Of a DNA stretch of 64,000 bases, positions 1-64,000 are shown piece after piece. The notes beneath the pieces were generated by a model. It was given only the letters and a program-made list of their open reading frames with translations. It was not told where the DNA came from and did not search any database. This DNA comes from Spirosoma sordidisoli (GTDB taxonomy: Bacteria; Bacteroidota; Bacteroidia; Cytophagales; Spirosomataceae), in assembly GCF_004138325.1 (NCBI RefSeq), contig NZ_SBLB01000014.1, positions 1 to 64,000 on the forward strand. The letters are read 5' to 3'. Position numbers and translations under genes: made by a program. Numbering within the stretch: the stretch's first letter is position 1; each line of letters opens with the position of its first letter.

Positions 1-350
1 GGTTGCTGTACTGGGGTTTTATCCTGGTAAAGCCAGTTTGAATAAGAGGGGAAAGCCAGGAGAAGCAAGGCAATTCCCGTGACGACACTCAAGAAACCTC
101 GACTCTGCCAGAAGGTTGTTTTTTTTTGGTCACATGCACATTCCATGGTCTTTTTTGGTTTAAGTTGCTCGTACCAGGCCCAACCCAATGCACCCACTGT
201 GAGGAGTGCCGCGTAGGGCCGCAAAGGTTCTAACCAACCCCAAGCACTGGTTGAACTGGTTGCGCCGACAAGCACCGTCAGCAACGGGACGGTGCAACAG
301 AGAGAAGAAATAAACGCTGTCAATAATCCGGTCAATCCTGCCAGTTTCAT
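1..350 (-). CDS. merT: MerT/MerTP-like mercuric transport protein (partial, runs off left edge)
   Basis: An open minus-strand frame starts at ATG 350 and is still open at base 1, so only about the first 116 residues are present. The product begins MKLAGLTGLL and has a first membrane helix with a Cys pair (SSLCCTVPLL), a second helix around the segment LEPLRPYAALL, a cytoplasmic loop with a second Cys pair (ECACDQ), and a third helix ending AFPSYSNWLY. Paired cysteines in helix 1 and in the loop are the MerT arrangement. Bacteroidota versions often carry a C-terminal HMA (MerP) domain, which would lie outside the window. The gene starts 13 bp after the ArsR stop, so the two are probably co-transcribed. 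The likely role is Hg(II) uptake across the inner membrane toward a reductase that is not visible here. Confidence 0.82.
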   Translation of the reverse strand, partial: MKLAGLTGLLTAFISSLCCTVPLLTVLVGATSSTSAWGWLEPLRPYAALLTVGALGWAWYEQLKPKKTMECACDQKKTTFWQSRGFLSVVTGIALLLLAFPSYSNWLYQDKTPVQQ

Positions 351-363
351 CGCTTTGTGGTCG

Positions 364-759
364 TTACGGTCCTGAGTAGGCAATCAGGACCGGTTCGGTT
401 TGGAATGCTTCGAGGTGTTCCAGCAGGGCGCGTAAAACGCCTGCTGATTCCAGCCGAAGGGAATAAAATACGGTCTGACCAACTTTACGGGCTTCGATCA
501 ACTGAGCATCTCTAAGTTTGCGTAGATGCTGGGAAACTGCCGGAATGGTCATTCCCAAAATGTCGCTCAAATCGCAAACGCACAGATTGCGTTCTTCCCG
601 GAGCAGATAAATAATTTTTAGCCGGTTTTCATTACCCGCTAAATCCAGAATTTGAGCCAATCGGCCAAAAGCGATCTGAGAACGGGTTATTGTTTCGGTA
701 AATTGCCCAATCTTTTCCTGATTGGCATTGATCCGAATACAATTTGGTATAGTGTTCAT
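364..759 (-). CDS. ArsR/SmtB-family metal-responsive repressor
   Basis: This is a 131-residue winged-helix protein. The core reads LAGNENRLKIIYLL, then ERNLCVCDLSDILG, then the recognition helix TIPAVSQHLRKLRDAQLI and the wing VGQTVFYSL. The CVC pair in the ELCVCDL position is the alpha-3 metal site of ArsR/CadC-type sensors. I chose ATG 759 because the longer frame from GTG 807 begins inside the -7 promoter box at 807-814. It is followed after 13 bp by the MerT-like gene, so it probably represses its own promoter and mercury uptake, with metal binding releasing it. An ArsR-type sensor in front of merT, rather than MerR, is common in this phylum. The metal itself (Hg, As or Cd) cannot be told from sequence alone. 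Confidence 0.88.
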   Translation of the reverse strand: MNTIPNCIRINANQEKIGQFTETITRSQIAFGRLAQILDLAGNENRLKIIYLLREERNLCVCDLSDILGMTIPAVSQHLRKLRDAQLIEARKVGQTVFYSLRLESAGVLRALLEHLEAFQTEPVLIAYSGP

Positions 760-806
760 TGGGGTTAAGATGCTTTTCCACGGTCGTCCCGCACAATAGA
801 TAAACA

Positions 807-837
807 CAAAGGTAAGACATTTGCGTATTTAAGCAAA
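807..837 (-). promoter_or_regulatory. Bacteroidota-type promoter of the arsR-merT operon
   Basis: On the minus strand TTTG (837-834) is followed by exactly 19 bases and then TACCTTTG (814-807), a perfect match to the -33/-7 consensus of Bacteroidota sigma-ABfr. Transcription would start near 800, giving a leader of about 40 nt before ATG 759. Confidence 0.8.
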
Positions 838-935
838 CACTTAACTAACTGTGATTCGGTTAATTTCTGTCAGTAACGCCAATATTGACAACGGATAAGC
901 GATCAATGATAAACGCGACACTTTTGTCGCTGTAT

Positions 936-1649
936 CTACAAAATCATCAGCGTCAGGGCCATTTTGTTCCGCACGGCCTGATACTCTTTTTCCCCATACT
1001 TGCCCGGCGTTTTATCCATGAAGTCCACGTCCACGACGTACTGCCCGGCTCCGGTTGGGGTCAGCGTTATTAGACCGTTGGCATCGGCGGTTAGCTTGCT
1101 CTGCTTACCATCAGGCATTGTCAATTTAACCGTGGCGTTGGCGTAGGCCGCACCATCCTTCGTAATTAGCAATGTCGCTGCCTGACCCGCTGCTGGTTTG
1201 CTTTGCGGGGTTGCATCTAAATAAAAAACAGGTTTGGCCGACAGCATTCCACCACCGATCTGGCAGATAGCCCGCAGGTATTCGCGGGGGCGCACGATGC
1301 CCAGGTTATGCTTGGTCCAATCCTGAACGGCACGGGTATCATTGACCAACAGCACCTGGTAGGTTCCTGCCTGTTTGGGTATGAATTGCGCCTGATAGCA
1401 GTTCTCAGCGGGTGAGAGGGTGAGCGGTTCGGTCGTGCCATCGGGTAGTAGCACCGAGGCAGTGAATGCCTTGATACCACCCAGCTTATCGGCTTTTTCG
1501 CGCAGGCCGTTTTCGAGTTCGCCGAAGTAGCACTGTACCGTCATCGGTTCGCCGACCTTACCGGAACCTTTGAGTTCAAGCCAGTAGCTGTGGGCCTCGG
1601 TCAGCAGGGGGAGTAGGAGGAATAGAAAGGATGCAAATGATTTTTTCAT
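936..1649 (-). CDS. DUF4198-like exported protein, probable metal-related
   Basis: The product has 237 residues. ATG 1649 gives a clean signal peptide (MKKSFASFLFLLLPLLTEAHS) directly followed by the family-like start of the mature protein, HSYWLELKGSGKVGEPM. The longer frame upstream is not needed. The mature part is two beta-rich segments, the second an Ig-like domain around ATVKLTMPDGKQ with the ending DVDFMDKTPGKYGEKEYQAVR. This matches the DUF4198 family, periplasmic proteins often found next to nickel/cobalt or other metal transport genes. The mature N-terminus starts with His, which can bind metal. It is divergent from the His-rich gene at 1727. The precise function is unknown. Confidence 0.75.
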   Translation of the reverse strand: MKKSFASFLFLLLPLLTEAHSYWLELKGSGKVGEPMTVQCYFGELENGLREKADKLGGIKAFTASVLLPDGTTEPLTLSPAENCYQAQFIPKQAGTYQVLLVNDTRAVQDWTKHNLGIVRPREYLRAICQIGGGMLSAKPVFYLDATPQSKPAAGQAATLLITKDGAAYANATVKLTMPDGKQSKLTADANGLITLTPTGAGQYVVDVDFMDKTPGKYGEKEYQAVRNKMALTLMIL

Positions 1650-1726
1650 GGTTATTGATGGAAAAAAGTAAACTTTGGACAGATCATACAGTTGTAAAAC
1701 TAACACTGAATAAACCAACGTTTAGT

Positions 1727-1948
1727 ATGGCACACGAACATCATAAAGAGGCAGCTTACCACTTCCGCAAAGCCGCCGAATATCACGAAAAAGCGCAGCA
1801 ACTTCACGAGGCTGGCGAACACGAACAGGAAGCCCATGCAGCTTACATGGCGTATGGTCAGCACAGCCTGGCCGACGAACACGCGCACGCGGCTGCCGAG
1901 CATCACGCCGAAGGCCACGATAAAGAGCATTCGGATCCGGTAGTCTGA
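1727..1948 (+). CDS. Small His-rich helical protein
   Basis: This 73-residue protein begins MAHEHHKEAAYHFRKAAEYH and is built of Ala/Glu/His repeats, with about a quarter of residues His (for example ADEHAHAAAEHHAEGHDKEH). It has no signal peptide, so it is probably cytosolic. The spacing of His along predicted helices suggests metal buffering, which is an inference. ATG 1727 was chosen because the upstream extension is hydrophobic and unlike the rest. The coding frame ends just before a strong hairpin. Short His-rich proteins of this look are common in Bacteroidota, but I do not recognise a named family. Confidence 0.68.
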   Translation: MAHEHHKEAAYHFRKAAEYHEKAQQLHEAGEHEQEAHAAYMAYGQHSLADEHAHAAAEHHAEGHDKEHSDPVV

Positions 1949-1978
1949 TTACTGAACACTCTGCCGTTTCACCTGAAA

Positions 1979-2007
1979 GAGACCCGTAGCCCATTGCCAC
2001 GGGTCTC
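1979..2007. terminator. Bidirectional terminator hairpin
   Basis: A perfect 9-bp inverted repeat, GAGACCCGT / ACGGGTCTC, with an 11-nt loop lies between two convergent genes (His-rich protein on plus, P-type ATPase on minus). No long T-run follows. Confidence 0.6.
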
Positions 2008-2019
2008 ATTGGTTATGAG

Positions 2020-4011
2020 TCACTTGAATTTCAGATTCTGCACCCGAACGGCATTCAGAATCGCCAGCATGGCCACGCCCACGTCGGCGAAAACCGCTTC
2101 CCACATGGTCGCTAACCCACCTGCACCCAGCACCAGCACGATGGCTTTAACCACCATCGACAACGTGATGTTCTGCCAGACAATCCGGCGGGTAGCCCGG
2201 CCAATCTCAATGGCGGTGGCAATTTTGGCCGGTTCGTCATTCTGAATGATCACGTCGGCGGTTTCGATAGTCGCATCCGAGCCAAGACCGCCCATCGCCA
2301 TACCGATATCGGCTAAGGCCACCACGGGGGCATCATTGACTCCGTCGCCGACGAACGCTAATTTTGCCTTTGGGTTGCCAGCAAGTTCAGCTTTGAGTCG
2401 CTCCACTTGCTTCACTTTGTCTTCGGGTAGCAAATCGCCGTGCCACTCGTCCACGCCAACCTGTTTGGCAACTAGTTCGACTACCGCCGACTTATCACCA
2501 GACAGCATAACAGTACGAATACCGTCTGCTTTCAGCCGTTTCACCGCGTCGGCAGCATCCGCCTTCACCTCGTCCGCAATGGTGAAATAACCCGCAAATT
2601 GGCCGTCAATGGCCGTCATCACAATGGTATACGGAATCTTGGTTAAGGCTTCATCAAACGCTACGTTGAATTTGCGAAGTAACTTGGCGTTTCCAGCCAG
2701 CATTTCTTTCCCATCGACCCGTCCTTTCAGGCCGTGACCGGCAATCTCTTCGACACCCTCGACCGAAACCGTTTCATGGCCGGTATCCGCATGGTCGATA
2801 ATGGCCGTAGCCACCGGGTGGGTTGATTTGCTTTCCAAAGCCGCTGTCAGCCGGGCCAGTTCTTTTGCGTCGATGCCCACCGGCTTGACCTCCTGCACCT
2901 TGAACACGCCTTTGGTCAGCGTACCGGTTTTGTCCATGACGACCGTTTTAAGCTGGGTCATCAAATCCAGGAAGACGGAGCCTTTGAACAGAATGCCCTG
3001 CCGCGACCCGGCCCCGATACCCCCGAAGTAACCCAGCGGAATCGAGATGACCAACGCGCAGGGGCAACCAATGACCAAAAAAACCAGTCCCCGGTAGAGC
3101 CAGTCGGCAAAGCGGTAGTCCGTGACGAAAAAGTACGGTACGACGGTGATCAGTACCGCCAGCAGACAGATGATCGGCGTATAAATCTTGGCGAAGCGGG
3201 CAATGAACTCCTGCGTCTGCGCCTTGCGGCCCGTTGCCTGTTGAACCAATTTGAGAATCCGCGACAGTTTGGAATCCTGATAGGGAACCGTTACGTCCAT
3301 CTCCACCAGCGACTGCCGGTTAATCATCCCGGCCAGCACCGCTTCCCCTTTCTCGATGGTACGCGGAACGCTCTCGCCCGTCAGAGCCGCCGTATCGAAG
3401 GTGCCGCGTTCGGAACGCATCGTCCCGTCTAAGCCTACCTTTTCGCCCGGTTTGATCTGGACGACCTCGCCAATGGCCACCGTCGCGGCTTTTACGACCT
3501 GTGCTTTCCCATCTTTAAGCACCGTTACCTCATCGGGCCGAACATCCAGCAAGGCTTTGATGGACCGACGTGCCCGCAGCACGGCGGCATCCTGAAACAA
3601 CTCGCCGATGGTGTAAAACAGCATCACGGCCACGCCTTCGGGGTATTCGCGGATGGCGAACGCGCCGAGGGTCGCTACACCCATCAGGAAAAATTCGGTG
3701 AACACATCGCCCCGGATGCTGCTGCTCCACGCCCGGCGTAGCACCGGCCAGCCCACGGGTAGATACGCTACGATATACCAACCTAATCGAATGGGATCTT
3801 TGAACCAATCTTCCGCGTAGTTATCCAACGCGATACCACCCAGCAATAAGACTAAACTAATTGCAGCGGGAGCGTAGGTACGCCAGGTTTGTTCGGGGCC
3901 TTTTTTTGCGGGAGCAGCATCTGCTGCCGGAGTAGTCCCCTCTTCGATCAGCTCCACATCATCGTGGGTGTGACCGTCTTCATCATGGTTGTGATCGTGA
4001 TCGTCTGCCAT
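2020..4011 (-). CDS. P1B-type metal ATPase, Zn/Cd/Pb type
   Basis: This 663-residue transporter lacks an HMA domain and instead has a His/Asp-rich N-terminus (MADDHDHNHDEDGHTHDD). The hallmarks are visible in order: actuator loop TGESVP, CPC at residues 316-318 in helix 6, phosphorylated Asp360 in DKTGTLT, the HP dipeptide in KSTHPVA, and GDGVNDAP. The last helices carry K in MVVKAI and D in ADVGVAML, the P1B-2 (ZntA/CadA-like) signature, so Zn(II), Cd(II) or Pb(II) export to the periplasm is the best prediction. The stop lies 13 bp from the terminator hairpin. It follows the 4020 gene by 8 bp and is probably in one operon with it. Confidence 0.9.
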   Translation of the reverse strand: MADDHDHNHDEDGHTHDDVELIEEGTTPAADAAPAKKGPEQTWRTYAPAAISLVLLLGGIALDNYAEDWFKDPIRLGWYIVAYLPVGWPVLRRAWSSSIRGDVFTEFFLMGVATLGAFAIREYPEGVAVMLFYTIGELFQDAAVLRARRSIKALLDVRPDEVTVLKDGKAQVVKAATVAIGEVVQIKPGEKVGLDGTMRSERGTFDTAALTGESVPRTIEKGEAVLAGMINRQSLVEMDVTVPYQDSKLSRILKLVQQATGRKAQTQEFIARFAKIYTPIICLLAVLITVVPYFFVTDYRFADWLYRGLVFLVIGCPCALVISIPLGYFGGIGAGSRQGILFKGSVFLDLMTQLKTVVMDKTGTLTKGVFKVQEVKPVGIDAKELARLTAALESKSTHPVATAIIDHADTGHETVSVEGVEEIAGHGLKGRVDGKEMLAGNAKLLRKFNVAFDEALTKIPYTIVMTAIDGQFAGYFTIADEVKADAADAVKRLKADGIRTVMLSGDKSAVVELVAKQVGVDEWHGDLLPEDKVKQVERLKAELAGNPKAKLAFVGDGVNDAPVVALADIGMAMGGLGSDATIETADVIIQNDEPAKIATAIEIGRATRRIVWQNITLSMVVKAIVLVLGAGGLATMWEAVFADVGVAMLAILNAVRVQNLKFK

Positions 4012-4019
4012 TGTGTTGG

Positions 4020-4646
4020 TTAGAATTCAATGAAAAAATTAAACAGGGCCAGCCCAACAAGTGTCAGACCGGTAATCAGATTCTCGTTATGCTCAAACCA
4101 GTGCGGGTTGACCTCTTGCAAGCCCCGTCGTCCGAGTGTCACCATCAGGAGCATCCCCGACAGGGTAACTACGTTATAAATCAGGGCCACCAAAGCCACG
4201 GCACCCCAGCCTTTCGCGCCCGCGCTCAGAAAATACGCTTCGATCTCCAGACAGGGTGAGAGAAACATCGCCAGGCCCAGCGACAACAGCAGAGCCGAAA
4301 AGGAACGGGCTTTGCGGGCGGCTCCTGCGTCGAAATGGTCATGTACGTGCCGGTGGCGCAGGTGCTGCATCAAATACCATACGCCTAACGCCAGCAGGAG
4401 CAGGGGAATGGCCCGCTCCGAGAGGTCGTGATAGTTCTCGGCCAGTTGCCAGCCCGCCAGACTCACCAGTACGCCCAGCAGGGTGGTACTGACCGTGTGA
4501 GCCAGTCCCGCAATGGCGGTTACGGTCAGCGTCTGCCGCAGGCTCCACCTCTCGGTTTGCCCGATGGTCACGAAGGGGAGCCAATGGCTGGGAATCAGGG
4601 CGTGTAGCAGACTCAGCGTCAGGCTACCATAAACAATTGCATCCAT
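4020..4646 (-). CDS. Multipass membrane protein, RcnA/UreH-like transporter
   Basis: The protein has 208 residues and about six membrane helices. The first helix reads SLLHALIPSHWLPFV, with His and Pro placed as in the NicO/UreH/RcnA superfamily. A basic and acidic His-rich loop (HLRHRHVHDHFDAG) separates the two halves, and later helices contain FLSPCLEIEAYFL and ALIYNVVTLSGM. A role in metal export or in sensing metal beside the P-type ATPase is inferred from the fold type and from the 8-bp spacing to that gene. The substrate is not known. A distant relation to sulfite exporter or DsbD-like membrane proteins cannot be excluded. Confidence 0.7.
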   Translation of the reverse strand: MDAIVYGSLTLSLLHALIPSHWLPFVTIGQTERWSLRQTLTVTAIAGLAHTVSTTLLGVLVSLAGWQLAENYHDLSERAIPLLLLALGVWYLMQHLRHRHVHDHFDAGAARKARSFSALLLSLGLAMFLSPCLEIEAYFLSAGAKGWGAVALVALIYNVVTLSGMLLMVTLGRRGLQEVNPHWFEHNENLITGLTLVGLALFNFFIEF

Positions 4647-4679
4647 AGTTCACTGAATTCAATGAGCGTTATATTGTGT

Positions 4680-4937
4680 TCAGTCGCGTTCCCGTCGCGC
4701 ACTATATAGCGTCCGCCGGGATATGTTGGTAACGGCCTTTTTTGGCCCTTTCAAAGTGGCTGGTTTGCCTGCCTGACCGGTTTGGTTACTATTGGTTGGC
4801 CGGTTCACCGGTTTCGTTTTTTTCTTAACCGTGATAAGTTTAAACCACACAGCCAGTCGATACAGACACCAACCCAGCAGGCCCAGCGTAAACGCAATCC
4901 CAACGACGACTTGCACGATATGAATGGTCTGATGCAT
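4680..4937 (-). CDS. Small single-pass membrane protein
   Basis: This 85-residue protein has one N-terminal helix (IVQVVVGIAFTLGLLGWCLY) followed by a Lys/Arg-rich cytoplasmic tail ending RRTLYSARRERD. I do not recognise a family. It sits between the bestrophin gene (start of this gene 8 bp after that stop) and the RcnA/UreH-like gene, in the same direction, so it is likely part of the same transcript. The tight spacing is the main support for it being real. Confidence 0.55.
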   Translation of the reverse strand: MHQTIHIVQVVVGIAFTLGLLGWCLYRLAVWFKLITVKKKTKPVNRPTNSNQTGQAGKPATLKGPKKAVTNISRRTLYSARRERD

Positions 4938-4944
4938 AGTTTCT

Positions 4945-5844
4945 CTAAAGAATAAAGTAGGTGGGCGGTGCCGTTGACTGTTCGGCCACAGCCGCGCCCG
5001 ATAATTGATTTAAACTCACTTCGATCCCTTTCGCAATGGCCGTCACTGGCGTGTCAGTGGGTCGGTTCTCAAACGGGTCCTGTAGCTGAATGGCACTTTT
5101 CTCAATTAAGAAAAAAGCAGATCCAATCAGCGTCACCAGAGGGACTTCCACGAAAAACAAATTTTCTACGAAGCCGAACGGCAACATGGCCGTAAACAGG
5201 ATAATAAATACCTGTAAGTAGAACGTGTAGGTCCGGGGGAAGACGGTGTTTTTGATTCGTTCACACCGCCCCATCGCATCGGTTAGCCGGGTCAGCGTAG
5301 CGTCCACCTGCACCAACTGTAAATCGGTCAGATATCCCGCCCGGTATAGATACCGCAGTTGATTAGCATGGCCCTGCAGCACGGCCAGGGGCTGGTGCGT
5401 GGCTCCCAACACCCCGGCTTGCTCGGATACAGGAATATACGTTTTAATGGCTGACTGCGTAGGCTGGCCGCGCAGGGTTTTCCCCAATACATAACACCAG
5501 CCGATTTGTCGCTGAGCCAACATCTGAACGATATTCGCAGGCACCGTTTCATCGGGCAGAAACGTCAGCAGTTGGCGGATCAGGATCCGGCTGTCGTTGA
5601 CAATGCCGCCCCAAACGACGCGGGCTTCCCACCAGCGTTCATAGGCCTGATTGGTGCGGAACGCCAGCAACAGGGAGATGCACGTACCCATCAGGGCCGG
5701 AATTGCCAAAGGAATCGACAAAAATTCCAGCCCGACGTAGTGACGCAGGGTAAACATCAGATTGGCAAACACGAATACGCTCAGTATTTCATATTTGATC
5801 TTGCCGAGTAGAAACGAAAAGGGAATGGGTCGGTTCAGCAACAT
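4945..5844 (-). CDS. Bestrophin-family (UPF0187) ion channel
   Basis: A 299-residue protein beginning MLLNRPIPFSFLLGKIKYEI. The family core is clear: FRTNQAYERWWEARVVWGGIVNDSR after the second helix, then FPRTYTFYLQVFIILFTAMLPFGFVE in the third and the acidic element IQLQDPFENRPTDTP near the end. Bacterial bestrophins are pentameric inner-membrane channels. Several conduct cations, while eukaryotic ones conduct chloride. It lies in a run of metal transport genes and may balance charge during cation movement, which is only an inference. The upstream lipoprotein gene ends 11 bp before its start. Confidence 0.88.
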   Translation of the reverse strand: MLLNRPIPFSFLLGKIKYEILSVFVFANLMFTLRHYVGLEFLSIPLAIPALMGTCISLLLAFRTNQAYERWWEARVVWGGIVNDSRILIRQLLTFLPDETVPANIVQMLAQRQIGWCYVLGKTLRGQPTQSAIKTYIPVSEQAGVLGATHQPLAVLQGHANQLRYLYRAGYLTDLQLVQVDATLTRLTDAMGRCERIKNTVFPRTYTFYLQVFIILFTAMLPFGFVENLFFVEVPLVTLIGSAFFLIEKSAIQLQDPFENRPTDTPVTAIAKGIEVSLNQLSGAAVAEQSTAPPTYFIL

Positions 5845-5855
5845 AGTCGTGGGGG

Positions 5856-6761
5856 TTATTGGTGCCGGTAATAATTCAGCGTTACGGAGGCTGCGTTGCC
5901 GCGCTCACTCAGGGTAAAAAAGCCGTTGCCCGCCTTGTCGAAGCAAATGCCTTCTCCCTGCGGTTCAAGCTGGTAGGTGAGCGGATACGATTGCTTTCCT
6001 ACCAAAGCCTCCGTTACCGTTTGTCCGGTAAAGCGGGGCCAGTAGTAAACACCCGTGTACGTCTTCAGCAGGATTTCCTGTCCATCGGGTGAGATGCTGC
6101 CCGACGTGACTAAGGTGAGCGGTAATTCACCCCGGAAGGCCGCCGTGTTAACCGATGTGGTGCTTTGTGGATAGGTCAGTTGGTAAAGCCGCACGTTCGC
6201 TTCGCCTTTGGAGACAATCCACAAATCACGGGTGAGCGGGTCGAGCAGCAGCGTCTCGGCATCACGGGGGCCGTCGGCGTAGCGAAAGGCGATCCGGTCA
6301 ACTGCGCCCACCGACTCGGTCAGACTTTTGGGTTCGGCCAGCCGGTAGATAATGTTCTGTGTATTTTGTGCCAGATTATCACCGATGTCGGCCAAATACA
6401 GATACGTGATGCTTGGTTGCGGGCCGGGACCGGCAGCCATGTCTTCCCAATCCCGATTGGTGATACCCGGCAACGGTAGCCGCCCGGCCAGCTTGCCCTC
6501 GTGCGAAAGCAGGTTGAGTTGCGCGGGCGTGCCGCTGTCTTCGTTTACCCAGACATGTCCATCCATACTTCGGCTGTCGGCCAGCCCCGACGCTTCGTCG
6601 ATAAGGCCCGGTGTGATTGGTGCCCGGCTCGGGATTGGCGCAAAGTCTATACTGCCGGGAATGGTCACGGTTTTTTCGCCACAGCCCCCCAGTAGCCCCA
6701 CCACGAACAGGCTCAGGAAGACATGACGCACAGTTGGGGTTATAAAACGGAACGCAGTCAT
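5856..6761 (-). CDS. Lipoprotein with beta-propeller-like fold
   Basis: A 301-residue protein with a type II signal peptide (VVGLLGGCGEK), so it is probably lipid-anchored in the periplasm or outer membrane. The mature part shows repeated blade-like beta segments: GLADSRSMDGHVWVNEDSG, NRDWEDMAAGPG, TYLYLADIGDN, RDAETLLLDPLTRDLWIVSK and LEPQGEGICFDKAGNGFFTLSE. The pattern resembles Bacteroidota proteins sometimes annotated as SdiA-regulated or PE-PGRS-like. Those names carry no function. The frame stops 11 bp before the bestrophin start and begins 2 bp after the CDF gene, so it is in the same operon. Its role is unknown. Confidence 0.7.
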   Translation of the reverse strand: MTAFRFITPTVRHVFLSLFVVGLLGGCGEKTVTIPGSIDFAPIPSRAPITPGLIDEASGLADSRSMDGHVWVNEDSGTPAQLNLLSHEGKLAGRLPLPGITNRDWEDMAAGPGPQPSITYLYLADIGDNLAQNTQNIIYRLAEPKSLTESVGAVDRIAFRYADGPRDAETLLLDPLTRDLWIVSKGEANVRLYQLTYPQSTTSVNTAAFRGELPLTLVTSGSISPDGQEILLKTYTGVYYWPRFTGQTVTEALVGKQSYPLTYQLEPQGEGICFDKAGNGFFTLSERGNAASVTLNYYRHQ

Positions 6762-6763
6762 AC

Positions 6764-7672
6764 TTAAAGTGTCGTTAGGCTATTGGTACATTGCCCAGCC
6801 CGTTCGGGTTGAAGGGCGATATGATTGATGTTGAACTGGGTGTTGAGTTGGCCCGCCAACGCTTCCAGCCGGGCTGTCAGGTCCGCCGTGGTCAACGTCT
6901 CATTCGTGACGACGTGACCGCTCATGACGACAATGCCCGACGTAAGCGTCCAGATGTGCAGGTCGTGGGCGTTGCCAAAGCCCGGAACAGCGTTGATAAG
7001 CTGCGCTACGGCCGTCACGTCCAATTTGTCGGGCGTTCCCTGAAGCAGGATGTTGACCGATTCCATCATCAGTTTCAGGGTACGGGGCAGGATAAACAGG
7101 CCAATGATCGCACTGAACAGCGGATCGGCGTAGTACCAGCCGGTGTAAGTCATGATCAGACCGGCGGCAATAACCCCAATCGAACTAAGCAAATCGCTGA
7201 CTACCTCCAGAAAAGCCCCTTTCACATTCAGGCTGTCTTTGGCCCCCTGCCGCAGCAGGTAAATACCCAGTACGTTGACGAGCAACCCGACGAACGCCAC
7301 CAGCGTCATATTACTGCTATCCACGGTGGGCGGATTGCGAAACCGGCCATAGGCTTCAACCAGGATATACAGCGAGATACCAATAAGGATCAGCGCGTTG
7401 ACGAAGGCCGACAGAATCTCCAGCCGGTAGAAGCCAAAGCTGCGCCGGGCCGTGATAGGTCGGCGGCTCATCCAGTTGGCAAACAGGGCCAGGGCCAGGC
7501 CAATGACATCGGTGAGCATATGGGCCGCGTCGGAGAGCAGGGCCAGGCTGTTGGTCCAGTAGCCGACCACCACTTCCACCAGAAAGTAGGTAAACGTCAG
7601 GCCAAAGACAATTCGTAGGTTCTTGTTGTAGCGGCCCGTAGCCGATGCGGTTTGTGGGGGTGTCGGGTTCAT
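6764..7672 (-). CDS. Cation diffusion facilitator (CzcD/ZitB-like Zn/Cd/Co exporter)
   Basis: A 302-residue CDF protein. Helix 2 has the metal site LLSDAAHMLTDVIGLALA (HxxxD) and helix 5 has EVVSDLLSSIGVI (a DxxxS variant of the usual HxxxD). The C-terminal cytoplasmic domain contains NAHDLHIWTLTSG. Such proteins exchange Zn(II), Cd(II) or Co(II) for protons across the inner membrane. It lacks the His-rich loop of many CzcD proteins. It is placed 2 bp upstream of the lipoprotein gene and 10 bp downstream of the isomerase gene. Gene order supports shared expression with the P-type ATPase block. Confidence 0.9.
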   Translation of the reverse strand: MNPTPPQTASATGRYNKNLRIVFGLTFTYFLVEVVVGYWTNSLALLSDAAHMLTDVIGLALALFANWMSRRPITARRSFGFYRLEILSAFVNALILIGISLYILVEAYGRFRNPPTVDSSNMTLVAFVGLLVNVLGIYLLRQGAKDSLNVKGAFLEVVSDLLSSIGVIAAGLIMTYTGWYYADPLFSAIIGLFILPRTLKLMMESVNILLQGTPDKLDVTAVAQLINAVPGFGNAHDLHIWTLTSGIVVMSGHVVTNETLTTADLTARLEALAGQLNTQFNINHIALQPERAGQCTNSLTTL

Positions 7673-7682
7673 CGATTATGCG

Positions 7683-8279
7683 TTAAAGCGTGTTTTTCTC
7701 CGGGGTCAACTGCTCGATCAGCAAGATCAGCACGTGAATGACCTTGCCATGTACTTCCTGAATCCGGTCGGCATAGCCAAAATGAGGTACCCGAATTTCT
7801 ACGTCGGCCCGACCCGCCAGCTTACCGCCGTCCTTGCCCGTCAGCAAAACGACCGACATGCCTTGCTGCCGGGCCGCTTCCACGGCCCAAACCACGTTGG
7901 CCGAATTGCCACTCGTACTTAGGCCAAGTAATACATCGCCCGGCCGACCCAACCCTTCGATAAAGCGGGAAAACACGAACTCGTAGCCATAATCATTGCC
8001 CACGCAGGTCAGATGACTCACGTCCGCAATGGCCAGGCCCGCCAGACCGGAGCGGTCGTTCCGGTAGCGGCCGGACAGTTCCTCGGCGAAGTGCATGGCA
8101 TCACAGAGTGAGCCGCCGTTGCCGCAACTCATCACCATGCCGCCCCGCCTAAGGGCATCGGCCATCAGCCGGGCGGCCTGCTCAATGGCCGCTATGTTTT
8201 CCTCGTCGGCCATGAATGTGTTGAGCACCGTTTGGGCCTCGTTGAGTTCCTGGTGAATTAGCGTCTGTAAGGATTGCAT
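7683..8279 (-). CDS. gmhA: SIS-domain phosphoheptose isomerase (GmhA-like)
   Basis: A 198-residue single SIS domain. Visible family features are the sugar-phosphate loop [20 protein letters not shown], the conserved stretch [11 protein letters not shown] followed by the NDYGYEFVF segment, the second loop [12 protein letters not shown], and the C-terminal [11 protein letters not shown]. GmhA converts sedoheptulose 7-phosphate to heptose 7-phosphate for lipopolysaccharide core or glycosylation. The CGNGGS loop, Glu in AEEL and His in EVHG fit the zinc enzyme. It is unusual inside a metal-export block and may be only a passenger. Other SIS isomerases cannot be fully excluded. Confidence 0.8.
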
Positions 8280-8306
8280 CGGTATAGATCGTCTAGATGA
8301 CCTGCA

Positions 8307-8963
8307 TTAAAACAGGCCGGATACTGTGTTGATAGTTAAGGCGATAATTAGCGTGTTGAAACCAAACGACAGCACACTGTGCAGCAACGTCAGACGGCGA
8401 AGTCGTTGTTCGGTAACAGCGACATCCGAAACCTGACAGGTCATCCCCACCACAAACGAGAAGTAGGCAAAATCAAGGTAGTCAGGTAGCTGTTTACCCG
8501 GGAAATCCAGACCGCCCTCCTGCCGGGTATCATTGGCATCATAGTAGTATAAATGCGCGTAATGCAGCGTAAAGATGCTGTGCATCAGTAGCCACGAGCT
8601 AACCACGGTCAACCCGGACAGGATCACGTGCCGCGTTGCTTCGGAGGCTGATAAACCCTTAACCGAACCCAGCAGAACGACTACGGCCAGCAGACTGACC
8701 AAAGCTCCGCCCACGGTAAAGAGAAAAATAGCGGGGCGGCTTTCATCTTCCCGCTGGGCCGTTTGCCGGGCATCGGCCCGGCCAATGACCAGCCAGATCA
8801 TCATTAGCACAGTCAGGGCATAGGCCAGCCAGCCCAGCAGCAGCCGGGTTTGCCAGCCTAACCGCCCGGCAGTTAGCCACCAGACTAATCCCCCCACGAT
8901 CACGGCTATTAGTGACCGGGACAAGGCCGTTAGCTTAGGCTGATATGGTCTGTTCGTTTTCAT
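8307..8963 (-). CDS. DUF1345 membrane protein
   Basis: A 218-residue protein with four to six membrane helices and the recognisable family end: DYLDFAYFSFVVGMTCQVSDV, then VTEQRLRRLTLLHSVLSFGFNT and LIIALTINTVSGL. DUF1345 proteins are inner-membrane proteins of unknown function. The gene is 27 bp upstream of the isomerase gene and shares its direction. Confidence 0.85.
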   Translation of the reverse strand: MKTNRPYQPKLTALSRSLIAVIVGGLVWWLTAGRLGWQTRLLLGWLAYALTVLMMIWLVIGRADARQTAQREDESRPAIFLFTVGGALVSLLAVVVLLGSVKGLSASEATRHVILSGLTVVSSWLLMHSIFTLHYAHLYYYDANDTRQEGGLDFPGKQLPDYLDFAYFSFVVGMTCQVSDVAVTEQRLRRLTLLHSVLSFGFNTLIIALTINTVSGLF

Positions 8964-9028
8964 GTGTGCACAGCGAGAATTAGAAAATCAATTGCTTGGC
9001 CCCAACCCAGCTTAAAATTTTGAACTGA

Positions 9029-9517
9029 TTAGTGGACCTGAAACGACCAACCACGCTCGGACCGGTGACGAACCCCTTTTCGTTGATGGGTTCGCTGCCA
9101 GTAAGCCACGGCCAAACCGACACCTGTTCCAAGCAGTAAGGTAAGACCCAGACGTGGACCAGTCGGCATATCCCGCTTGTCGATAAGCGTTATGGTGGTT
9201 GCTCCCACGGCTGCCCCTGCCGTTATGCCCGAAAGCATGGTCGGCAGGGAGCGTATGCCCGTAATTTTCGGCACGGCCACGCGTTGCGTATTGCCAGCCG
9301 GGTCACGCAGGAAAACGGAATCCGACCGGATACTTGTAAGTTGCCCCACTGTAGTCATCTTGCCGACCGTTTCATCCCAAACCACTAATTGTAGCTCATC
9401 GCCGTGCCGGTACGCTCGCCAAACGTGCCCTTTAGCATCAATCACCCGGAGTGCCTGGCTACGTCCCGCAAAACCAATGAGTAAAAGCGTAGTAAGTAAA
9501 CCGAGCTGTCTCATCAA
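9029..9517 (-). CDS. Exported hypothetical protein with C-terminal hydrophobic segments
   Basis: The 162-residue product starts with a signal peptide (MMRQLGLLTTLLLIGFAGRSQ). A short beta-rich segment (HGDELQLVVWDETVGKM, TSIRSDSVFL) is followed by two Gly/Ala-rich hydrophobic stretches, SGITAGAAVGATTITLI and LGLTLLLGTGVGLAVAYW, and a basic tail. The layout is like Bacteroidota envelope proteins that present a small SH3-like beta domain next to a glycine zipper. I do not recognise a named family. A spacer of 65 bp separates it from the DUF1345 gene. Confidence 0.6.
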   Translation of the reverse strand: MMRQLGLLTTLLLIGFAGRSQALRVIDAKGHVWRAYRHGDELQLVVWDETVGKMTTVGQLTSIRSDSVFLRDPAGNTQRVAVPKITGIRSLPTMLSGITAGAAVGATTITLIDKRDMPTGPRLGLTLLLGTGVGLAVAYWQRTHQRKGVRHRSERGWSFQVH

Positions 9518-9568
9518 ATTAGAGCTTTATCAATGGAGTAATTTTGCCGCCTTTACCTTTGTAGACGA

Positions 9569-9949
9569 CTACTTGGTAGGCAGGCGCGGTAATTCGCTAT
9601 CACCGAACCACTGCCAGGCCGCTTCTTTCTGGTCGGGTGGGAAAGTCCGCATCTCGGCCCGGAAGATGGTCTGCATCACCGGCGTAATGAGTGATACGTT
9701 GTCTGGTGTACCCACCAGCGCGATGCGGGCAAAATCCGCCGTGACCGTCAGGTCAAACTGCAAATCCCGCCAGAGTTCATCCGGTTGCCAGCCCCGGAAA
9801 TACTCCATTTCCCAATACAGCCGGGGTTCTCCGGCACTATGCAGAGTTGTATCCAGCAATGGACGGAGTTCATAGTAGTCGTCCACCGTGATAAAGTCGG
9901 CCACGCGCAGGGCCAACCGACCGGGTTGATTGAGTAATACCTTGTACAT
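9569..9949 (-). CDS. SpoIIAA-like (STAS-related) protein
   Basis: A 126-residue soluble protein. Its features match the SpoIIAA-like family: start MYKVLLNQPGRLALRVAD, the LYWEMEYFRGWQPDELWRD segment, and FARIALVGTPDN before FPPDQKEAAWQWF at the end. Members have a STAS-type fold with a ligand pocket and no known enzyme activity. It begins 21 bp after the ZIP gene's complement region in a compact operon, so it may accompany metal or stress response. The function is unknown. Confidence 0.8.
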   Translation of the reverse strand: MYKVLLNQPGRLALRVADFITVDDYYELRPLLDTTLHSAGEPRLYWEMEYFRGWQPDELWRDLQFDLTVTADFARIALVGTPDNVSLITPVMQTIFRAEMRTFPPDQKEAAWQWFGDSELPRLPTK

Positions 9950-9970
9950 AGGCCATTTGGTTTAGTAGGA

Positions 9971-10717
9971 TTAAGCCACGATACCCAGGATCAAAAACAA
10001 GAGAAACCCCGCGAAGAACGTGGCCGTCAGCCAGGGCTTTTCCGGTCCTTCGTGGGCTTCCACCAACAGTTCCTCCGTCACTAAAAACAGCAGGGCCGCC
10101 AGTCCGAAGGATAGCACGATATCTAAGCCCGCTTCGGGCAGGTTGTGCAACAGGGTCGCCCCGCCAACGGCACTCACAAAAAATAGCACCGATAAACCCA
10201 GCAGCAGGCGAATGATGCGGGACCGGGCTACGCCATCGTTGGTCAGGGAGGTAGCGGTAGCCAGCCCCAGTGACAGTACCTCCACGCCCAGCGCAAACGC
10301 CAGCAGAACCCCTTCTTTGGCCCCGGCTGCAAAACCGACCCCCAGCAGCAGGCCATCGATGAAAATATCGACCCCAATAGCCAGTAGAAAAGCCAGCGGA
10401 AACCGACCGGCAGGTGCTGTGGGCATTCGGGGACGGGATAACGTTTCAACGGGTGCTTCCGTTAGTTGGCGGATGAGCAGCATCAGGCCGATGCCCGCCC
10501 CAAACCCCAGGGTCGTTAGCCACGGGTCATGCAGCCGCACCACGTCGGGAAGGATTTCAACGGCCACTACAGAAAAAACCACCCCGGCGGCAAAATGCAG
10601 AATAGCGGAACGCGCTTGAACACCAAAGCGGATAAACAGGGCAAGCAGGCCCCCGCCCGTCAGGGCAACGGTCGGCAGCAGAGCATACGAGATTACTTGT
10701 TCAAATAGGGGGTCCAT
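9971..10717 (-). CDS. ZIP-family metal transporter
   Basis: A 248-residue protein with about eight helices. Motifs include ILHFAAGVVFSVVAVEILPDV, FLLAIGVDIFIDGLLLGVGFAAG (helix 4 type, with Asp replacing the usual His), LGVEVLSLGLATA (helix 5, acidic centre) and NLPEAGLDIVLSFG. ATG 10717 (MDPLFEQVISY) was chosen because the longer frame from 10762 overlaps the neighbouring lipoprotein gene. ZIP proteins normally import Zn(II), Fe(II) or Mn(II). Loss of the canonical His in helix 4 makes the substrate uncertain. It lies 7 bp after the lipoprotein gene. Confidence 0.8.
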   Translation of the reverse strand: MDPLFEQVISYALLPTVALTGGGLLALFIRFGVQARSAILHFAAGVVFSVVAVEILPDVVRLHDPWLTTLGFGAGIGLMLLIRQLTEAPVETLSRPRMPTAPAGRFPLAFLLAIGVDIFIDGLLLGVGFAAGAKEGVLLAFALGVEVLSLGLATATSLTNDGVARSRIIRLLLGLSVLFFVSAVGGATLLHNLPEAGLDIVLSFGLAALLFLVTEELLVEAHEGPEKPWLTATFFAGFLLFLILGIVA

Positions 10718-10724
10718 AAGTATA

Positions 10725-11072
10725 TTAGCGGGTTGGGTATCGGAAAAGCAGGTAAGCGACAATGCCTATCCGGTCATACGTACCCTCCCGGAGACGGAAC
10801 GCTCCGTTGGCTCCCCGCTGACGAGCTTCCTGTTGGGGTTGATGCTTAACCTGGTCATGAACACCCATACCAGAGCGGTACGTGCGAAATGTAACAATGC
10901 CCGACCGATCAAACTGGGGCGGCAGATCCCGTTCCAGTAGAAAAATAGTCACCGAATCGGATAGTGCGTTAGTTGAAGTGGTTTGCATTACGGGTTGGAA
11001 CTGCGAGGTAACACAGCCCGAGGTTAACCCCAGTAGGATTAAACCCGTGGCGATTAACAGTAGCTTCTTCAT
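10725..11072 (-). CDS. Small lipoprotein
   Basis: This 115-residue protein has a lipobox (GLILLGLTSGCVTSQ). The mature part includes SDSVTIFLLERDLPPQFDRSG, which resembles small Bacteroidota envelope lipoproteins that respond to stress, and ends GIVAYLLFRYPTR. It starts 1 bp after the preceding gene's stop and ends 7 bp before the ZIP start. I do not recognise a function. Confidence 0.65.
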   Translation of the reverse strand: MKKLLLIATGLILLGLTSGCVTSQFQPVMQTTSTNALSDSVTIFLLERDLPPQFDRSGIVTFRTYRSGMGVHDQVKHQPQQEARQRGANGAFRLREGTYDRIGIVAYLLFRYPTR

Positions 11073-11073
11073 C

Positions 11074-11409
11074 TCAGTCAGGATTAATGGTGTAATACAC
11101 GCGAATCAGAAAATCGAACGCTTCCCCATGGGCATCTATTCCGATGGTCAGGCTTTCCCACACCGCAAACATTCGGTTGATAGTGGCTTCTTGCGGACTA
11201 TCGGGAGGAGCATAGGTATGCAGTTCGTCGCTCCAGAGCATGAACCCGGATTCGTCGTAGGTAGCCAGCGACAGGGCCGGGTAATGGGCAAACGTCAGTT
11301 CGTTCTCCGACACGAGCCGGTCGATGCGGACCGAGCGGATGCCGTCGCGAGCGTGCAGGTGAACCTGATGACCCGTAGGGGTGAGTAGTACGTTATCTGC
11401 TGTGTTCAT
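11074..11409 (-). CDS. Hypothetical protein
   Basis: A 111-residue acidic, soluble protein without signal peptide (start MNTADNVLLTPTGHQVHLHA; end FLIRVYYTINPD). No motif is recognised. The stop codon lies 1 bp before the next start, so translation is likely coupled to the small lipoprotein gene. It seems to be the first gene of the minus block below the 11457-11487 hairpin. Confidence 0.6.
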   Translation of the reverse strand: MNTADNVLLTPTGHQVHLHARDGIRSVRIDRLVSENELTFAHYPALSLATYDESGFMLWSDELHTYAPPDSPQEATINRMFAVWESLTIGIDAHGEAFDFLIRVYYTINPD

Positions 11410-11456
11410 CGCTTTGTCAGAAAGGGGTTCGCCTAATGAATGGATGCCCTGAAACC

Positions 11457-11487
11457 GGGCCTGCCCAAATCGAGGTTGGGCAGGCCC
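11457..11487 (-). terminator. Terminator hairpin after czcB
   Basis: A perfect 12-bp stem, GGGCCTGCCCAA / TTGGGCAGGCCC, with a 7-nt loop starts 10 bp after the czcB stop (minus direction). No strong T-run follows, so termination may be partial and the downstream block may be reached by read-through. Confidence 0.6.
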
Positions 11488-11496
11488 TACTATACG

Positions 11497-12786
11497 TTAG
11501 TGTGCGTGTCCTTCTTCTTCCCCACTGGCGGCCTGAAGCTGCGACAGAACGGCGTAGGCTCCCTTAACCACTACCCGTGCCTTAGCCAGGTCGAAATCGG
11601 CAGGCAGCGTAACCTGTGAATAGCCCCCTTCGGTGACACCCCGGCGCACGGGAATCTGCTTAAAGGTGGTGCCGTGCTGTTCGGTTTCGCCAGGTTTATG
11701 GTCGTGCTCTTCCTTGTCGGAGTGCGCTTTCTCCCCTTCTTCGTGTTCGTGTTCTTCGGGGGCTTTTTCGTCGGTAACGATAAAAATGTAATCTTTCCCT
11801 TCGGCAGAAACAATGGCCCCTTCGGGCAGGGCCGTCACCCGGCTCTTGCCCAAATCCAGACCCGCTTTCAGAAACGTGTTGGGCGATAACCGGGCATCGG
11901 GCTGGTCGAGTTTAGCCACCACCCGTACCGAACGGTCGGCATCGATGGCCCGGTTGATGTACGTAATCCGTCCTGACCGTTCTTTTCCCCCTTCATTGTT
12001 GAGCCGGAGGCTGATGCGCTGCCCTTCCCGAATCTGGGGCAAATCTTTCTCGAACACCGTTAGTTCGGCATAGAGTCCCTGACTACCCGTAAGCTGAGCA
12101 ATCACATCGCTGGGCTGCACAAACTGCCCGTTCGTTACGGCTACGTTCGTCACGATGCCCGACATCGGAGCCGTTACCACATAGTACGCACTAAATGTAC
12201 CGTTCAGCGCGGCCTGGGGTGACAACCCCACCAACTGAAGCCGCTGCGCTAAACCCCCTAAGCGGGAACGTACCTGATTGCGTTCGGAGGCTGTTTGCTG
12301 GAATACTTTCAGGGCACTGACGTTCTGTTCGCTGAGTTCTTTCTGGCGGGCAAATTCGGCATCTAAATACGTCAGGCGGCTATGGTTTTCGGCGTATTCC
12401 TGTTGCAGGGCCACCAACTCCGGGTTTTGAATGCGGGCCAGTACCTGCCCCTTCCGCACGGGCTGGCCGGGCAGCAGGGGCAGACTCCTGACAAAACCGC
12501 CCTGGATGGCCGTGATGGCTACCTGGCTCTGGGCCGGTACGGCCAGCCGCCCGTTGAGCTGGAGTTGCTGGCCCAGATTCCGGTTTTCCACCTGGCCCAG
12601 TTCCACCGCTCCGATGCGAAGCTGGTCGGTGGAGAGTTCGACCACATCGGCCGGGCCTTCTTTGTGCGCGTCTTCTTCGTGCGGGGCGTCGGGTTTAGCT
12701 TCTGTGGTGGCCGTTTTTTGGTCAGCCGTTTGGTTGCAGGCAGTAGTCAGCCACAACAGGCTGAGGCAAAAAATGATTTGTTTCAT
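11497..12786 (-). CDS. czcB: RND efflux periplasmic adaptor (CzcB/CusB-like lipoprotein)
   Basis: A 429-residue membrane-fusion protein with a lipobox (LLWLTTACNQT). In order: an acidic His-containing linker, barrel-sandwich half QVAITAIQGGFVRSLPLLPG, a coiled-coil hairpin (about residues 130-200), the second half TAPMSGIVTNVAVTNGQFV, a beta barrel, and a His/Glu-rich insertion (EEHEHEEGEKAHSDKEEHDH) near residue 350. The insertion probably binds divalent metal. It follows the czcA-TolC fusion by 7 bp and would link that pump to its outer-membrane channel. Metal selectivity (Zn, Co, Cd, Ni) is inferred from the partner pump. Confidence 0.88.
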   Translation of the reverse strand: MKQIIFCLSLLWLTTACNQTADQKTATTEAKPDAPHEEDAHKEGPADVVELSTDQLRIGAVELGQVENRNLGQQLQLNGRLAVPAQSQVAITAIQGGFVRSLPLLPGQPVRKGQVLARIQNPELVALQQEYAENHSRLTYLDAEFARQKELSEQNVSALKVFQQTASERNQVRSRLGGLAQRLQLVGLSPQAALNGTFSAYYVVTAPMSGIVTNVAVTNGQFVQPSDVIAQLTGSQGLYAELTVFEKDLPQIREGQRISLRLNNEGGKERSGRITYINRAIDADRSVRVVAKLDQPDARLSPNTFLKAGLDLGKSRVTALPEGAIVSAEGKDYIFIVTDEKAPEEHEHEEGEKAHSDKEEHDHKPGETEQHGTTFKQIPVRRGVTEGGYSQVTLPADFDLAKARVVVKGAYAVLSQLQAASGEEEGHAH

Positions 12787-12793
12787 GGTTGTA

Positions 12794-15700
12794 TTAAGGT
12801 AAGCCCAGAATCTGCTCTAAGCGAATGACGGATTGATTGTATTGACCCAGCACATCGACGTAGCCCGCGCGGGTCTGGTACGCCTGGGTGAGGGCCTGCG
12901 AATAGTTGAGGTAGCCGATTTCGCCCGCCCGGAATGCCACGGTTGCTTTCTCCGCCAAGAGTCGGGCGGTAGGCAGTCCCGTTTGTTCGTAGTAGCTCAG
13001 GCTGCTCTGCAACTTGCGGACTTCCTGAATAACGGCATTCAACTCGCCCTGTAAATTGCGCTGGGTGAGGACCAGCGTGGCTTCGCCTAGTTGCTGACCG
13101 AGCCGGGCCGCTTCGATGCGGGCGCGCTGGGGCCGGGTAAAGAGGGGAATGGAAACGCCCGCAATAAATCCCTGAAACCGCCTGCCCCCCCCGTAGGTAA
13201 CTTCCTGATTATCGACCGTGTACGTACCCTTCAGCGACTGGTTAAAATAGCCCAGCGAGAAACTGGGCAGCAGCCTGGCCTGTTCCACGTCCGTCTGGCG
13301 GGCGGCAATCTCCGTTTGCTGGCGGAGAAAGGCCAGTTCCGGGGTCTGGGCCAGCGTAGCCGAATCCGTCACCAGCGGCAAGGCCCGGCGCGTGAGCGTA
13401 CTGTCGGCCAGACCAACGGGCTGGTTGGTATTGAGCAGGGTTTGCAGCCGACTCAGGGCAATTTGCCGGTCGGCATCCGTCTGGTTCAACGCGTTCCGTA
13501 ATTCCCCCAGTTGGTTGGTGGCCGTCGCCACTTCCACGGCGGTTCCTTCCCCGGTCTTTAAGCGAAGCTCAGTAGCCGCCCGGAATGCTACGAGCAGACT
13601 ATCCTGGGTTCGGAGTAGCCGTCGGCGTTGGGCGATGTAGAGCAGGTCGTAATAAGCCGATTTTACCTGCGCCCGCAATCCGTTCAGGTTGACTCGTCCC
13701 TGCGCTTCGCTACCGACGACATTGGCATCGGCCACGCGCTCCAACTGCCGGATGAGTTTGGGGTTGGGCAGGTTTTGCGAAACGGTGAAATTATTATCGA
13801 AGTTGGGGCCATTGTACTGGCCCCCTGTCCAGGAGAAGTTGGTTGCTCCGATGTCGCGGGCCGCCCGGCGACCCGTTTGCTGCTGGGCGATGTTAAGCGC
13901 GTTGATGCGGGCGGTTACGTTGCCGGTGGTTGCCTGTTGCAGGGCCCCTTCCAGCGAGAGCGACGAGAATGCCGGTGTGCCTGCCGCCAGTTGGGGTACC
14001 TGAGCCGACGCATGAATGACTGTACCGCTCACTAATCCGGCAATCAGCAACCAGGTGGCCAGTTTACCCACAACAGGAGCCGGAGCCACAACAGGTTTCT
14101 TTTTCCCAAATTTGGTTTGCTCCCACCAGTATAGACAGGGCAGCACCAGTAGCGTCAGCAGCGTAGCCGACAACAACCCTCCGATCACGACCGTCGCTAA
14201 GGGCCGTTGCACCTCAGCCCCTGCCGTAGTCGCCAGAGCCATCGGCAGAAAACCCAGAGAGGCTACTAAGGCCGTCATCATCACGGGGCGTAAACGGGTG
14301 GCCGTACCCTGTAAAATCCGCTCCCGCAAATCCAGGTCGGTTTCGTCTTTGAGGTGATTAAACTCGCCAATCAGCACGATGCCATTGAGTACGGCGACCC
14401 CGAAGAGGGCGATGAAGCCGACCCCCGCCGAGATACTGAACGGCATATCCCGCAGCCACAGGGCGATCACACCCCCAATCGCGGATAAGGGAATGGCCGA
14501 GAAAATCAGTAAACTCTGCCGCACTGAGCCAAACGTAAAGAACAACAAGAGGAAAATCAGCCCCAGGGCCACTGGCACGGCGATACTCAGCCGATCTTTG
14601 GCTTCCTGTAGATTCTGAAACTGCCCGCCGTAGGTCACGTAGTACCCCACGGGTAGTTTAATCTGGCTGTCAATCTTGCCCTGTAGTTCCTTAACCACGC
14701 TTTCCACATCACGACCCCGCACGTTGAAGGCCACAATAATGCGCCGTTTGGCATCTTCCCGCTGGACCTGATTGACGCTGTTCTGGAAGGAAACGTCCGC
14801 TACCTGACTCAGCGGCACCTGCTCGTCATCTACCGTACTGATGAGCAGATTCTGCACATCTTCGAGTCGCTGACGGCTTTGCTGCTGCAACCGCACCACC
14901 AGATCATACCGCCGTTCGCCTTCGTACACTAATCCGGCGGCTGACCCGGCAAAAGCCGCCTGGAGATAGCGATTGGCATCGTCAATCGAGAGACCAAAGC
15001 GGGCCAGCGCGTCGCGGTCGAACTTGACCACAATCTGGGGCAACCCCGATACCTGCTCGACATAGAGGTCCTCCGCCCCCGGTACGGTGCCGACGACGCG
15101 GCCAATGCGGGCGGCATAATCGGCCAGCACTTTCAGGTCTTCGCCGTAGAGCTTGATAGCGATGTCCTGCTTCACCCCGGAGATTAGTTCGCTGAAGCGC
15201 ATCTGAATGGGTTGCAGAAAGCCGAAGCTCACGCCCGGAATCTGGTTGAGCTTTTCCTGCATCTTCTCGGCGAGTTCTTCCCGGCTGGTAGCCGATGTCC
15301 ACTCCGAGCGGTCCTTGAGAATGACCATCAAGTCGGTGGCTTCAATGGGCATGGGATCGGTTGGAATTTCGCCCGCGCCGGTTTTGCCAATGGTCTCGAT
15401 CACTTCCGGAAAATTCTCTTTCAGCACTTTTCCGGCCTGAAGCGAGGCATCCGCCGATTGAGCCAGCGACGAACCGGTCATTACACGGGTCTCAACGGCA
15501 AAGTCGCCCTCATCCAACTGCGGAATGAATTCTCCACCGAGGGTACTAAACAGCCAGAGCGTAGCGGCAAACAGAGCAACCGACAGCCCTACGACCAGCC
15601 CTTTGTGGTTCAGCGTCCAGCGGATGGCCGGGTCATATCCCCGGTGGAAAAAGCCCATGATCCGGTCGGAAATATTTTTACTGCCTTCGCGAATAGGCTT

Positions 15701-17218
15701 CTTACTCAGCAGCAGGGCGGAGAGCATCGGTACGTAGGTTAAGGACAGGATGAATGCCCCCAGAATGGCAAAAGCCACGGTCTGAGCCATTGGGCGAAAC
15801 ATCTTTCCTTCGATACCGACTAAGGCCAGAATGGGCAGGTACACGATCAGGATGATGATTTCGCCAAAAGCCGCCGAGGATCGAATGCGGCTGGCCGATA
15901 CAAACACTTCCTCATCCATCTCGTCCTGGGAGAGGTTGTGTCGGAATTGTTTCAGGGCAATGTGGTGCAGGGTGGCTTCCACAATAATAACGGCCCCGTC
16001 CACGATCAGCCCAAAGTCGATAGCCCCCAGGCTCATCAGGTTACCCGATACCCCGAACAGATTCATCAGTGAAACGGCAAACAGCATCGCCAGTGGAATC
16101 ACCGACGCTACCACTAGTCCAGCCCGCCAATTGCCCAGCAACAGCACCAGTACGAAGACGACAATCAAGGCCCCTTCGAGCAGGTTTTTCTCGACCGTAC
16201 CAATGGCGCGGTTGACGAGTTTGGTGCGATCAAGGAAGGCGTGAATCTCGATGCCTTCGGGCAGGGATTTCTTGATTTGCTCAATACGCTGCTTGACGTT
16301 GCCGATCACTTCGGAGGAGTTGGCTCCTTTGAGCATCATGACGATGGCCCCCACCACTTCGCCGTCGCCATTGCGGGTCATAGCCCCGTAGCGCACGGCT
16401 TGCCCCAGTTGCACCTGCGCGACATCGCGCACGAGTACCGGAATCCCGTTGGGACTCCGCCGGACAACGATCTTACCAATATCCTGTAAGGTGCCGATCA
16501 GCCCTTCCGAGCGAATGAAGTAGGCGTTGGGCCGACGGTCGATGTAGGCACCCCCGGCGTTCTGGTTGTTTTTTTCGAGGGCGGTGAACAACTCGTCCAT
16601 CGTTACGCCGGCCGCCCTGAGCCGCTGCGGATCGACGGCCACTTCGTACTGTTTGAGAAAGCCCCCGAAACTGCTTACGTCGGCCACGCCCTTGGTCCCC
16701 AATAGTTGCCGCCGAACAATCCAGTCCTGAATCGAGCGCAGTTCCATGGCGGGGTATCGCTGCTCGAAGCCGGGTTTGGCCCGGATGACATACTGGTAAA
16801 TTTCACCGAGACCCGTCGTGACAGGGGCCAGTTCGGGATTGCCCGCGTTGGCGGGAATCTGAGAGCGGGCCTGCTGCAACCGCTCGAAGACCTGCTGGCG
16901 GGCTAAATAAATATCCACGCCATCTTTCAGGACGACGGTGACGACAGACAGCCCAAAGCGGGAAATAGACCGCACCTCGACCAGATCAGGCAGGGTCGCC
17001 ATGGTCTGCTCGATGGGAAAGCTGATGAGCCGTTCGACATCGAGGGCCGACAGGGCTGGGCTTTGCGTAATGACCTGCACCTGGTTGTTGGTGATGTCGG
17101 GCAGGGCATCGATGGGCAATCGGGATAACGAATAACCACCCCAGACAATAAGGGCCAGGGTGAAAATCCCGATAATGAGTTTATTCTGAATAGAAAAACG
17201 GATGATGGAATCCAGCAT
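12794..17218 (-). CDS. czcA: CzcA-type RND metal pump fused to a TolC-like outer-membrane domain
   Basis: A 1474-residue protein. Residues 1 to about 1045 form a full heavy-metal RND pump: start MLDSIIRFSIQNKLIIGIF, helix 4 with IDFGLIVDGAVIIVEAT (proton-relay Asp), porter segments, and the last helices VMMTALVASLGFLPMALATTAGAEVQRP. After a linker (FGKKKPVVAPAPVVGK) and a hydrophobic stretch, residues from about 1085 to the end are a TolC/CzcC-like helical barrel domain with internal repeats (AAELRLKTGEGTAVEV; AAFRAGEIGYLNYSQAL-type). The methionines of CusA copper export are not in place, so divalent cations are likelier. I chose ATG 17218 since the extra N-terminal residues from 17257 precede the family start. 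Pump-TolC fusions occur in Bacteroidota. How such a chain spans two membranes is not obvious. Confidence 0.9.
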   Translation of the reverse strand: MLDSIIRFSIQNKLIIGIFTLALIVWGGYSLSRLPIDALPDITNNQVQVITQSPALSALDVERLISFPIEQTMATLPDLVEVRSISRFGLSVVTVVLKDGVDIYLARQQVFERLQQARSQIPANAGNPELAPVTTGLGEIYQYVIRAKPGFEQRYPAMELRSIQDWIVRRQLLGTKGVADVSSFGGFLKQYEVAVDPQRLRAAGVTMDELFTALEKNNQNAGGAYIDRRPNAYFIRSEGLIGTLQDIGKIVVRRSPNGIPVLVRDVAQVQLGQAVRYGAMTRNGDGEVVGAIVMMLKGANSSEVIGNVKQRIEQIKKSLPEGIEIHAFLDRTKLVNRAIGTVEKNLLEGALIVVFVLVLLLGNWRAGLVVASVIPLAMLFAVSLMNLFGVSGNLMSLGAIDFGLIVDGAVIIVEATLHHIALKQFRHNLSQDEMDEEVFVSASRIRSSAAFGEIIILIVYLPILALVGIEGKMFRPMAQTVAFAILGAFILSLTYVPMLSALLLSKKPIREGSKNISDRIMGFFHRGYDPAIRWTLNHKGLVVGLSVALFAATLWLFSTLGGEFIPQLDEGDFAVETRVMTGSSLAQSADASLQAGKVLKENFPEVIETIGKTGAGEIPTDPMPIEATDLMVILKDRSEWTSATSREELAEKMQEKLNQIPGVSFGFLQPIQMRFSELISGVKQDIAIKLYGEDLKVLADYAARIGRVVGTVPGAEDLYVEQVSGLPQIVVKFDRDALARFGLSIDDANRYLQAAFAGSAAGLVYEGERRYDLVVRLQQQSRQRLEDVQNLLISTVDDEQVPLSQVADVSFQNSVNQVQREDAKRRIIVAFNVRGRDVESVVKELQGKIDSQIKLPVGYYVTYGGQFQNLQEAKDRLSIAVPVALGLIFLLLFFTFGSVRQSLLIFSAIPLSAIGGVIALWLRDMPFSISAGVGFIALFGVAVLNGIVLIGEFNHLKDETDLDLRERILQGTATRLRPVMMTALVASLGFLPMALATTAGAEVQRPLATVVIGGLLSATLLTLLVLPCLYWWEQTKFGKKKPVVAPAPVVGKLATWLLIAGLVSGTVIHASAQVPQLAAGTPAFSSLSLEGALQQATTGNVTARINALNIAQQQTGRRAARDIGATNFSWTGGQYNGPNFDNNFTVSQNLPNPKLIRQLERVADANVVGSEAQGRVNLNGLRAQVKSAYYDLLYIAQRRRLLRTQDSLLVAFRAATELRLKTGEGTAVEVATATNQLGELRNALNQTDADRQIALSRLQTLLNTNQPVGLADSTLTRRALPLVTDSATLAQTPELAFLRQQTEIAARQTDVEQARLLPSFSLGYFNQSLKGTYTVDNQEVTYGGGRRFQGFIAGVSIPLFTRPQRARIEAARLGQQLGEATLVLTQRNLQGELNAVIQEVRKLQSSLSYYEQTGLPTARLLAEKATVAFRAGEIGYLNYSQALTQAYQTRAGYVDVLGQYNQSVIRLEQILGLP

Positions 17219-17256
17219 AACGGAATCTGAACAAATGAATAAAAAAAAGGAATGCA

Positions 17257-17303
17257 TTCACGCTGCTACCGCCCTATCAAAAAAGGCGTAGTAGTAGCGT
17301 GAA
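17257..17303 (-). terminator. Imperfect hairpin between DUF6660-like gene and czcA
   Basis: TTCACGCTGCTAC pairs with GTAGTAGCGTGAA (one mismatch), and an inner CGCC/GGCG adds to the stem. It lies between the stop of the DUF6660-like gene and the czcA start, so it may lower read-through into the pump or act as an attenuator. Confidence 0.45.
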
Positions 17304-17314
17304 CGCTGGGGTGT

Positions 17315-17659
17315 TCAGACCCGAAGTTTAGGGGGTTGCCAGATGGCAGAGAGTGGGTCGGCCAGAGGAGCCGAAACGTAATGAAATGAGGCTACATCAA
17401 TCGGGATTAGTTCGCACGAAGGCGTAAGCGAGTAGTGGAATTGGGGAGCAGTCGTAATTGTTGCCGCACAGCAAGCACAGGTACAAAAAGGCGTACATTG
17501 ATCATGCTCGTGGTGATGACTGGCATCTGACTCCGTGGTCGAAGCTGACAGAATCATAGCTATCCCCGGCTGCCCAACGGGTAGCAGCGGTTCATCTGCA
17601 CAAGGCCAAAGCGACAGACCGAGGAGATAAACGGACAATATGACTGTAAACCACTTCAC
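17315..17659 (-). CDS. DUF6660-like small exported Cys/His-rich protein
   Basis: The protein has 114 residues from GTG 17659: VKWFTVILSVYLLGLSLWPC is a signal or membrane segment, followed by DASHHHEHDQCTPFCTCACC and a C-terminal stretch ending PPKLRV. The short N-terminal helix ending in a Cys, the HxH run and the CxxxCxCxCC cluster match the DUF6660 type, found just upstream of RND metal pumps in Bacteroidota. It probably binds metal in the periplasm. An upstream extension to 17701 is possible, but it would start upstream of the -7 box at 17665-17672. The position right before czcA supports a role with that pump. Confidence 0.68.
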   Translation of the reverse strand: MKWFTVILSVYLLGLSLWPCADEPLLPVGQPGIAMILSASTTESDASHHHEHDQCTPFCTCACCAATITTAPQFHYSLTPSCELIPIDVASFHYVSAPLADPLSAIWQPPKLRV

Positions 17660-17664
17660 GGCTA

Positions 17665-17672
17665 CAAAGGTA
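17665..17672 (-). promoter_or_regulatory. -7 promoter box, possible leaderless start
   Basis: TACCTTTG on the minus strand ends 5 nt before GTG 17659. A TTG lies upstream, but at 15 rather than 19 bp, so the promoter is weaker than consensus. If used, the transcript would begin at or next to the start codon. Confidence 0.45.
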
Positions 17673-17705
17673 CGGTAATAACTTATGCAACAGGTAGTCA
17701 AAAAG

Positions 17706-17755
17706 AAAACCGATTAGCCCACTCTTAAACTGTAGTAAGCGGGCTAATCGGTTTT
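17706..17755 (-). terminator. Rho-independent terminator of the copper-storage gene
   Basis: A 15-bp perfect stem (AAAACCGATTAGCCC / GGGCTAATCGGTTTT) with a 20-nt loop is followed on the minus strand by CTTTTTG. It begins 7 bp after the stop of the Csp gene. Confidence 0.8.
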
Positions 17756-17761
17756 GCTTGA

Positions 17762-18130
17762 TTAGGCGGTCATGCTGTGAGCACCCTGAGCCATTTTTCG
17801 ACAGGCTTCCGCGCACCGGCGGCAGGCTTCGGCACACTGGCGGCAGTGATCCATGTGGGCCGCGTGTTTTTCACACTCGGTAGCACAGGCTTCACAGATA
17901 TGAGCGCAAAGCTGGCATACATCAGCCGCGTGAACACTACCACTGGCCATGAATGAAACAGCCGTGTAACAGATCTTGGCGCAGTCACGGTCAAGCCGAA
18001 TGCAGTCCACCATCATCGATACGTCCTGTTCGGATAGACAGGCTTCGGCGCAGGCATCGCAGCTGACAGCGCAGGCCTGACAGGCTTCGATGCAATCCTG
18101 ATACTGTTGAGGGGCTAAGGCAGTTGTCAT
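17762..18130 (-). CDS. Four-helix-bundle copper storage protein (Csp3/DUF326-like)
   Basis: This 122-residue protein without a signal peptide has 19 cysteines placed mostly as CxxxC or CxxC along helices (DCIEACQACAVSCDACAEAC; DCIRLDRDCAKIC; DVCQLCAHICEACATEC; HCRQCAEACRRCAEAC). This is the pattern of Csp-type proteins, in which the cysteines line a four-helix bundle and bind many Cu(I) ions. Lack of an export signal points to the cytosolic Csp3 kind. It diverges from the gene at 18321, whose promoter carries the copper-regulon motif. No matching motif was found in this direction. Confidence 0.9.
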   Translation of the reverse strand: MTTALAPQQYQDCIEACQACAVSCDACAEACLSEQDVSMMVDCIRLDRDCAKICYTAVSFMASGSVHAADVCQLCAHICEACATECEKHAAHMDHCRQCAEACRRCAEACRKMAQGAHSMTA

Positions 18131-18255
18131 ACTTAAAATAAATTTGAGGTTTTGTTTCTACGTGATTAACAAGTTGTATGAAGTAAGGTTTTTCTTCCCT
18201 GACCACTCGATAGGATAATAGGAGTAAACGACTGACCTTGACAGACAAACGAAAA

Positions 18256-18316
18256 GTTTTATAAGCCACTCGTAAAATCTTACAACACTACTTATTCAGA
18301 ATAACCCCTATGTTTG
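18256..18316 (+). promoter_or_regulatory. Copper-regulon motif and -7 box before the HYC_CC_PP gene
   Basis: Half-sites GTTTTATAAG (18256-18265) and ATCTTACAAC (18277-18286) are direct repeats 21 bp apart. The -7 box TATGTTTG lies at 18309-18316, its TTTG 36 bp from the start of half-site 2. GTG 18321 follows after 4 nt. Confidence 0.65.
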
Positions 18317-18320
18317 CAGC

Positions 18321-18782
18321 GTGAAAAACCCTGTTGTCCATCGGTCCTGGTTTACTCGTCTGCTGTGTTTGTGGCTGGCGGGGTCCGTGCTGTTTGCCAG
18401 CAGTGGTTTCGTCGTGGTGGACCACTGGTGCCAAATGAGTGGCAAGAAGGTCGAGAGCCACCTAATGCCCAAGGCGTGTTTAAAAGCCTGTTCAGAGGAA
18501 GCCGCCTGTCCGCATGACAAATCAACCCGGACAATTCACAGAACACCCTGTTGTAAGGAAGTCGCTCGGTATGAACACTTAAAAACCGAACAATCGAACG
18601 CTGTTCACGCTATCGAGGTGAACCCGATTATCAGTGATCTTCCCTCTTTTGCCCAGGTAGCGCGGTTCCTATCCGTGTTATTACCGATTAGTGAGCCTTC
18701 CTCTGCTCCCCAACAGCCCGACGATCCGTTAATCCGATCTGGGCGTTTCCGATTAACCTCTCTCTGTAGTTGGCTTATTTGA
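18321..18782 (+). CDS. HYC_CC_PP-family exported protein
   Basis: The protein has 153 residues from GTG. A signal peptide (LLCLWLAGSVLFASSG) is followed by VVDHWCQMSGKK, a variant of the HYC motif, then ACLKACSEEAACPHDK, the CC pair in TPCCKEV, and a Pro-containing end PSSAPQQPDDP. These are the marks of the HYC_CC_PP family of Bacteroidota, small periplasmic proteins seen near copper genes. Cys and His residues probably bind copper. The start codon lies 4 nt after the -7 box, suggesting a leaderless transcript. It has its own copy of the bipartite motif. Confidence 0.7.
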   Translation: MKNPVVHRSWFTRLLCLWLAGSVLFASSGFVVVDHWCQMSGKKVESHLMPKACLKACSEEAACPHDKSTRTIHRTPCCKEVARYEHLKTEQSNAVHAIEVNPIISDLPSFAQVARFLSVLLPISEPSSAPQQPDDPLIRSGRFRLTSLCSWLI

Positions 18783-18948
18783 GCCGATTCGTTCGTGCCA
18801 TTACCGCTGGCAGACGCATCAGTGCGTCTTGGTCTGCGGCTTTTGGCATGTAGTCTCTCCACCTGGCATCATCTTACGTCTGTTCGGATATACATCCGTC
18901 GTATGGCAATCCGGTATTTCTATAAAATTCAACAAACCTACTAAAACA

Positions 18949-20025
18949 ATGACTAAGTACACTAAACTGGTGGCATTACTGCCGCTTATCCCCCTTGCAG
19001 GTTGCATGAACATGGACAACATGAACGCAACTCAGCCAATGCTGAACATCAACTACCCAGCCGCCTACGTGGTCAATGCTGAGGGAAATAGCCTGTCGGT
19101 TATTGACTTAACCGGGCAGCAGGTGAAAGAAACTATTTCGTTTGGGGACGCTTCTATGACCGGCATGAACATGAGCAACATGATTATGTGGCCGCACCAT
19201 ATTTACCTTTCGCCCGATGGCAGCAAACTGGGCATCGGTGTGCCAGGCATGGACCTCAGTGCCGGGCATACGGGGGGAACAACCGGCATGAATGGCCGTG
19301 TATTGGTCGTCAACCCGGTAACGGGCCAAACAGCCCAAAACCAGCAAACTCCGGTGATGAACCATAACGCCGTTTTCTCCGCCGATGGAACTGAAATCTG
19401 GACTTCCCAAATGGATATGACGGGCAAGGTACTGGTTTATAACGCCGGTACAATGGCCCTGAAAAATACCATTACGGTCGGTATGGAACCCGCCGAGGTA
19501 ACGATGTCATCCAATGGGCAGTATGCGTTTGTTGCCAATGGCATGAGCAACTCGGTGTCGGTCATTAAGGTTTCCGACAAGTCGGTGGCGAAGACCATTG
19601 CCGTTGGTGAGGACCCGGTTGGTGCCTGGCCGGGCGCGGATGGCAAGATGTACGTGGATAATGAAAAAGGCCAAAGCATCAGCGTCATTGACGTAAACAC
19701 GCTGTCGATGGTCGAAACCGTGAAACTGGGCTTCACACCGGGCTATGCCGCTTATCATCCTACTCGTAACGAACTCTGGGTGAGTCAGGCCGGGACGGGT
19801 ACTAAAGTAGTCATCTTCGAGCGAATGAATGGGGCCTGGATGAAGATGAGCGAGGTCCAAACGGGCCTGGATGCTCACGCCATCGCCTTCACCAAAGATG
19901 GAGCCACGGGCTATGTCACCAATCAGGGGGCCGCAACGGTATCTGTTCTGGACGTAGCCAAGCGCACTAAAATCAAAGACATTTCAGTGGGCAAGAAGCC
20001 CAACGGTATTGTGCTTAAGTATTAA
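18949..20025 (+). CDS. YncE-like seven-bladed beta-propeller lipoprotein
   Basis: A 358-residue protein with a lipobox (LIPLAGCMNMDNMN). The mature part has repeated blades such as AYVVNAEGNSLSVIDLTGQQV, YAFVANGMSNSVSVIKVSDKS, MYVDNEKGQSISVIDVNTL and GYVTNQGAATVSVLDVAK, typical of YncE/YVTN propellers. An unusual Met-rich stretch (MTGMNMSNMIMW and the NMDNMN start) could bind Cu(I). It is the first gene of the plus-strand run up to 26261; ATG 18949 was chosen because a signal peptide follows it. The upstream 166 bp hold a weak hairpin at 18812-18829, and I see no matching copper motif there. YncE-like proteins may bind metal or redox partners; the function is unproven. Confidence 0.8.
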   Translation: MTKYTKLVALLPLIPLAGCMNMDNMNATQPMLNINYPAAYVVNAEGNSLSVIDLTGQQVKETISFGDASMTGMNMSNMIMWPHHIYLSPDGSKLGIGVPGMDLSAGHTGGTTGMNGRVLVVNPVTGQTAQNQQTPVMNHNAVFSADGTEIWTSQMDMTGKVLVYNAGTMALKNTITVGMEPAEVTMSSNGQYAFVANGMSNSVSVIKVSDKSVAKTIAVGEDPVGAWPGADGKMYVDNEKGQSISVIDVNTLSMVETVKLGFTPGYAAYHPTRNELWVSQAGTGTKVVIFERMNGAWMKMSEVQTGLDAHAIAFTKDGATGYVTNQGAATVSVLDVAKRTKIKDISVGKKPNGIVLKY

Positions 20026-20039
20026 TCGGACCAATTCAC

Positions 20040-20906
20040 ATGACCAATTACCTGACTAAATCAACGCTGGCTATTACCCTGCTGGCTGGCGTAATGGCCC
20101 GGCCCGCGTCGGCTCAACTGAGTATGCCCGAGCCATCGCCATCGGCCACGGTGACGCAGAAAATCGGCTTTACCGATCTAACAATCAAGTACGCCCGCCC
20201 GGCGGTGAAGGGCCGAACTATCTTCGGGAAACTGGTTCCCTACGGCGAGTTGTGGCGTACCGGCGCGTCGGATGCCACCATCCTGACCGTCTCCGACCCG
20301 ATGACTGTAGCCGGAAAACCGCTGCCCGCCGGGAAGTATTCGCTCTTCACCATTCCCACCCGCACCGAGTGGACGGTGATCCTGAATTCCTACACCGAAG
20401 GACACGGCACGACGGGCTACGACGCAAAAAACGATGTGCTGCGGTTTACCGTCAAACCCGATTCGTCGGCGCGGTTCTACGAATCGTTCACTATAGAAAT
20501 GCAGGATGTGGTGAAAAATCAGGCGAATCTGTACCTGACCTGGGCCAATACGTCAGTTCATTTCCCGCTCGTGAGCAATGCCGATGAGCGGATTACGGCC
20601 GATATTCTGAAGCGCACAACCTCGGCTACCGACGAGGAGCCGGGCGTATTTTACCAGTCGGCCCTGTATTATTTCGACGCAGGCAAAGACCCGAAACAGG
20701 CGTTGGTCTGGGCCACCAAAGCCGCCACCCTCAAACCGGCCTTCAACTACCTGCACCTCCAGGCTAAGTTGCTGGCACAAACAGGCGATTATAAAGCGGC
20801 CATTGCTGCTGCCCGCAAATCGTCGGAATTAGCCGCCGAAAAGAAGTTTACCGAGTTCGTCACGCTGAACAATCAACTGATTGCCGGGTGGGAGAAGAAA
20901 CTGTGA
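20040..20906 (+). CDS. DUF2911 exported protein
   Basis: A 288-residue protein with a signal peptide (TLAITLLAGVMARPASAQ). The DUF2911 domain spans about residues 28-165: KIGFTDLTIKYARPAVKGR, GKLVPYGELWRTGASD, KPLPAGKYSLFTIPT and WTVILNS. A C-terminal helical part (ALYYFDAGKDPKQALVWATK onward) looks like TPR repeats. It begins 14 bp after the propeller gene, so it is in the same transcript. DUF2911 proteins are periplasmic and uncharacterised. Confidence 0.85.
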   Translation: MTNYLTKSTLAITLLAGVMARPASAQLSMPEPSPSATVTQKIGFTDLTIKYARPAVKGRTIFGKLVPYGELWRTGASDATILTVSDPMTVAGKPLPAGKYSLFTIPTRTEWTVILNSYTEGHGTTGYDAKNDVLRFTVKPDSSARFYESFTIEMQDVVKNQANLYLTWANTSVHFPLVSNADERITADILKRTTSATDEEPGVFYQSALYYFDAGKDPKQALVWATKAATLKPAFNYLHLQAKLLAQTGDYKAAIAAARKSSELAAEKKFTEFVTLNNQLIAGWEKKL

Positions 20907-20910
20907 CTGT

Positions 20911-21579
20911 ATGAAAACGCCTTCTCCGACTTACAAACCAGCCCTGCGTTGGAACGGCCTGACCCGGTTTTACGACCAAATCATGGCCCTGACTATGCGA
21001 GAAGACCTCTTCCGAATGCTGTTGCTTGACCCAATACGGGATCAAAAGCCGCATTACGTACTGGATGTCGGTTGCGGTACGGGGACACAAGCTCTGCTGT
21101 TGCATCGACTCTTTCCTGATGCCAGCGTTTTTGGTCTTGATGGTGACGAGACCGTTTTGGCAATTGCCAGGCAAAAACACGCCCACGCCGGGTGGCCCGT
21201 GACACTGGAACAGGGACTTTCGACGGCCCTACCTTATCCCGATGGAAGCATGGACATTGTGACCTGTAGCTTATTGCTCCATCACTTGTCGGATACAGAC
21301 AAAAAACAGTCGATCCGGGAGATGTGGCGGGTGTTGGTACCGGGTGGCGCACTTGCCTTAGCGGATTGGGGGAAACCCGCCAACGATGCCATGCGGCTGC
21401 TGTTCTACGGGCTTCAACTCTTCGACGGTTTTGATACAACCAGGGCGAATGAGCGTGGGCTTATACCAACTATGCTCTATGATGGTGGTTTTCGGCAGAT
21501 TACTCAGACCGGACAGGTTAACACTCTTTTTGGAACAATGGTCATGCACTATGCAGTCAAACCAACCTACATTAATTAA
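20911..21579 (+). CDS. Class I SAM-dependent methyltransferase (UbiE-like)
   Basis: A 222-residue protein with the SAM-binding motif I YVLDVGCGTGTQALLL (around residue 50), acidic motif II VFGLDGDETVLAIA, motif post-I ALPYPDGSMDIVTCSLLLHHL and MWRVLVPGGALALADWG. These resemble UbiE/COQ5-type enzymes, but the substrate is unknown. It starts 4 bp after the DUF2911 stop, so it belongs to the operon. ATG 20911 is preferred over the upstream in-frame start at 20881, which lies inside the DUF2911 gene. One of two methyltransferases in copper loci in this window. Confidence 0.82.
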   Translation: MKTPSPTYKPALRWNGLTRFYDQIMALTMREDLFRMLLLDPIRDQKPHYVLDVGCGTGTQALLLHRLFPDASVFGLDGDETVLAIARQKHAHAGWPVTLEQGLSTALPYPDGSMDIVTCSLLLHHLSDTDKKQSIREMWRVLVPGGALALADWGKPANDAMRLLFYGLQLFDGFDTTRANERGLIPTMLYDGGFRQITQTGQVNTLFGTMVMHYAVKPTYIN

Positions 21580-21590
21580 ACGACAATACG

Positions 21591-22034
21591 ATGAAAACCA
21601 AATCCCTGTTTTTTGCCCTGTTCGCCCTGCTGTTGGGCGCGCCTTCGCTGTTGCTGGCCCAGTCAGCCAACTACAAAAATCCCATGAGCATCAATGCCAG
21701 TGGGCAGGTTAAAGACGGCACCGGCGCTACGGTTGGCACGGTTTCCAAAGACCGGATGATTATGGATGCTAAGGGCCAGAAAATCGCTTTCGTGGATGGG
21801 CAAGGCAACTTAGTAGATGCCAAAACGGGCAAAAAAATGGGGCGTATGGGGAAAGATGGCAAAACATACATGGATGCCAACGGCGATCTGATGTTCACCA
21901 TTAAAGACAACGCCGATGAGACTTGCGACATCGTTGATGCAAATGGTAAAAAGATTGGTAACGTACACGACAGCTACAAAGGCTCGGCTTGTGCGCTGCA
22001 TTGCTTTCAGGCCGGGCATACGCATAAACAATAA
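21591..22034 (+). CDS. Exported repetitive beta-rich protein
   Basis: A 147-residue protein with a signal peptide (FFALFALLLGAPSLLLAQ). The mature region has degenerate repeats in which a Gly-Lys turn joins short strands: DGTGATVGTVSKDRMIMDAKG, KIAFVDGQGNLVDAKTGKKM, KDGKTYMDANGDLMFTIKDN, IVDANGKKIGNVH. This suggests a small beta-roll or sheet. The C-terminus has CALHCFQAGHTHK, a possible metal site. The gene starts 11 bp after the methyltransferase stop. I do not know a named family. Confidence 0.65.
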   Translation: MKTKSLFFALFALLLGAPSLLLAQSANYKNPMSINASGQVKDGTGATVGTVSKDRMIMDAKGQKIAFVDGQGNLVDAKTGKKMGRMGKDGKTYMDANGDLMFTIKDNADETCDIVDANGKKIGNVHDSYKGSACALHCFQAGHTHKQ

Positions 22035-22093
22035 GTCTGGGTAACGATAACGACTCTTTTGGGTACGCTAATCAACCGACACATACTACTGCA

Positions 22094-22810
22094 ATGAAAC
22101 AACGACACATAGTTTGGGTATTGCTGCTCCTGGTGGCATCGGTTCAAATCAGTTTTGGGCATGGCGGCCACAAAAAGAAGAAAGCTCCGATAGACTCGGC
22201 CCGCCACGATTCGGCCATGACCTCGGCCCTGCCGATGACTCACGCAGGTACGGCTGCCGATAGTATGCACATGGACCAGGTACAGGCAATGGCTCCCATG
22301 CCTGCACCCTTAGCAGATTACCCAACGTATCACCCGATGGTCGTGCATATTCCCATTATTCTGTTGCTATTGGCCGCGCTGTTGCAATTGGTTGTGTTCA
22401 TCAAACCGTCCAGCCCACTGAACTGGCTGACCTGTCTGATCGCACTGGGTGGAACGGTGGGGGCTTACGTGGCGGGTACGTTTGTGCATCCCCATACGGA
22501 TGGATTGAGCGATGCCGCTCAGTTGGCACTGGAAACTCACGAAACCTACGCCGATTACACCCTCTGGCTCGGACTGGCCGGTACGGTGCTGAAAGGCGTA
22601 ACGCTCTGGCGACCGCTGAAGTGGCTGGAAGGTGTTACGGCCCTGGTTCTCGTCGGGGCCGGTATTGCCGTGGGCCTGGCCGGGCATCAGGGCGGAGCCT
22701 TGACGTACCTATACGGCATCGGGCCGCGCGGGGCTTATCTTGAACAGCATGAGGAAGGTGCTGCTGATGGCAATCGGCACGAACACAAACATCCAGACGA
22801 GGCAAAGTAA
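22094..22810 (+). CDS. DUF2231 membrane protein with His/Met-rich N-terminus
   Basis: The 238-residue protein has a signal-like N-terminal segment, a Lys/His-rich and Met-rich linker (FGHGGHKKKKAP; DSMHMDQVQAMAPM), then the DUF2231 core: YPTYHPMVVHIPIILLLLAALL, LNWLTCLIALGGTVGAYVAG, and ALETHETYADYTLWLG, a four-helix pattern with conserved His and Glu. It ends GAADGNRHEHKHPDEAK, again His-rich. DUF2231 proteins may carry haem or copper, which is unproven. It lies 6 bp upstream of the PepSY gene. Confidence 0.8.
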   Translation: MKQRHIVWVLLLLVASVQISFGHGGHKKKKAPIDSARHDSAMTSALPMTHAGTAADSMHMDQVQAMAPMPAPLADYPTYHPMVVHIPIILLLLAALLQLVVFIKPSSPLNWLTCLIALGGTVGAYVAGTFVHPHTDGLSDAAQLALETHETYADYTLWLGLAGTVLKGVTLWRPLKWLEGVTALVLVGAGIAVGLAGHQGGALTYLYGIGPRGAYLEQHEEGAADGNRHEHKHPDEAK

Positions 22811-22816
22811 GTACGA

Positions 22817-23596
22817 ATGAATCGAACCTGGCATTTACGCATTCGCAAAACGCACCGCTATCTGGGGGTGTTCATCGGCATCCAGTTTCTGCTCTGGACG
22901 GTGGGTGGCCTATACTTTAGCTGGTCGAACCTCGACGACATTCACGGCGATCACCTCAAACGCCCGGCTGTCGGCTTTCCAGCCTCATTATCGCTGGTTT
23001 CCCCATCGGTTCCCCTGCAGACGTTGCGGCAAAAAGGCACAGACTCCATTCTGAGCGTGGCCCTGATCGAGGTTCAGAACCAGCCGCTTTATCAGGTGAG
23101 TTACCGAATGCAACACGACAAGGGCCACGCTATGACACACACGCAACTGGCTGATGCCCGAACCGGCGAGTTGCGGGGTGAACTGACGCAGGCTGAGGCT
23201 ACTGCGTTGGCCAGACAACGCTTCGTGGGGCCATCTACCGTCGAGCGAGTCGAGTACCTGACGAGCACCAACGGCCACCACGAATACCGCGAAAAACCCC
23301 TGCCTGCCTACGCCGTAACGTTTCGGCAACCGGCACACGCGACGGTTTATGTGGCTGCCCAGTTGGGGACGGTGCAGAGCGTTCGCACCGATCCCTGGCG
23401 AATATTCGACCTGTTGTGGATGCTGCACACGATGGACTACGAAGGCCGCGACGACATCAACAACGGCTTACTGCGGGCTTTCTCTATTCTGGGCCTGTTA
23501 ACCATCACGTCAGGGTTCGCGCTCTATTTTGTTTCCTCGCCCCAACTCCGACGAAAGAAAGTTAATCGCCCTAAACCAATTACACTTCAGTCATGA
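22817..23596 (+). CDS. PepSY-domain membrane protein
   Basis: The 259-residue protein has an N-terminal helix (LRIRKTHRYLGVFIGIQFLLWTVGGLYFSW), periplasmic PepSY segments (EATALARQRFVGPSTVERVEYL; VYVAAQLGTVQSVRTDPWRIF) and a C-terminal helix with HTMDYEGRDDINNGLLRAFS. The layout is that of small PepSY-TM proteins that reduce ferric or cupric ions or support such activity. Two His pairs in the helices could bind haem. It overlaps the multicopper oxidase start by 4 bp, so translation is coupled. Confidence 0.78.
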   Translation: MNRTWHLRIRKTHRYLGVFIGIQFLLWTVGGLYFSWSNLDDIHGDHLKRPAVGFPASLSLVSPSVPLQTLRQKGTDSILSVALIEVQNQPLYQVSYRMQHDKGHAMTHTQLADARTGELRGELTQAEATALARQRFVGPSTVERVEYLTSTNGHHEYREKPLPAYAVTFRQPAHATVYVAAQLGTVQSVRTDPWRIFDLLWMLHTMDYEGRDDINNGLLRAFSILGLLTITSGFALYFVSSPQLRRKKVNRPKPITLQS

Positions 23597-25083
23597 ATCG
23601 ACAGGACTTTTTAAAAACACTGGGTCTGGGAGCCGTTGCGTCTGTTACCGGCTCGTCGCTGCTGACGGGTTGTAATACCCACGATATGTCGGGCATGAAC
23701 ATGACTCCCGGCATGGAAAACATGAGGCCATCGGTAACCGAAATTCCATTCACGACACCCCTTCGGTTTCCTGAAACAATTACGAACACCGGTCAGTTAA
23801 CGGCCAAATCGGTCATTGATGCCATTCTGCCCGGCAAAAATGCCCGGGTGCTGGGGTATCGGGGCGGTATGCTGGGGCCAACGATTCGGGTACAGAATGG
23901 CTCCGATGTTTCGCTGCGTTTCACCAACAACTTGGATGAAGAATCGAATATCCACTGGCATGGGCTACTGGTGCCTGCCGAGATGGACGGCCATCCGACT
24001 CAGTTAGTACAGGCAGGCGGCTCGTTTACCTATGCGTTCCGGCTGAATCAGGCCGCCAACATGGCCTGGTATCACCCGCATCCCCACGAGAAAACCGGTA
24101 AACAGGCGAATCTGGGGTTGGCCGGCATGATTATCGTCGAGACCCCCGCCGAACGCGCCCTCAACCTGCCATCGGGTGCTTACGAGCTTCCTTTAGTGAT
24201 TCAGGATAAGCGGTTAGATGGCAACGGCGCGCCCACCTACAGCCCCAGTATGGACGACGTGATGATGGGTTACATGGGCGAAACGATCATCGTTAATGGC
24301 GTTGCCGGTGCCGTTCAGACGGTCTCGACCCGGGTATACCGGTTGCGAATTGTCAACGGCTCCAACGGGCGCATCTATAATCTGGCTTTGAGCAACAACG
24401 CTCCCTTCTGGCTCATCGGCTCCGATGGTGGTCTGTTGCCGACTGCCGAACAGGTCACGGCCGTGCTTTTATCGCCCGGTGAACGCGCCGACCTGCTGGT
24501 GGATTTTAGTAAGGTTCCGGTAGGAACTGACGTGTTTCTGAAAAGCAACACCTTTGCCGGAGCTTCCTCGCAGGGCGGTCAGGCATTCAACATTCTCAAA
24601 TTTACGGTCAATAAAGCCGAAACCGACCCGTTTCAACTGCCCGCAGCACTTGGAATGGTCTCGCCCCTGTCAACGGCTTCAGCGACCAAAACCCGCCTGT
24701 TCGACATCGGTATTGCCATGGAAGGCATGAACGGTATGCCGATGCGCGGCATGCATACCATCGGTGGAAAAACGTACCTCGGCAGCCGGATTGACGAATC
24801 GGTTAAGCTGGGCGATACGGAAATCTGGGAGTTCGACAACAGCAAGGGCGACGAACCCCACCCCATGCACCTGCACAGTACGTTCTTCCAGGTGTTGAAC
24901 CGGGTTGGTGGGCGAAACACGCTGTATGCCACTGAAAAAGGCTGGAAAGACACCGTGCTGGTTATGCCCGGCGAGCGGGTACGCATTATCGCCCAGTTTA
25001 CGAAGCCTGGCCTGTTTGTCTTCCACTGCCATAACCTCGAACACGAGGACGATGGCATGATGCTCAACTTCCGGGTTAACTAA
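23593..25083 (+). CDS. Multicopper oxidase (CueO/copper oxidase type), lipoprotein
   Basis: The 496-residue protein has a signal and lipobox (GSSLLTGCNTHDMSGMNM). All copper sites are present: NIHWHGLLVPAEMDGHP (type 2/3), MAWYHPHPHEKTGKQ, EPHPMHLHSTFFQVL near residue 420, and FVFHCHNLEHEDDGMML with the type 1 Cys and axial Met. Three cupredoxin domains follow in order. A Met-rich stretch (GMNGMPMRGMHTIGG) near residue 380 resembles the CueO methionine helix that admits Cu(I). The likely function is periplasmic oxidation of Cu(I) to Cu(II). It overlaps the PepSY gene by 4 bp. Confidence 0.92.
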   Translation: MNRQDFLKTLGLGAVASVTGSSLLTGCNTHDMSGMNMTPGMENMRPSVTEIPFTTPLRFPETITNTGQLTAKSVIDAILPGKNARVLGYRGGMLGPTIRVQNGSDVSLRFTNNLDEESNIHWHGLLVPAEMDGHPTQLVQAGGSFTYAFRLNQAANMAWYHPHPHEKTGKQANLGLAGMIIVETPAERALNLPSGAYELPLVIQDKRLDGNGAPTYSPSMDDVMMGYMGETIIVNGVAGAVQTVSTRVYRLRIVNGSNGRIYNLALSNNAPFWLIGSDGGLLPTAEQVTAVLLSPGERADLLVDFSKVPVGTDVFLKSNTFAGASSQGGQAFNILKFTVNKAETDPFQLPAALGMVSPLSTASATKTRLFDIGIAMEGMNGMPMRGMHTIGGKTYLGSRIDESVKLGDTEIWEFDNSKGDEPHPMHLHSTFFQVLNRVGGRNTLYATEKGWKDTVLVMPGERVRIIAQFTKPGLFVFHCHNLEHEDDGMMLNFRVN

Positions 25084-25149
25084 TGCCAGGTAAGTCACTT
25101 AAATCAATTACCGTTTACTATTTGTTTCACTTAATTTTTTTTAACACTA

Positions 25150-25641
25150 ATGAAAACCAGTCGTTTCTCCGCCTTACGGTTCGCTGTGGCGGCTTTGAGT
25201 CTTTCCTTTGCTTCGGTGGCTGCGTCAGCGCAGAATACCGCCCCTGCACTGACCGCTTACTACGGCGTGAAAGATGCACTCGTTGCTACGGATGCGGCTA
25301 AAGCCAAAGCCCAGGCAACCTCGCTAACCGCAGCTTTGAGCAAGGTCGAAGCGGCCAAACTCTCAGCCGCCGATAAAAAAGCTTTAGCAATGGCTAAAAC
25401 CCACGCTGCCGCCATCGGCAAATCAACCGATGTGGACGATCAGCGGGCGCAGTTCGAGATGCTCTCCACCAGCATGATTTCGCTGGCTAAAGCCACCAAA
25501 CCCGCCAGGTCTTACGTGCAGTTCTGCCCGATGGCCGCCAACGGTAAAGGAGCCTCCTGGTTGAGCGACAAAAAAGAAGTTCGCAACCCCTACTATGGCG
25601 ACAAGATGCTGAAGTGCGGTTCGGTGAAAGAAGAAATTTAA
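25150..25641 (+). CDS. DUF3347 exported protein
   Basis: The 163-residue protein has a signal peptide and a helical DUF3347 domain (LTAYYGVKDALVATDAAKAK). Its C-terminal 40 residues include FCPMAANGKGASWLSDKKEV and NPYYGDKMLKCGSVKEEI. The last segment is very similar to the C-terminus of the second CusB at 36970, including the FCPMA/YCPMA motif and the final Cys. It probably binds copper through Cys, Met and His. It lies 66 bp after the multicopper oxidase and continues the run. Confidence 0.78.
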   Translation: MKTSRFSALRFAVAALSLSFASVAASAQNTAPALTAYYGVKDALVATDAAKAKAQATSLTAALSKVEAAKLSAADKKALAMAKTHAAAIGKSTDVDDQRAQFEMLSTSMISLAKATKPARSYVQFCPMAANGKGASWLSDKKEVRNPYYGDKMLKCGSVKEEI

Positions 25642-25645
25642 GGGA

Positions 25646-25681
25646 TTGCGCCCGGCCAGCCTACGAAATGGCCGGGCGCAA
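25646..25681 (+). terminator. Strong hairpin between the DUF3347 gene and the AraC regulator
   Basis: A perfect 13-bp stem (TTGCGCCCGGCCA / TGGCCGGGCGCAA) with a 10-nt loop starts 4 bp after the stop codon. It is followed by A-rich rather than T-rich DNA on the plus strand, so termination is not assured. It may instead reduce regulator expression. Confidence 0.5.
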
Positions 25682-25694
25682 AAAATAGTCTATA

Positions 25695-26261
25695 ATGGCC
25701 ATTCAGGAACTTCATATCAAAAACATGGTTTGTGACCGCTGCGTGCGGGCGGTCCGGCAGGAACTCGAACAACAGGGGTACGTGGTTCGCCATATCGAAC
25801 TGGGCCGGGCGGCTGTGGAAGGAACCCTGATTGAGCTGGCTGTGCTGGAGGAGGGATTAGCGGCATTGGGCTTTGAGCTGCTGACCGACCGGAACGCCCG
25901 AACGGTCAACCAGATTAAGTCGCTCATTATTGACCTTATTCAAAGCGGACAGATCGCTAAACTGAATATTACCCTGTCGGATTATCTCTCCCAACAACTG
26001 GGTAAAGACTACGCCCACCTGAGCCACATCTTTTCGACTACCGAACACATCACCATTGAGCGGTTTTGGATCATGCAGCGCGTTGAACGGGCCAAGGAAC
26101 TGTTGAGCTATCGGGAATTATCAATCAGTGAAATTGCCACCCAGTTAGGCTACAGCAGTCTATCCTATCTGTCCAATCAATTCAAACAGGTAACCGGCAT
26201 GACTCCGGCTACGTACCGCGACCTGAACGCACCTGACCGCAACCCGCTGGACTGGATTTAA
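25695..26261 (+). CDS. HMA-AraC transcription regulator 1
   Basis: A 188-residue protein. Residues 1-65 look like a small HMA-type ferredoxin fold with MVCDRC (Cys13, Cys16), followed by VRQELEQQGYVVRHIELG and a second strand. Residues about 85-180 are an AraC DNA-binding domain: two helix-turn-helix units, with the second containing SISEIATQLGYSSLSYLSNQFKQVTGMTPATYRD. The combination of a metal-binding HMA-like domain with AraC suggests a direct copper sensor. Two paralogs lie in this window. It follows the hairpin by 13 bp and may share the 18949 operon or be read separately. Confidence 0.85.
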   Translation: MAIQELHIKNMVCDRCVRAVRQELEQQGYVVRHIELGRAAVEGTLIELAVLEEGLAALGFELLTDRNARTVNQIKSLIIDLIQSGQIAKLNITLSDYLSQQLGKDYAHLSHIFSTTEHITIERFWIMQRVERAKELLSYRELSISEIATQLGYSSLSYLSNQFKQVTGMTPATYRDLNAPDRNPLDWI

Positions 26262-26280
26262 AGGATTAAACTAATCGGTT

Positions 26281-26322
26281 ACGAAAGCGGCCCGGTCAAT
26301 CACTTGACCGGGCCGCTTTCGT
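26281..26322. terminator. Bidirectional terminator
   Basis: A perfect 19-bp inverted repeat (ACGAAAGCGGCCCGGTCAA and its complement) with a 4-nt TCAC loop lies between convergent genes, the AraC regulator on plus and the Met/His-rich protein on minus. Confidence 0.8.
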
Positions 26323-26337
26323 ATGGGTGCATGAGCA

Positions 26338-26556
26338 TCAGGAATCTTTCTTCATCTTCATTTTATTGTGATCCATCTTGCTGTGGTCCATGCCCTTCAT
26401 AGAGCCGGACTTTCCGTCCATCTTCATGGTACTATGGTCCATTTTCTTGGCCGCCTTAGCCTGTTTTTTGGTCGCTTTGGCGGGCTTCTGGGTTTGAGCG
26501 AAACTTGCGCCAACCAGCAGCAGCGAAAGTGTGAAGGCAATGATTGTCTTTTTCAT
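26338..26556 (-). CDS. Small exported Met/His-rich copper-binding protein
   Basis: A 72-residue protein: a signal peptide (MKKTIIAFTLSLLLVGASFA), a Lys/Ala linker, and a tail of MDHS/MKM repeats (KMDHSTMKMDG, KGMDHSKMDHNKMKM). Such repeats bind Cu(I) through Met and Cu(II) through His and Asp, and the same units recur in copB and in the oxidase at 48665. A single perfect half-site (ATTTTACAAG, 26641-26632) lies upstream in its direction but without a partner at 21 bp, so regulation is uncertain. Confidence 0.78.
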   Translation of the reverse strand: MKKTIIAFTLSLLLVGASFAQTQKPAKATKKQAKAAKKMDHSTMKMDGKSGSMKGMDHSKMDHNKMKMKKDS

Positions 26557-26665
26557 GGCAAAGTCGTTACAAAAAATGTGTTGTTTCTGTCTCTTTAGAA
26601 CCTTGCAGTTGTTGGGATGTTCAGCTCCTTACTTGTAAAATTTTTGGATTGGCGCATTTCGCAAA

Positions 26666-26725
26666 AAACTATAACGACAGGCCAAAATTTTGTAGAACAA
26701 AAGCCGGTTTGTTTCCCCATTTTTG
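26666..26725 (+). promoter_or_regulatory. Copper-regulon motif before AraC regulator 2
   Basis: Half-sites AAACTATAAC (26666-26675, 7 of 10) and ATTTTGTAGA (26687-26696, 8 of 10) are 21 bp apart. The -7-like box CATTTTTG (26718-26725) has its TTTG exactly 35 bp after the start of half-site 2. ATG 26730 follows after 4 nt. This is the most degenerate of the ten sites. Confidence 0.5.
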
Positions 26726-26729
26726 TTCG

Positions 26730-27341
26730 ATGAACAGGGAGAGAGGAAATATAAATAGCGGCCTGATTACTGTGTCGGTTAAAGGGCTGACCAGCAGAGG
26801 GTTGATACAACATATTCGGCACGAACTTTCGGAAGCCGGGTTTCGGGTCATCGCCATTCGTCCAGGGCGAATTATGCTGCAGCAAACGGGGCCGTTGCTC
26901 AACCTGGAGCCACTGCTCGGTGTCTGGGGAGTTTCTCTGTTGAATGAGCGGGAACAGCAGGTATTTGAACACGCCAAAAACGGGTTAGCCAATCATCTGT
27001 CCCAGCGTTCGCTGTCGCTTCGGAACCTGCTAAAGCACCTAAGCGAACATACTCATTGCCCCTATGACCAGCTCAACGATTTGTTTCTGGCTACCGAAGG
27101 CATTACGTTCGGTCGGTACGTCGTGCTGCAACGCCTGGACAAGGCCATTGAACGACTAACGTACACCCGCGCAACGGTAGCCGAAATAGCCCGGCAAACC
27201 GGCTATCAGGACGAAGACCATCTAATCAGACACTTAGAAGCCGAACGCGGTTTACCACCCGCCCATTTTTTGGCCCTCCGAGACACCCGAATGAGTCGGG
27301 GGATGCACAGGTTGGTTACGGCTCCTGTTGGGATGAACTAA
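26730..27341 (+). CDS. HMA-AraC regulator 2 with a degenerate metal-binding domain
   Basis: A 203-residue protein. The N-terminal 75 residues keep the shape of the paralogs' HMA-like domain, but the loop that carries MxCxxC elsewhere reads VKGLTSRGLIQ, with no Cys. The C-terminal AraC domain is intact (YTRATVAEIARQTGYQDEDHLIRHLEAERG). Without the Cys pair it probably cannot bind Cu(I) the same way, so it may be constitutive, respond to another cue or act as a competitor. ATG 26730 is chosen because it starts the conserved domain and follows a -7 box. The longer frame from 26544 is not supported. Confidence 0.78.
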   Translation: MNRERGNINSGLITVSVKGLTSRGLIQHIRHELSEAGFRVIAIRPGRIMLQQTGPLLNLEPLLGVWGVSLLNEREQQVFEHAKNGLANHLSQRSLSLRNLLKHLSEHTHCPYDQLNDLFLATEGITFGRYVVLQRLDKAIERLTYTRATVAEIARQTGYQDEDHLIRHLEAERGLPPAHFLALRDTRMSRGMHRLVTAPVGMN

Positions 27342-27350
27342 CGACGGAAG

Positions 27351-27410
27351 ATTTTACAAGCCTTGCCCGAAATTGTGTAACGCATCCGGGTCACGAATGG
27401 CAGACCTTTG
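27351..27410 (+). promoter_or_regulatory. Copper-regulon motif before the copper chaperone gene
   Basis: Half-sites ATTTTACAAG (27351-27360) and ATTGTGTAAC (27372-27381) are 21 bp apart. The -7-like GACCTTTG is at 27403-27410, its TTTG 35 bp from the start of half-site 2. Sequence beyond the half-sites (AACGC, TCCGGG) matches the copA site at 45468. Confidence 0.72.
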
Positions 27411-27441
27411 TCCATAGTTCATCCGATAATTCGTGAAACCA

Positions 27442-27669
27442 ATGGAAACGACAACACAATCTGAAATTCAGTTTAAAACGAACATTAAGTGTGGCGGCTG
27501 TATCGCTACCGTTACCCCATTTTTAGACAAAACGGTTGGTGCCCAGCATTGGCAGGTCGATACGGCCAGCCCCGATAAAGTGCTAACGGTACAGGCAGAT
27601 GGCGTATCGGCCGAGCAGGTACAGAAGGCCGTGCAACAGGCCGGTTACAAAGCCGAACTGCTACATTAA
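27442..27669 (+). CDS. HMA-domain copper chaperone (CopZ-like)
   Basis: A 75-residue protein with a single HMA domain: FKTNIKCGGCIATVTPFLDK with Cys17 and Cys20, then AGVSAEQVQKAV-type helix and QQAGYKAELLH. It has no signal peptide and so is cytosolic. Such proteins carry Cu(I) to P1B-ATPases such as CopA. I chose ATG 27442, which lies 31 nt after the -7 box, over GTG 27433. It follows AraC regulator 2 by about 100 bp and has its own motif. Confidence 0.88.
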   Translation: METTTQSEIQFKTNIKCGGCIATVTPFLDKTVGAQHWQVDTASPDKVLTVQADGVSAEQVQKAVQQAGYKAELLH

Positions 27670-27686
27670 TGACCTTTTGTTTGAAG

Positions 27687-27725
27687 GCTGGTTGGTGTCT
27701 ATCAGGAACCTGGACACCAACCAGC
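27687..27725 (+). terminator. Terminator after the copper chaperone gene
   Basis: A 13-bp perfect stem (GCTGGTTGGTGTC / GACACCAACCAGC) with a 13-nt loop is followed by TTTAAA. It starts 18 bp after the chaperone stop. Confidence 0.75.
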
Positions 27726-27770
27726 TTTAAACAGAGGACAGCCGTGCTCATTGCTGGTATAATCCCGATT

Positions 27771-27831
27771 ATTTTATAATAAACCGGCGTTAATCTTATA
27801 ACTCGGCCTGTTCGGTTTTGCACTATTTTTG
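27771..27831 (+). promoter_or_regulatory. Copper-regulon motif before the cus operon
   Basis: Half-sites ATTTTATAAT (27771-27780) and ATCTTATAAC (27793-27802) are 22 bp apart. The -7 box TATTTTTG (27824-27831) matches TAnnTTTG, with TTTG 35 bp from the start of half-site 2. Confidence 0.72.
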
Positions 27832-27864
27832 CGCTAAAGTAGTTTTACTTAAAAACGGTGACTG

Positions 27865-28281
27865 GTGCGAACACTTAAAAACATAGGTCTGGTGAGTTGG
27901 GTACTCTGGCTAACGCTGGTACTCAGTGGCTTCCGGCCTGTTGTCGAACGCACCTGCCATAGCCAATCCGCCCTTCCCTGCACCTGTTGCTGTTCGGCTG
28001 GTCATTCGACCAACGCCGACAGTAGCCCAAGCTCTGCCGCTTCCTGCGCGCCTGAAGCCTGCCTGTCGACGGTTAATCCGGCTGATGTTTCGGTTCGGGT
28101 ATCGGTGGCACCCGCTCAGGACGTTAGTAGCGATCAGCCATTGCCAGTACTGATCTGTCACCAGTGGCTCCGCGCCCTGCTGTCGGCCAGCCATGATGCA
28201 GGTACGCGCCCTTCACACAGCTACGATACCCCTCCCTTCGAGCGCGATGTGTTTCTGCGTCTGCGTGCTCTGCTTATCTGA
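27865..28281 (+). CDS. Small exported Cys-rich protein preceding cusA
   Basis: The 138-residue protein starts at GTG 27865 with an N-terminal hydrophobic segment (IGLVSWVLWLTLVLSGF). A cluster LPCTCCCSAGH and further Cys (SCAPEACLST) suggest metal binding. The N-terminal helix plus Cys cluster, and the place just before an RND pump, are like the DUF6660-like gene at 17315 before czcA, but sequence similarity is too weak to name the family. It is the first gene after a copper-regulon promoter. Confidence 0.6.
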   Translation: MRTLKNIGLVSWVLWLTLVLSGFRPVVERTCHSQSALPCTCCCSAGHSTNADSSPSSAASCAPEACLSTVNPADVSVRVSVAPAQDVSSDQPLPVLICHQWLRALLSASHDAGTRPSHSYDTPPFERDVFLRLRALLI

Positions 28282-28397
28282 ATTTATTGGTTCTTCTATT
28301 AACTCATTGACTGAGCGGGGCTTCATTGGGCCATTTCGCCAGTTGCTGAGTTATTCTGCTATATACTGTTTGCTTATCGCTTAACCATTCTACCCTG

Positions 28398-29792
28398 ATG
28401 ATTGAGGGCTTAATTAAATTCTCTATACGCAACCGATTCATCGTCCTGCTGATTGCAGCCGGTCTTTTTGGCTGGGGCGTTTACTCTGTGAGAACGAGTA
28501 AGATCGACGCGATTCCCGACCTGTCGGAGAATCAGGTTATCGTTTTTACCGAATGGATGGGCCGCTCTCCGCAGCTCATCGAAGACCAGATTACCTACCC
28601 ATTGGTAACGAACCTCCAGGGACTTCCGCAGGTGAAGTACGTGCGCGGTACGTCGATGTTCGGCATGAGTTTCGTTTATGTCATTTTCAACGACGATACG
28701 GAGGTGTATTGGGCCAGGGAGCGGGTGCTGGAACGGCTCAACTATGCGGCCCGGCTGCTGCCGGGGGGCGTTTCACCCACGCTTGGTCCCGACGGAACGG
28801 GCGTGGGCCACATTCTCTGGTACACGCTCGACGCGCCCGGCATGGACCTCGGCGAACAGCGGGCCGTTCAGGACTGGTACGTCAAGTTTGGGTTGCAGAA
28901 CGTACCCGGCGTGGCCGAAATCGCGTCGTTCGGTGGCTTTCAGAAGCAGTACCAGGTGACGCTCGATCCCAACAAACTGACGTACTACGGTCTGTCGGTG
29001 CCGCAGGTCATCGGGGCAATTCGGGCCAACAATAACGAAGCCGGGGGGCGCAAGTTTGAACTCAGCGGTATCGGCTACATCATCAAAACGACGGGCTATC
29101 TGCAATCGGTCGAGCAGATTCAGAACATCCCGCTGAAGACGATCAGCAGCGTTCCCGTGCGGGTAGCCGACGTAGCGACGGTGCAGATGACGGGCGAAAC
29201 CCGGCTGGGCATCTTCGATCTGAACGGGCAGGGCGAGGCCGTGGGCGGCATTGTGGTGATGCGCTACGGCGAGAACGCCGACGAAGTAATTGGCAACGTC
29301 AAGAAGAAGATGGAAGAGGTCGCTAAGGGCCTGCCCGAAGGGGTCAAATTCAACATCGTCTATGACCGCAGCGGGCTGATTCAGGAGTCGGTGGCCTCGA
29401 TTCAGCACACGCTGATTGAAGAAATGATTGTCGTCTCGCTGGTGGTGATTCTATTTCTATTACACTGGCGGTCGGCCATCAGCATCATCATTCAGATTCC
29501 GATCACCATTGCCACCAGCTTTATTCTGCTCAATGCCTTCGACATTTCGTCTAACATCATGTCCCTGACGGGCATCGCGTTGGCTATCGGGGTGATCGTC
29601 GATAACGGCATCATCATGGCCGAAAACGCCTATAAGAACTTAGCCACCCGGCAGGCTGAGTTAACCGCAGAGCGGGATCAGCAACCGCCAGCGACCCAAC
29701 CCGATACTACCGATCAGGGCAAACTGAACGGGCAAAAGCATCGCTCCGCTACCCCTCAACCAACCGAGAGCTATGGAAACGAACGTACCTAA
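28398..29792 (+). CDS. cusA: CusA copper/silver pump, N-terminal half
   Basis: The 464-residue frame covers the first half of an RND copper pump: helix 1 (FSIRNRFIVLLIAAGLFGWGVYSV), the first porter segments and helices 2 to 4, ending after VIVDNGIIMAENAYKN. Asp402 occupies the position of the TM4 proton-relay Asp of E. coli CusA. A polar tail of about 55 residues follows, then TAA. The remaining half of the pump is a separate frame at 30413, after a methyltransferase gene. The last 20 bases overlap the methyltransferase start. Both halves together (1111 residues) are about the size of a complete CusA. Probably both chains assemble into one pump. Confidence 0.88.
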   Translation: MIEGLIKFSIRNRFIVLLIAAGLFGWGVYSVRTSKIDAIPDLSENQVIVFTEWMGRSPQLIEDQITYPLVTNLQGLPQVKYVRGTSMFGMSFVYVIFNDDTEVYWARERVLERLNYAARLLPGGVSPTLGPDGTGVGHILWYTLDAPGMDLGEQRAVQDWYVKFGLQNVPGVAEIASFGGFQKQYQVTLDPNKLTYYGLSVPQVIGAIRANNNEAGGRKFELSGIGYIIKTTGYLQSVEQIQNIPLKTISSVPVRVADVATVQMTGETRLGIFDLNGQGEAVGGIVVMRYGENADEVIGNVKKKMEEVAKGLPEGVKFNIVYDRSGLIQESVASIQHTLIEEMIVVSLVVILFLLHWRSAISIIIQIPITIATSFILLNAFDISSNIMSLTGIALAIGVIVDNGIIMAENAYKNLATRQAELTAERDQQPPATQPDTTDQGKLNGQKHRSATPQPTESYGNERT

Positions 29793-30402
29793 AGCGCACT
29801 GGGAGACCATCTATCAAACCAAACAAGCTGACCAGGTTAGCTGGACCCAAGCAATACCGGCCATGTCGCTGGATTTCATTCGGCAGGCCCGATTGCCCAG
29901 GTCGGCCCGCATTATCGACATTGGCGGGGGCGACAGTAAGCTCGTTGATTTTTTGCTTGATGAGGGTTATCAGTACATTAGTGTCCTCGACATTAGTGAA
30001 GCGGCTCTAAACCGCGCCAAACAGAGGTTGGGCGAACGGGCTGATCGGGTGGAATGGATTGTGAGCGACATTACGGCCTACGCGCCAGTTCAACCCTTCG
30101 ACTTTTGGCATGATCGGGCGGCATTTCACTTCCTGACCACCCCTGAACAAATTAGTCAGTATCTGACAAAGGCCCGTATCGGTGTGTCCCTCAATGGCTA
30201 CGTCATGATTGGTACGTTTTCGGAAAATGGGCCGAAAAAATGTAGCGGTTTGCCCATTCGACGCTACAGTGAACAGAACCTGACCGATGAACTGGCTCGC
30301 GGTTTCCGCAAACTCCGGTGCATCACCGAAGACCATATTACGCCCTTCCAGACGAGCCAGAATTTTCTGTTCTGCTCGTTTCAGCGAGTGCATCAAAACT
30401 GA
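29773..30402 (+). CDS. Class I SAM-dependent methyltransferase nested within cusA
   Basis: A 209-residue methyltransferase of the HWExxY type: start METNVPKAHWETIYQTKQ followed by VSWTQAIPAMSLDF, the SAM motif RIIDIGGGDSKLVDFLL, acidic SVLDISEAALNRAK, and FWHDRAAFHFLTTPEQ. The substrate is unknown. Related enzymes are found beside metalloid or thiol genes, but that does not fix the function. It overlaps the cusA N-half by 20 bp and ends 10 bp before the cusA C-half, exactly in the cytoplasmic loop between helices 4 and 5. Base composition does not differ visibly from neighbours. Confidence 0.82.
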   Translation: METNVPKAHWETIYQTKQADQVSWTQAIPAMSLDFIRQARLPRSARIIDIGGGDSKLVDFLLDEGYQYISVLDISEAALNRAKQRLGERADRVEWIVSDITAYAPVQPFDFWHDRAAFHFLTTPEQISQYLTKARIGVSLNGYVMIGTFSENGPKKCSGLPIRRYSEQNLTDELARGFRKLRCITEDHITPFQTSQNFLFCSFQRVHQN

Positions 30403-30412
30403 TTGAAAGACT

Positions 30413-32356
30413 ATGTGGAAGAAAATAAAAAGATGGTTCGGCTTCGGGCCTAAAAACTACGCCGAGATACCCGAAGATGAGCGGCTGGCGATCATCGAGC
30501 GGTCAAGTGTTCAGGTGTCGCGGGGGGTGTTCTACTCGACCATCATCATCATTACGTCGTTTCTGCCGGTGTTTCTGCTGACCGGGCAGGAAGGAAAGCT
30601 GTTTCACCCACTGGCCTGGACCAAAACCTTTATCCTGCTGGTTGATGCGCTATTAGTGGTCACGCTGGCCCCGGTGATGCTGTCGCTGTTCATGAAGGGC
30701 CGCTTCAAAGATGATCACGCCAATCCGATTAATCGCTTCCTGGAGCGGGCCTATGAACCCATCATCCGGTGGGTGATGCGCTGGCGTAAAACGACCATTG
30801 GGATCAACCTGTTAGCCCTGGCTATTAGCATACCGATGCTGATGAGTCTGGGTTCGGAATTTATGCCGCCGTTGGACGAGCAGAGCATTCTCTTTATGCC
30901 CGTGACGCTGCCCGACGTATCGAACGCCGAAGCCAAACGGATTTTGCAGGTGCAGGACAAGTTGATTAAGTCGGTGCCGGAAGTTGACAAGGTGTTGGGT
31001 AAAGCAGGCCGGGCCTCGACGGCAACCGACAACTCGCCCATCAGCATGATCGAGACTATCATCATGCTCAAACCCAAAACGCAGTGGCGCGAAGGCATCA
31101 CCAAGAAAGACCTCATCAACGAGTTGGATGCCAAACTTCAGATTCCGGGTGTGGTCAACGGCTGGACACAGCCCATTATCAACCGGATCAATATGCTCTC
31201 CACAGGCATCCGTACCGACGTAGGCATCAAAGTACACGGGCAGTCGCTCGACAGCATTTACGCCGTATCGGAGCAGGTGAAAGCCGCTTTGGAAGGCGTT
31301 CCGGGCGTGAAAGACCTGTACGTGGAACCTGTCACGGGCGGCAAATATCTGACTATTGATGCAAACCGCGAGGCCCTGGGCCGCTACGGATTGAGCGTGG
31401 ACGACGTGAACGGCGTGGTTGAATCGGCCATTGGCGGCTCCCCCATCGGGCAGACCATCGAAGGGCGACGGCGGTTCTCGATCAACGTGCGGCTGGCGCA
31501 GGATTATCGGAACAGCGTGGAGCGCATCCGGCGCATCCCGATTGCTACAGCCGCCTTCGGTACCATCCCACTCTCGGCGGTGGCAACGGTGAAGTTTGAA
31601 GATGGTCCGCCGATGATTACCTCCGACAATGCCCTGCTCAGGGGGGCGGTGATGTTCAACGTGCGTGACCGCGACCTGGGCGGTACGGTGCAGGAGGCTA
31701 TTGCGAAAGTGAACCGGGAGTTGAAACTGCCCAATGGTTATTTTCTGGAATGGAGCGGGCAGTACGAAAACCTGATTCGGGGTAAGCAGACGCTACTGAT
31801 TATTGCCCCCGTGGTGCTGGTTATTATTTTTCTCTCGCTGTATCTGGCCTTTGGTTCGGCGCGCGAAGCGTTTTTGAGCCTGATTACGATTCCCTTCGCG
31901 CTCATCGGCGGAGCCTACATGATCTATTTCTACGGGGTTAACCTGTCGGTAGCCGTGGCGGTTGGCTTTATCGCCCTGTTCGGTATTGCGGTCGAAACGG
32001 GCGTAGTGATGGTCATCTACCTCAACGATGCCATGAAGCAATTAGTAGCGAAACGGGGCAACTCCCGAGACACCATCAGCCGCGACGAGTTGCGCGAATA
32101 CGTCATCAACGGCGCGGCCAAACGGCTCCGACCTAAAATCATGACCGTATCGGTGGCCCTGTTTGGCTTAGTGCCGGTGCTGTGGGCATCGGGGGTGGGG
32201 AGCGATGTGATGCTGCCCATCGTGCTACCCATGATCGGGGGGGTACTCACTTCCTCGACGCATATTCTGCTGGTGACTCCGCTGATTTTCTTACTGACGA
32301 AAGAATATGAACTTAAAAAATTTGGTAAACTGGATGTGCTGGAAGCTTCTCACTAA
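30413..32356 (+). CDS. cusA: CusA copper/silver pump, C-terminal half
   Basis: The 647-residue frame contains helices 5 to 12 and the second porter region. Its start (MWKKIKRWFGFG, then PEDERLAIIERSSVQVSRGV) corresponds to the loop before helix 5. The three export methionines of E. coli CusA are in place: Met162 in LFMPVTLP, Met212 in ISMIET and Met261 in INMLSTGI. The final helices read AKRLRPKIMTVSVALFGLVPV and SDVMLPIVLPMIGGVLTSS. This shows Cu(I)/Ag(I) specificity. It overlaps the cusC start region by about 50 bp. It lies in another frame than the N-half, so one simple frameshift cannot rejoin them. Confidence 0.9.
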   Translation: MWKKIKRWFGFGPKNYAEIPEDERLAIIERSSVQVSRGVFYSTIIIITSFLPVFLLTGQEGKLFHPLAWTKTFILLVDALLVVTLAPVMLSLFMKGRFKDDHANPINRFLERAYEPIIRWVMRWRKTTIGINLLALAISIPMLMSLGSEFMPPLDEQSILFMPVTLPDVSNAEAKRILQVQDKLIKSVPEVDKVLGKAGRASTATDNSPISMIETIIMLKPKTQWREGITKKDLINELDAKLQIPGVVNGWTQPIINRINMLSTGIRTDVGIKVHGQSLDSIYAVSEQVKAALEGVPGVKDLYVEPVTGGKYLTIDANREALGRYGLSVDDVNGVVESAIGGSPIGQTIEGRRRFSINVRLAQDYRNSVERIRRIPIATAAFGTIPLSAVATVKFEDGPPMITSDNALLRGAVMFNVRDRDLGGTVQEAIAKVNRELKLPNGYFLEWSGQYENLIRGKQTLLIIAPVVLVIIFLSLYLAFGSAREAFLSLITIPFALIGGAYMIYFYGVNLSVAVAVGFIALFGIAVETGVVMVIYLNDAMKQLVAKRGNSRDTISRDELREYVINGAAKRLRPKIMTVSVALFGLVPVLWASGVGSDVMLPIVLPMIGGVLTSSTHILLVTPLIFLLTKEYELKKFGKLDVLEASH

Positions 32357-33680
32357 GAGTCTGCTTGCCGCGTTGCTGGTAACGCAGGTTGGTTTTAGCC
32401 AAACCCGACCCCAGCCAGTCCCGTCAGCCGTGCAGTCGATGACGGGGACTGAACAATACGTGCGGCCTTCGGCCACCGCTCCATCCGGCCCGGTGCTGGC
32501 CTTAGACAGTGTGTTGGTTCGTATCGACCTGAATAATCCATTGCTTAAACCCTACGGCAGCCGGGCCGCTGCCGCCCGCGCTTACGCCGAGGGCGCACGT
32601 AGCTGGATGGCCCCAATGGTGGGCCTGGGTACGTTTATGGCACCGTATCCGATGCAGATGATTATGGACGAGCGCGACAAGGGATTTGGCATGGTGTCCG
32701 TAGAGCAGGATATTCCGAACCCTTTTAAGCAACGGGCCACGCGCATCTACCAGCAATCAAAAGCAGGCGTAGAAGAGGCCGGGCGGGGCATCACGCTCAA
32801 CCGGCTCCGCTCCGATGCCAAACAACTCTACTTCGACTGGCTCGTGCTGGAAAAACGGCGGGGGGTACTGGCCGAAAATAAGCGCATTCTGCAACTGATG
32901 AAAAAGCTGGCCGACATCCGCTATCCGTATCAGCAGGGCAGTCTGGGCAACATTTACAAAGCGGAAGGCCGATTGTACGAGCTTGACAACATGGTGACGA
33001 TGACCGAAGCCGAGATTGAGCGTAAACGGATCGGGCTGAATACGCTGATGAACCGACCCAAAACTGACCCGTTCCAAATCGACACGACCTATCGCCCGGT
33101 GGAGCCGCAGCCCATAGTGCCGACAACCGAAGAAATTGGTGGCCGACGCAGCGATATTCTCCGCATGGACCGGCAAATCTTAAGTATGCAGGCGGGGATT
33201 GAATCACAGAAAGCGCAGGCCCGGCCCGACTTCCGCGTCCGCTTCGACCATATGCAGCCTTTTTCGGGCGTGAAGAGCATGATGCCTACCCAGTTTACGC
33301 TGATGGGTATGATCTCAATTCCGATTGTGCCATGGGCCTCACGGATGTACAAAGCCGAGATCAAGGGAATGCAGCAGGATATTGAAGCCATGCGCTACGA
33401 GCGGGAAGGTATGCTCAACGAAACCCAGGGCATGGTGGCCGAGATGCTGACCGATATTCGGAACATGACGACTCAGTTGACCAATTACGAACGGCGGGTC
33501 ATTCCGACGCTTCGTAAGAATTACGATACCCAACTGATTAACTACGAGCAGAATAAAGGCGATTTGCCCCTCGTCATTGATGCCTGGGAAACGCTGAATA
33601 TGACGCAGATGGATTATCTGACGCGCCTACAGGAGTATTACCGCATGATTGTAAGTTATGAGCGAGAACTGGAGAAATAA
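32307..33680 (+). CDS. cusC: TolC-family outer-membrane channel (CusC-like)
   Basis: A 457-residue protein with a signal sequence (LLTKSLLAALLVTQVGFSQ). Long helices rich in Gln, Arg and Glu follow in two repeats (YAEGARSWMAP; VSVEQDIPNPFKQRATRIYQQS; LYFDWLVLEKRRGVLAENKR; EIGGRRSDILRMDRQILSMQ). Late Met-rich segments (PMQMIMDERD; SMMPTQFTLMGM) may favour copper. Starting at ATG 32307 overlaps the cusA C-half by 50 bp. An alternative start at ATG 32334 shortens the overlap. It overlaps the cusB gene by 23 bp. Confidence 0.82.
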   Translation: MNLKNLVNWMCWKLLTKSLLAALLVTQVGFSQTRPQPVPSAVQSMTGTEQYVRPSATAPSGPVLALDSVLVRIDLNNPLLKPYGSRAAAARAYAEGARSWMAPMVGLGTFMAPYPMQMIMDERDKGFGMVSVEQDIPNPFKQRATRIYQQSKAGVEEAGRGITLNRLRSDAKQLYFDWLVLEKRRGVLAENKRILQLMKKLADIRYPYQQGSLGNIYKAEGRLYELDNMVTMTEAEIERKRIGLNTLMNRPKTDPFQIDTTYRPVEPQPIVPTTEEIGGRRSDILRMDRQILSMQAGIESQKAQARPDFRVRFDHMQPFSGVKSMMPTQFTLMGMISIPIVPWASRMYKAEIKGMQQDIEAMRYEREGMLNETQGMVAEMLTDIRNMTTQLTNYERRVIPTLRKNYDTQLINYEQNKGDLPLVIDAWETLNMTQMDYLTRLQEYYRMIVSYERELEK

Positions 33681-35130
33681 GAACAGGCTGGGGCTGATGG
33701 CCTCCCTCGTCGGGCTTGTCCTGACTCTGTTGGCAGGCTGCCAGGCAGACAACGACAACAAAGAAGCAACGTCACCGGCCAACCCAAATACAGGGGTTCA
33801 TAGCGGCCATACCCACGAGACCGCCGAGGAAGCTTACACCTGCCCCATGCACCCGCAGATTGTGCAGGGCAAACCCGGTTCGTGTCCCATTTGTGGCATG
33901 GATTTGGTGAAAAAAGTAACGGACGGTGGCGACAGTCTGACGATCAATGCCGACCTCAAAGCCCTGTTACAACCCACAAACTCGGTGGTAGTGGCTAACA
34001 TCGCGACCGTGCAGCCCGAACAGCGCACGGCCTCGGTATCCGTGCAGGCCAACGGCATTGTGACCTACGACACCCGGCGGCTCTACTCGATTCCGGCCAG
34101 GTTTGGCGGTCGGGTCGAAAAGCTGTATGTCCGGGTCAACTACCAGCCCATTCGCAAGGGCCAGAAACTACTGGAACTCTACAGCCCCGACATCGTCACG
34201 GCGCAACGTGAACTGCTCTATTTACTCGATGCCGACGCGGGTAATGCCCCGGTGATTGCCGCAGCGAAGCAGAAACTGCGGCTGCTCGGCGTAACCGACG
34301 GGCAGATTGATGAGCTGACCCGTACTCGTAAACCAAGTTATGCCCTGGCTGTGTTCAGTCCTTACGATGGCTACGTCGTCGAAGAATCGGCGGGTACTCC
34401 ATCGGCGCGGTCCGGCGGTCCGGATATGCCTGCTGACAGGGGCATGGGCGGTGCCGGAGCTGGTAATGGCATGGGGGGAAGCGGAGGAGGCATGGGTGGC
34501 GGTATGTCAGGCGGGGGAAGCTCTCCGGGTACGGATGAAATCACGTTCGCAACGCCAACACCCGCGCCGGGGGGTGGTGCCGCTGGTGCCTCATTGCTGC
34601 TACGCGAGGGACAGTACGTACAGACCGGGCAAACCTTGTTCCGGGTCGTAAACCCCAGCCGGTTGTGGGCCGAGTTCCGGCTCTACGCCCGCGATGCAGT
34701 TGGCATCAAACCTGGCAATGAACTGACCATCTCCTTCGACCAGACGGGCGAGGCTACCCGCCGGGCGAAGGTCAGTTTTGTGGTGCCTTTTATTGAGGGG
34801 AACGGGCAGTTCGTTACCGTGCGGGCGTATCTGCCGGGGGGTAATTCGGTGCGGGTAGGCCAACTGGCCCGCGCTACGCTTCGGCGGTCGGGTGTACAGG
34901 GGCTTTGGCTACCCGCTACGGCCATCCTCGATTTAGGCAACGAGCAGGTTGCCTTTGTGCAACAGCAAGACGCGGCCAATACCTTTCGACCCGTGCGGGT
35001 ACAGACCGGCCAGCAAACGGGTGGGTACGTTGCCATTATGAGCGGACTGACGGATGAGAACGTTGTTGCCCGCAATGCCCAATTTTTGATTGATAGCGAA
35101 AGCTTTGTTAATGTTTCAAACACGAAATAA
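33658..35130 (+). CDS. cusB: CusB-like RND periplasmic adaptor 1 with heavy-metal-binding domain
   Basis: A 490-residue lipoprotein (GLVLTLLAGCQAD). Residues about 55-90 are a short metal-binding domain YTCPMHPQIVQGKPGSCPIC and GMDLVKK, with Cys, Met and His. The adaptor core follows (PARFGGRVEKLYVRVNYQPI; LREGQYVQTGQTLFRVVNPS; SRLWAEFRLYA). A Gly/Met-rich insertion of about 45 residues (MGGAGAGNGMGGSGGGMG) sits between the barrel-sandwich halves, possibly copper-binding. It overlaps cusC by 23 bp. Next downstream is a second adaptor. Confidence 0.88.
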   Translation: MSENWRNKNRLGLMASLVGLVLTLLAGCQADNDNKEATSPANPNTGVHSGHTHETAEEAYTCPMHPQIVQGKPGSCPICGMDLVKKVTDGGDSLTINADLKALLQPTNSVVVANIATVQPEQRTASVSVQANGIVTYDTRRLYSIPARFGGRVEKLYVRVNYQPIRKGQKLLELYSPDIVTAQRELLYLLDADAGNAPVIAAAKQKLRLLGVTDGQIDELTRTRKPSYALAVFSPYDGYVVEESAGTPSARSGGPDMPADRGMGGAGAGNGMGGSGGGMGGGMSGGGSSPGTDEITFATPTPAPGGGAAGASLLLREGQYVQTGQTLFRVVNPSRLWAEFRLYARDAVGIKPGNELTISFDQTGEATRRAKVSFVVPFIEGNGQFVTVRAYLPGGNSVRVGQLARATLRRSGVQGLWLPATAILDLGNEQVAFVQQQDAANTFRPVRVQTGQQTGGYVAIMSGLTDENVVARNAQFLIDSESFVNVSNTK

Positions 35131-35134
35131 CGTC

Positions 35135-36970
35135 ATGATTAGACGATGGATATACGGTGCTTCAACTTTGCTGGTGCTGCTGAATGCCACCTGCCAGTCG
35201 GGCGAAAAGACCGACACCCAACAGAACGATTCAACACAGGTAGCCGCCAGCGACGATCATAGTGGCCATAATCACGGCCCTGATGGGGCAGGCGGCACAA
35301 CCTATACCTGCCCGATGCACCCCCAGATTGTACAGTCCTCGGCGGGTACCTGTCCCATTTGCAGCATGGACCTGGTGCCTGTAGTGAAGACCGGCGAGAA
35401 AGCCACGGAGATTATGCTCAGTGAAAGCCAGATGCAGCTTGCCAACGTGATGGTACAGCCGGTAGCGTCGGGCAATATTGGCAACAGTACCGTGCTGAAC
35501 GCCCGGCTTGCCGCCGATCAGCAACAAACGGATGTCATCAGCAGCCGTGTAGCGGGCCGTATCGAGCGGCTCTACGTGAAAGAGACGGGTCAGCCCATCC
35601 GCAAAGGGCAGGTACTCTATGAGATTTACAGCGAACCCCTGCTTACTCAGCAGCAGGAGTACCTGTTGGCCCTCCGACAAGTCGAAGAGCTAAAAGAACC
35701 GCGTTATGAAGACTTCCGGCGGGCTTCCGAACAAAAACTCAAACTGTATGGCATGACCGCTGAACAGATTGCCAGGTTGGCCAAAACCCGAAACGTACAG
35801 CCGCGTATTCCATTTGTGGCACCGGCGGGCGGCACGGTTACGGAGATTGCCGCCAGTGAGGGGCAATACGTGGGTGAAGGAGCGTTGCTGTACCGATTGG
35901 CGAACCTGAGTCAACTTTGGGTCGAAGCCGAATTGTATGCGGGGGAAGCCCGGTTTGTGAAAGTCGGCGACCGGGTGCCCGTACAGGTAGTGGGTTACGA
36001 AACCAGTTCCACGATGAATGCGCGGGTGACTTTTATTAACCCGGAATACCGGGCCGGTAGCCAGGTACTGGTGATGCGGGCCGTGTTACCCAATCCGGGT
36101 GGGCGGTTCCAGCCCGGCCAGCAGGCACGGGTGTTGCTTCGGCACGGCGTACAGCGCGGGCTAACCTTGCCGGTCGATGCTGTGGTGCGGGCAGGGCAGG
36201 GAGCGGTCGTGTTTGTGCAGACTGGTCGGCAGTCGGAAGGCCGCACCCCCGATGGGGCGGTTTTTCAGCCCCGCCGGGTGCAGACCGGCACCGAAACGGA
36301 TCAACAAGTGGCGATTACGGGCGGGCTGAACGGCGATGAACAGGTGGCGATGTCGGGGGCCTATCTGCTCTACAGCGAACTGATTCTAAAAAAGGGTATC
36401 AACCCGATTACCGCCGAAGTTGAAGAAGGAGTAAAGTCAACGCCAACGACAGAAAGCAACCCCACCGCACCAGCGGTCAGGCCAAGAGCCGATGCTGCTA
36501 CTGTTCCCAAAAGCCACAAAGTCCCGGAAGCGTTTAAGAAGCAACTAACCGCTGTGTATGTTTCCTCCCTTAAACTAACCGAATCGCTCGTCGGCTCCAA
36601 TTCAGGCCAAAGCAAGGCCGCTGCAGTCGGGGTCGAAAAGGTCTTGTCCGGCGTGGACATGATGCTACTGAAGGGAGCCGCCCATACCGACTGGATGACG
36701 TACCTGAACGCCATGAATGCAGGGTTGAAAACGTTGCGCGGCACGGGCGATCTGGAAAAGCAACGAACCGCCTACGCGCAGTTTGAGGATGGATTGTACC
36801 GGAGCGTCAAGGCATTTGGTGTGAATGGCAAACCGGTGTATCGGCAGTATTGCCCAATGGCCCTGAATAACAAAGGCAGCTATTGGCTCAGCGACAAAAA
36901 ACCAATTCGCAACCCGTACTTCGGCGATCAGATGCTGACCTGTGGGGAAACGAAGGAAGAAATTAATTGA
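35135..36970 (+). CDS. cusB: CusB-like adaptor 2 fused to a DUF3347 domain
   Basis: A 611-residue lipoprotein from ATG 35135 (STLLVLLNATCQSGE). It has a heavy-metal-binding domain YTCPMHPQIVQSSAGTCPIC, an adaptor core (SRVAGRIERLYVKETGQPIR; VAPAGGTVTEIAASEGQYV; LSQLWVEAELYAGEARFVK), and then a DUF3347 domain from about residue 475 (FKKQLTAVYVSSLKLTESLV) ending QYCPMALNNKGSYWLSDKK and PYFGDQMLTCGETKEEIN. This tail closely matches the free DUF3347 protein at 25150. It begins 4 bp after the first adaptor's stop. Confidence 0.87.
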   Translation: MIRRWIYGASTLLVLLNATCQSGEKTDTQQNDSTQVAASDDHSGHNHGPDGAGGTTYTCPMHPQIVQSSAGTCPICSMDLVPVVKTGEKATEIMLSESQMQLANVMVQPVASGNIGNSTVLNARLAADQQQTDVISSRVAGRIERLYVKETGQPIRKGQVLYEIYSEPLLTQQQEYLLALRQVEELKEPRYEDFRRASEQKLKLYGMTAEQIARLAKTRNVQPRIPFVAPAGGTVTEIAASEGQYVGEGALLYRLANLSQLWVEAELYAGEARFVKVGDRVPVQVVGYETSSTMNARVTFINPEYRAGSQVLVMRAVLPNPGGRFQPGQQARVLLRHGVQRGLTLPVDAVVRAGQGAVVFVQTGRQSEGRTPDGAVFQPRRVQTGTETDQQVAITGGLNGDEQVAMSGAYLLYSELILKKGINPITAEVEEGVKSTPTTESNPTAPAVRPRADAATVPKSHKVPEAFKKQLTAVYVSSLKLTESLVGSNSGQSKAAAVGVEKVLSGVDMMLLKGAAHTDWMTYLNAMNAGLKTLRGTGDLEKQRTAYAQFEDGLYRSVKAFGVNGKPVYRQYCPMALNNKGSYWLSDKKPIRNPYFGDQMLTCGETKEEIN

Positions 36971-37008
36971 CCATTCGCGTCGTACTACTGGCTTAAAAAG
37001 TAACGTCT

Positions 37009-38202
37009 ATGGCTGCACCTCTACCCATCCAAACATCTTTGTTTCAGTCAATGAACAGACAACTTACCCACTTACCCATCAAGCTGGTTAAGCGGGTAAT
37101 TAGTAGAGGCTCCCGTTGGTTCTATCGCCGGCTGGGCGTTCAGTTTCTGGACAAGCCCCAAACAGCCGCTTATCTTGCCCCTTACCAGCGGAGTGCGTAC
37201 CCAGCCAATCAGCTTTCCCTAACGGAAGTCATTGACCCCGCAGTTCCGTCGAAGGTGTATTTTGCGGCCACCCAGGACGAGAGCGAACCCGTGTCGGTCT
37301 GGTTATTGGAACAGGCCAACGGGGCGTTCTCGCAACTGCCCTATGGGAGTATTCGTGACAAGCAGCACGTTCTCTGCACGGACATCAATACGGATGACTT
37401 CTACCGGAACGTCCTCCACCGAAAAAAACGTCAGCAAATCAGCAGCACAACCTTGATAGCTCCCTGGAGTCATTACTTAGATGGCGTGGTTTGGGGCGGC
37501 TATTATGACTTTGTGATGTTGGTGGCGGGGAAGTTAGCCCGGATAAAAGAAGCCATTCCTGAAACCCTGTTCAATGAAGCCCTTGTCGCTTACCCATTGT
37601 TTAACACTACTTATGAACGTGAGTATCTTTCCTTACTGGGTATAGAGCCGACCCGCCTACTGGACAGCCGCACGACGCAGGTGCGTTTTGAGCAATGTGT
37701 ATTAGCCAATACGGGCCACTGGTTTTATCCAAATAAAGCGGATATTGATGCGCTCCGTAAACATATCTTACCTAAACTACCGCCACCAACCGGCAACCGC
37801 AACCGGATATATATTAGTCGGGCGGGTCGTCGTCGGGTACGCAATGAACCTGACTTAATTAACCTTTTACAACACTATCACATTGAGGTGATCGAGGACA
37901 AACCGCGCTCAGTGGCTGAACAGATAGGTATTTACCAAAATGCCGATTTTATTATTGGTCCTCACGGTGCTTCATTCGTTAACATCCTTTGGTGCCAGCC
38001 CGGTACGCATCTGTTTGAGTTGTTTGCGCCGACTTATTTCCCCGATTTCTACCGAAATATGGCGGAGCAACTCGGCCTGCGTTACTCTGCTTATTTTCAC
38101 GGTCCAGCCGGAACAGGAGGTTGGGCTGAAGGGTTAGAAGACGATATATATGTCTCCGTTTCAGAGATAGAACAATGTCTAAAGAAGCTGCTACCGGATT
38201 AG
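37009..38202 (+). CDS. Glycosyltransferase family 61-like protein
   Basis: A 397-residue protein. The C-terminal half has the GT61/DUF563 signature: NRIYISRAGRRRVRNEPDL, VIEDKPRSVAEQIGIYQNAD, IIGPHGASFVNILWCQPGTH and LFELFAPTYFPDFYRNMAEQ. No signal peptide is evident. GT61 proteins add sugars, often xylose or related, to glycans or glycoproteins. It starts 38 bp after the second cusB and may be co-transcribed with the efflux operon, where its role is unclear. ATG 37051 is an alternative start. Confidence 0.85.
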   Translation: MAAPLPIQTSLFQSMNRQLTHLPIKLVKRVISRGSRWFYRRLGVQFLDKPQTAAYLAPYQRSAYPANQLSLTEVIDPAVPSKVYFAATQDESEPVSVWLLEQANGAFSQLPYGSIRDKQHVLCTDINTDDFYRNVLHRKKRQQISSTTLIAPWSHYLDGVVWGGYYDFVMLVAGKLARIKEAIPETLFNEALVAYPLFNTTYEREYLSLLGIEPTRLLDSRTTQVRFEQCVLANTGHWFYPNKADIDALRKHILPKLPPPTGNRNRIYISRAGRRRVRNEPDLINLLQHYHIEVIEDKPRSVAEQIGIYQNADFIIGPHGASFVNILWCQPGTHLFELFAPTYFPDFYRNMAEQLGLRYSAYFHGPAGTGGWAEGLEDDIYVSVSEIEQCLKKLLPD

Positions 38203-38272
38203 GTATTCTCCCGGTATAAAGCCAACTAAACGGCAACGACAAACAGCTAAAAGCACTATAAACTAAGACTTT

Positions 38273-38395
38273 ATGAAAGACTGCTGCAAAACAGGTGATG
38301 TACCGCCGACCCCCCTCTGGAAAAAGTACTTGAACTGGTTGCTTTACGCGGTATTAGGGGGGATTGTGCTACTGGCTGCCTGGCAGTCGGCATAA
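38273..38395 (+). CDS. 40-residue Cys-Cys membrane micro-protein
   Basis: A short frame, MKDCCKTGDVPPTPLWKKYL followed by one helix (NWLLYAVLGGIVLLAAWQSA), then TAA. The CC pair close to the N-terminus and a single C-terminal helix suggest a copper-binding tail-anchored micro-protein. I recall similar short Bacteroidota proteins, but no family name. It lies 70 bp after the GT61 gene and is followed by a strong terminator. Its small size limits confidence. Confidence 0.6.
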   Translation: MKDCCKTGDVPPTPLWKKYLNWLLYAVLGGIVLLAAWQSA

Positions 38396-38434
38396 TGTTC
38401 ACGCTTTTAGGGCTGTAGTGGTTGCATAATTGAA

Positions 38435-38482
38435 AAATAAGGGGTGTAGCGGCTGATTCAACAGCCGCTACACCCCTTATTT
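38435..38482. terminator. Strong bidirectional terminator
   Basis: A 15-bp perfect GC-rich stem (GGGGTGTAGCGGCTG / CAGCCGCTACACCCC) with an ATTCAA loop is extended by six A:T pairs (AAATAA / TTATTT), 21 bp in all. It closes the cus operon region. Confidence 0.88.
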
Positions 38483-38501
38483 AGAATTATTCTATAAAAT
38501 G

Positions 38502-38532
38502 TTTGTCCGTGCCGGTGGCCTTTATACCTTTG
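38502..38532 (+). promoter_or_regulatory. Consensus promoter of the TonB receptor gene
   Basis: TTTG (38502-38505) is followed by exactly 19 bases and TACCTTTG (38525-38532). ATG 38563 lies 30 nt beyond. No copper half-site pair is seen. Confidence 0.8.
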
Positions 38533-38562
38533 CATTAGTTTTGAATCAGTCTAAATAAAACT

Positions 38563-41028
38563 ATGCAAGTACTTCTTCGATTTATCTCTTTACTCTTCAT
38601 CTGTCTGGCTTCGTTCGTCGGGTGGGCAGCCGATAATAAGCCGTTCGGATCGCTTCAGGGCTATGTGCTGGACCGAAACAAGCAGCCTACGGAGGGTATT
38701 ACCGTGTCACTTAAAGGAACCGTTCGTCAGATAAGCACCGGCCCGGATGGGTCTTACCTCTTTAAAAACCTGTCACAAGGCCGTTATGTATTGATTGTAA
38801 CGGGCGTTGGCCTGCAAACCCAGGAGCAATCAGCCGAAGTAACGAGCGGTCAGACAACCCGCCTGGACATCACCATCAGCGAAAGTGTCCAGGAACTTCA
38901 GGAGGTGAAGGTAGTAGCCTCAAGCGGCCTGCGTGAGCGCGAGGTGCTTCCCGAAGTTGGTCAGAACGCCATTTATGCGGGCAAGAAAACGGAAGTCGTT
39001 AACCTCGGCGCATTGGACGCGAACCTGATTACCAACAACAGCCGGCAGGTGTTCAGTAAAACGCCGGGCGTGATGGTCTGGGAGAGCGAAGGCTCAGGAA
39101 TGCAGGTTGGCGTAGCGGTTCGGGGTCTCAGTCCGAACCGTTCCTGGGAATTCAACGTCCGGCAGAACGGCGTGGACATCAGTTCCGACCCGTTCGGCTA
39201 CCCGGAAGCGTATTACAACCCGCCTATGCAGGCCGTTGATCGCATTGAACTTATTCGGGGTGGCGCGTCGCTGCAATATGGCCCTCAGTTTGGCGGACTA
39301 CTCAACTACGTGCTAAAGAAACCGGCGACTGAAAAGCCGATTGCGGTCGAGTCGCAGCAGTCAGTGGGCAGCTACGGATTGTTTTCGACCTATAATTCGG
39401 TGGGTGGCACGGCGGGTCGGTGGCAGTATTTTGGGTATGTCGATTACCGCCGGGCCGATGGCTGGCGCGACAATAGCCGCTACAACATTTTCAACGGCTT
39501 TGCGTCGATCAGTTATTTGGTGTCGAACCGGCTCAAAATCGGGGCGGAAGTGTCACGGGCCTATAGCGTCAATCAGCAGCCGGGTGGCCTGACCGATGCT
39601 CAGTTTGCCCAGAATGCCCGGCAAAGTGCGCGGCCACGTAACTGGTTCAACGTTCCCTGGACCGTTCCGTCTGTAACCGTCGATTATGCCCTTAGCGACC
39701 GTACCCGGCTGAATCTGAAGGTACACGGCCTGTTCAGCGAACGCAACCAGATTGGCTTTGTCAGTGCCATTACCAACGCCGACGTACCCAATACCAGCGG
39801 TCAGTTGGCGAACCGGACAATCGACCGCGACACCTACCACAACTGGGGCAGCGAACTACGGCTTATCAGCCAATACAACGCGCTGGGCCGTCAGCATACC
39901 TTGTCGGCTGGTATTAAGTACTTTAACGGCTTCACCGACCGGCGGCAGCAGGGTAAAGGCGACATTGGCTCGGATTTTAACCTGACGCTACAGGATGCGG
40001 CTTACCCCCGCGCCCTTGCGCTACGCACAACCAACGTAGCCGCTTTTGCGGAAAACCTGTTCCGATTAAGCCCTCGCTGGAGCCTTACGCCCGGTGTGCG
40101 CGCCGAAATGCTTGATAATAGTGTATCGGGTCGGTACAGTTTTGCGGCCAACGGCACCGAAAATCAGATTGACCAGAGCCGCAGCCGGGCGTTTGCGCTA
40201 TTCGGCGTAGGCACGGAATACAAACTGGCTACGTTCGCCACGTTCTACGGTAATTATTCACAGGCGTACCGACCCGTCACCTTCGGCGACCTGACACCAG
40301 CCGCCCTGACCGACTTTGTGATTGACCCGAACCTACAGGATGCACGCGGTTACACCATCGACGCGGGCCTTCGGGGGAATTACCGGAAGTTTCTGAATTA
40401 TGACCTGGGGGCCTACTACCTCAGCTACGACAATCGCATTGGAACCCTGACCCGGCTGGATGCGGCTAACCGCCCTTATCAATACCGGACCAATCTGGGC
40501 CGCAGTGTGAGCAAAGGCGTAGAGGCTTACGTCGAGATTGACCCGGTGGTAGCACTGGCCGGTCGCTCAAAGGTGGGGTACGTTAGTCTATTTGCTTCGC
40601 TGGGGTTCACTGATGCCCGCTATCTGAACCTGCCCACCGCTACGGTAACAAATGGCAAGCTTGTGGAAGGAAACTTACAGGACAAACAGGTAGAAAATGC
40701 CCCACGCTTCATTGGTCGCTTCGGCCTGAACTATACGTACCGCACCTTTACCCTAACGGCCTTATTAAACCGGGTTGGCAGTGCCTACAGCGATGCTAAC
40801 AACACTGAAACCCCCTCGGCCAATGCCCAGACGGGACCAATTCCCGCTTATCAGGTGATGGACCTGTCGGCATCACTTCGGCTGGCAGGCCGGTACTCGT
40901 TCAAAGCCGGGATAAACAACCTGACCGACGAACGCTACTTTACGCGCCGGGCCGGGGGGTATCCGGGGCCGGGCATTTTACCCGCCGATGCCCGTAATTT
41001 TTATGTGACGGTGGGCGTGAAGTTTTAG
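38563..41028 (+). CDS. TonB-dependent outer-membrane receptor with CarboxypepD-like N-domain
   Basis: The 821-residue protein has a signal peptide (RFISLLFICLASFVGWA), a carboxypeptidase-regulatory-like beta domain (GSLQGYVLDRNKQPTEGITV to about residue 105), and a plug with ADAVDRIELIRGGASLQYGP-type elements. The barrel ends with DARNFYVTVGVKF. The plug sequence MQAVDRIELIRGG, the FGGLLNYVLKKP motif and the size resemble FecA-like siderophore or metal chelate receptors. A copper-linked role is possible by neighbourhood, but iron uptake is as likely. It has its own consensus promoter. Confidence 0.87.
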   Translation: MQVLLRFISLLFICLASFVGWAADNKPFGSLQGYVLDRNKQPTEGITVSLKGTVRQISTGPDGSYLFKNLSQGRYVLIVTGVGLQTQEQSAEVTSGQTTRLDITISESVQELQEVKVVASSGLREREVLPEVGQNAIYAGKKTEVVNLGALDANLITNNSRQVFSKTPGVMVWESEGSGMQVGVAVRGLSPNRSWEFNVRQNGVDISSDPFGYPEAYYNPPMQAVDRIELIRGGASLQYGPQFGGLLNYVLKKPATEKPIAVESQQSVGSYGLFSTYNSVGGTAGRWQYFGYVDYRRADGWRDNSRYNIFNGFASISYLVSNRLKIGAEVSRAYSVNQQPGGLTDAQFAQNARQSARPRNWFNVPWTVPSVTVDYALSDRTRLNLKVHGLFSERNQIGFVSAITNADVPNTSGQLANRTIDRDTYHNWGSELRLISQYNALGRQHTLSAGIKYFNGFTDRRQQGKGDIGSDFNLTLQDAAYPRALALRTTNVAAFAENLFRLSPRWSLTPGVRAEMLDNSVSGRYSFAANGTENQIDQSRSRAFALFGVGTEYKLATFATFYGNYSQAYRPVTFGDLTPAALTDFVIDPNLQDARGYTIDAGLRGNYRKFLNYDLGAYYLSYDNRIGTLTRLDAANRPYQYRTNLGRSVSKGVEAYVEIDPVVALAGRSKVGYVSLFASLGFTDARYLNLPTATVTNGKLVEGNLQDKQVENAPRFIGRFGLNYTYRTFTLTALLNRVGSAYSDANNTETPSANAQTGPIPAYQVMDLSASLRLAGRYSFKAGINNLTDERYFTRRAGGYPGPGILPADARNFYVTVGVKF

Positions 41029-41042
41029 AAGTTGGTGCCTTA

Positions 41043-41085
41043 GTATTGAAGTTGTCCCCGTACCTACGTGAGGCAACTTCAATAC
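41043..41085. terminator. Hairpin between the TonB receptor and DUF6503-like gene
   Basis: A perfect 12-bp stem (GTATTGAAGTTG / CAACTTCAATAC) with a 19-nt loop that itself can pair is followed by CTTTT on the plus strand. It starts 14 bp after the receptor stop. Confidence 0.65.
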
Positions 41086-41148
41086 CTTTTCCGAAAGGCT
41101 AAAAAATAGTGGACGTTAAGTTTCTCGTGATGCCCAAGCGGAAAGCAA

Positions 41149-41889
41149 TTAGGGCAACGGCACAACCCGGATGTTTTTCTGCTCGATTCGGGATAATTCC
41201 GTGAGTTGGCGGGCCTGGTAGCGACGGTCATAAGTACCGACCGACGTAGTATCGTTATTTTCGCCCTTGTAGTTGATGTAATCCTGAAACCGGATACCGC
41301 CCACGACCTGTGGGTTAATAGCCTTGCGGAAACGCGGTCCGCCCTCGCTGTAAGCCAGATAATCCATCGTGTGGGTCTGCTGATTAAACCAGTAAAAAAA
41401 GGTGTCCTGGTAATCGGTTCCGCCCCCTTCGGCCCGGAACCGAACGCGCACTTTATGATAGGGCTGCCCGTCGATTTGTGACTCACCGACATAATCCGCC
41501 AGAACGGCCGGGTCACTTAATTTGGCAGGCAACAGAACAAAATACGCCACTGAATTCACCGCCTGGCTATACCGTCGGGTCTGGGCCGAATCCAGCGTTT
41601 GCCGTTTGCCGTTCAGGGTACGCACAAACCCGTTGTTGGTTAAGGTTTCAACGAGCCGGTTGCCCGTCGAATCACGGTAGGTACGCTGGTAGCTGAACTG
41701 TCCGTCCTGGTGTTCCAATGCCAGATGATAGGTACGGAAATCAAATTCAATCCGCTTGTTATTGTAGGCCGCGCCCCCATGTGCTTCAATGGCTTCTTTG
41801 ACCAGTTCCTGCGCCTGATCCGGCGGTTGACACGCACTAACAATAAATAGTAATGACAGCGGGCTAAACAGATGAAGATGTTTCAACAT
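41149..41889 (-). CDS. DUF6503-like lipoprotein
   Basis: The 246-residue protein has a lipobox (SLLFIVSACQPP). The mature part begins EAIEAHGGAAYNNKRIEFDF and continues with FSYQRTYRDSTGNRLVETL, SVAYFVLLPAKLSD, YFYWFNQQTHTMDYLAYS-type strands and GGIRFQDYINYKGEN. This pattern (EAHGG followed by FRxYH strands) is that of DUF6503 proteins of Bacteroidota, outer-membrane lipoproteins of unknown function. Its upstream region contains the copper-regulon motif, oriented the other way. Confidence 0.75.
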   Translation of the reverse strand: MLKHLHLFSPLSLLFIVSACQPPDQAQELVKEAIEAHGGAAYNNKRIEFDFRTYHLALEHQDGQFSYQRTYRDSTGNRLVETLTNNGFVRTLNGKRQTLDSAQTRRYSQAVNSVAYFVLLPAKLSDPAVLADYVGESQIDGQPYHKVRVRFRAEGGGTDYQDTFFYWFNQQTHTMDYLAYSEGGPRFRKAINPQVVGGIRFQDYINYKGENNDTTSVGTYDRRYQARQLTELSRIEQKNIRVVPLP

Positions 41890-41960
41890 AATTGATAATG
41901 AAATGATTTGACGTACTATATGGGGCTGTGCAGTAGTGTGTTAAACGACTGAACGCCCGA

Positions 41961-42021
41961 ATTTTACAAATTCCTTAGCACAATCTTACAAGGTAGTCAT
42001 TGATGAAACCACGTAGATTTG
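41961..42021 (+). promoter_or_regulatory. Copper-regulon motif before a 59-codon ORF
   Basis: Half-sites ATTTTACAAA (41961-41970) and ATCTTACAAG (41983-41992) are 22 bp apart. The -7 box TAGATTTG is at 42014-42021, with TTTG 35 bp from the start of half-site 2. All elements are close to consensus. Confidence 0.72.
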
Positions 42022-42040
42022 ACTAAAAATTCAGACTGGT

Positions 42041-42220
42041 ATGAACGAGCTACTCAGGGCTTCCGACGATGTTTTTGATGCACGAATCGCACAAATGCTT
42101 ACTCGTGATGACCATCCGGTCAAAGAGACCAAATTGGTCCCGGCCCACTGGAAAAAATTAAGGCTCCGTTTGGAAATACGTGCGTCAGGTTTCATAGATC
42201 ATCCCCGTAGTAATAACTAA
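42041..42220 (+). CDS. Small protein of 59 residues in the copper regulon
   Basis: A frame from ATG 42041 to TAA 42218-42220: it starts MNELLRASDDVFDARIAQML and ends FIDHPRSNN, a polar helical protein with a basic centre (HWKKLRLRLEIRA). There is no signal peptide or Cys. Support comes from its position 19 nt after a good -7 box within one of the clearest motif copies. I do not recognise it. It converges with copB, whose stop lies 19 bp away. Confidence 0.6.
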   Translation: MNELLRASDDVFDARIAQMLTRDDHPVKETKLVPAHWKKLRLRLEIRASGFIDHPRSNN

Positions 42221-42239
42221 ACCCAAATGGCGATAACCT

Positions 42240-44669
42240 CTACGAATTGCTGCTACGCAAACTCCGCTTCAGTAATTGCGCGTTCAGGGCCACGATGACC
42301 GTACTGGCACTCATCAGTACAGCCCCAATAGCGGGACTAAGCACGAAATTAGGATACAGCACCCCAGCCGCTAAGGGAATGGCGATAACGTTATAGCCCG
42401 TTGCCCAGAATAGGTTCTGAATCATTTTGCGGTACGTGGCCCGGCCAAATTCAACTAAGTTGGTAATGTCAGTGGGTTTGCTATTGACCAAAATAATATC
42501 GGCAGTTTCGGCGGCAACATCGGTGCCGGAGCCAACGGCAATACCCACGTTGGCCTGGGCCAATGCCGGGGCATCGTTCACCCCGTCGCCAGTCATGGCT
42601 ACGAACTGCCCTTTAGCTTGTAAATTTTTCACGATGGTCACTTTCTGGTCGGGCAACACCTCGGCAAAAACGCCATCCAGACCCAGTTCTTTCGCAACGG
42701 CATCGGCCACTTTCTGGTTGTCGCCCGTAGCCATATAGACCTTGATGCCCGCCTGCTGCAACCGCTGCACGGCCTCCTTCGAGTCTTCCCGAATTTTGTC
42801 AGCCAGGGCTACATACCCGGCCAATTGGTCGTCAATCAGCACGAACACGACCGTTTCGGCTCCGCTGCCGTAGGCATCCTGCGGCTGCTCGATGCCTTTT
42901 TCTTTCAAGTAGCCCGGACTTACCACCACCACCTGTCGACCATCTACGGTAGCCGACACGCCCTTACCGGTGATGGACTGGAAGTTTGTGATGGTCGGCA
43001 TAACCAGGTTTCGCTTTTTGGCTTCGCGGACAATGCCCTGGGCGATGGGGTGCTGTGACTGCTGTTCCAGAGCCGCCACCATGCCCAGAAAACCCGCTTC
43101 GTCATCCGTCTTCAGCAGACGAACCCGCGTCACGCCAAACTCGCCTTCCGTGAGCGTACCCGTCTTGTCAAACACCATCGCCGTAATTTTGCGGGCCTCC
43201 TCAAACGCCGTGCGATTGCGAATCAGCAGGCCCTTTTGAGCCGAAATAGCCGTTGAGATGGCGACTACCAGCGGAATAGCAACCCCCAGCGCGTGGGGGC
43301 AGGCCGTAACCATGACCGTGACCATCCGTTCGACGGCGAACGAAACTTCTTTGCCGCTCACCAACCAGATAACCAGTGTCAGCAACCCCACTGACAGCGA
43401 AATCAGCGTCAACCACCCGGCAGCGCGGTCGGCCAGCGTCTGGGTCTGCGACTTGGCACGCTGTGCTTCTTCGACCATTTTAACGACCTTGTTGAGGTAG
43501 CTATCTTCACCTTTGTGCGTGACCCGAATTTTGAGCGAGCCTTCGCCATTAACGGCCCCGGCAATGACTGTGTCATTTATCGCTTTCTGCACGGGTACAC
43601 TTTCACCCGTCAGCATACTTTCATTGACGGCACTATCTCCCTCAACAACGGCCCCATCAGTGGGAATGCGTTCGCCCGGCCGCACCAGCACGACGTCACC
43701 CGGATTCAGGGTATTCACGTTTACGTCGGTGATGGTGCTACCAGCCACTTTGTGGGCATCGGAGGGCAGCATTTGTACAATCAATTCCAACGAATGGGAT
43801 GCCCCAGCCACCGACTTCATCTCTAAGTAATGACCCAGCAGCATGATGTCGATCAGCGTCGCCAGTTCCCAAAAGAAGTCCATTCCCTGTAGCCACCCGA
43901 ACGAGACGGCTACACTGTAGGCATAAGCGGCTGTGATGGCCACGGCGACCAGGGTCATCATTCCAGGTTGCCGGGTACGTAATTCGCCCACCATACCCGT
44001 TAGAAACGGCCATCCACCATATACGTAGATGACCGTTGCCAGCACCACAACGAGCGGTTCGCGGTACGGAAAATCAAGTTGATAACCCACCAACTCCTGA
44101 AACATCATCGACAGGGCGACCACCGGCACCGACAAAATCAGGCAAATCCAGAACCGGCGCAAAAAGTCGGCAATCATGGCTCCGTGGTCATGCCCTCCCG
44201 ATCCGTGTCCCATTTTACTGTGATCCATGCCTGCGTGGCTCATTTGGCTATGATCCATCTTACTGTGATCCATAGACCCGTATTCCATGCCAACGCCACC
44301 TTGATGGTTATTGGGATTCATGGTTCCGCTGTGCCCGTCGTGGCCGATGTGTTGCAGGGCTTGCTGTTCAGCCGGGGCTTCCTCATCGCCGGTCTTTTTC
44401 GGGAGCGTAACGGGATGCGAAGTCATACCCTGTTCTGTATGATGCGCCGAGTCTTTGGCTTCCATGACATGAAATGCCCCAACTTGTGAGATAATACGTT
44501 GTATGTCGGATACAGACGGGTGTTCTTCTACCGTCAGCACCGCTTCTGGCGGATCAACCGTAACCACAACGGCCAGCATTCCGGCCTGTTGACCAAGTGC
44601 TTTCTCTACCGCTTGTGCTTGTTCGGCAGTGGTTAATCCATGGAGCCTATATCGGTGCTGATGGCGCAT
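42240..44669 (-). CDS. copB: P1B-3-type copper ATPase (CopB-like)
   Basis: An 809-residue transporter. The first about 65 residues resemble an HMA fold but lack CxxC (HGLTTAEQAQAVEKALGQQ). Next is a Met/His-rich segment with MDHSKMDHSQMSHAGMDHSK repeats. The membrane part has CPH at residues 457-459 in helix 6, the hallmark of P1B-3 (CopB) pumps, then Asp501 in DKTGTLT, QHPIA and GDGVNDAP. P1B-3 pumps export copper, often Cu(II). ATG 44669 is used, since the longer frame from 44765 would start within the regulon motif at 44754-44763. Confidence 0.92.
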   Translation of the reverse strand: MRHQHRYRLHGLTTAEQAQAVEKALGQQAGMLAVVVTVDPPEAVLTVEEHPSVSDIQRIISQVGAFHVMEAKDSAHHTEQGMTSHPVTLPKKTGDEEAPAEQQALQHIGHDGHSGTMNPNNHQGGVGMEYGSMDHSKMDHSQMSHAGMDHSKMGHGSGGHDHGAMIADFLRRFWICLILSVPVVALSMMFQELVGYQLDFPYREPLVVVLATVIYVYGGWPFLTGMVGELRTRQPGMMTLVAVAITAAYAYSVAVSFGWLQGMDFFWELATLIDIMLLGHYLEMKSVAGASHSLELIVQMLPSDAHKVAGSTITDVNVNTLNPGDVVLVRPGERIPTDGAVVEGDSAVNESMLTGESVPVQKAINDTVIAGAVNGEGSLKIRVTHKGEDSYLNKVVKMVEEAQRAKSQTQTLADRAAGWLTLISLSVGLLTLVIWLVSGKEVSFAVERMVTVMVTACPHALGVAIPLVVAISTAISAQKGLLIRNRTAFEEARKITAMVFDKTGTLTEGEFGVTRVRLLKTDDEAGFLGMVAALEQQSQHPIAQGIVREAKKRNLVMPTITNFQSITGKGVSATVDGRQVVVVSPGYLKEKGIEQPQDAYGSGAETVVFVLIDDQLAGYVALADKIREDSKEAVQRLQQAGIKVYMATGDNQKVADAVAKELGLDGVFAEVLPDQKVTIVKNLQAKGQFVAMTGDGVNDAPALAQANVGIAVGSGTDVAAETADIILVNSKPTDITNLVEFGRATYRKMIQNLFWATGYNVIAIPLAAGVLYPNFVLSPAIGAVLMSASTVIVALNAQLLKRSLRSSNS

Positions 44670-44753
44670 AGCGGGAGAGGTTTGTTGTGTCAGGCTAACC
44701 CTAAATAGTGCGTTCCGGTTTATTGATTCCCTCAATCTGAACCACTTCCAAAA

Positions 44754-44813
44754 ATTTTGTAACAAGCGTAAGGCAATCTTGCAAGTAAAACCAGGCCATC
44801 TCGAATAGCTTTG
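44754..44813 (+). promoter_or_regulatory. Copper-regulon motif before AraC regulator 3
   Basis: Half-sites ATTTTGTAAC (44754-44763) and ATCTTGCAAG (44776-44785) are 22 bp apart. The -7 box TAGCTTTG lies at 44806-44813, its TTTG 34 bp from half-site 2. The regulator's ATG is 49 bp beyond. The half-sites are nearly palindromic and could also be read from copB's side, but no -7 box is seen there. Confidence 0.68.
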
Positions 44814-44861
44814 CTGCCTTTATTGTTGTTTATACGAAGTGAATGAACCGATGTACCCTCT

Positions 44862-45464
44862 ATGATAACGCGTAGCCAGCCTTTACCAACCAACGAAACA
44901 CCACTCGCGATCCGGGGCATGGTCTGTGCCCGGTGTATGGATGTGGTTCGGCAGGAACTGGAAGACTTGGGCTGGGAAGTAACCCAGATGCGACTGGGGC
45001 ACGTGCAGGTACGTGGTCAGGTATCCCCGGACGAGTTGGCCCGGATTCAGGTCACTTTGGAAAAACAAGGCTTTTCATTGGTGTCGGACGCTAAAGTGAC
45101 GCTTGTACAACGTATTAAAACCCTCGTTGAGCAGACGCTGAACCGTGATGATTTAAGTGAGCGTAAAATCAGGTTTTCTGATTTTCTCGCTACCGAACTG
45201 AGCATGAGTTATGATAAGCTGAGTGCCCTTTTTTCGGCCAGCGAGGGCCAAACGCTCGAACGATACGTGATTGAACGGCGGTTGGATAAGGTCAAAGAAC
45301 GCTTAGTGTACAGTGATCTGTCACTAAGCGAGATAGCGCATCAGACGGGGTATAGCAGCGTCCCTCATTTGTCGAACCAGTTTAAACGGCTGACAGGTCT
45401 CTCCCCGACCTTTTTCCGCACCGTTCGGCGCGATAAACAGGCCCTCCAGCAGCAGACAGGGTAA
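44862..45464 (+). CDS. HMA-AraC transcription regulator 3
   Basis: A 200-residue paralog of the regulator at 25695. The N-terminal HMA-like domain has RGMVCARCMDVVRQELEDLG (Cys22, Cys25), followed by WEVTQMRLGHVQVRG. The AraC domain contains SLSEIAHQTGYSSVPHLSNQFKRLTG. Its own promoter carries the bipartite motif, which suggests autoregulation, and it sits between copB and copA. It is the best candidate to sense copper and activate the regulon. Homologous HMA-AraC proteins occur widely in Bacteroidota. I know of no experimental study. Confidence 0.87.
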   Translation: MITRSQPLPTNETPLAIRGMVCARCMDVVRQELEDLGWEVTQMRLGHVQVRGQVSPDELARIQVTLEKQGFSLVSDAKVTLVQRIKTLVEQTLNRDDLSERKIRFSDFLATELSMSYDKLSALFSASEGQTLERYVIERRLDKVKERLVYSDLSLSEIAHQTGYSSVPHLSNQFKRLTGLSPTFFRTVRRDKQALQQQTG

Positions 45465-45467
45465 TCA

Positions 45468-45527
45468 ATTTTACAAGCTAAATGGGCAATTGTGTAACGC
45501 TTCCGGGGCGAAGCCGAACGAACTTTG
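45468..45527 (+). promoter_or_regulatory. Copper-regulon motif before copA
   Basis: Half-sites ATTTTACAAG (45468-45477) and ATTGTGTAAC (45489-45498) are 21 bp apart, with -7-like GAACTTTG (45520-45527) 35 bp from half-site 2 start to TTTG. Both half-sites are identical to those before the chaperone gene at 27351. Confidence 0.75.
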
Positions 45528-45554
45528 CCGTATAAAATCAGTCACCAAAACAGT

Positions 45555-47819
45555 ATGAATACGCCAACTATCGCCCCGGAGAAGCCCGTTCGATCAGCGG
45601 GAGCTATCACCCGCCAAACGTTCCCGGTGCTGGAAATGACCTGCGCGGCCTGCGCCGTGAGCGTCGAGTCGATGCTCAACAATACGCCTGGCGTTGCCAA
45701 AGCCGCCGTAAATTATGCGAACCAGTCGGCTACCGTCGATTATAATCCAAAGGCCATCACGCCCCAGGGTATGCAACAGGTGCTACAGTCGATTGGCTAT
45801 GATCTGGTTGTGGATGTGGAAGACCCGCAAGCTGTACAGCAGGAAGCCCAGCAACGGCATTATGAGGCTGTTAAGCAGCGTACCCTCTGGGCAGGTATTC
45901 TGTCGGTTCCGGTGGTCATCATCGGTATGTTCTTCATGAATGCACCCTTTGCCAACTATATCATGATGGCTCTTTCAGCCCCGGTGGTGTTCTGGCTGGG
46001 TCGGTCGTATTTTATCAACGCCTGGAAACAGGCGCGGCACGGCAAGGCCAATATGGATACGCTCGTAGCCCTATCAACGGGTATTGCCTTTCTGTTCAGC
46101 GCATTCAATACGCTCTACCCGGAGTTCTGGCACAGCCGGGGGCTGCATCCACACGTCTATTTTGAAGCGGCTGCGGTGGTTATTGCGTTCATCTCGCTGG
46201 GCAAGCTGCTCGAAGAGCGGGCCAAGTCGAATACATCCTCGGCACTGAAGAAACTGATGGGCCTCCAGCCCAAAACGGTTCGGGTTATCGAAGACAATAC
46301 GGAACGCGACGTGCCGATTGCGTCGGTCAGGGTAGGCCAGTTGCTCCTGGTGCGGCCCGGGGAGAAAATTCCGGTGGACGGCAGGGTTGAATCCGGCCAG
46401 TCCTATGTGGATGAAAGTATGATTTCGGGGGAGCCGGTGCCCGTTAACAAGCAGGCGGGCGAAGCGGTCTTTGCCGGTACGATCAATCAGAAAGGCTCAT
46501 TTCGTTTCCGGGCGGACAAAGTGGGGGGCGATACCATTCTGGCGCAAATTATCCGTATGGTTCAGGAAGCCCAGGGCAGCAAGGCTCCGGTGCAGAAATT
46601 GGTCGATAAAATTGCCGGCATTTTTGTGCCGGTTGTGATTGGTATCGCTCTGTTAACGTTCGCGGCCTGGATGCTTTTCGGGGGTGAGAACGCCTTTACT
46701 CATGCCCTGCTGACTTCGGTGACAGTGCTGGTCATCGCCTGTCCCTGTGCATTGGGGCTGGCGACACCTACCGCCATTATGGTTGGGGTAGGCAAGGGAG
46801 CCGAAAACAACATACTCATCAAAGACGCGGAAAGTCTGGAACTTGGCTACAAAGTCAACGCGGTCATTCTGGATAAAACAGGCACCATCACCGAGGGGAA
46901 ACCAACCGTAACGGATCTGGCCTGGCAGGTTAGCGAAGTTGAGGTAGCCCGTTTATCGCCTGTACTCTACGCGCTCGAAGCTCAGTCGGAACATCCTTTG
47001 GCTCAGGCCGTTGTTGATCGATTGAAACAGGCGGGTGTCGGGGGCCTTTCCCTTGATGGTTTTGAAAGCCTTACGGGGCAGGGAATAACGGGCCGATATA
47101 ACGGGCAAACCTACTCGGTTGGCAATCGCCGACTGATAGCCGAGCAGGGCCAGTTAGATCAACTAACAAAAGTGAATGGTCTGGTCAGTCGCTGGCAGGA
47201 CGAAGCGAAAACGGTCGTTTATTTTGCGGATGAAGCACGCATCCTGGCGATTCTGGCGATTGCCGACCCCGTGAAGCAAACCTCCCGCGAAGCTATTCAC
47301 ACATTACGAAAGCGGGGAATTGCTGTGTACATGATGACCGGCGACAACAAACAAACCGCTCAGGCAGTGGCAAAGGCAGTGGGCGTTAGCGACTACCGGG
47401 CCGAGGCCCTGCCCACCGATAAAGCGGCCTTTGTGAAGGAGTTACAGGCGCAGGGTAAGGTCGTTGCGATGATTGGCGACGGTATCAATGATTCGCAGGC
47501 ACTGGCACAGGCCGACGTAAGCATTGCGATGGGACGGGGGTCAGATATTGCCATGGACGTAGCCAAGATGACGCTCATCACGTCTGACCTGAACAGCGTA
47601 CCCAAAGCCCTCCAACTCTCGAAGAAAACGGTACAGGCCATTCGGCAAAACCTGTTCTGGGCGTTCATTTATAACCTCATCGGCATTCCGATTGCTGCCG
47701 GGCTACTATATCCTATCAACGGATTCCTGCTCAACCCGATGATTGCTGGTGCGGCAATGGCCCTGAGTTCCGTATCTGTCGTGACCAACAGTTTGCGGTT
47801 GCGTTCGGCAAAACTGTAA
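45555..47819 (+). CDS. copA: P1B-1 copper-exporting ATPase (CopA)
   Basis: The 754-residue pump begins with one HMA domain ([14 protein letters not shown], Cys30 and Cys33). The membrane part has [11 protein letters not shown] (CPC at residues 396-398), Asp440 in [15 protein letters not shown] and [10 protein letters not shown]. The last helices ([16 protein letters not shown] and [20 protein letters not shown]-type) carry the YN and MxxS residues of Cu(I) P1B-1 pumps. It exports Cu(I) from the cytoplasm and is a main target of the regulon, with the motif 28 bp upstream of the start region. ATG 45555 is used rather than the TTG at 45525. Confidence 0.94.
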
Positions 47820-47920
47820 GCAGTTTGGCTGGTTTTAAAGCGGAGCCAATACTATACCCGTAACGACGCGGGGCGGCCCACGGTCCGCCGTTGCGGTGCC
47901 GTCCGACCTGATTTCCAAAA

Positions 47921-47983
47921 GTTTTGCAACAAGTCAGCCAAATCTTATAAACGTCTCCGACATCCAAAGGGGCATCTTATAAG
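47921..47983 (+). promoter_or_regulatory. Copper-regulon motif with a third half-site, before a DUF305 gene
   Basis: Half-sites GTTTTGCAAC (47921-47930) and ATCTTATAAA (47942-47951) are 21 bp apart. A third, ATCTTATAAG, is at 47974-47983 (32 bp further). No clear TAnnTTTG box follows. ATG 48011 is 28 bp from the third half-site. Confidence 0.58.
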
Positions 47984-48010
47984 TTATAGTATTACTCAAC
48001 GAACCAAACT

Positions 48011-48538
48011 ATGGAAGCGCACACGCAACACACGGGACACGCCCAATCTTCTCAAACCGGTCATGCTATGTCCAATCATGGGGCGGCTAACGGGCAACCT
48101 TACGGAAAGTTGGCTATCATGGGTGTTCTATCTTTTATTTCCATGTACGTGCTGATGTATTCGATGGTTGATCGGTTTGCCAACGTGATCCCGAACGTCA
48201 ATCAGTTGTATATGGCGGGCCTGATGACCATGCCAATGCTGATTATCGAAGTCCTGCTGATGTCATCCATGTACATGGACAAACGACGGAATGCACTCGT
48301 TATCGCCGTCAGTGCCGTTGCGCTTGTCGGATTCTTTTTGCTGATCCGTCAACAGGGTTTTGTTGGGGACAAAGAATTCGCTAAGTCCATGATTCCGCAC
48401 CATGCTGCGGCTATTCTGATGGCTAAAGAAGCGAAGCTGACAGACCCTGAGCTGCAAAAGCTTCAGCAGGATATTATCACGGCCCAGGAGAAGGAAATTA
48501 AACAAATGAAGGATAAGCTGGCCGAGTTAAATAAATAG
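48011..48538 (+). CDS. DUF305 membrane protein
   Basis: A 175-residue protein with a His-rich N-terminus (MEAHTQHTGHAQSSQTGHAM), three membrane helices (LAIMGVLSFISMYVLMYSMV; LMTMPMLIIEVLLMSSM; LVIAVSAVALVGFFLLI) and a DUF305-type C-terminus: FAKSMIPHHAAAILMAKEAK and QQDIITAQEKEIKQMKDKL. The IPHHAAAI motif is the DUF305 His pair, likely a metal site. It is directly downstream of a bipartite motif, so it is likely induced with copA. Confidence 0.8.
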   Translation: MEAHTQHTGHAQSSQTGHAMSNHGAANGQPYGKLAIMGVLSFISMYVLMYSMVDRFANVIPNVNQLYMAGLMTMPMLIIEVLLMSSMYMDKRRNALVIAVSAVALVGFFLLIRQQGFVGDKEFAKSMIPHHAAAILMAKEAKLTDPELQKLQQDIITAQEKEIKQMKDKLAELNK

Positions 48539-48570
48539 TGCGTAACGACTTTGTGGGCCTAAGTCCAAAA

Positions 48571-48632
48571 GTTTCACAATACCACTGGTCAATCTTACAA
48601 GCGGCTCTTCCATCCGGCAGGGCTGCTTTTTG
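48571..48632 (+). promoter_or_regulatory. Copper-regulon motif before the Met-rich multicopper oxidase
   Basis: Half-sites GTTTCACAAT (48571-48580) and ATCTTACAAG (48592-48601) are 21 bp apart. The nearest TTTG is at 48629-48632, 37 bp from half-site 2, slightly more than in the others. Confidence 0.6.
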
Positions 48633-48664
48633 GTTTTATTAATATAGATGCATTTGGTACGACA

Positions 48665-51532
48665 ATGATGAAAAACACTTTTTTTGCGACGTTAAGTCTG
48701 CTGATGCTGCTACAAACAGCCAGTTATGGGCAACACCAGCAGCATACGATGTCCGCTGACGATCAGGCAGCCAAGCCACCTGCCAATCCCGACAAATCCA
48801 ACTTTCCGGTCGTTAAAACATCTCTGCCCGTTTCCCGGCCCCAGGCTCTTGCAAAGGTGAAACCCACCGGTAAGCGGGTCGAATATGATCTCACCATTGA
48901 TGAGCAGACGGTGAACATTACGGGCAAGCCGAAGAAGGCCATGACTATTAATGGGGGTATTCCCGGCCCGACGATGCGGTTTACCGAAGGCGATGTAGCC
49001 GTTATTCGGGTACACAACAAATTAAAAACCGAAACCTCGCTGCACTGGCACGGCATATTACTCCCCAACAAACAGGATGGCGTTTCGTATCTGAATACCC
49101 CTCCGATTCATGCGGGTGACACCTATACGTTCGAGTACCCGCTGGTTCAGTCCGGCACGTACTGGTTTCACTCGCACACGCGCTACCAGGAGCAGGTAGG
49201 GGTGTACGGCTCCATTGCCATCCAGCCCCAGCAAATTACCCACAAGGTAGATCATGACCTGGTGCTGTTGCTGTCGGATTGGACGAATGAGAATCCGGCG
49301 TACATTCTGAAAAACCTGAAACGGCGTAACGAATGGTACTCCATCAAAAAAAACAATGTCCAGTCACTCAACCGCATTATTCAGCACAAGGCGGTGGGTG
49401 CGTACCTGCGGCAGTCGATGATGAAGATGGCCCCGATGGATATATCGGATGTGTACTACGACCGGTTCTTAATTAATGGAAAAGACACCGTGCGTTACCC
49501 GGAAATCAAAGCGGGCCAAACCGTTCGGCTGCGGGTTATAAACGCCAGTGCATCCACCTATTTTCACGTCAACTACGCCGGTGGCCCTATGAAACTGATT
49601 TCCGCCGATGGGCTGGACGTGCAGCCGGTAGACGTTGACCGGCGGCTGATTGCCATTGCCGAGACCTACGATTTTATTGTCACCGTACCGAAAGGCGGAG
49701 CTTTTGAAGTGCGGGCCACTGCTCAGGATGGGTCTGGCTACGCAACGGCCTTGCTCGGAAATGGCCCGGCGAAGTACGCTCCGACGGTTCCCCGCCCCGA
49801 TCTCTACAAGTTAACGGCCAATATGAGCCAAATGGGAGGCATGGGCATGGGTACAATGAATATGGGGAAAACCGACACGACTGCTCAGGCCAACGTGGAC
49901 ATGAACGGCCCCATGATGCACGATAGGCCCGGCATGTCGGGTGGCAACATGAACAAGGCGACGGTCAACCCGGCTAAAGCCGGTAAGGCGGAGTCCGCTA
50001 TGGGTCAAATGGATCATAGCCAAATGGATATGGGACAGGGTAAACCAGCAAAACCGGCCCCTGCTACGCCTAAAAAGCCCAATTCGATGGCCGGCATGGG
50101 CAATATGGCCGGAATGGACCACAGCAAGATGGATATGGGTGCAAAGTCCTCAGCAAAGAGGTCGGCTTCGACAAAAAAGGCTTCTAAGCCAAAGCCAACG
50201 AAAGCGGCCGGCTCAATGGCGGGTATGAAGATGGGTGGTATGAACATGGATATGGCCGGCATGAACTCGAGTAAAGACGGCAAAATGGACATGACGGGGA
50301 TGGACCACGGGCAGATGAATCAATCATCCATGCCCGGTATGGATCATAGTAAAATGTCCATAAAAATGGATTCAATGCCCGCTAAGAAGACAGACAGCAA
50401 AAAGCCGGATTCGATGGCTGGCATGGATCACAGCAAGATGAATATGGGTGGCAAGCCCGGCGATATGGCCGGGATGCAGGGAATGAAGCCCGGGGACGGG
50501 GGGATGGCCGGCATGAGCATGATGGACGAGCAGAATACCATCGACTATAGCATTCTCAAATCGCCCGAACCCATTGTGTTTCCCACCAACCACCCGATTC
50601 GGGAAATTCCGCTGACTCTGACGGGAAATATGTTTCGCTACATCTGGGGCTTCAATGGCCAACCCATGTCGCGGGCGGATATGATCCAGATTCGGCGGGG
50701 TGAAATCGTGCGTATCCGCATGATAAACAACACCATGATGATGCACCCCATTCACCTGCACGGGCATTATTTCCGGGTGCTGAACGGGCAGGGGCAGTAC
50801 TCGCCCCTGAAGCATACGGTTAACGTATCACCCATGGAGAGCGTCACGATTGAGTTTATGGCCGATGATGAGAAAGACTGGTTTTTTCACTGCCACCTGC
50901 TCTATCATATGCTCAGTGGCATGGCCCGCGTGGTCAGCTATGGCGACAAACCAGACTCCTCGATTGCCAACATCCAGAAGCAGCACCTGCGCGAAATGCG
51001 CGACAATCAGCCGTTTGTCTGGGGTTTCCTGCAACCCGGTTATCCAATCAACTACTTTAATCTGAACGTTTCCAACAACAAAAATGCTATCGTTGCCGGG
51101 GGCGATCACGACTGGCGCACGAACCGGTTCGAGTTCGACTTAGACTATGAACGATACCTCGGCGATTGGCTCCGCGTATTTGCCGGGATTGACGGCGGTA
51201 ATGAAGAGTTTCTGCGCCGGATACGACCCGAAGATGGGATACCCACCGACCGGCGCATCGTCCGGGCTGTGGCCGGTATTCGGTATATGCTGCCGTTTCT
51301 GATTCAATCGGAAGTAAAACTCGATACGCGCGGTAACGTCCGGTTCCAGCTCAATGGGCAGCAAATGTTGTTTCCCCGCTTAGATTTCCAGTATCAAACG
51401 CAGTGGTTAGTGGGTAGCTACGTGCGGGCGCACGTTGAGTTGCAGTACACCGTCACCAAAAATCTGTTTCTTCATACGGATTACGATACCCGGTACAAAG
51501 CCTTTGGCGGTGGATTGGGATACAATTTCTGA
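48665..51532 (+). CDS. CopA/PcoA-type multicopper oxidase with Met-rich insert and PcoB-like tail
   Basis: The 955-residue exported protein (signal FFATLSLLMLLQTASYGQ) has cupredoxin domains with copper ligands LHWHGILLPNKQDGV, WFHSHTRYQEQ, MMHPIHLHGHYFRVL and FFHCHLLYHMLSGM. A Met/His-rich block of about 250 residues lies between them, with repeats such as MDHSKM, MAGM and GMDHGQMN. After about residue 790 there is a segment not found in plain oxidases: RTNRFEFDLDYERYLGDWL, VAGIRYMLPFLIQSEVKLD, and WLVGSYVRAHVELQY, ending FGGGLGYNF, which resembles PcoB/CopB outer-membrane strands. This is likely a copper oxidase tethered to, or acting with, an outer-membrane barrel. Confidence 0.88.
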   Translation: MMKNTFFATLSLLMLLQTASYGQHQQHTMSADDQAAKPPANPDKSNFPVVKTSLPVSRPQALAKVKPTGKRVEYDLTIDEQTVNITGKPKKAMTINGGIPGPTMRFTEGDVAVIRVHNKLKTETSLHWHGILLPNKQDGVSYLNTPPIHAGDTYTFEYPLVQSGTYWFHSHTRYQEQVGVYGSIAIQPQQITHKVDHDLVLLLSDWTNENPAYILKNLKRRNEWYSIKKNNVQSLNRIIQHKAVGAYLRQSMMKMAPMDISDVYYDRFLINGKDTVRYPEIKAGQTVRLRVINASASTYFHVNYAGGPMKLISADGLDVQPVDVDRRLIAIAETYDFIVTVPKGGAFEVRATAQDGSGYATALLGNGPAKYAPTVPRPDLYKLTANMSQMGGMGMGTMNMGKTDTTAQANVDMNGPMMHDRPGMSGGNMNKATVNPAKAGKAESAMGQMDHSQMDMGQGKPAKPAPATPKKPNSMAGMGNMAGMDHSKMDMGAKSSAKRSASTKKASKPKPTKAAGSMAGMKMGGMNMDMAGMNSSKDGKMDMTGMDHGQMNQSSMPGMDHSKMSIKMDSMPAKKTDSKKPDSMAGMDHSKMNMGGKPGDMAGMQGMKPGDGGMAGMSMMDEQNTIDYSILKSPEPIVFPTNHPIREIPLTLTGNMFRYIWGFNGQPMSRADMIQIRRGEIVRIRMINNTMMMHPIHLHGHYFRVLNGQGQYSPLKHTVNVSPMESVTIEFMADDEKDWFFHCHLLYHMLSGMARVVSYGDKPDSSIANIQKQHLREMRDNQPFVWGFLQPGYPINYFNLNVSNNKNAIVAGGDHDWRTNRFEFDLDYERYLGDWLRVFAGIDGGNEEFLRRIRPEDGIPTDRRIVRAVAGIRYMLPFLIQSEVKLDTRGNVRFQLNGQQMLFPRLDFQYQTQWLVGSYVRAHVELQYTVTKNLFLHTDYDTRYKAFGGGLGYNF

Positions 51533-51585
51533 TCGGACAATCTCCGCTGGTGCCAGGATATACGATCATTTTCCTGCAATAGTAT

Positions 51586-52152
51586 CTATTCCGCAAATAA
51601 CCCAAGGATAACTCCGACAAAACCAAACAAGGCGACAACAAGGCCCAGAAAGAAAATCGAGCCGGGGGCGGTCAGCATGATGACCACACCGGCAACCAGT
51701 AGAATAGCACCCCCGATCAGTTTAATCCAGTTAGCCCTGGCTTTGGTTGTTCCACTGGGGGCCAACTGCCCGCTTTTCTTCTCACCCGTTTTTTTGACCA
51801 TTACCTTTTCAACCGTATTCAGTCTGTCGGCGGTATAGTTCCCTGAGAGAGTCGCCGTCGCTTGAGTTGAGGTCATCCATGTTTTCACCCGAGCCATATG
51901 CTTACTAAACGGTTTGTTCGGAATGAGTTTGTTGTTATTGCGGGCAACGAATTCAAGCTCTGAGGTACTTGTGTCAGCTTTTATAACCGGCCTTATCGAT
52001 GAGATAATAGCCTGAGTGAGGGGGGGCAGGGAAACTATGTGCGTATTGCGTGTCGTGAGCAGGTTAACAGGTGCCCGTTGAAAATAAGCTACAGGCCGAC
52101 TACAGGCAGAAAGAGCAGCGATCACAACTAATATACCAAGAGAATTTTTCAT
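51586..52152 (-). CDS. Small lipoprotein with C-terminal membrane segments
   Basis: A 188-residue protein with a lipobox (LVVIAALSACSRPV). A polar region with a basic linker leads to two C-terminal hydrophobic stretches: GGAILLVAGVVIMLTAPG and FLGLVVALFGFVGVILGLFA. Two such helices at the C-terminus of a lipoprotein are unusual. I do not recognise a family. The gene lies 66 bp downstream of the NRPS/PKS gene on the same strand. Confidence 0.6.
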   Translation of the reverse strand: MKNSLGILVVIAALSACSRPVAYFQRAPVNLLTTRNTHIVSLPPLTQAIISSIRPVIKADTSTSELEFVARNNNKLIPNKPFSKHMARVKTWMTSTQATATLSGNYTADRLNTVEKVMVKKTGEKKSGQLAPSGTTKARANWIKLIGGAILLVAGVVIMLTAPGSIFFLGLVVALFGFVGVILGLFAE

Positions 52153-52217
52153 AGAAACAGACTATTTTGATTGTTAAACTATTGACAGGTTGCTGGGCAG
52201 AGCCTTCCCACCGGTAG

Positions 52218-55200
52218 CTATTCTTTTGACAAAGTTTCAAGTTGCCGGTATTTTCCGGGTCGGTCCGGGTCTGTTACAAACCACCCAGGATTACCCTGCT
52301 GGTCCCGGCCTAGTCTGGCTCCCGGTATGGGCGGGTGATTCGCTTGATTATACACCTGTAGCAGATCAGAAATCAATGGCCCCTTAGGCTGTAAGTATTG
52401 AGCCTTCACTAATTCCTGGACACTATCGAGGAAGGCAGCAATGATCTGTTGAATATCGGCTTTGGTATGAGCCTCGGTCATGAAACAGGGGAAACCGTCC
52501 CAGATATGAATGCCTTTCTCCCGCATCAGTGTGAACAGGAGTTCGCCGTAGGGTACATCTTCGGTAAACTTCAGTTTCCAGAGTGATCCAAACTGAGCGA
52601 TCAGCATGGGTAGTTGTTGTTTGATAAAGGCTATATTCAGCGTGTCAGCCAATTGTTTTGCTTTGGCGGTCAAACGCTCCTGAAGCGCGGGACCTTGCTC
52701 CCGTAGGTATTGAAGCGACGCATGGGTGGCTGCCAGGGCTAAAGGGTGACGCACAAACGTACCGGCAAAAAACGTGATGTCGGCCTGCGGATACGAGTCG
52801 TCACCATACTGCCAGTATCCGCCATCCAGGGCATCCATAAACGCGGCCTTTCCCGCTACCACCCCAATGGGGAGGCCACCCCCTATTACTTTGCCATACG
52901 TCGCCAGATCCGCTTTAACACCAAATAGGGCCTGCGCTCCGCCCGGATGCATCCGAAAACCGGTTATCACTTCGTCGAAGACTAAAGCCGTTCCCGAAGC
53001 TTCGGTAATGGCCCGCACCTGTTTCAGAAAATCAACGGGCTGAAATTCGGGCCGTCGGCTCTGCACGGGTTCAACCAGCACAGCGGCCAGTTCCGAGGCT
53101 CTTTGGCGAATAATTTGCAGACTTTCATCGGTGCCATAGTCCAGAATCAACACGTTCTGGACCGCTTCGGCAGGAATACCCAGGGCCGCCGGATACGATT
53201 GGCGATTGGCACTACCCCGGCTGATTACTTCATCGAAAATGCCGTGATACGAGCCAGCAAAGGTAATTACCAGCGAACGCCCCGTTACAGTGCGGGCCAT
53301 GCGTAGCGCACCCAGCACAGCCTCTGAACCCGTGTTGCACAAAGCCGCCCGGTCGAAGCCGGTAAATTCGCAAATCATTCGGGCAACCGCACCGGCGAGC
53401 TTGTGCTGCGGCCCCAGTTCGTAGCCCATCTCGATCTGATCGTGCAGAACCGTTTTCAGCAAGTCAGGCTGATAGCCAAACAGGGTTGACCCAAACCCGT
53501 TCAGCGCGTCGATGTATTCATTACCGTCAATGTCCCACAACCGGCTTCCCTTCGACCGTTCTACCACAATCGGATAAACCAACTCCTTAGTCAGCGGCTT
53601 GAATCCTGTTACAGCGCGGGGATCAGCCATCCACCGCCGGTTTTCCTGTGCGTAGGCTTTGCTGGCGGCTGTCTTCTGGGTGTAGCGTTGGGTAAGTTTT
53701 GCCAAAAACGGTTGCTGCACATCGCTGAGAGAAGTTGCCTGACGTTCGATACGCGCTCCGGCTCCGAACGCCTGTCGGACCGGAGGGGCCTCAGCTACCG
53801 GTAGCAACGCTTTTCGGGGTGTTGCGGTAGCCGAAGGCACCGGGTCGGTAACTACCTCCATCGGCTGCGGTGCCGGGTTAACCCGCCCGGTGGGTTGCTG
53901 CCGGGCGGCTGACGGCTCCTGACCGCGCAAAACGGCCAGTTGTTCCGCCATAATCTGTAGTTGTCGCTCAAACAGGTCAATGACCGGGTCAGTAGGGTCA
54001 GTCTGTCCGGTTGGCCGGTTCGGAAGCGGTTCTGCTGCGTTCGAGGGTGTACGCTGAGGAGCGGTTGGTGATAGGGCGATTGGTAATGGAACGGAGGGCG
54101 TTGGCGAAGTAACCGGAGCCGACGGCTGAAACGCACCGGCGGGCAGCTCCCGATCTAAAAAATCAACTAAGGCTTCAATGGAATTGTAGGCACTGTTCAA
54201 CTGCCGGAACGAAATGGGTAAATCAAACTTCTTGCGAAGGTTATAGGAAAACTGAGTTAGTGCTAAGGAATCAAGCCCCAACTCTAAAAAGTTCAGTGAC
54301 AATGCCTTGTCATCCAACTGGATGCCTGCCGTGTCGTTCAGTAATTGCCGAACGAGGGTTATCAATTCATTTCGACGCATAATAGGTATGGTAATTGGTT
54401 CTTCAACAGGGGGTGGGAGATTTGGTAGTTCCACTACACCAACGTCCGGGTTCTTAAATACCTGCTGGGGTGGGTCCACCCAGCAGCGTGTCCGGTCAAA
54501 AGCATACGTGGGCAAGGTTACTTTCTGGTGGGGTTGGCCCGTCTGAAAAGCCGACCAGTTTGGGTTGATCCCTTTAACCCAGAGTTGCCCTAACGCATTC
54601 AGTATAGATTCGTACTCGCTTCGGCTGTCTTTAAGCGTATCTAAGCTCATTACCACATCAATCGGTCGCGGCATGGCCTGCTGACGGGCCAGGGTGGCGG
54701 TAACACTACCCGGCCCCGCTTCTAATAGGAGTGGGCTTTTCAACGTGAGTACCGTTTCCAACGCATCCGCAAACCGAACGGTAGCCCGCATATGGGTGGC
54801 CCAATAACCGGGATTTGTGGCTTCGGCATCGGTGAGCCAGGTACCGCTCACGGTGGATACAATTGTCTTTTGGGGTCGCTGCAACGCTATCTTCCGCACC
54901 CTGTTTTCAAATTCACCCACAATTGGTTCCATCATGGCTGAGTGGAAGGCATGGCTGGTTTCGAGAAGCCGGTTGGCAATACCCCTCTCGTTTAACTGTC
55001 CAGCAAACAGGGTAACCGCGTCGCTGGGTCCGGCCACCACGCACAACTGACGACTGTTGACCGCTGCCAGCGATAGAGTGGGGGGCAATATGGCCGAAAC
55101 GGCTTCGGCATCGAGCCGTACCGATAGCATACTTCCTGCTGGCAGATCACTGATTAGTTGGCCACGGACTGCGATCAGGGCCAGTACGTCCGACAAGGTG

Positions 55201-58200
55201 AAAACCCCGGCCAGATGAGCCGCTACGAACTCACCAATGCTATGGCCACAATAAACTGTTGGCTCGATTCCCCAGCTTTGCCAGAGCCGGGCCAGGGCAT
55301 ATTCCGTTACAAACAACGCGGGCTGGGTGTAGCGCGTGTTTCTAAGCCGGTTGGTTGCGTCCACATCGACGGAATCGGGATAGAGCACCTGCCGAATATC
55401 AAGGCCGAGATGAGCGATCAGTTTATCCGCACAGGTGTCAACGGCCTGCCGATACACCGATTCGTTTTCGTATAGTTCCCGGCCCATGTTAAGATACTGC
55501 GTCCCCTGACCCGGAAACAGCATGACAAAGGAACCGACCTCGGTGGAGCCGGGTGGTTGTGATGCCGCATTTCCGTCCGAAAAGGCGTTGGTCGTTTGCG
55601 GAGTGGCCGGGGCCAATAACGCCTGCATGAGTTCGGGCTGGCTACGAGCCAGTACGAACCGACGGTGAGCAAAAATGGGCTGGCGGTTCTGAAGCGTATA
55701 GGCTACATCGGCAATTGTCTGGTCTGGATACTGGCCAAGATGCCCGGCCAGATGAGCCGCATAGGTTGTCAGACTTTGCCGGGATTTGGCCGACCACACT
55801 ACCAGGTTAACAGATCGCTGCGCGGCTGATGGGCTTACGACCTCGATCTTCCCGGCGGGGTGATATTCCTCCAGCACGACATGAACGTTGGTGCCGCCAA
55901 CGCCAAATGAACTGACTCCCGCCCGGCGCGGTCCCGATGAGACCCAGTCGCGGTGGGTGTCGTTCACGTAAAAAGGGCTGCCAGCAAAATCAATAATCGG
56001 ATTGGGTGCGTTGAAACCAAGCGATGCGGGCAGTTGCCGGTGGTGCAGAGCCAGCGTCGTTTTAATCAGCCCCGCCACGCCCGCTGCCGCCGTTAGATGC
56101 CCCAGGTTGCTTTTAATGGAACCCAGCGCACAGAACTGTTTTTTCGACACGCCACCGAACGCCATCGTTAGGCCCTCCACTTCGATAGGGTCGCCCAACG
56201 GGGTCGCCGTGCCGTGGGCTTCCACATAGCTTATCGTAGAGGGATCAATTTGGGCATCAGCCAGGGCCATTCGGATAGCCCCGGCCTGTCCTTCGGCGTT
56301 GGGAGCCGTAAAACTGCCCTTACCGCTCCCGTCGTTGTTAACGCCCACCCCTTTAATGATCCCGTAAATAGTATCGCCATCGCGTTCGGCGGCTGACCGG
56401 GCTTTTAGCAGCACCACCCCCGCACCATCACTGAACACGGTTCCGGTAGCACTGGCATCGAACGGCCGGCAATGTCCATCCTGACTCAGCATGGCCCCTT
56501 CTTCGTACAGATGCCCACTATAAATGGGTGCCGTAACGCTGGCTCCGCCCGCCAGTGCCAACGCACAATGGCCCAGCCGAATGCTATCGACCGCCTGGGC
56601 AACCGCCAGCAGCGAGGTAGAACAGGCCGAATAAACACTAACGGCTGGCCCGCCCAGATTTAGTTGATAAGCCGTTCGGGAGGCTATAAAGTCCTTTTCG
56701 TTGACCGTCATGGCCTGAAAACTCCCCACCTGGCGAACGACTTCAGTGTTGGGCAGTACATTGTTGAGGTAGTACGTATTGTTGCCACAACCCGCCCAAA
56801 CCCCGATGCTTCCCCCGTACTGATTCGGCAAATAACCCGCCTGTTCGAGCGCTTCCCAGGCAATCTCCAGAAAAACGCGCTGTTGCGGGTCCATGACCTC
56901 GGCCAGTTTCGGGCTTAGGCCAAAAAAGCCCGCATCAAATTGGTAAGCCTCGGCCAGAATTCCTCTGGCTTTCACGTACTGTGGGTCCCGGATTAAGTCG
57001 TCGGGCAATGAAGGATCTAACTCGTCGGGCGTAAAGAAGCGAATCGTTTCCTGACCTGTCCGTAATATTTCCCACAGGGCCTCAACCGTATTGGCGCCCG
57101 GAAAACGACCGGCCATGCCAATAATCGCCACATCGTCGGTATCAGCCCGTGCCGCATTTTTTCGACCAGGAGGGAATGAATCCAGGGCTCGCCCGTCCAC
57201 ATAATCGGCCAGGGACCGTACCGTAGGAAACTGATAGAGCTTCGTGACGGGAATCTCGAACCCATAGGTTTTCTTCAGGGCCGCTACGGTGCGGGCCGCC
57301 AAGAGTGAGTTACCGCCTGACTCAAAAAAATTATCGGTGACATCCATCCGGTTGAGTGCCAGCACCTCCCGCCAAACAGCCAGCAGCTTTTCCTCGGTGG
57401 AATTGCCCGGCATCAGGAATGTGTTTACCAACGAGTCTGCCGATTCAGGATCAGGTAACGCCCGCCGGTCAACCTTGCCGTTAGGGGTCAGCGGAACCAG
57501 GTCGATGGAAACCCATACCGCAGGCACCATGTAATCCGGCAGGCGACTATTCAGAAAATGGATGAGGGCCGATTTCTCGAAGGGGCCATCCATGACCACA
57601 TAGCCCACTAACCGAACGTCGGCATCACCGTAGGTTTTAGCGACGACAACGGCCTGTTTTACGCTGGGATATTGCTGAAGGGTTTGCTCAATTTCGCCCA
57701 ACTCAATGCGGAATCCCCGAATTTTAACCTGCGCGTCAATACGGCCCAGGTACTCCAGTTCGCCCTGCGGTAACAGCCGCACCAAATCGCCACTGCGGTA
57801 AAGCCGGTGGGACACGGGGTGGGTTAGGTCGTCGGTCTGATCCGACAACGGGTTTGGCATAAATCGCTGCGCGGTTAGTTCCGGCTGGTTCAGATAACCC
57901 CTCGCCAGTCCCGCGCCACCCACGTATAGCTCACCCGTTTCGCCAACGGCTACCGGTCGTTGCTGTTCGTCCAGGACGTGCGTAGTCAGCGTTGAAATGG
58001 ACCGACCAATCAGACTACTCGATTGGGCAAGATGTTCTCCCCGGAGGGCCAGGTAGGTTACGTGTACGGTGGTTTCGGTAATGCCGTACATATTGACGAG
58101 CTGACAAGTTGGGAATGCCTCTTGCCAGGGGCGAAGTTTTCCCGGATGCAGGGCCTCACCACCAAAAATGACGTATCGAACCGATAACGGAACTGACCGC

Positions 58201-59057
58201 CCCACAATATGCTCCTGCAATACATAAAACGCGGACGGTGTTTGATTAAGCACCGTGACGCGGTGCGTAGCAAGCAACGCGCCATACAGGTGAGCGTCTT
58301 TGGCGATGTGCTTAGGCACGATAATAAGCCGCCCCCCAAACAGCAACGCGCCGTACATTTCCCAGACGGAGAAATCGAAACAGAACGAGTGAAACATCGT
58401 CCAGACATCCCGTTCGCTGAAATCAAAAAGCGACGCGTTCATCTTCATTAGACTGACTACATTGGCGTGTTCGATCATTACGCCCTTTGGTCTGCCCGTC
58501 GATCCTGATGTGTAGATGATATAGGCTAACTGGCGGGGTGTCGGTGGCTCTGATACAGCTTCAATGAATTCACTGTTAATGACCGATGCATCCCGATCAA
58601 GGCACACGAGGGTTCGGGTCGCTGGTTGCTTCAATCCCTCGGTCGGATGGGCTGGTTCGGCTTCCAGTTTGGGGCGCGCAATGCCATCGGTAACAACTAC
58701 CGTTGCGTTCAAATCAGCAAGGATATACTCGATTCGGTCAGCCGGATAATCCGGGTCAATGGGTACGTAAGCTCCCCCCGCTTTAAGAATTCCCAATAGC
58801 CCCACAATCATGGCGATGGAACGGTCCAGGCAAATAGGAACCAGGGTTTCCGGCTTTACGCCCTGTTTTCGGAGGTAGTGCGCCAACTGGTTCGATTGCT
58901 GGTCCAGTTCAGCGTAGGTTAGTTGGCTGTCAGCACACACGACGGCCACTTGATCGGGTGTCTGGCGGGCCTGATCCACAAATAGGTCAACTAATGTTTT
59001 GTCCGTTGGGTACAGCGGTTCGGCCAGATTCGGTGAGGCTTGAGTCGGTTTGTTCAT
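52218..59057 (-). CDS. Hybrid NRPS-PKS: A-PCP-KS-AT-ACP-aminotransferase
   Basis: A 2279-residue multidomain enzyme from ATG 59057. In order: adenylation domain (about 20-540; YTSGSTGRPKG), carrier domain (GGNSL near 582), ketosynthase (about 640-1070; Cys near 812 in SACSTS, EAHGT, KSNLGH), acyltransferase (about 1180-1480; GHSIGE near 1272 and SHAFH, fitting malonyl), acyl carrier (LGLDSL near 1594), a Pro-rich linker, and a PLP aminotransferase (about 1810-2230; Lys near 2056 in ATYGKVIGGG). The end (PGARLGRDQQGNPGW) is a linker usually leading to another domain, but a stop follows. There is no condensation, ketoreductase or thioesterase domain. Adenylation pocket residues read by eye D-F-W-N-I-G-M-V-H, a threonine code. 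A phosphopantetheinyl transferase is not in the window. Confidence 0.92.
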   Translation of the reverse strand: MNKPTQASPNLAEPLYPTDKTLVDLFVDQARQTPDQVAVVCADSQLTYAELDQQSNQLAHYLRKQGVKPETLVPICLDRSIAMIVGLLGILKAGGAYVPIDPDYPADRIEYILADLNATVVVTDGIARPKLEAEPAHPTEGLKQPATRTLVCLDRDASVINSEFIEAVSEPPTPRQLAYIIYTSGSTGRPKGVMIEHANVVSLMKMNASLFDFSERDVWTMFHSFCFDFSVWEMYGALLFGGRLIIVPKHIAKDAHLYGALLATHRVTVLNQTPSAFYVLQEHIVGRSVPLSVRYVIFGGEALHPGKLRPWQEAFPTCQLVNMYGITETTVHVTYLALRGEHLAQSSSLIGRSISTLTTHVLDEQQRPVAVGETGELYVGGAGLARGYLNQPELTAQRFMPNPLSDQTDDLTHPVSHRLYRSGDLVRLLPQGELEYLGRIDAQVKIRGFRIELGEIEQTLQQYPSVKQAVVVAKTYGDADVRLVGYVVMDGPFEKSALIHFLNSRLPDYMVPAVWVSIDLVPLTPNGKVDRRALPDPESADSLVNTFLMPGNSTEEKLLAVWREVLALNRMDVTDNFFESGGNSLLAARTVAALKKTYGFEIPVTKLYQFPTVRSLADYVDGRALDSFPPGRKNAARADTDDVAIIGMAGRFPGANTVEALWEILRTGQETIRFFTPDELDPSLPDDLIRDPQYVKARGILAEAYQFDAGFFGLSPKLAEVMDPQQRVFLEIAWEALEQAGYLPNQYGGSIGVWAGCGNNTYYLNNVLPNTEVVRQVGSFQAMTVNEKDFIASRTAYQLNLGGPAVSVYSACSTSLLAVAQAVDSIRLGHCALALAGGASVTAPIYSGHLYEEGAMLSQDGHCRPFDASATGTVFSDGAGVVLLKARSAAERDGDTIYGIIKGVGVNNDGSGKGSFTAPNAEGQAGAIRMALADAQIDPSTISYVEAHGTATPLGDPIEVEGLTMAFGGVSKKQFCALGSIKSNLGHLTAAAGVAGLIKTTLALHHRQLPASLGFNAPNPIIDFAGSPFYVNDTHRDWVSSGPRRAGVSSFGVGGTNVHVVLEEYHPAGKIEVVSPSAAQRSVNLVVWSAKSRQSLTTYAAHLAGHLGQYPDQTIADVAYTLQNRQPIFAHRRFVLARSQPELMQALLAPATPQTTNAFSDGNAASQPPGSTEVGSFVMLFPGQGTQYLNMGRELYENESVYRQAVDTCADKLIAHLGLDIRQVLYPDSVDVDATNRLRNTRYTQPALFVTEYALARLWQSWGIEPTVYCGHSIGEFVAAHLAGVFTLSDVLALIAVRGQLISDLPAGSMLSVRLDAEAVSAILPPTLSLAAVNSRQLCVVAGPSDAVTLFAGQLNERGIANRLLETSHAFHSAMMEPIVGEFENRVRKIALQRPQKTIVSTVSGTWLTDAEATNPGYWATHMRATVRFADALETVLTLKSPLLLEAGPGSVTATLARQQAMPRPIDVVMSLDTLKDSRSEYESILNALGQLWVKGINPNWSAFQTGQPHQKVTLPTYAFDRTRCWVDPPQQVFKNPDVGVVELPNLPPPVEEPITIPIMRRNELITLVRQLLNDTAGIQLDDKALSLNFLELGLDSLALTQFSYNLRKKFDLPISFRQLNSAYNSIEALVDFLDRELPAGAFQPSAPVTSPTPSVPLPIALSPTAPQRTPSNAAEPLPNRPTGQTDPTDPVIDLFERQLQIMAEQLAVLRGQEPSAARQQPTGRVNPAPQPMEVVTDPVPSATATPRKALLPVAEAPPVRQAFGAGARIERQATSLSDVQQPFLAKLTQRYTQKTAASKAYAQENRRWMADPRAVTGFKPLTKELVYPIVVERSKGSRLWDIDGNEYIDALNGFGSTLFGYQPDLLKTVLHDQIEMGYELGPQHKLAGAVARMICEFTGFDRAALCNTGSEAVLGALRMARTVTGRSLVITFAGSYHGIFDEVISRGSANRQSYPAALGIPAEAVQNVLILDYGTDESLQIIRQRASELAAVLVEPVQSRRPEFQPVDFLKQVRAITEASGTALVFDEVITGFRMHPGGAQALFGVKADLATYGKVIGGGLPIGVVAGKAAFMDALDGGYWQYGDDSYPQADITFFAGTFVRHPLALAATHASLQYLREQGPALQERLTAKAKQLADTLNIAFIKQQLPMLIAQFGSLWKLKFTEDVPYGELLFTLMREKGIHIWDGFPCFMTEAHTKADIQQIIAAFLDSVQELVKAQYLQPKGPLISDLLQVYNQANHPPIPGARLGRDQQGNPGWFVTDPDRPGKYRQLETLSKE

Positions 59058-59063
59058 GTTCAA

Positions 59064-59609
59064 TTAGAGAAGTTCATTCCTATCAGCCAGCCAATCGCTC
59101 GACAGGTACGCATAGAGGACGGTATCCATCAACACATTATTTTTAACGACACTGTCCCGGAGTAACCCTTCCCGACGAAAGCCGGCCTTTTCAAGTACCT
59201 TGATCGAGGCCGCATTGTGCGCCATTGGCTGCGCGTAAAGCCGGGTAAGCCTAAATTGCGCGAACGCATAGTCGATCATGGCCCTCAAGGCTGCCGACAC
59301 AATCCCACGTCCCCAGTGCGCCTGTCCAAGCCAGTACCAAAGTTCGGCTGAAAACCGGTCAATGTCGTCGCCGATTCGTAGGCCAATATTGCCTACGGCT
59401 TCTCCGCCTACGTCAATAGCAAAGTTGGTTTCCAGTTCAGGGTCAACGACGTATTGTATCCACCGCTGGGCATCGGGTTGGGTATATGGGTGAGGGAAGC
59501 TATCGCGGAGATGAAGCCAGATGGCTTTATTGTTGGCGTGCTGAGGCAGGTGATCTTCATCGCCGTATTGCCACGAGCGGATCAGACAGGGGCCACAATC
59601 AATTTTCAT
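59064..59609 (-). CDS. GNAT-family acetyltransferase (RimJ/RimL-like)
   Basis: A 181-residue protein from ATG 59609: MKIDCGPCLIRSWQYGDEDH, then FAIDVGGEAVGNIGLR, YWLGQAHWGRGIVSAALRAM (acetyl-CoA loop QxHWGRG) and NAASIKVLEKAGFRREGLLR. This is a typical RimJ/RimL N-acetyltransferase. It ends 6 bp before the NRPS-PKS start, so both are one transcript, and it may acetylate an amino group of the product or give self-protection. ATG 59651 is a possible but poorer start. Confidence 0.85.
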   Translation of the reverse strand: MKIDCGPCLIRSWQYGDEDHLPQHANNKAIWLHLRDSFPHPYTQPDAQRWIQYVVDPELETNFAIDVGGEAVGNIGLRIGDDIDRFSAELWYWLGQAHWGRGIVSAALRAMIDYAFAQFRLTRLYAQPMAHNAASIKVLEKAGFRREGLLRDSVVKNNVLMDTVLYAYLSSDWLADRNELL

Positions 59610-59761
59610 GGGTTGAGGTATAAAGAAGAAGCAGACTCTACATATTAACATCGACTAATTAGAGCCACTGTTTTGACGGTAGAAACGGGAGTTGTCACCA
59701 AGTAAACAATACCAAGATTTCGCTGGATTTATGTAAAATATTTGGATTTCGTTAAAAACAC

Positions 59762-59804
59762 GAGCGACAGGAGCGTAACCCACATAAGGTTACTCCTGTC
59801 GCTC
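59762..59804 (-). terminator. Terminator between the DUF305 gene and the GNAT-NRPS operon
   Basis: A 17-bp stem with a 2-nt bulge, GAGCGACAGGAG / CTCCTGTCGCTC plus TAACC / GGTTA, and a 7-nt loop lies between the 59827 stop and 59609. On the minus strand it follows the DUF305 gene and protects the downstream operon from read-through. Confidence 0.75.
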
Positions 59805-59826
59805 TTATAAAAAACGTCTGCTTTCG

Positions 59827-60411
59827 TTACCGGGAGGCAATCTGAGCTTCGAGTTTTTTAAGTTCGGCGACCTCTTTTGTCTGAGCCTGAATGACTTTCC
59901 GAGCCATCATTTTCATCTTCTCCGTTTTTCCCTCCTTTAAAAAAGCGTTGGCCATGTCGATGCCCTGCTGATGGTGCTGTGCCATCATACTGGCAAAATC
60001 GTGATCCACATTGCCGTTCATCGAATGGCTGCCACCGTGCATAATTTCCATACCTTTCTGCCCCAATTTTGAGGAAGACATTTGGGGCTTGTGGCTGCTG
60101 ATGAACTGCGTCAGCTCCTTAATTTCGTTCTGATTAGCCGTTTTGATTTTACCCGCTAAGGCTTTTACCTGTGCGTTTTTGCCCTGCCTGATTTCCATCT
60201 CCGACATCTCTACTGCCGATTGGTGGTGCATTTTAAGCATCATGGCAAAATCATGGTCGGGGTCGCCGGTCATCTTCATGCTCATCATCTGATTCATGCC
60301 GGATTGCATGGCCTTCATCATCCCGTTGCTGGCCGACTGCTGGGCCAATGTTGGTTGAGCGAGTAGTAGAGCCGCACTGAGTGAGACCACGGTGAACAGT
60401 TTGTTTTTCAT
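59827..60411 (-). CDS. Exported DUF305 protein with two DUF305 units
   Basis: A 194-residue protein from ATG 60411 with a signal peptide (FTVVSLSAALLLAQPTLAQQ). Two DUF305 units are visible: GDPDHDFAMMLKMHHQSAVEM and VDHDFASMMAQHHQQGIDMA. Between and around them are Met-rich segments (SGMNQMMSMKMTG; MEIMHGGSHSMNG). Both His pairs (MHHQ, QHHQ) probably bind metal, perhaps copper. The longer frame adds four residues (MPIR) upstream. It is 86 bp downstream of another DUF305 gene and may be co-transcribed. Confidence 0.85.
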   Translation of the reverse strand: MKNKLFTVVSLSAALLLAQPTLAQQSASNGMMKAMQSGMNQMMSMKMTGDPDHDFAMMLKMHHQSAVEMSEMEIRQGKNAQVKALAGKIKTANQNEIKELTQFISSHKPQMSSSKLGQKGMEIMHGGSHSMNGNVDHDFASMMAQHHQQGIDMANAFLKEGKTEKMKMMARKVIQAQTKEVAELKKLEAQIASR

Positions 60412-60497
60412 ACGTATTGGCAACTTGATTAATTGAGAAATGACAAAACCGCCAACACGCGCTTTTAGGCAGTATCGGCGGCAGAATGTCGATAGAA

Positions 60498-61211
60498 TTA
60501 TTTAAGTTCTGCGTTCGGTATGCCATGTTTATTAGCAAACGCAGCTAATTCCTTGAGGGCACTGGCCTGCTCCGTAATGATAATACTGGCCTCATCGGTC
60601 GGTGCTTTATCATTGCCGTACTTAAATTGAAGCGTGGCCATTGCGATAGCCCCCTTGTGATGCTCAATCAACCGGCGCACAAAATCAACGTCCACATCGG
60701 CGGTGTTCGGAACCTTTGCATAGGCCTGAATCATCTGCTTCATGGCTGTTTTCATCTCCTTTTTGAACTGCTTATAAACGTTGGCATCTATCTTTTCGGG
60801 CGCGGGATGTCCGTTCAAAAACGATTGCAGACGTGTCTGGCTTTCCTTGTCGCCCTTAATGGCCATATCGGCCAGTTTCTTCGCTTCAGCGTGTTTGCCA
60901 TACTGATTTTCAGCGGTTCCCAGATCAATGCTTCCCTGGTGGTGCATCTTCATCATCATGGCGAAGTCCATGTCCGGGTCGCCCGTCATGTCCATGTTTT
61001 CCATATCGCGCATCATCTGCCCCAGTACCCGGTCCGATTCCCGGTCAAATGCTTGGTCGTTGGGATCATTCGATGAGGTCCGCGCACTGGCTTCCGTCAG
61101 GATTTCGGGTTCAATAGCTTCACTGCTATTCTTGTCGCACCCCGTCAGGGTGAGGGCCATAGCTAATGCCAGCCCGGTCAGGTTGGTTGCTGATAAAAAG
61201 TTCTTTTTCAT
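60498..61211 (-). CDS. Lipoprotein-like DUF305 protein, probable copper-regulon member
   Basis: A 237-residue protein from ATG 61211 with a lipobox-like signal (LALAMALTLTGCDKNSSEA). The first DUF305 unit has DPDMDFAMMMKMHHQGSIDL, the second VDVDFVRRLIEHHKGAIAMA. Helical segments (AKKLADMAIKGDKESQTRLQ) lie between. It is preceded by a bipartite motif on the minus strand, so it probably belongs to the copper regulon although it is 13 kb away from the others. The tandem gene at 59827 is likely in the same unit. Confidence 0.82.
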   Translation of the reverse strand: MKKNFLSATNLTGLALAMALTLTGCDKNSSEAIEPEILTEASARTSSNDPNDQAFDRESDRVLGQMMRDMENMDMTGDPDMDFAMMMKMHHQGSIDLGTAENQYGKHAEAKKLADMAIKGDKESQTRLQSFLNGHPAPEKIDANVYKQFKKEMKTAMKQMIQAYAKVPNTADVDVDFVRRLIEHHKGAIAMATLQFKYGNDKAPTDEASIIITEQASALKELAAFANKHGIPNAELK

Positions 61212-61266
61212 GCTGTTGAGTAATGTGATTTTACCCCTGTATAACTGTGGGTAGTTTGTAAAGGTT

Positions 61267-61297
61267 GTTACAATATTCTCTACCAAGCTTATAGAAT
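61267..61297 (-). promoter_or_regulatory. Copper-regulon motif (minus strand) before the DUF305 operon
   Basis: Minus-strand half-sites ATTCTATAAG (61297-61288, 9 of 10) and ATATTGTAAC (61276-61267, 9 of 10) are 21 bp apart. No TTTG is found at the usual 35 bp. The region GTTATACAG at that place could be a poor -7 box. Confidence 0.58.
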
Positions 61298-61375
61298 TTT
61301 TGGGTTAGGGTATTTTGGGGTTAATTAGCATCTGTTTTGAGTCGTAGAAGATGCTTAATTATTACTTTTTGTCCT

Positions 61376-62632
61376 ATGATACATGATATAGCTACCTTTA
61401 CCAAGCTGATCCACGAGTATAAGCAAAGCCCTGATCTAACTTACCAAAGCTGGTTTTTGCACAACGAGGACCGCCTGAAAGCTTTCCGGTCAATTCGGCG
61501 CGGTGTACTTCAGGTTATCAGCGACGTTAAAGGCGGCTCGTTTCCTAACGATTTTAAAGGAAGTTCTTTAGAGTTTGTGCTAACCTGCATTACCGAGCAG
61601 AAGCAGGTTTTTGAGGGAGCATCTCACCCATTCTACTGGAAGCCAAAATTGCGTATTCCAGATATTTATGAGAATCAGGATCACAAGCGGTATTTCGGGC
61701 AGTTTCTGGAATGTTGCCTGAAGGCTACGAAGCCCGAAACGATAGTCAATGAGATAAATCGGCTTGATGGGTACAAAATCAAAGGTTTGGGGCCTGCCGT
61801 GGCCAGTATTCTTTACTTCCTTCACCCGACTTGGGTGCCCCCTTTTAATACCGCCATCATCAACGGATATAACCGCCTTTTTAATGAAAAGCGCAAGTTG
61901 GGTTCGTGGTCAGAGTATTTAGCTATTCGGGACAAGATGTTGGCCATCAATTCTGAGTATCGGCATATACTATCAAACGACTTAGGCGCATTAGCCGGGC
62001 TGTTATTTGAAGTTGGTTCGGGGAACTTACTGGTGCCGGGTCTGGCCGACCAGCCTGCGGCTGAACGTGAAAAAGTCGAGAAACAATTATCGAAACGCCA
62101 CAAGGACGTGGTCAGCGATCAGCAAGAAGAACAGACCCATTCCGAAATGCAGCATCACCTACTGACAATTGGCCGAGCTTTAGGCTATGACGTTGCAGTA
62201 GCCCGGAACGATATGTCCCGGCAATACAATGGGCAAGCCTTTTCCTTTATCAGTTTACCCAGTCTTCCCATTTTGCCTGTGTCGTCCGAGACGGCCCAAA
62301 CCATCAGCCTGATCGACGCAGTGTGGTTGGAAAAGAATACAGGTCGAATTATATGCGCTTTCGAGGTAGAAAAAAGCACATCTATTTACTCTGGAATCCT
62401 GCGCCTGACCGACCTGACCTGCTCCTTACCCGACCATGCAACAACCCTGTACTTAGTGATCCCGGATAGTCGTCGAAAAGAGGTTGAAATGCAATTGACC
62501 CGCCCGTCTATTCGGCAGACGAATACGCTGATTCGCTACATTCTAATGTCCGAGCTACGCACACACTGCGACGCGCTTTGCAAGTTTGGGGATAGCCACC
62601 GGGTATTGGATAAGATAGCGAGGTCTGTTTAA
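61376..62632 (+). CDS. Putative nuclease-like protein (HhH and PD-(D/E)XK-like)
   Basis: A 418-residue protein from ATG 61376. Residues about 125-150 (GYKIKGLGPAVASILYFLHP) resemble a helix-hairpin-helix as in DNA glycosylases. The C-terminal third has IDAVWLEKNTGRIICAFEVEKSTSIYSGI, where D, then FEVEKS, fits the core of PD-(D/E)XK nucleases. The linker is charged (EREKVEKQLSKRHKDVVSDQ). I do not recognise the exact family, and it could be a solitary restriction-like or DNA-repair enzyme. It is the only plus-strand gene near the right end. Confidence 0.55.
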   Translation: MIHDIATFTKLIHEYKQSPDLTYQSWFLHNEDRLKAFRSIRRGVLQVISDVKGGSFPNDFKGSSLEFVLTCITEQKQVFEGASHPFYWKPKLRIPDIYENQDHKRYFGQFLECCLKATKPETIVNEINRLDGYKIKGLGPAVASILYFLHPTWVPPFNTAIINGYNRLFNEKRKLGSWSEYLAIRDKMLAINSEYRHILSNDLGALAGLLFEVGSGNLLVPGLADQPAAEREKVEKQLSKRHKDVVSDQQEEQTHSEMQHHLLTIGRALGYDVAVARNDMSRQYNGQAFSFISLPSLPILPVSSETAQTISLIDAVWLEKNTGRIICAFEVEKSTSIYSGILRLTDLTCSLPDHATTLYLVIPDSRRKEVEMQLTRPSIRQTNTLIRYILMSELRTHCDALCKFGDSHRVLDKIARSV

Positions 62633-62669
62633 ATACCAATTTTTAATTCAGACAAGTTGGCTCTTCAGA

Positions 62670-63149
62670 TTAAGACAATGGTTTCCCACACTCCACATGA
62701 AAGGCATAGTCTTCCGCGCTTAAGTTCATGCGTAATAATCCATCCATGCTCATGTCGTGTCGTTCGAGGACGTAACGCCGGAAAGGGAAGCTCCTCCTGG
62801 CCTGGTCAAGGCCACGCTCCCGCTCCGCCTGGCGCAGGCCGTCATGGGGCAACCCGTCCAAGTATTCCTCAAAGTAAATTCCTAACAATTCACGGGCCGA
62901 GCGGCTTTCTTGTTGCGGGTTTAGGTGCTTTTGCAGCCACTCTAACAGGTCTTCGGGTGTGGCAATTTCCTCACCTGCTGACTCATCAATGGCTTTCTTA
63001 AAGACACTCAGTTCGTTGGCCCTGTTGTAATAGCAATAGGTCGCGTTACCGATGCGGAACATCCGCGCCATATAGTCCCGTTGCTCTTCAGGCAATTCGG
63101 CTAACATAGCCGCTTGATTTTGATTGTATTTTTCGATAGGATGACGCAT
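62670..63149 (-). CDS. Hypothetical protein
   Basis: A 159-residue soluble helical protein (start MRHPIEKYNQNQAAMLAELP). The segment ARMFRIGNATYCYYNRANEL and the end DYAFHVECGKPLS show no known motif. It starts 2 bp after an upstream frame's stop at 63152, so it is probably coupled to that frame. It overlaps no other gene. Confidence 0.55.
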   Translation of the reverse strand: MRHPIEKYNQNQAAMLAELPEEQRDYMARMFRIGNATYCYYNRANELSVFKKAIDESAGEEIATPEDLLEWLQKHLNPQQESRSARELLGIYFEEYLDGLPHDGLRQAERERGLDQARRSFPFRRYVLERHDMSMDGLLRMNLSAEDYAFHVECGKPLS

Positions 63150-63151
63150 AC

Positions 63152-63319
63152 TTATTCAGAGCCTGGCGAATCCACCGCATCGGCGGACCGGCCGGATGGC
63201 ATTTTCATTTTCTCCGGTTTACCGTAAATCTTACTATCTTCTTCGCTTTGATAATAAACCCGACTGTCCGTTTCGCTTCTGGGCAATTCGCCGAAGTGAA
63301 TACGCTTGATGGTATAAAT
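63152..63319 (-). pseudogene. Open frame after an in-frame stop; non-ATG small gene or eroded gene
   Basis: This 55-codon frame (IYTIKRIHFGELPRSETDSR onward, ending SADAVDSPGSE) is in the same frame as the gene at 63326-63550, separated by TAA at 63326-63328. It has no ATG near its beginning, only ATT. It ends 2 bp before the ATG of the 62670 gene, as in a coupled operon. It is either a small gene with a rare start codon or the C-terminal part of a gene broken by a nonsense codon. Confidence 0.4.
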
Positions 63320-63325
63320 CTGAGC

Positions 63326-63550
63326 TTAATCCAGCTTAATTCGTTCGCGCTCGGCAGGTAGTTTGTTCTTCAGAATGACATCAAACACGATACCGTCTTC
63401 TGTAAACTCTGGATTCCAAAGGGCATCATGGTTAAGGAACAACGGCGTATGCCACCAACGGGTTACTGTGCGCTCGGTCGGCGGGACAATCTCAAAATAG
63501 TTAGCGTACAGCCAGTAATGGCACTGAGTATCTTCAATATCACCCAGCAT
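63326..63550 (-). CDS. Hypothetical protein, possibly truncated
   Basis: A 74-residue frame starting MLGDIEDTQCHYWLYANYFE and ending ERERIKLD. The frame is open upstream to 63595 without an ATG; that stretch (EIIEEATLPAILQQ) also looks coding, so the N-terminus may be missing or use another start. The next in-frame segment (63152-63319) follows the stop. No family is recognised. Confidence 0.42.
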   Translation of the reverse strand: MLGDIEDTQCHYWLYANYFEIVPPTERTVTRWWHTPLFLNHDALWNPEFTEDGIVFDVILKNKLPAERERIKLD

Positions 63551-63735
63551 TTGCTGAAGGATGGCTGGTAGGGTTGCCTCTTCTATAATTTCTGTTCAAT
63601 CTAAGCTGCTTATCTGGATGTCGCAAAAAAAGGATACCAATTGGTAATGTTATTGCTCAACCAAATGCAAAAGCCGGGCCTGAGCCTTCTGTTGGTCGGA
63701 CTCATTGAGCGAATAAAATTCTACGCAGCCATTAA

Positions 63736-63939
63736 CTAAACGAACGCATCCCACCGCCCCATGCTGTCCCGGTATATGACCGAATAACCTGCCAGGTCTC
63801 CGAGTTCAGCGCGGATATCGTCCAGCACATTTTCCATGTCGTTTGTTACGCTTTTGCTGCCCAAGTCGAGGTCTATGATGGCGATTATATTGTCGTCAAT
63901 ACTGTAGGTGTAATCTGCGCGAAAGGGTTTTTTCTTCAT
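63736..63939 (-). CDS. Hypothetical small acidic protein
   Basis: A 67-residue protein from ATG 63939: MKKKPFRADYTYSIDDNIIA, then IDLDLGSKSVTNDMENVLDD and ELGDLAGYSVIYRDSMGRWD. It is acidic and soluble, with alternating strand and helix. The longer frame upstream is less likely. No family is recognised. A frame downstream (from about 63760 to 63656) may be another short gene; see rejected items. Confidence 0.5.
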   Translation of the reverse strand: MKKKPFRADYTYSIDDNIIAIIDLDLGSKSVTNDMENVLDDIRAELGDLAGYSVIYRDSMGRWDAFV

Positions 63940-64000
63940 GGCCAAGGTTAGGTTGAGTGTTAAGGTTGCTGCTCCAATCTCTCCCAATCTTTAATGAATT

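Follow-up and report, generated by a model that had tools for sequence, protein, structure and literature searches.

In the 64-kb window, that is, the whole stretch of DNA that was analysed, a motif of two direct half-sites recurs in front of copper-related genes, and this motif is real. The sites very likely represent a class-II activator operator of HMA-AraC, a fusion protein that presumably senses Cu(I). Judged from its sequence, HMA-AraC would be a one-component regulator of Bacteroidota that starts with a CopZ-like HMA domain (MVCxRC) and ends in an AraC-type DNA-binding domain.

All ten half-site pairs reported in the initial annotation could be located in the window at their positions, and the TTTG that it had placed 34-36 nt after the start of half-site 2 (24-26 nt after its end) was verified at seven of them, the pairs starting at 18256, 26666, 27351, 27771, 41961, 44754 and 45468. 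Each pair was removed in turn from the ten-site matrix and the whole window was scored. Nine of the ten pairs obtained leave-one-out scores of 20.2-27.8 bits, and each of these ranked ninth or better when every position of either strand was considered. The top score of the full matrix in 60 windows simulated with a first-order Markov model was 19.6, and the mean maximum was 15.7.

Site O1 (18256-18286, plus strand; half-sites 18256-18265 and 18277-18286; TTTG at 18313, offset 26; 26.5 bits leave-one-out) precedes the gene for a Cys-rich small protein at 18321, and orthologous promoters were found in L039 and L045. The genes that follow O1 on the same strand, possibly one operon, include the HMA-AraC gene at 25695. 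O2 (27351-27381, plus strand; TTTG at 27407; 25.0 bits leave-one-out; E 3.5e-4 with R2, a model of 34 sites from other genera) is located before a small HMA copper-chaperone-like protein (27442-27669, plus strand), which scored 23.2 bits with Pfam HMA, just below the cut-off of 24.8; an orthologous promoter is present in L045. O3 (27771-27802, plus strand, 22-bp period; TTTG at 27828; 27.8 bits, rank 1) stands before 27865 and cus-type RND genes, and a near-identical site was identified in pSLIN02 (L233:301, distance 264 nt). The assignment of HYC_CC_PP to a downstream gene was not supported, as 18321 reached only 22.4 bits against a cut-off of 28 and 27865 was unmatched. O4 (41961-41992, plus strand, 22-bp period; TTTG at 42018; 24.3 bits) precedes a 59-aa ORF (42041-42220), and its pSLIN02 counterpart lies 49 nt ahead of the annotated 180-nt CDS Slin_6887. 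O5 (44754-44785, plus strand, 22-bp period; TTTG at 44810; 24.0 bits) is located before the HMA-AraC gene at 44862, an arrangement also found in L038, L042, L044, L046, L047 and L233-L235. O6 (45468-45498, plus strand; TTTG at 45524; 25.0 bits; E 0.047 with R2) precedes copA (45555-47819, plus strand), encoding a CopA-like copper-type P-type ATPase (TIGR01511, 621.8 bits, cut-off 397).

The remaining strong sites are found before DUF305 and oxidase genes. O7 (47921-47951, plus strand; 22.7 bits) precedes a DUF305 protein gene at 48011, with corresponding sites ahead of DUF305 orthologues in L038, L042, L044 and L046 and of DUF305 genes in L233-L235. O9 (61267-61297, minus strand; 22.8 bits) precedes a DUF305/CopM-type gene (60498-61211; CopM model 93.6 bits, cut-off 90), and sites of its type stand ahead of other DUF305 genes in L038, L042, L044, L234 and L235. 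TTTG was looked for at both O7 and O9 and none was found; it is absent from the usual place in these two window promoters and in seven relatives, all of them DUF305 promoters. O8 (48571-48601, plus strand; TTTG at 48629, offset 27; 20.2 bits) is located before a multicopper oxidase gene at 48665, and its pSLIN02 counterpart lies 61 nt ahead of a multicopper oxidase.

The tenth, operator-like pair (26666/26687; 26666-26696, plus strand; TTTG at 26722, offset 25) precedes the AraC paralogue at 26730 and is weak, with some independent support, since the model of family sites described below did not recover it genome-wide at E ≤ 1, yet it obtained E 0.19 genome-wide with R2. Its leave-one-out score was 10.75 bits (rank 30). 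Another pair, on the minus strand at 26641, scored 14.9 bits and was not counted, its second half being poor.

A sequence-only model built from 26 family sites was scanned against the 7.37-Mb genome and returned 15 places at E ≤ 0.002, of which nine are in the window and the other six on contig C4; the next-best place had an E of 0.16. As this model had been trained on all 15, the scan is informative only in what it did not find: no further strong site appeared outside the two copper clusters of the genome. Random positions had been proposed as a check on the motif, and it was not found there at such strength, either in the 60 simulated windows or in the genome scan. R2 recovered only three of the ten window sites at E ≤ 1, and it yielded many weaker matches in Flavobacterium.

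Conservation upstream of orthologues, a further check named in the initial annotation, was observed at every level, from genus through family and order to phylum. The phylum set comprised 77 copper-gene ORFs drawn from 48 of the 80 fetched loci of Bacteroidota. Unseeded Gibbs sampling of the 77 upstream regions resulted in AATctTAtAAaTc.t..cca.AATt.T.TAA, with an information of 16.8 compared to 8.5 for shuffled letters; unguided discovery returned the same 21-bp direct repeat ahead of copper-gene ORFs across the phylum. In a held-out test, the operator was identified at 54 of 77 copper-target ORFs vs 40 of 691 other ORFs. TTTG was present 24-25 nt downstream in 49 of the 54 held-out sites, and the direct orientation scored better than the inverted one in all 54. 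The sites, their conservation, direct orientation and fixed register are computational observations. L040, L041, L043 and L048 were searched and contained no site of at least 18.5 bits; site-like matches in L040 and L048 were left out, as by eye they overlie an apparent inverted repeat.

The window encodes three proteins of the HMA-AraC type. The proposed binder (44862-45464, plus strand) carries MVCARC and matched HTH_18 with 72.9 bits. Its structure model (pLDDT 86.6) was related by Foldseek to 3lsg (TMt 0.86, E 2e-5) and to CopZ 2qif (TMt 0.72, E 0.014). A second regulator (25695-26261, plus strand; MVCDRC; HTH_18 66.5 bits) was included in the family alignments. The paralogue at 26730-27341 (plus strand) has the longest branch in the tree (5.06). 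It had been counted as an AraC regulator with an operator of its own. The operator is the weak one described above, and in the alignment the protein lacks CxxC and several invariant residues of an altered second helix-turn-helix, so that it probably does not function as a copper sensor. Spirosoma linguale DSM 74 encodes an HMA-AraC, Slin_6889, with 96% identity. The family profile matches the HMA domains of CopZ and ATP7B as well as AraC-type DNA-binding domains. All 20 aligned members matched HTH_18 and HTH_AraC at E 0.01, and Foldseek related the C-terminal two-HTH domain, as in the AraC/XylS family, to MarA, SoxS and AraC domains. At the same E, Pfam HMA itself matched just four of the 20; profile and fold (2qif) showed the CopZ-like, ferredoxin-like HMA domain with CxxC after the first strand, and M[VTI]CxxC is present in 78 of 80 loci. 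In a derived HMA-AraC clade, SxxC replaces CxxC and the operator is kept.

The motif was associated with the HMA-AraC gene by co-occurrence and by adjacency, both of which, like the two-domain protein itself, were established computationally; they support the link made in the initial annotation, with HMA-AraC as the putative binder. In the window's order, copA was preceded by operator and TTTG in 30 of 37 genomes with HMA-AraC vs 0 of 10 scored without it (Fisher 3.8e-6), and at ≥ 40% identity in 35 of 49 vs 0 of 17 (Fisher 1e-7), tests that ignore the relatedness of the genomes. Second copies, hits under 40% identity and L129 and L200, the latter two because contig ends are close upstream, were left out of this comparison. 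When score alone was used, without the TTTG condition and with the two truncated loci kept, the contrasts were 32 of 38 vs 1 of 11 and 37 of 50 vs 2 of 18. Seven of the 37 HMA-AraC genomes had no site with TTTG ahead of their best copA. The sole strong site among the ten genomes scored without HMA-AraC was at L176 in G109, whose HMA-AraC is cut by the contig end and which was nevertheless counted as lacking it. Genera g39 and g42 have the site in those species that carry HMA-AraC, and it is missing in a near-complete species without the gene. The operator starts ≤ 200 nt past the HMA-AraC stop codon in 48 of the 80 fetched loci (median 1 nt; 37 with TTTG), compared to 7 of 400 random stretches by the same measure (3 of 400 with TTTG), the matrix having been partly trained on the same loci.

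Outside the family, the promoter of the regulator itself ranked below 0.05 in 5 of 78 loci, with ~4 expected (two of 80 were dropped as too near a contig edge), and in the held-out test the operator was found at 11 of 92 HMA-AraC own promoters vs 40 of 691 other ORFs. Autoregulation is predicted clearly in the window's family and near chance level phylum-wide. When only the region ahead of HMA-AraC was searched in distant loci, the outcome was at chance level; the sites there mostly lie after HMA-AraC and before the next gene.

At araI1-I2, a class-II activator site, AraC occupies two direct half-sites ~21 bp apart, of which the proximal one overlaps the -35 element. The initial annotation had proposed such a geometry, and the data fit it: the repeats are direct (54/54) with a 21-22 bp period, the proximal half is at -33/-35 and the distance to TTTG is fixed. 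Both systems thus share ~21-bp direct half-sites, a proximal half over -35/-33 and an AraC-type DNA-binding domain; they differ in the sensor, an HMA domain in HMA-AraC and a sugar-binding and dimerisation domain in AraC, and in the operator, which for HMA-AraC has a 10-12 bp core with TTryAA and stands at -7/-33 promoters. In the proposed mechanism, two HMA-AraC protomers would lie side by side on direct repeats of AATnTTryAAs with a period of 21 (or 22) bp. With the half-site closer to the promoter in place of the -33 element, HMA-AraC would be held at a constant 24-25 nt ahead of the -7 TTTG, from where it could contact RNA polymerase, as in class-II activation. Binding of Cu(I) to the two cysteines may make or stabilise the active pair, which would turn on the genes for export (CopA, cus), chaperone, DUF305/CopM, oxidase and regulators. 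We infer that HMA-AraC is the binder, that it activates and does not repress, that its ligand is Cu(I) and that the protomers pair; the metal is taken from the target genes, and silver or another thiophilic metal would also be possible.

Since half-site 2 spans the -33 position, occlusion is geometrically possible as well, and HMA-AraC might bind the repeats as a repressor that is released by copper, like CopY or CsoR. This is improbable: an activator that touches polymerase would be expected to have direct repeats at an unvarying distance from TTTG (24-25 nt in 49/54), whereas a repressor needs neither. Overlap with the -33 region and a position before TTTG could also mean that the repeat belongs to the phylum's basal promoter; this reading was rejected because of the rarity of the motif, with no place beyond the 15 training sites reaching E 0.1 in 7.37 Mb and 40/691 other ORFs vs 54/77 targets, and is extremely improbable. 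Several regulators are encoded in copper clusters, and a two-component pair on a Fibrella plasmid starts ~1.4 kb from operator L234:23276, which would suit binding by another regulator, for example of the CusR type, with HMA-AraC co-occurring by linkage. Against this, which is rather improbable too and slightly less credible than a repressor, an operator begins no more than 200 nt after the HMA-AraC gene in 48/80 loci, and it also follows SxxC HMA-AraC genes with non-copper neighbours (8 of 30 loci), where the shared element is the regulator.

Most of the copper sensors known so far are members of the CueR, CsoR, CopY and CusRS families. Neither HMA-AraC nor its operator was found described earlier in the openly licensed PubMed Central literature. 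In the available part of one survey, only two-component and ECF-sigma-factor homologues are given for a group of phyla including Bacteroidota, and the word AraC is absent from that part (PMC10141476). YbtA is an AraC-type regulator of the copper-yersiniabactin response that needs a CXXC for activity and for which repeats were proposed as sites, and so resembles HMA-AraC in type, CXXC, copper-linked response and repeat sites; it differs in its signal, a Cu(II)-siderophore complex, its Cys-rich N-terminal domain and its siderophore gene targets (PMC8725597). The corresponding features of HMA-AraC are its CopZ-like domain and its copper-export neighbours. The CopY/CopR operator is likewise a short conserved element ahead of copper-export genes, but it is a repressor-bound palindrome, RNYKACANNTGTMRNY (PMC7253601), whereas the window operator is a direct repeat and a proposed activator site. 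The CopY core TACANNTGTA is found twice in the window, at 1687 and 52351, in neither case at an operator, and the CopY palindrome was rejected as the identity of the sites.

In the SxxC clade, the operator stands before ice-binding-like genes in seven loci, which suggests rewiring of the sensor with a conserved operator. It is conceivable, though somewhat short of probable, that HMA-AraC forms a distinct class of one-component copper-activated activators and a main copper regulator of Bacteroidota, its HMA domains pairing on the tandem operator with the help of Cu(I), and that the SxxC clade arose from it by loss of the first cysteine and, with operator and -7 register unchanged, came to serve ice-binding-like secreted proteins and, as judged by eye, stress-type genes. 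If so, one operator would serve two signalling systems, in its own genome within one cell, a natural case in which a sensor domain loses its metal site and the DNA site stays fixed. The phylum-wide operator and the chaperone-domain/AraC fusion provide a candidate regulator with a defined DNA target and regulon; copper control is suggested for Cys-rich small proteins, the 59-aa ORF (unnamed small proteins) and DUF305 genes, and copper control in Bacteroidota thereby becomes directly testable.

The initial annotation had proposed ten copies of an operator in the window, each consisting of two direct 10-bp half-sites (rTyTTryAAs) with a period of 21-22 bp, and all ten pairs could be confirmed at their coordinates. 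When each pair was omitted from the matrix in turn, nine scored 20.2-27.8 bits, and the pair at 26666 scored 10.75 bits; the ceiling in 60 simulated windows was 19.6 bits with the full matrix. A TTTG, part of the -7 promoter element, had been assigned to seven sites and was indeed found 24-26 nt past half-site 2 in seven, 26666 among them. At site 48571 its offset was 27, and at sites 47921 and 61297 it was absent downstream of half-site 2. The 7.37-Mb genome (27 contigs) was scanned with a model trained on 26 sites of the family, of which this genome contributed 15. At E <= 0.002, 15 places were found: the window contains nine, and contig C4, a second copper cluster of this genome, contains six. 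Since all 15 are training sites, their recovery is no evidence; the evidence is the absence of further places, as no other place in the genome fell under E 0.16. By simulation and genome scan alike, the motif did not recur at random positions as strongly as at these sites.

The window forms bases 1-64000 of contig C6 (105,845 bases). One of its predicted regulators with a CopZ-like HMA domain and an AraC-type DNA-binding domain (HMA-AraC; 44862-45464) shares 96% identity with a protein encoded by the Spirosoma linguale DSM 74 plasmid pSLIN02, and we infer that the window represents either a plasmid of Spirosoma type or a copper island derived from such a plasmid.

Conservation upstream of orthologous genes was analyzed in eleven stretches from the same genome and relatives, using a threshold of 18.5 bits. 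At this threshold 22 sites were identified in seven stretches, two of contig C4 and five from four other genomes (L042, L044, L045, L046, L047), and none in L040, L041, L043 and L048. They precede orthologues of copA, HMA-AraC, DUF305 genes, the 18321 protein and the HMA chaperone, as well as small ORFs. TTTG lies exactly 25 nt past half-site 2 in 15 of the 22, and all seven others precede DUF305 genes. In annotated stretches of the plasmids pSLIN02, pSLIN01 and one Fibrella plasmid, 17 matches of at least 20 bits were found, none of them inside an annotated gene. Twelve are located 49-104 nt upstream of copA, HMA-AraC, DUF305, the oxidase or the 59-aa ORF; for the other five, the next same-strand gene in the incomplete gene table is 216, 264, 361, 399 and 2899 nt away. 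The operator thus precedes orthologous copper genes in other genomes and on plasmids, and it does so across the phylum (see below).

Three features of these promoters were observed in addition. DUF305 promoters keep the operator with TTTG not at its usual place (window 47921-48010 and 61211-61297, and seven related promoters in L038, L042, L044, L046) and seem to be a promoter class of their own. Two strong pairs on S. linguale plasmids (L233:33458 and L235:16304) have no annotated same-strand gene within 360 nt downstream and perhaps serve unannotated small copper genes. In one genus (g19; L154, L155, L203-L206), half-site 2 before copA resembles ATTnCGyACC in most copies, and half-site 1 has the usual form.

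A scan with the HMA-AraC alignment yielded a best 80 loci that are mostly from Bacteroidota; some belong to Ignavibacteria, and one lies in a MAG labelled Pseudomonadales. On both strands of these loci, the pair with TTTG was matched 41 times at a score of at least 19, in 32 of the 80, compared with 0 in one simulation per locus; at score 17, 67 matches compared with 5 simulated. Unseeded Gibbs sampling of 77 upstream regions (46 copA-, 27 chaperone- and 4 copB-like ORFs from 48 of the best 80 loci) returned AATctTAtAAaTc.t..cca.AATt.T.TAA, and thereby recovered the window's repeat and its period; the best of four starts reached 16.8 bits, the others 11.4, 15.7 and 15.0, and one shuffled run 8.5. 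In a five-fold test with target loci held out and the matrix seeded from the window, a score of at least 8 was reached by 54/77 target ORFs and 40/691 other ORFs (of at least 150 aa), and at least 12 by 53/77 and 28/691. Some site-bearing non-targets encode HMA proteins or efflux functions, others have no obvious copper role. In the 54 held-out sites the TTTG offset was 25 in 40 and 24 in nine, and a direct fit of half-site 2 to half-site 1 was better than an inverted one in all 54, an informative result given that the core TTryAA is self-complementary. An operator starts within 200 nt past the HMA-AraC stop codon in 48 of the best 80 loci (median 1 nt; TTTG in 37), compared with seven operators, three with TTTG, in 400 random stretches, as counted with a matrix trained on those same loci.

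HMA-AraC was matched at E <= 1e-15 in 112 of the 194 Cytophagales genomes sampled. copA was searched in all 82 genomes without a match and in 70 of 111 others with one, with E-value limits of 1e-60 and 1e-150 that were not uniform between searches, and 450 nt upstream of each best copA were scored. With L129 and L200 left out because of contig ends upstream, operator and TTTG were found, for copA of at least 55% identity, in 30/37 genomes with HMA-AraC and 0/10 without (Fisher 3.8e-6, relatedness ignored) and, at 40% or more, in 35/49 and 0/17 (Fisher 1e-7, relatedness ignored). By score alone, with both loci included and relatedness again ignored, the counts were 32/38 and 1/11, and 37/50 and 2/18. 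The strong exception is L176 in G109 (score 20.6, no TTTG at 24-26), a genome in which HMA-AraC is in fact present, cut by a contig end; a repeat search of the remaining nine of these ten genomes with the family profile gave best matches confined to the AraC DNA-binding half. The second exception, L134 (score 10.4, without TTTG), resembles a chance match. In both genera g39 and g42, some species have the gene and the site, and one near-complete species lacks both. Genus g30 follows the same pattern, but its gene-less genome is just 72% complete, and g38 is uninformative since its species lack the site with or without HMA-AraC.

An operator at the promoter of the HMA-AraC gene itself is present in the window's family. 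Phylum-wide, such promoters barely exceed chance (11/92 compared with 40/691 other ORFs; among the best 80 loci, 5/78 below rank 0.05, ~4 expected), and feedback is therefore a local feature. The paralogue at 26730-27341, the longest branch of the tree, lacks CxxC, is altered at several residues invariant in the second helix-turn-helix and follows the weak tenth pair (26666). It could be a copy in decay or an antagonist. Divergent from it lies a Met/His-rich small protein with MDHSKM repeats (26340-26555, minus strand), with a single good half-site on its strand at 26641. A further HMA-AraC on contig C12 (781197-781772; L004, L040) has no strong operator and adjoins an ORF that by eye resembles a TonB receptor, as is also found at the HMA-AraC locus L082.

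A model from other genera (34 sites, four from Dyadobacter, of the same family as the window genome) recovered just three of the ten window sites at E <= 1 and is thus insensitive across families. In held-out Chitinophaga and Sphingobacterium genomes its best matches precede, by eye, HMA-AraC, P-type ATPase, HMA, efflux and small Cys-rich genes; many weaker matches in Flavobacterium are without explanation. Its top match in the Spirosoma genome is chromosomal (C1:916842, E 6.8e-5). It directly follows an HMA-AraC gene without the first cysteine (SxxC, reading MVSLCC; C1:916281-916902; L041, L239, L266), and the gene downstream encodes an ice-binding-like protein (PF11999, 126 bits). A search with this regulator matched 65 of the 194 genomes. 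Among the best 30 loci, 27 read MVSxxC and three were unassigned by motif search. Operator and TTTG lie downstream of the regulator in eight (simulations, mean 0.1 and at most 1 in ten runs; reverse strand, 0; upstream parts, 2), followed by an ice-binding-like gene in seven; by the same criterion the remaining 22 have none. In a quickly built 176-row tree, a single change explains the 27 SxxC rows (branch support 85, not starred), which are nested with five CxxC rows in a starred group (99). In an Emticicia genome (L238, L245, L252, L264), four operator matches occur in 4 kb beside an SxxC HMA-AraC, followed by ORFs that by eye resemble cupin, response regulator and small stress-type proteins. 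The SxxC proteins would represent a rewired branch that kept the same operator.

No description of an HMA-AraC operator was found in the openly licensed PubMed Central literature, a scope in which absence is weak evidence of novelty. For the window's three AraC proteins, no NCBIfam model was matched at its cut-off. In the aligned family, the N-terminus matches solved HMA domains (CopZ, ATP7B) and the C-terminus AraC-type DNA-binding domains, and the predicted fold is consistent with both halves, with weak E-values for the HMA half. Class-II AraC-type activators characteristically bind direct repeats that are separated by two helical turns, with one half-site at position -33 and a constant distance to the -7 element. 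The operator resembles theirs in its 24-25 nt register to -7, its half-site at -33 and its direct repeats, and by this analogy carries the marks of class-II activation. The CxxC-bearing HMA domain, together with the CopA, chaperone, cus, oxidase and CopM-type DUF305 genes nearby, points to Cu(I) as a candidate ligand of HMA-AraC. Two HMA domains are proposed to pair over copper.
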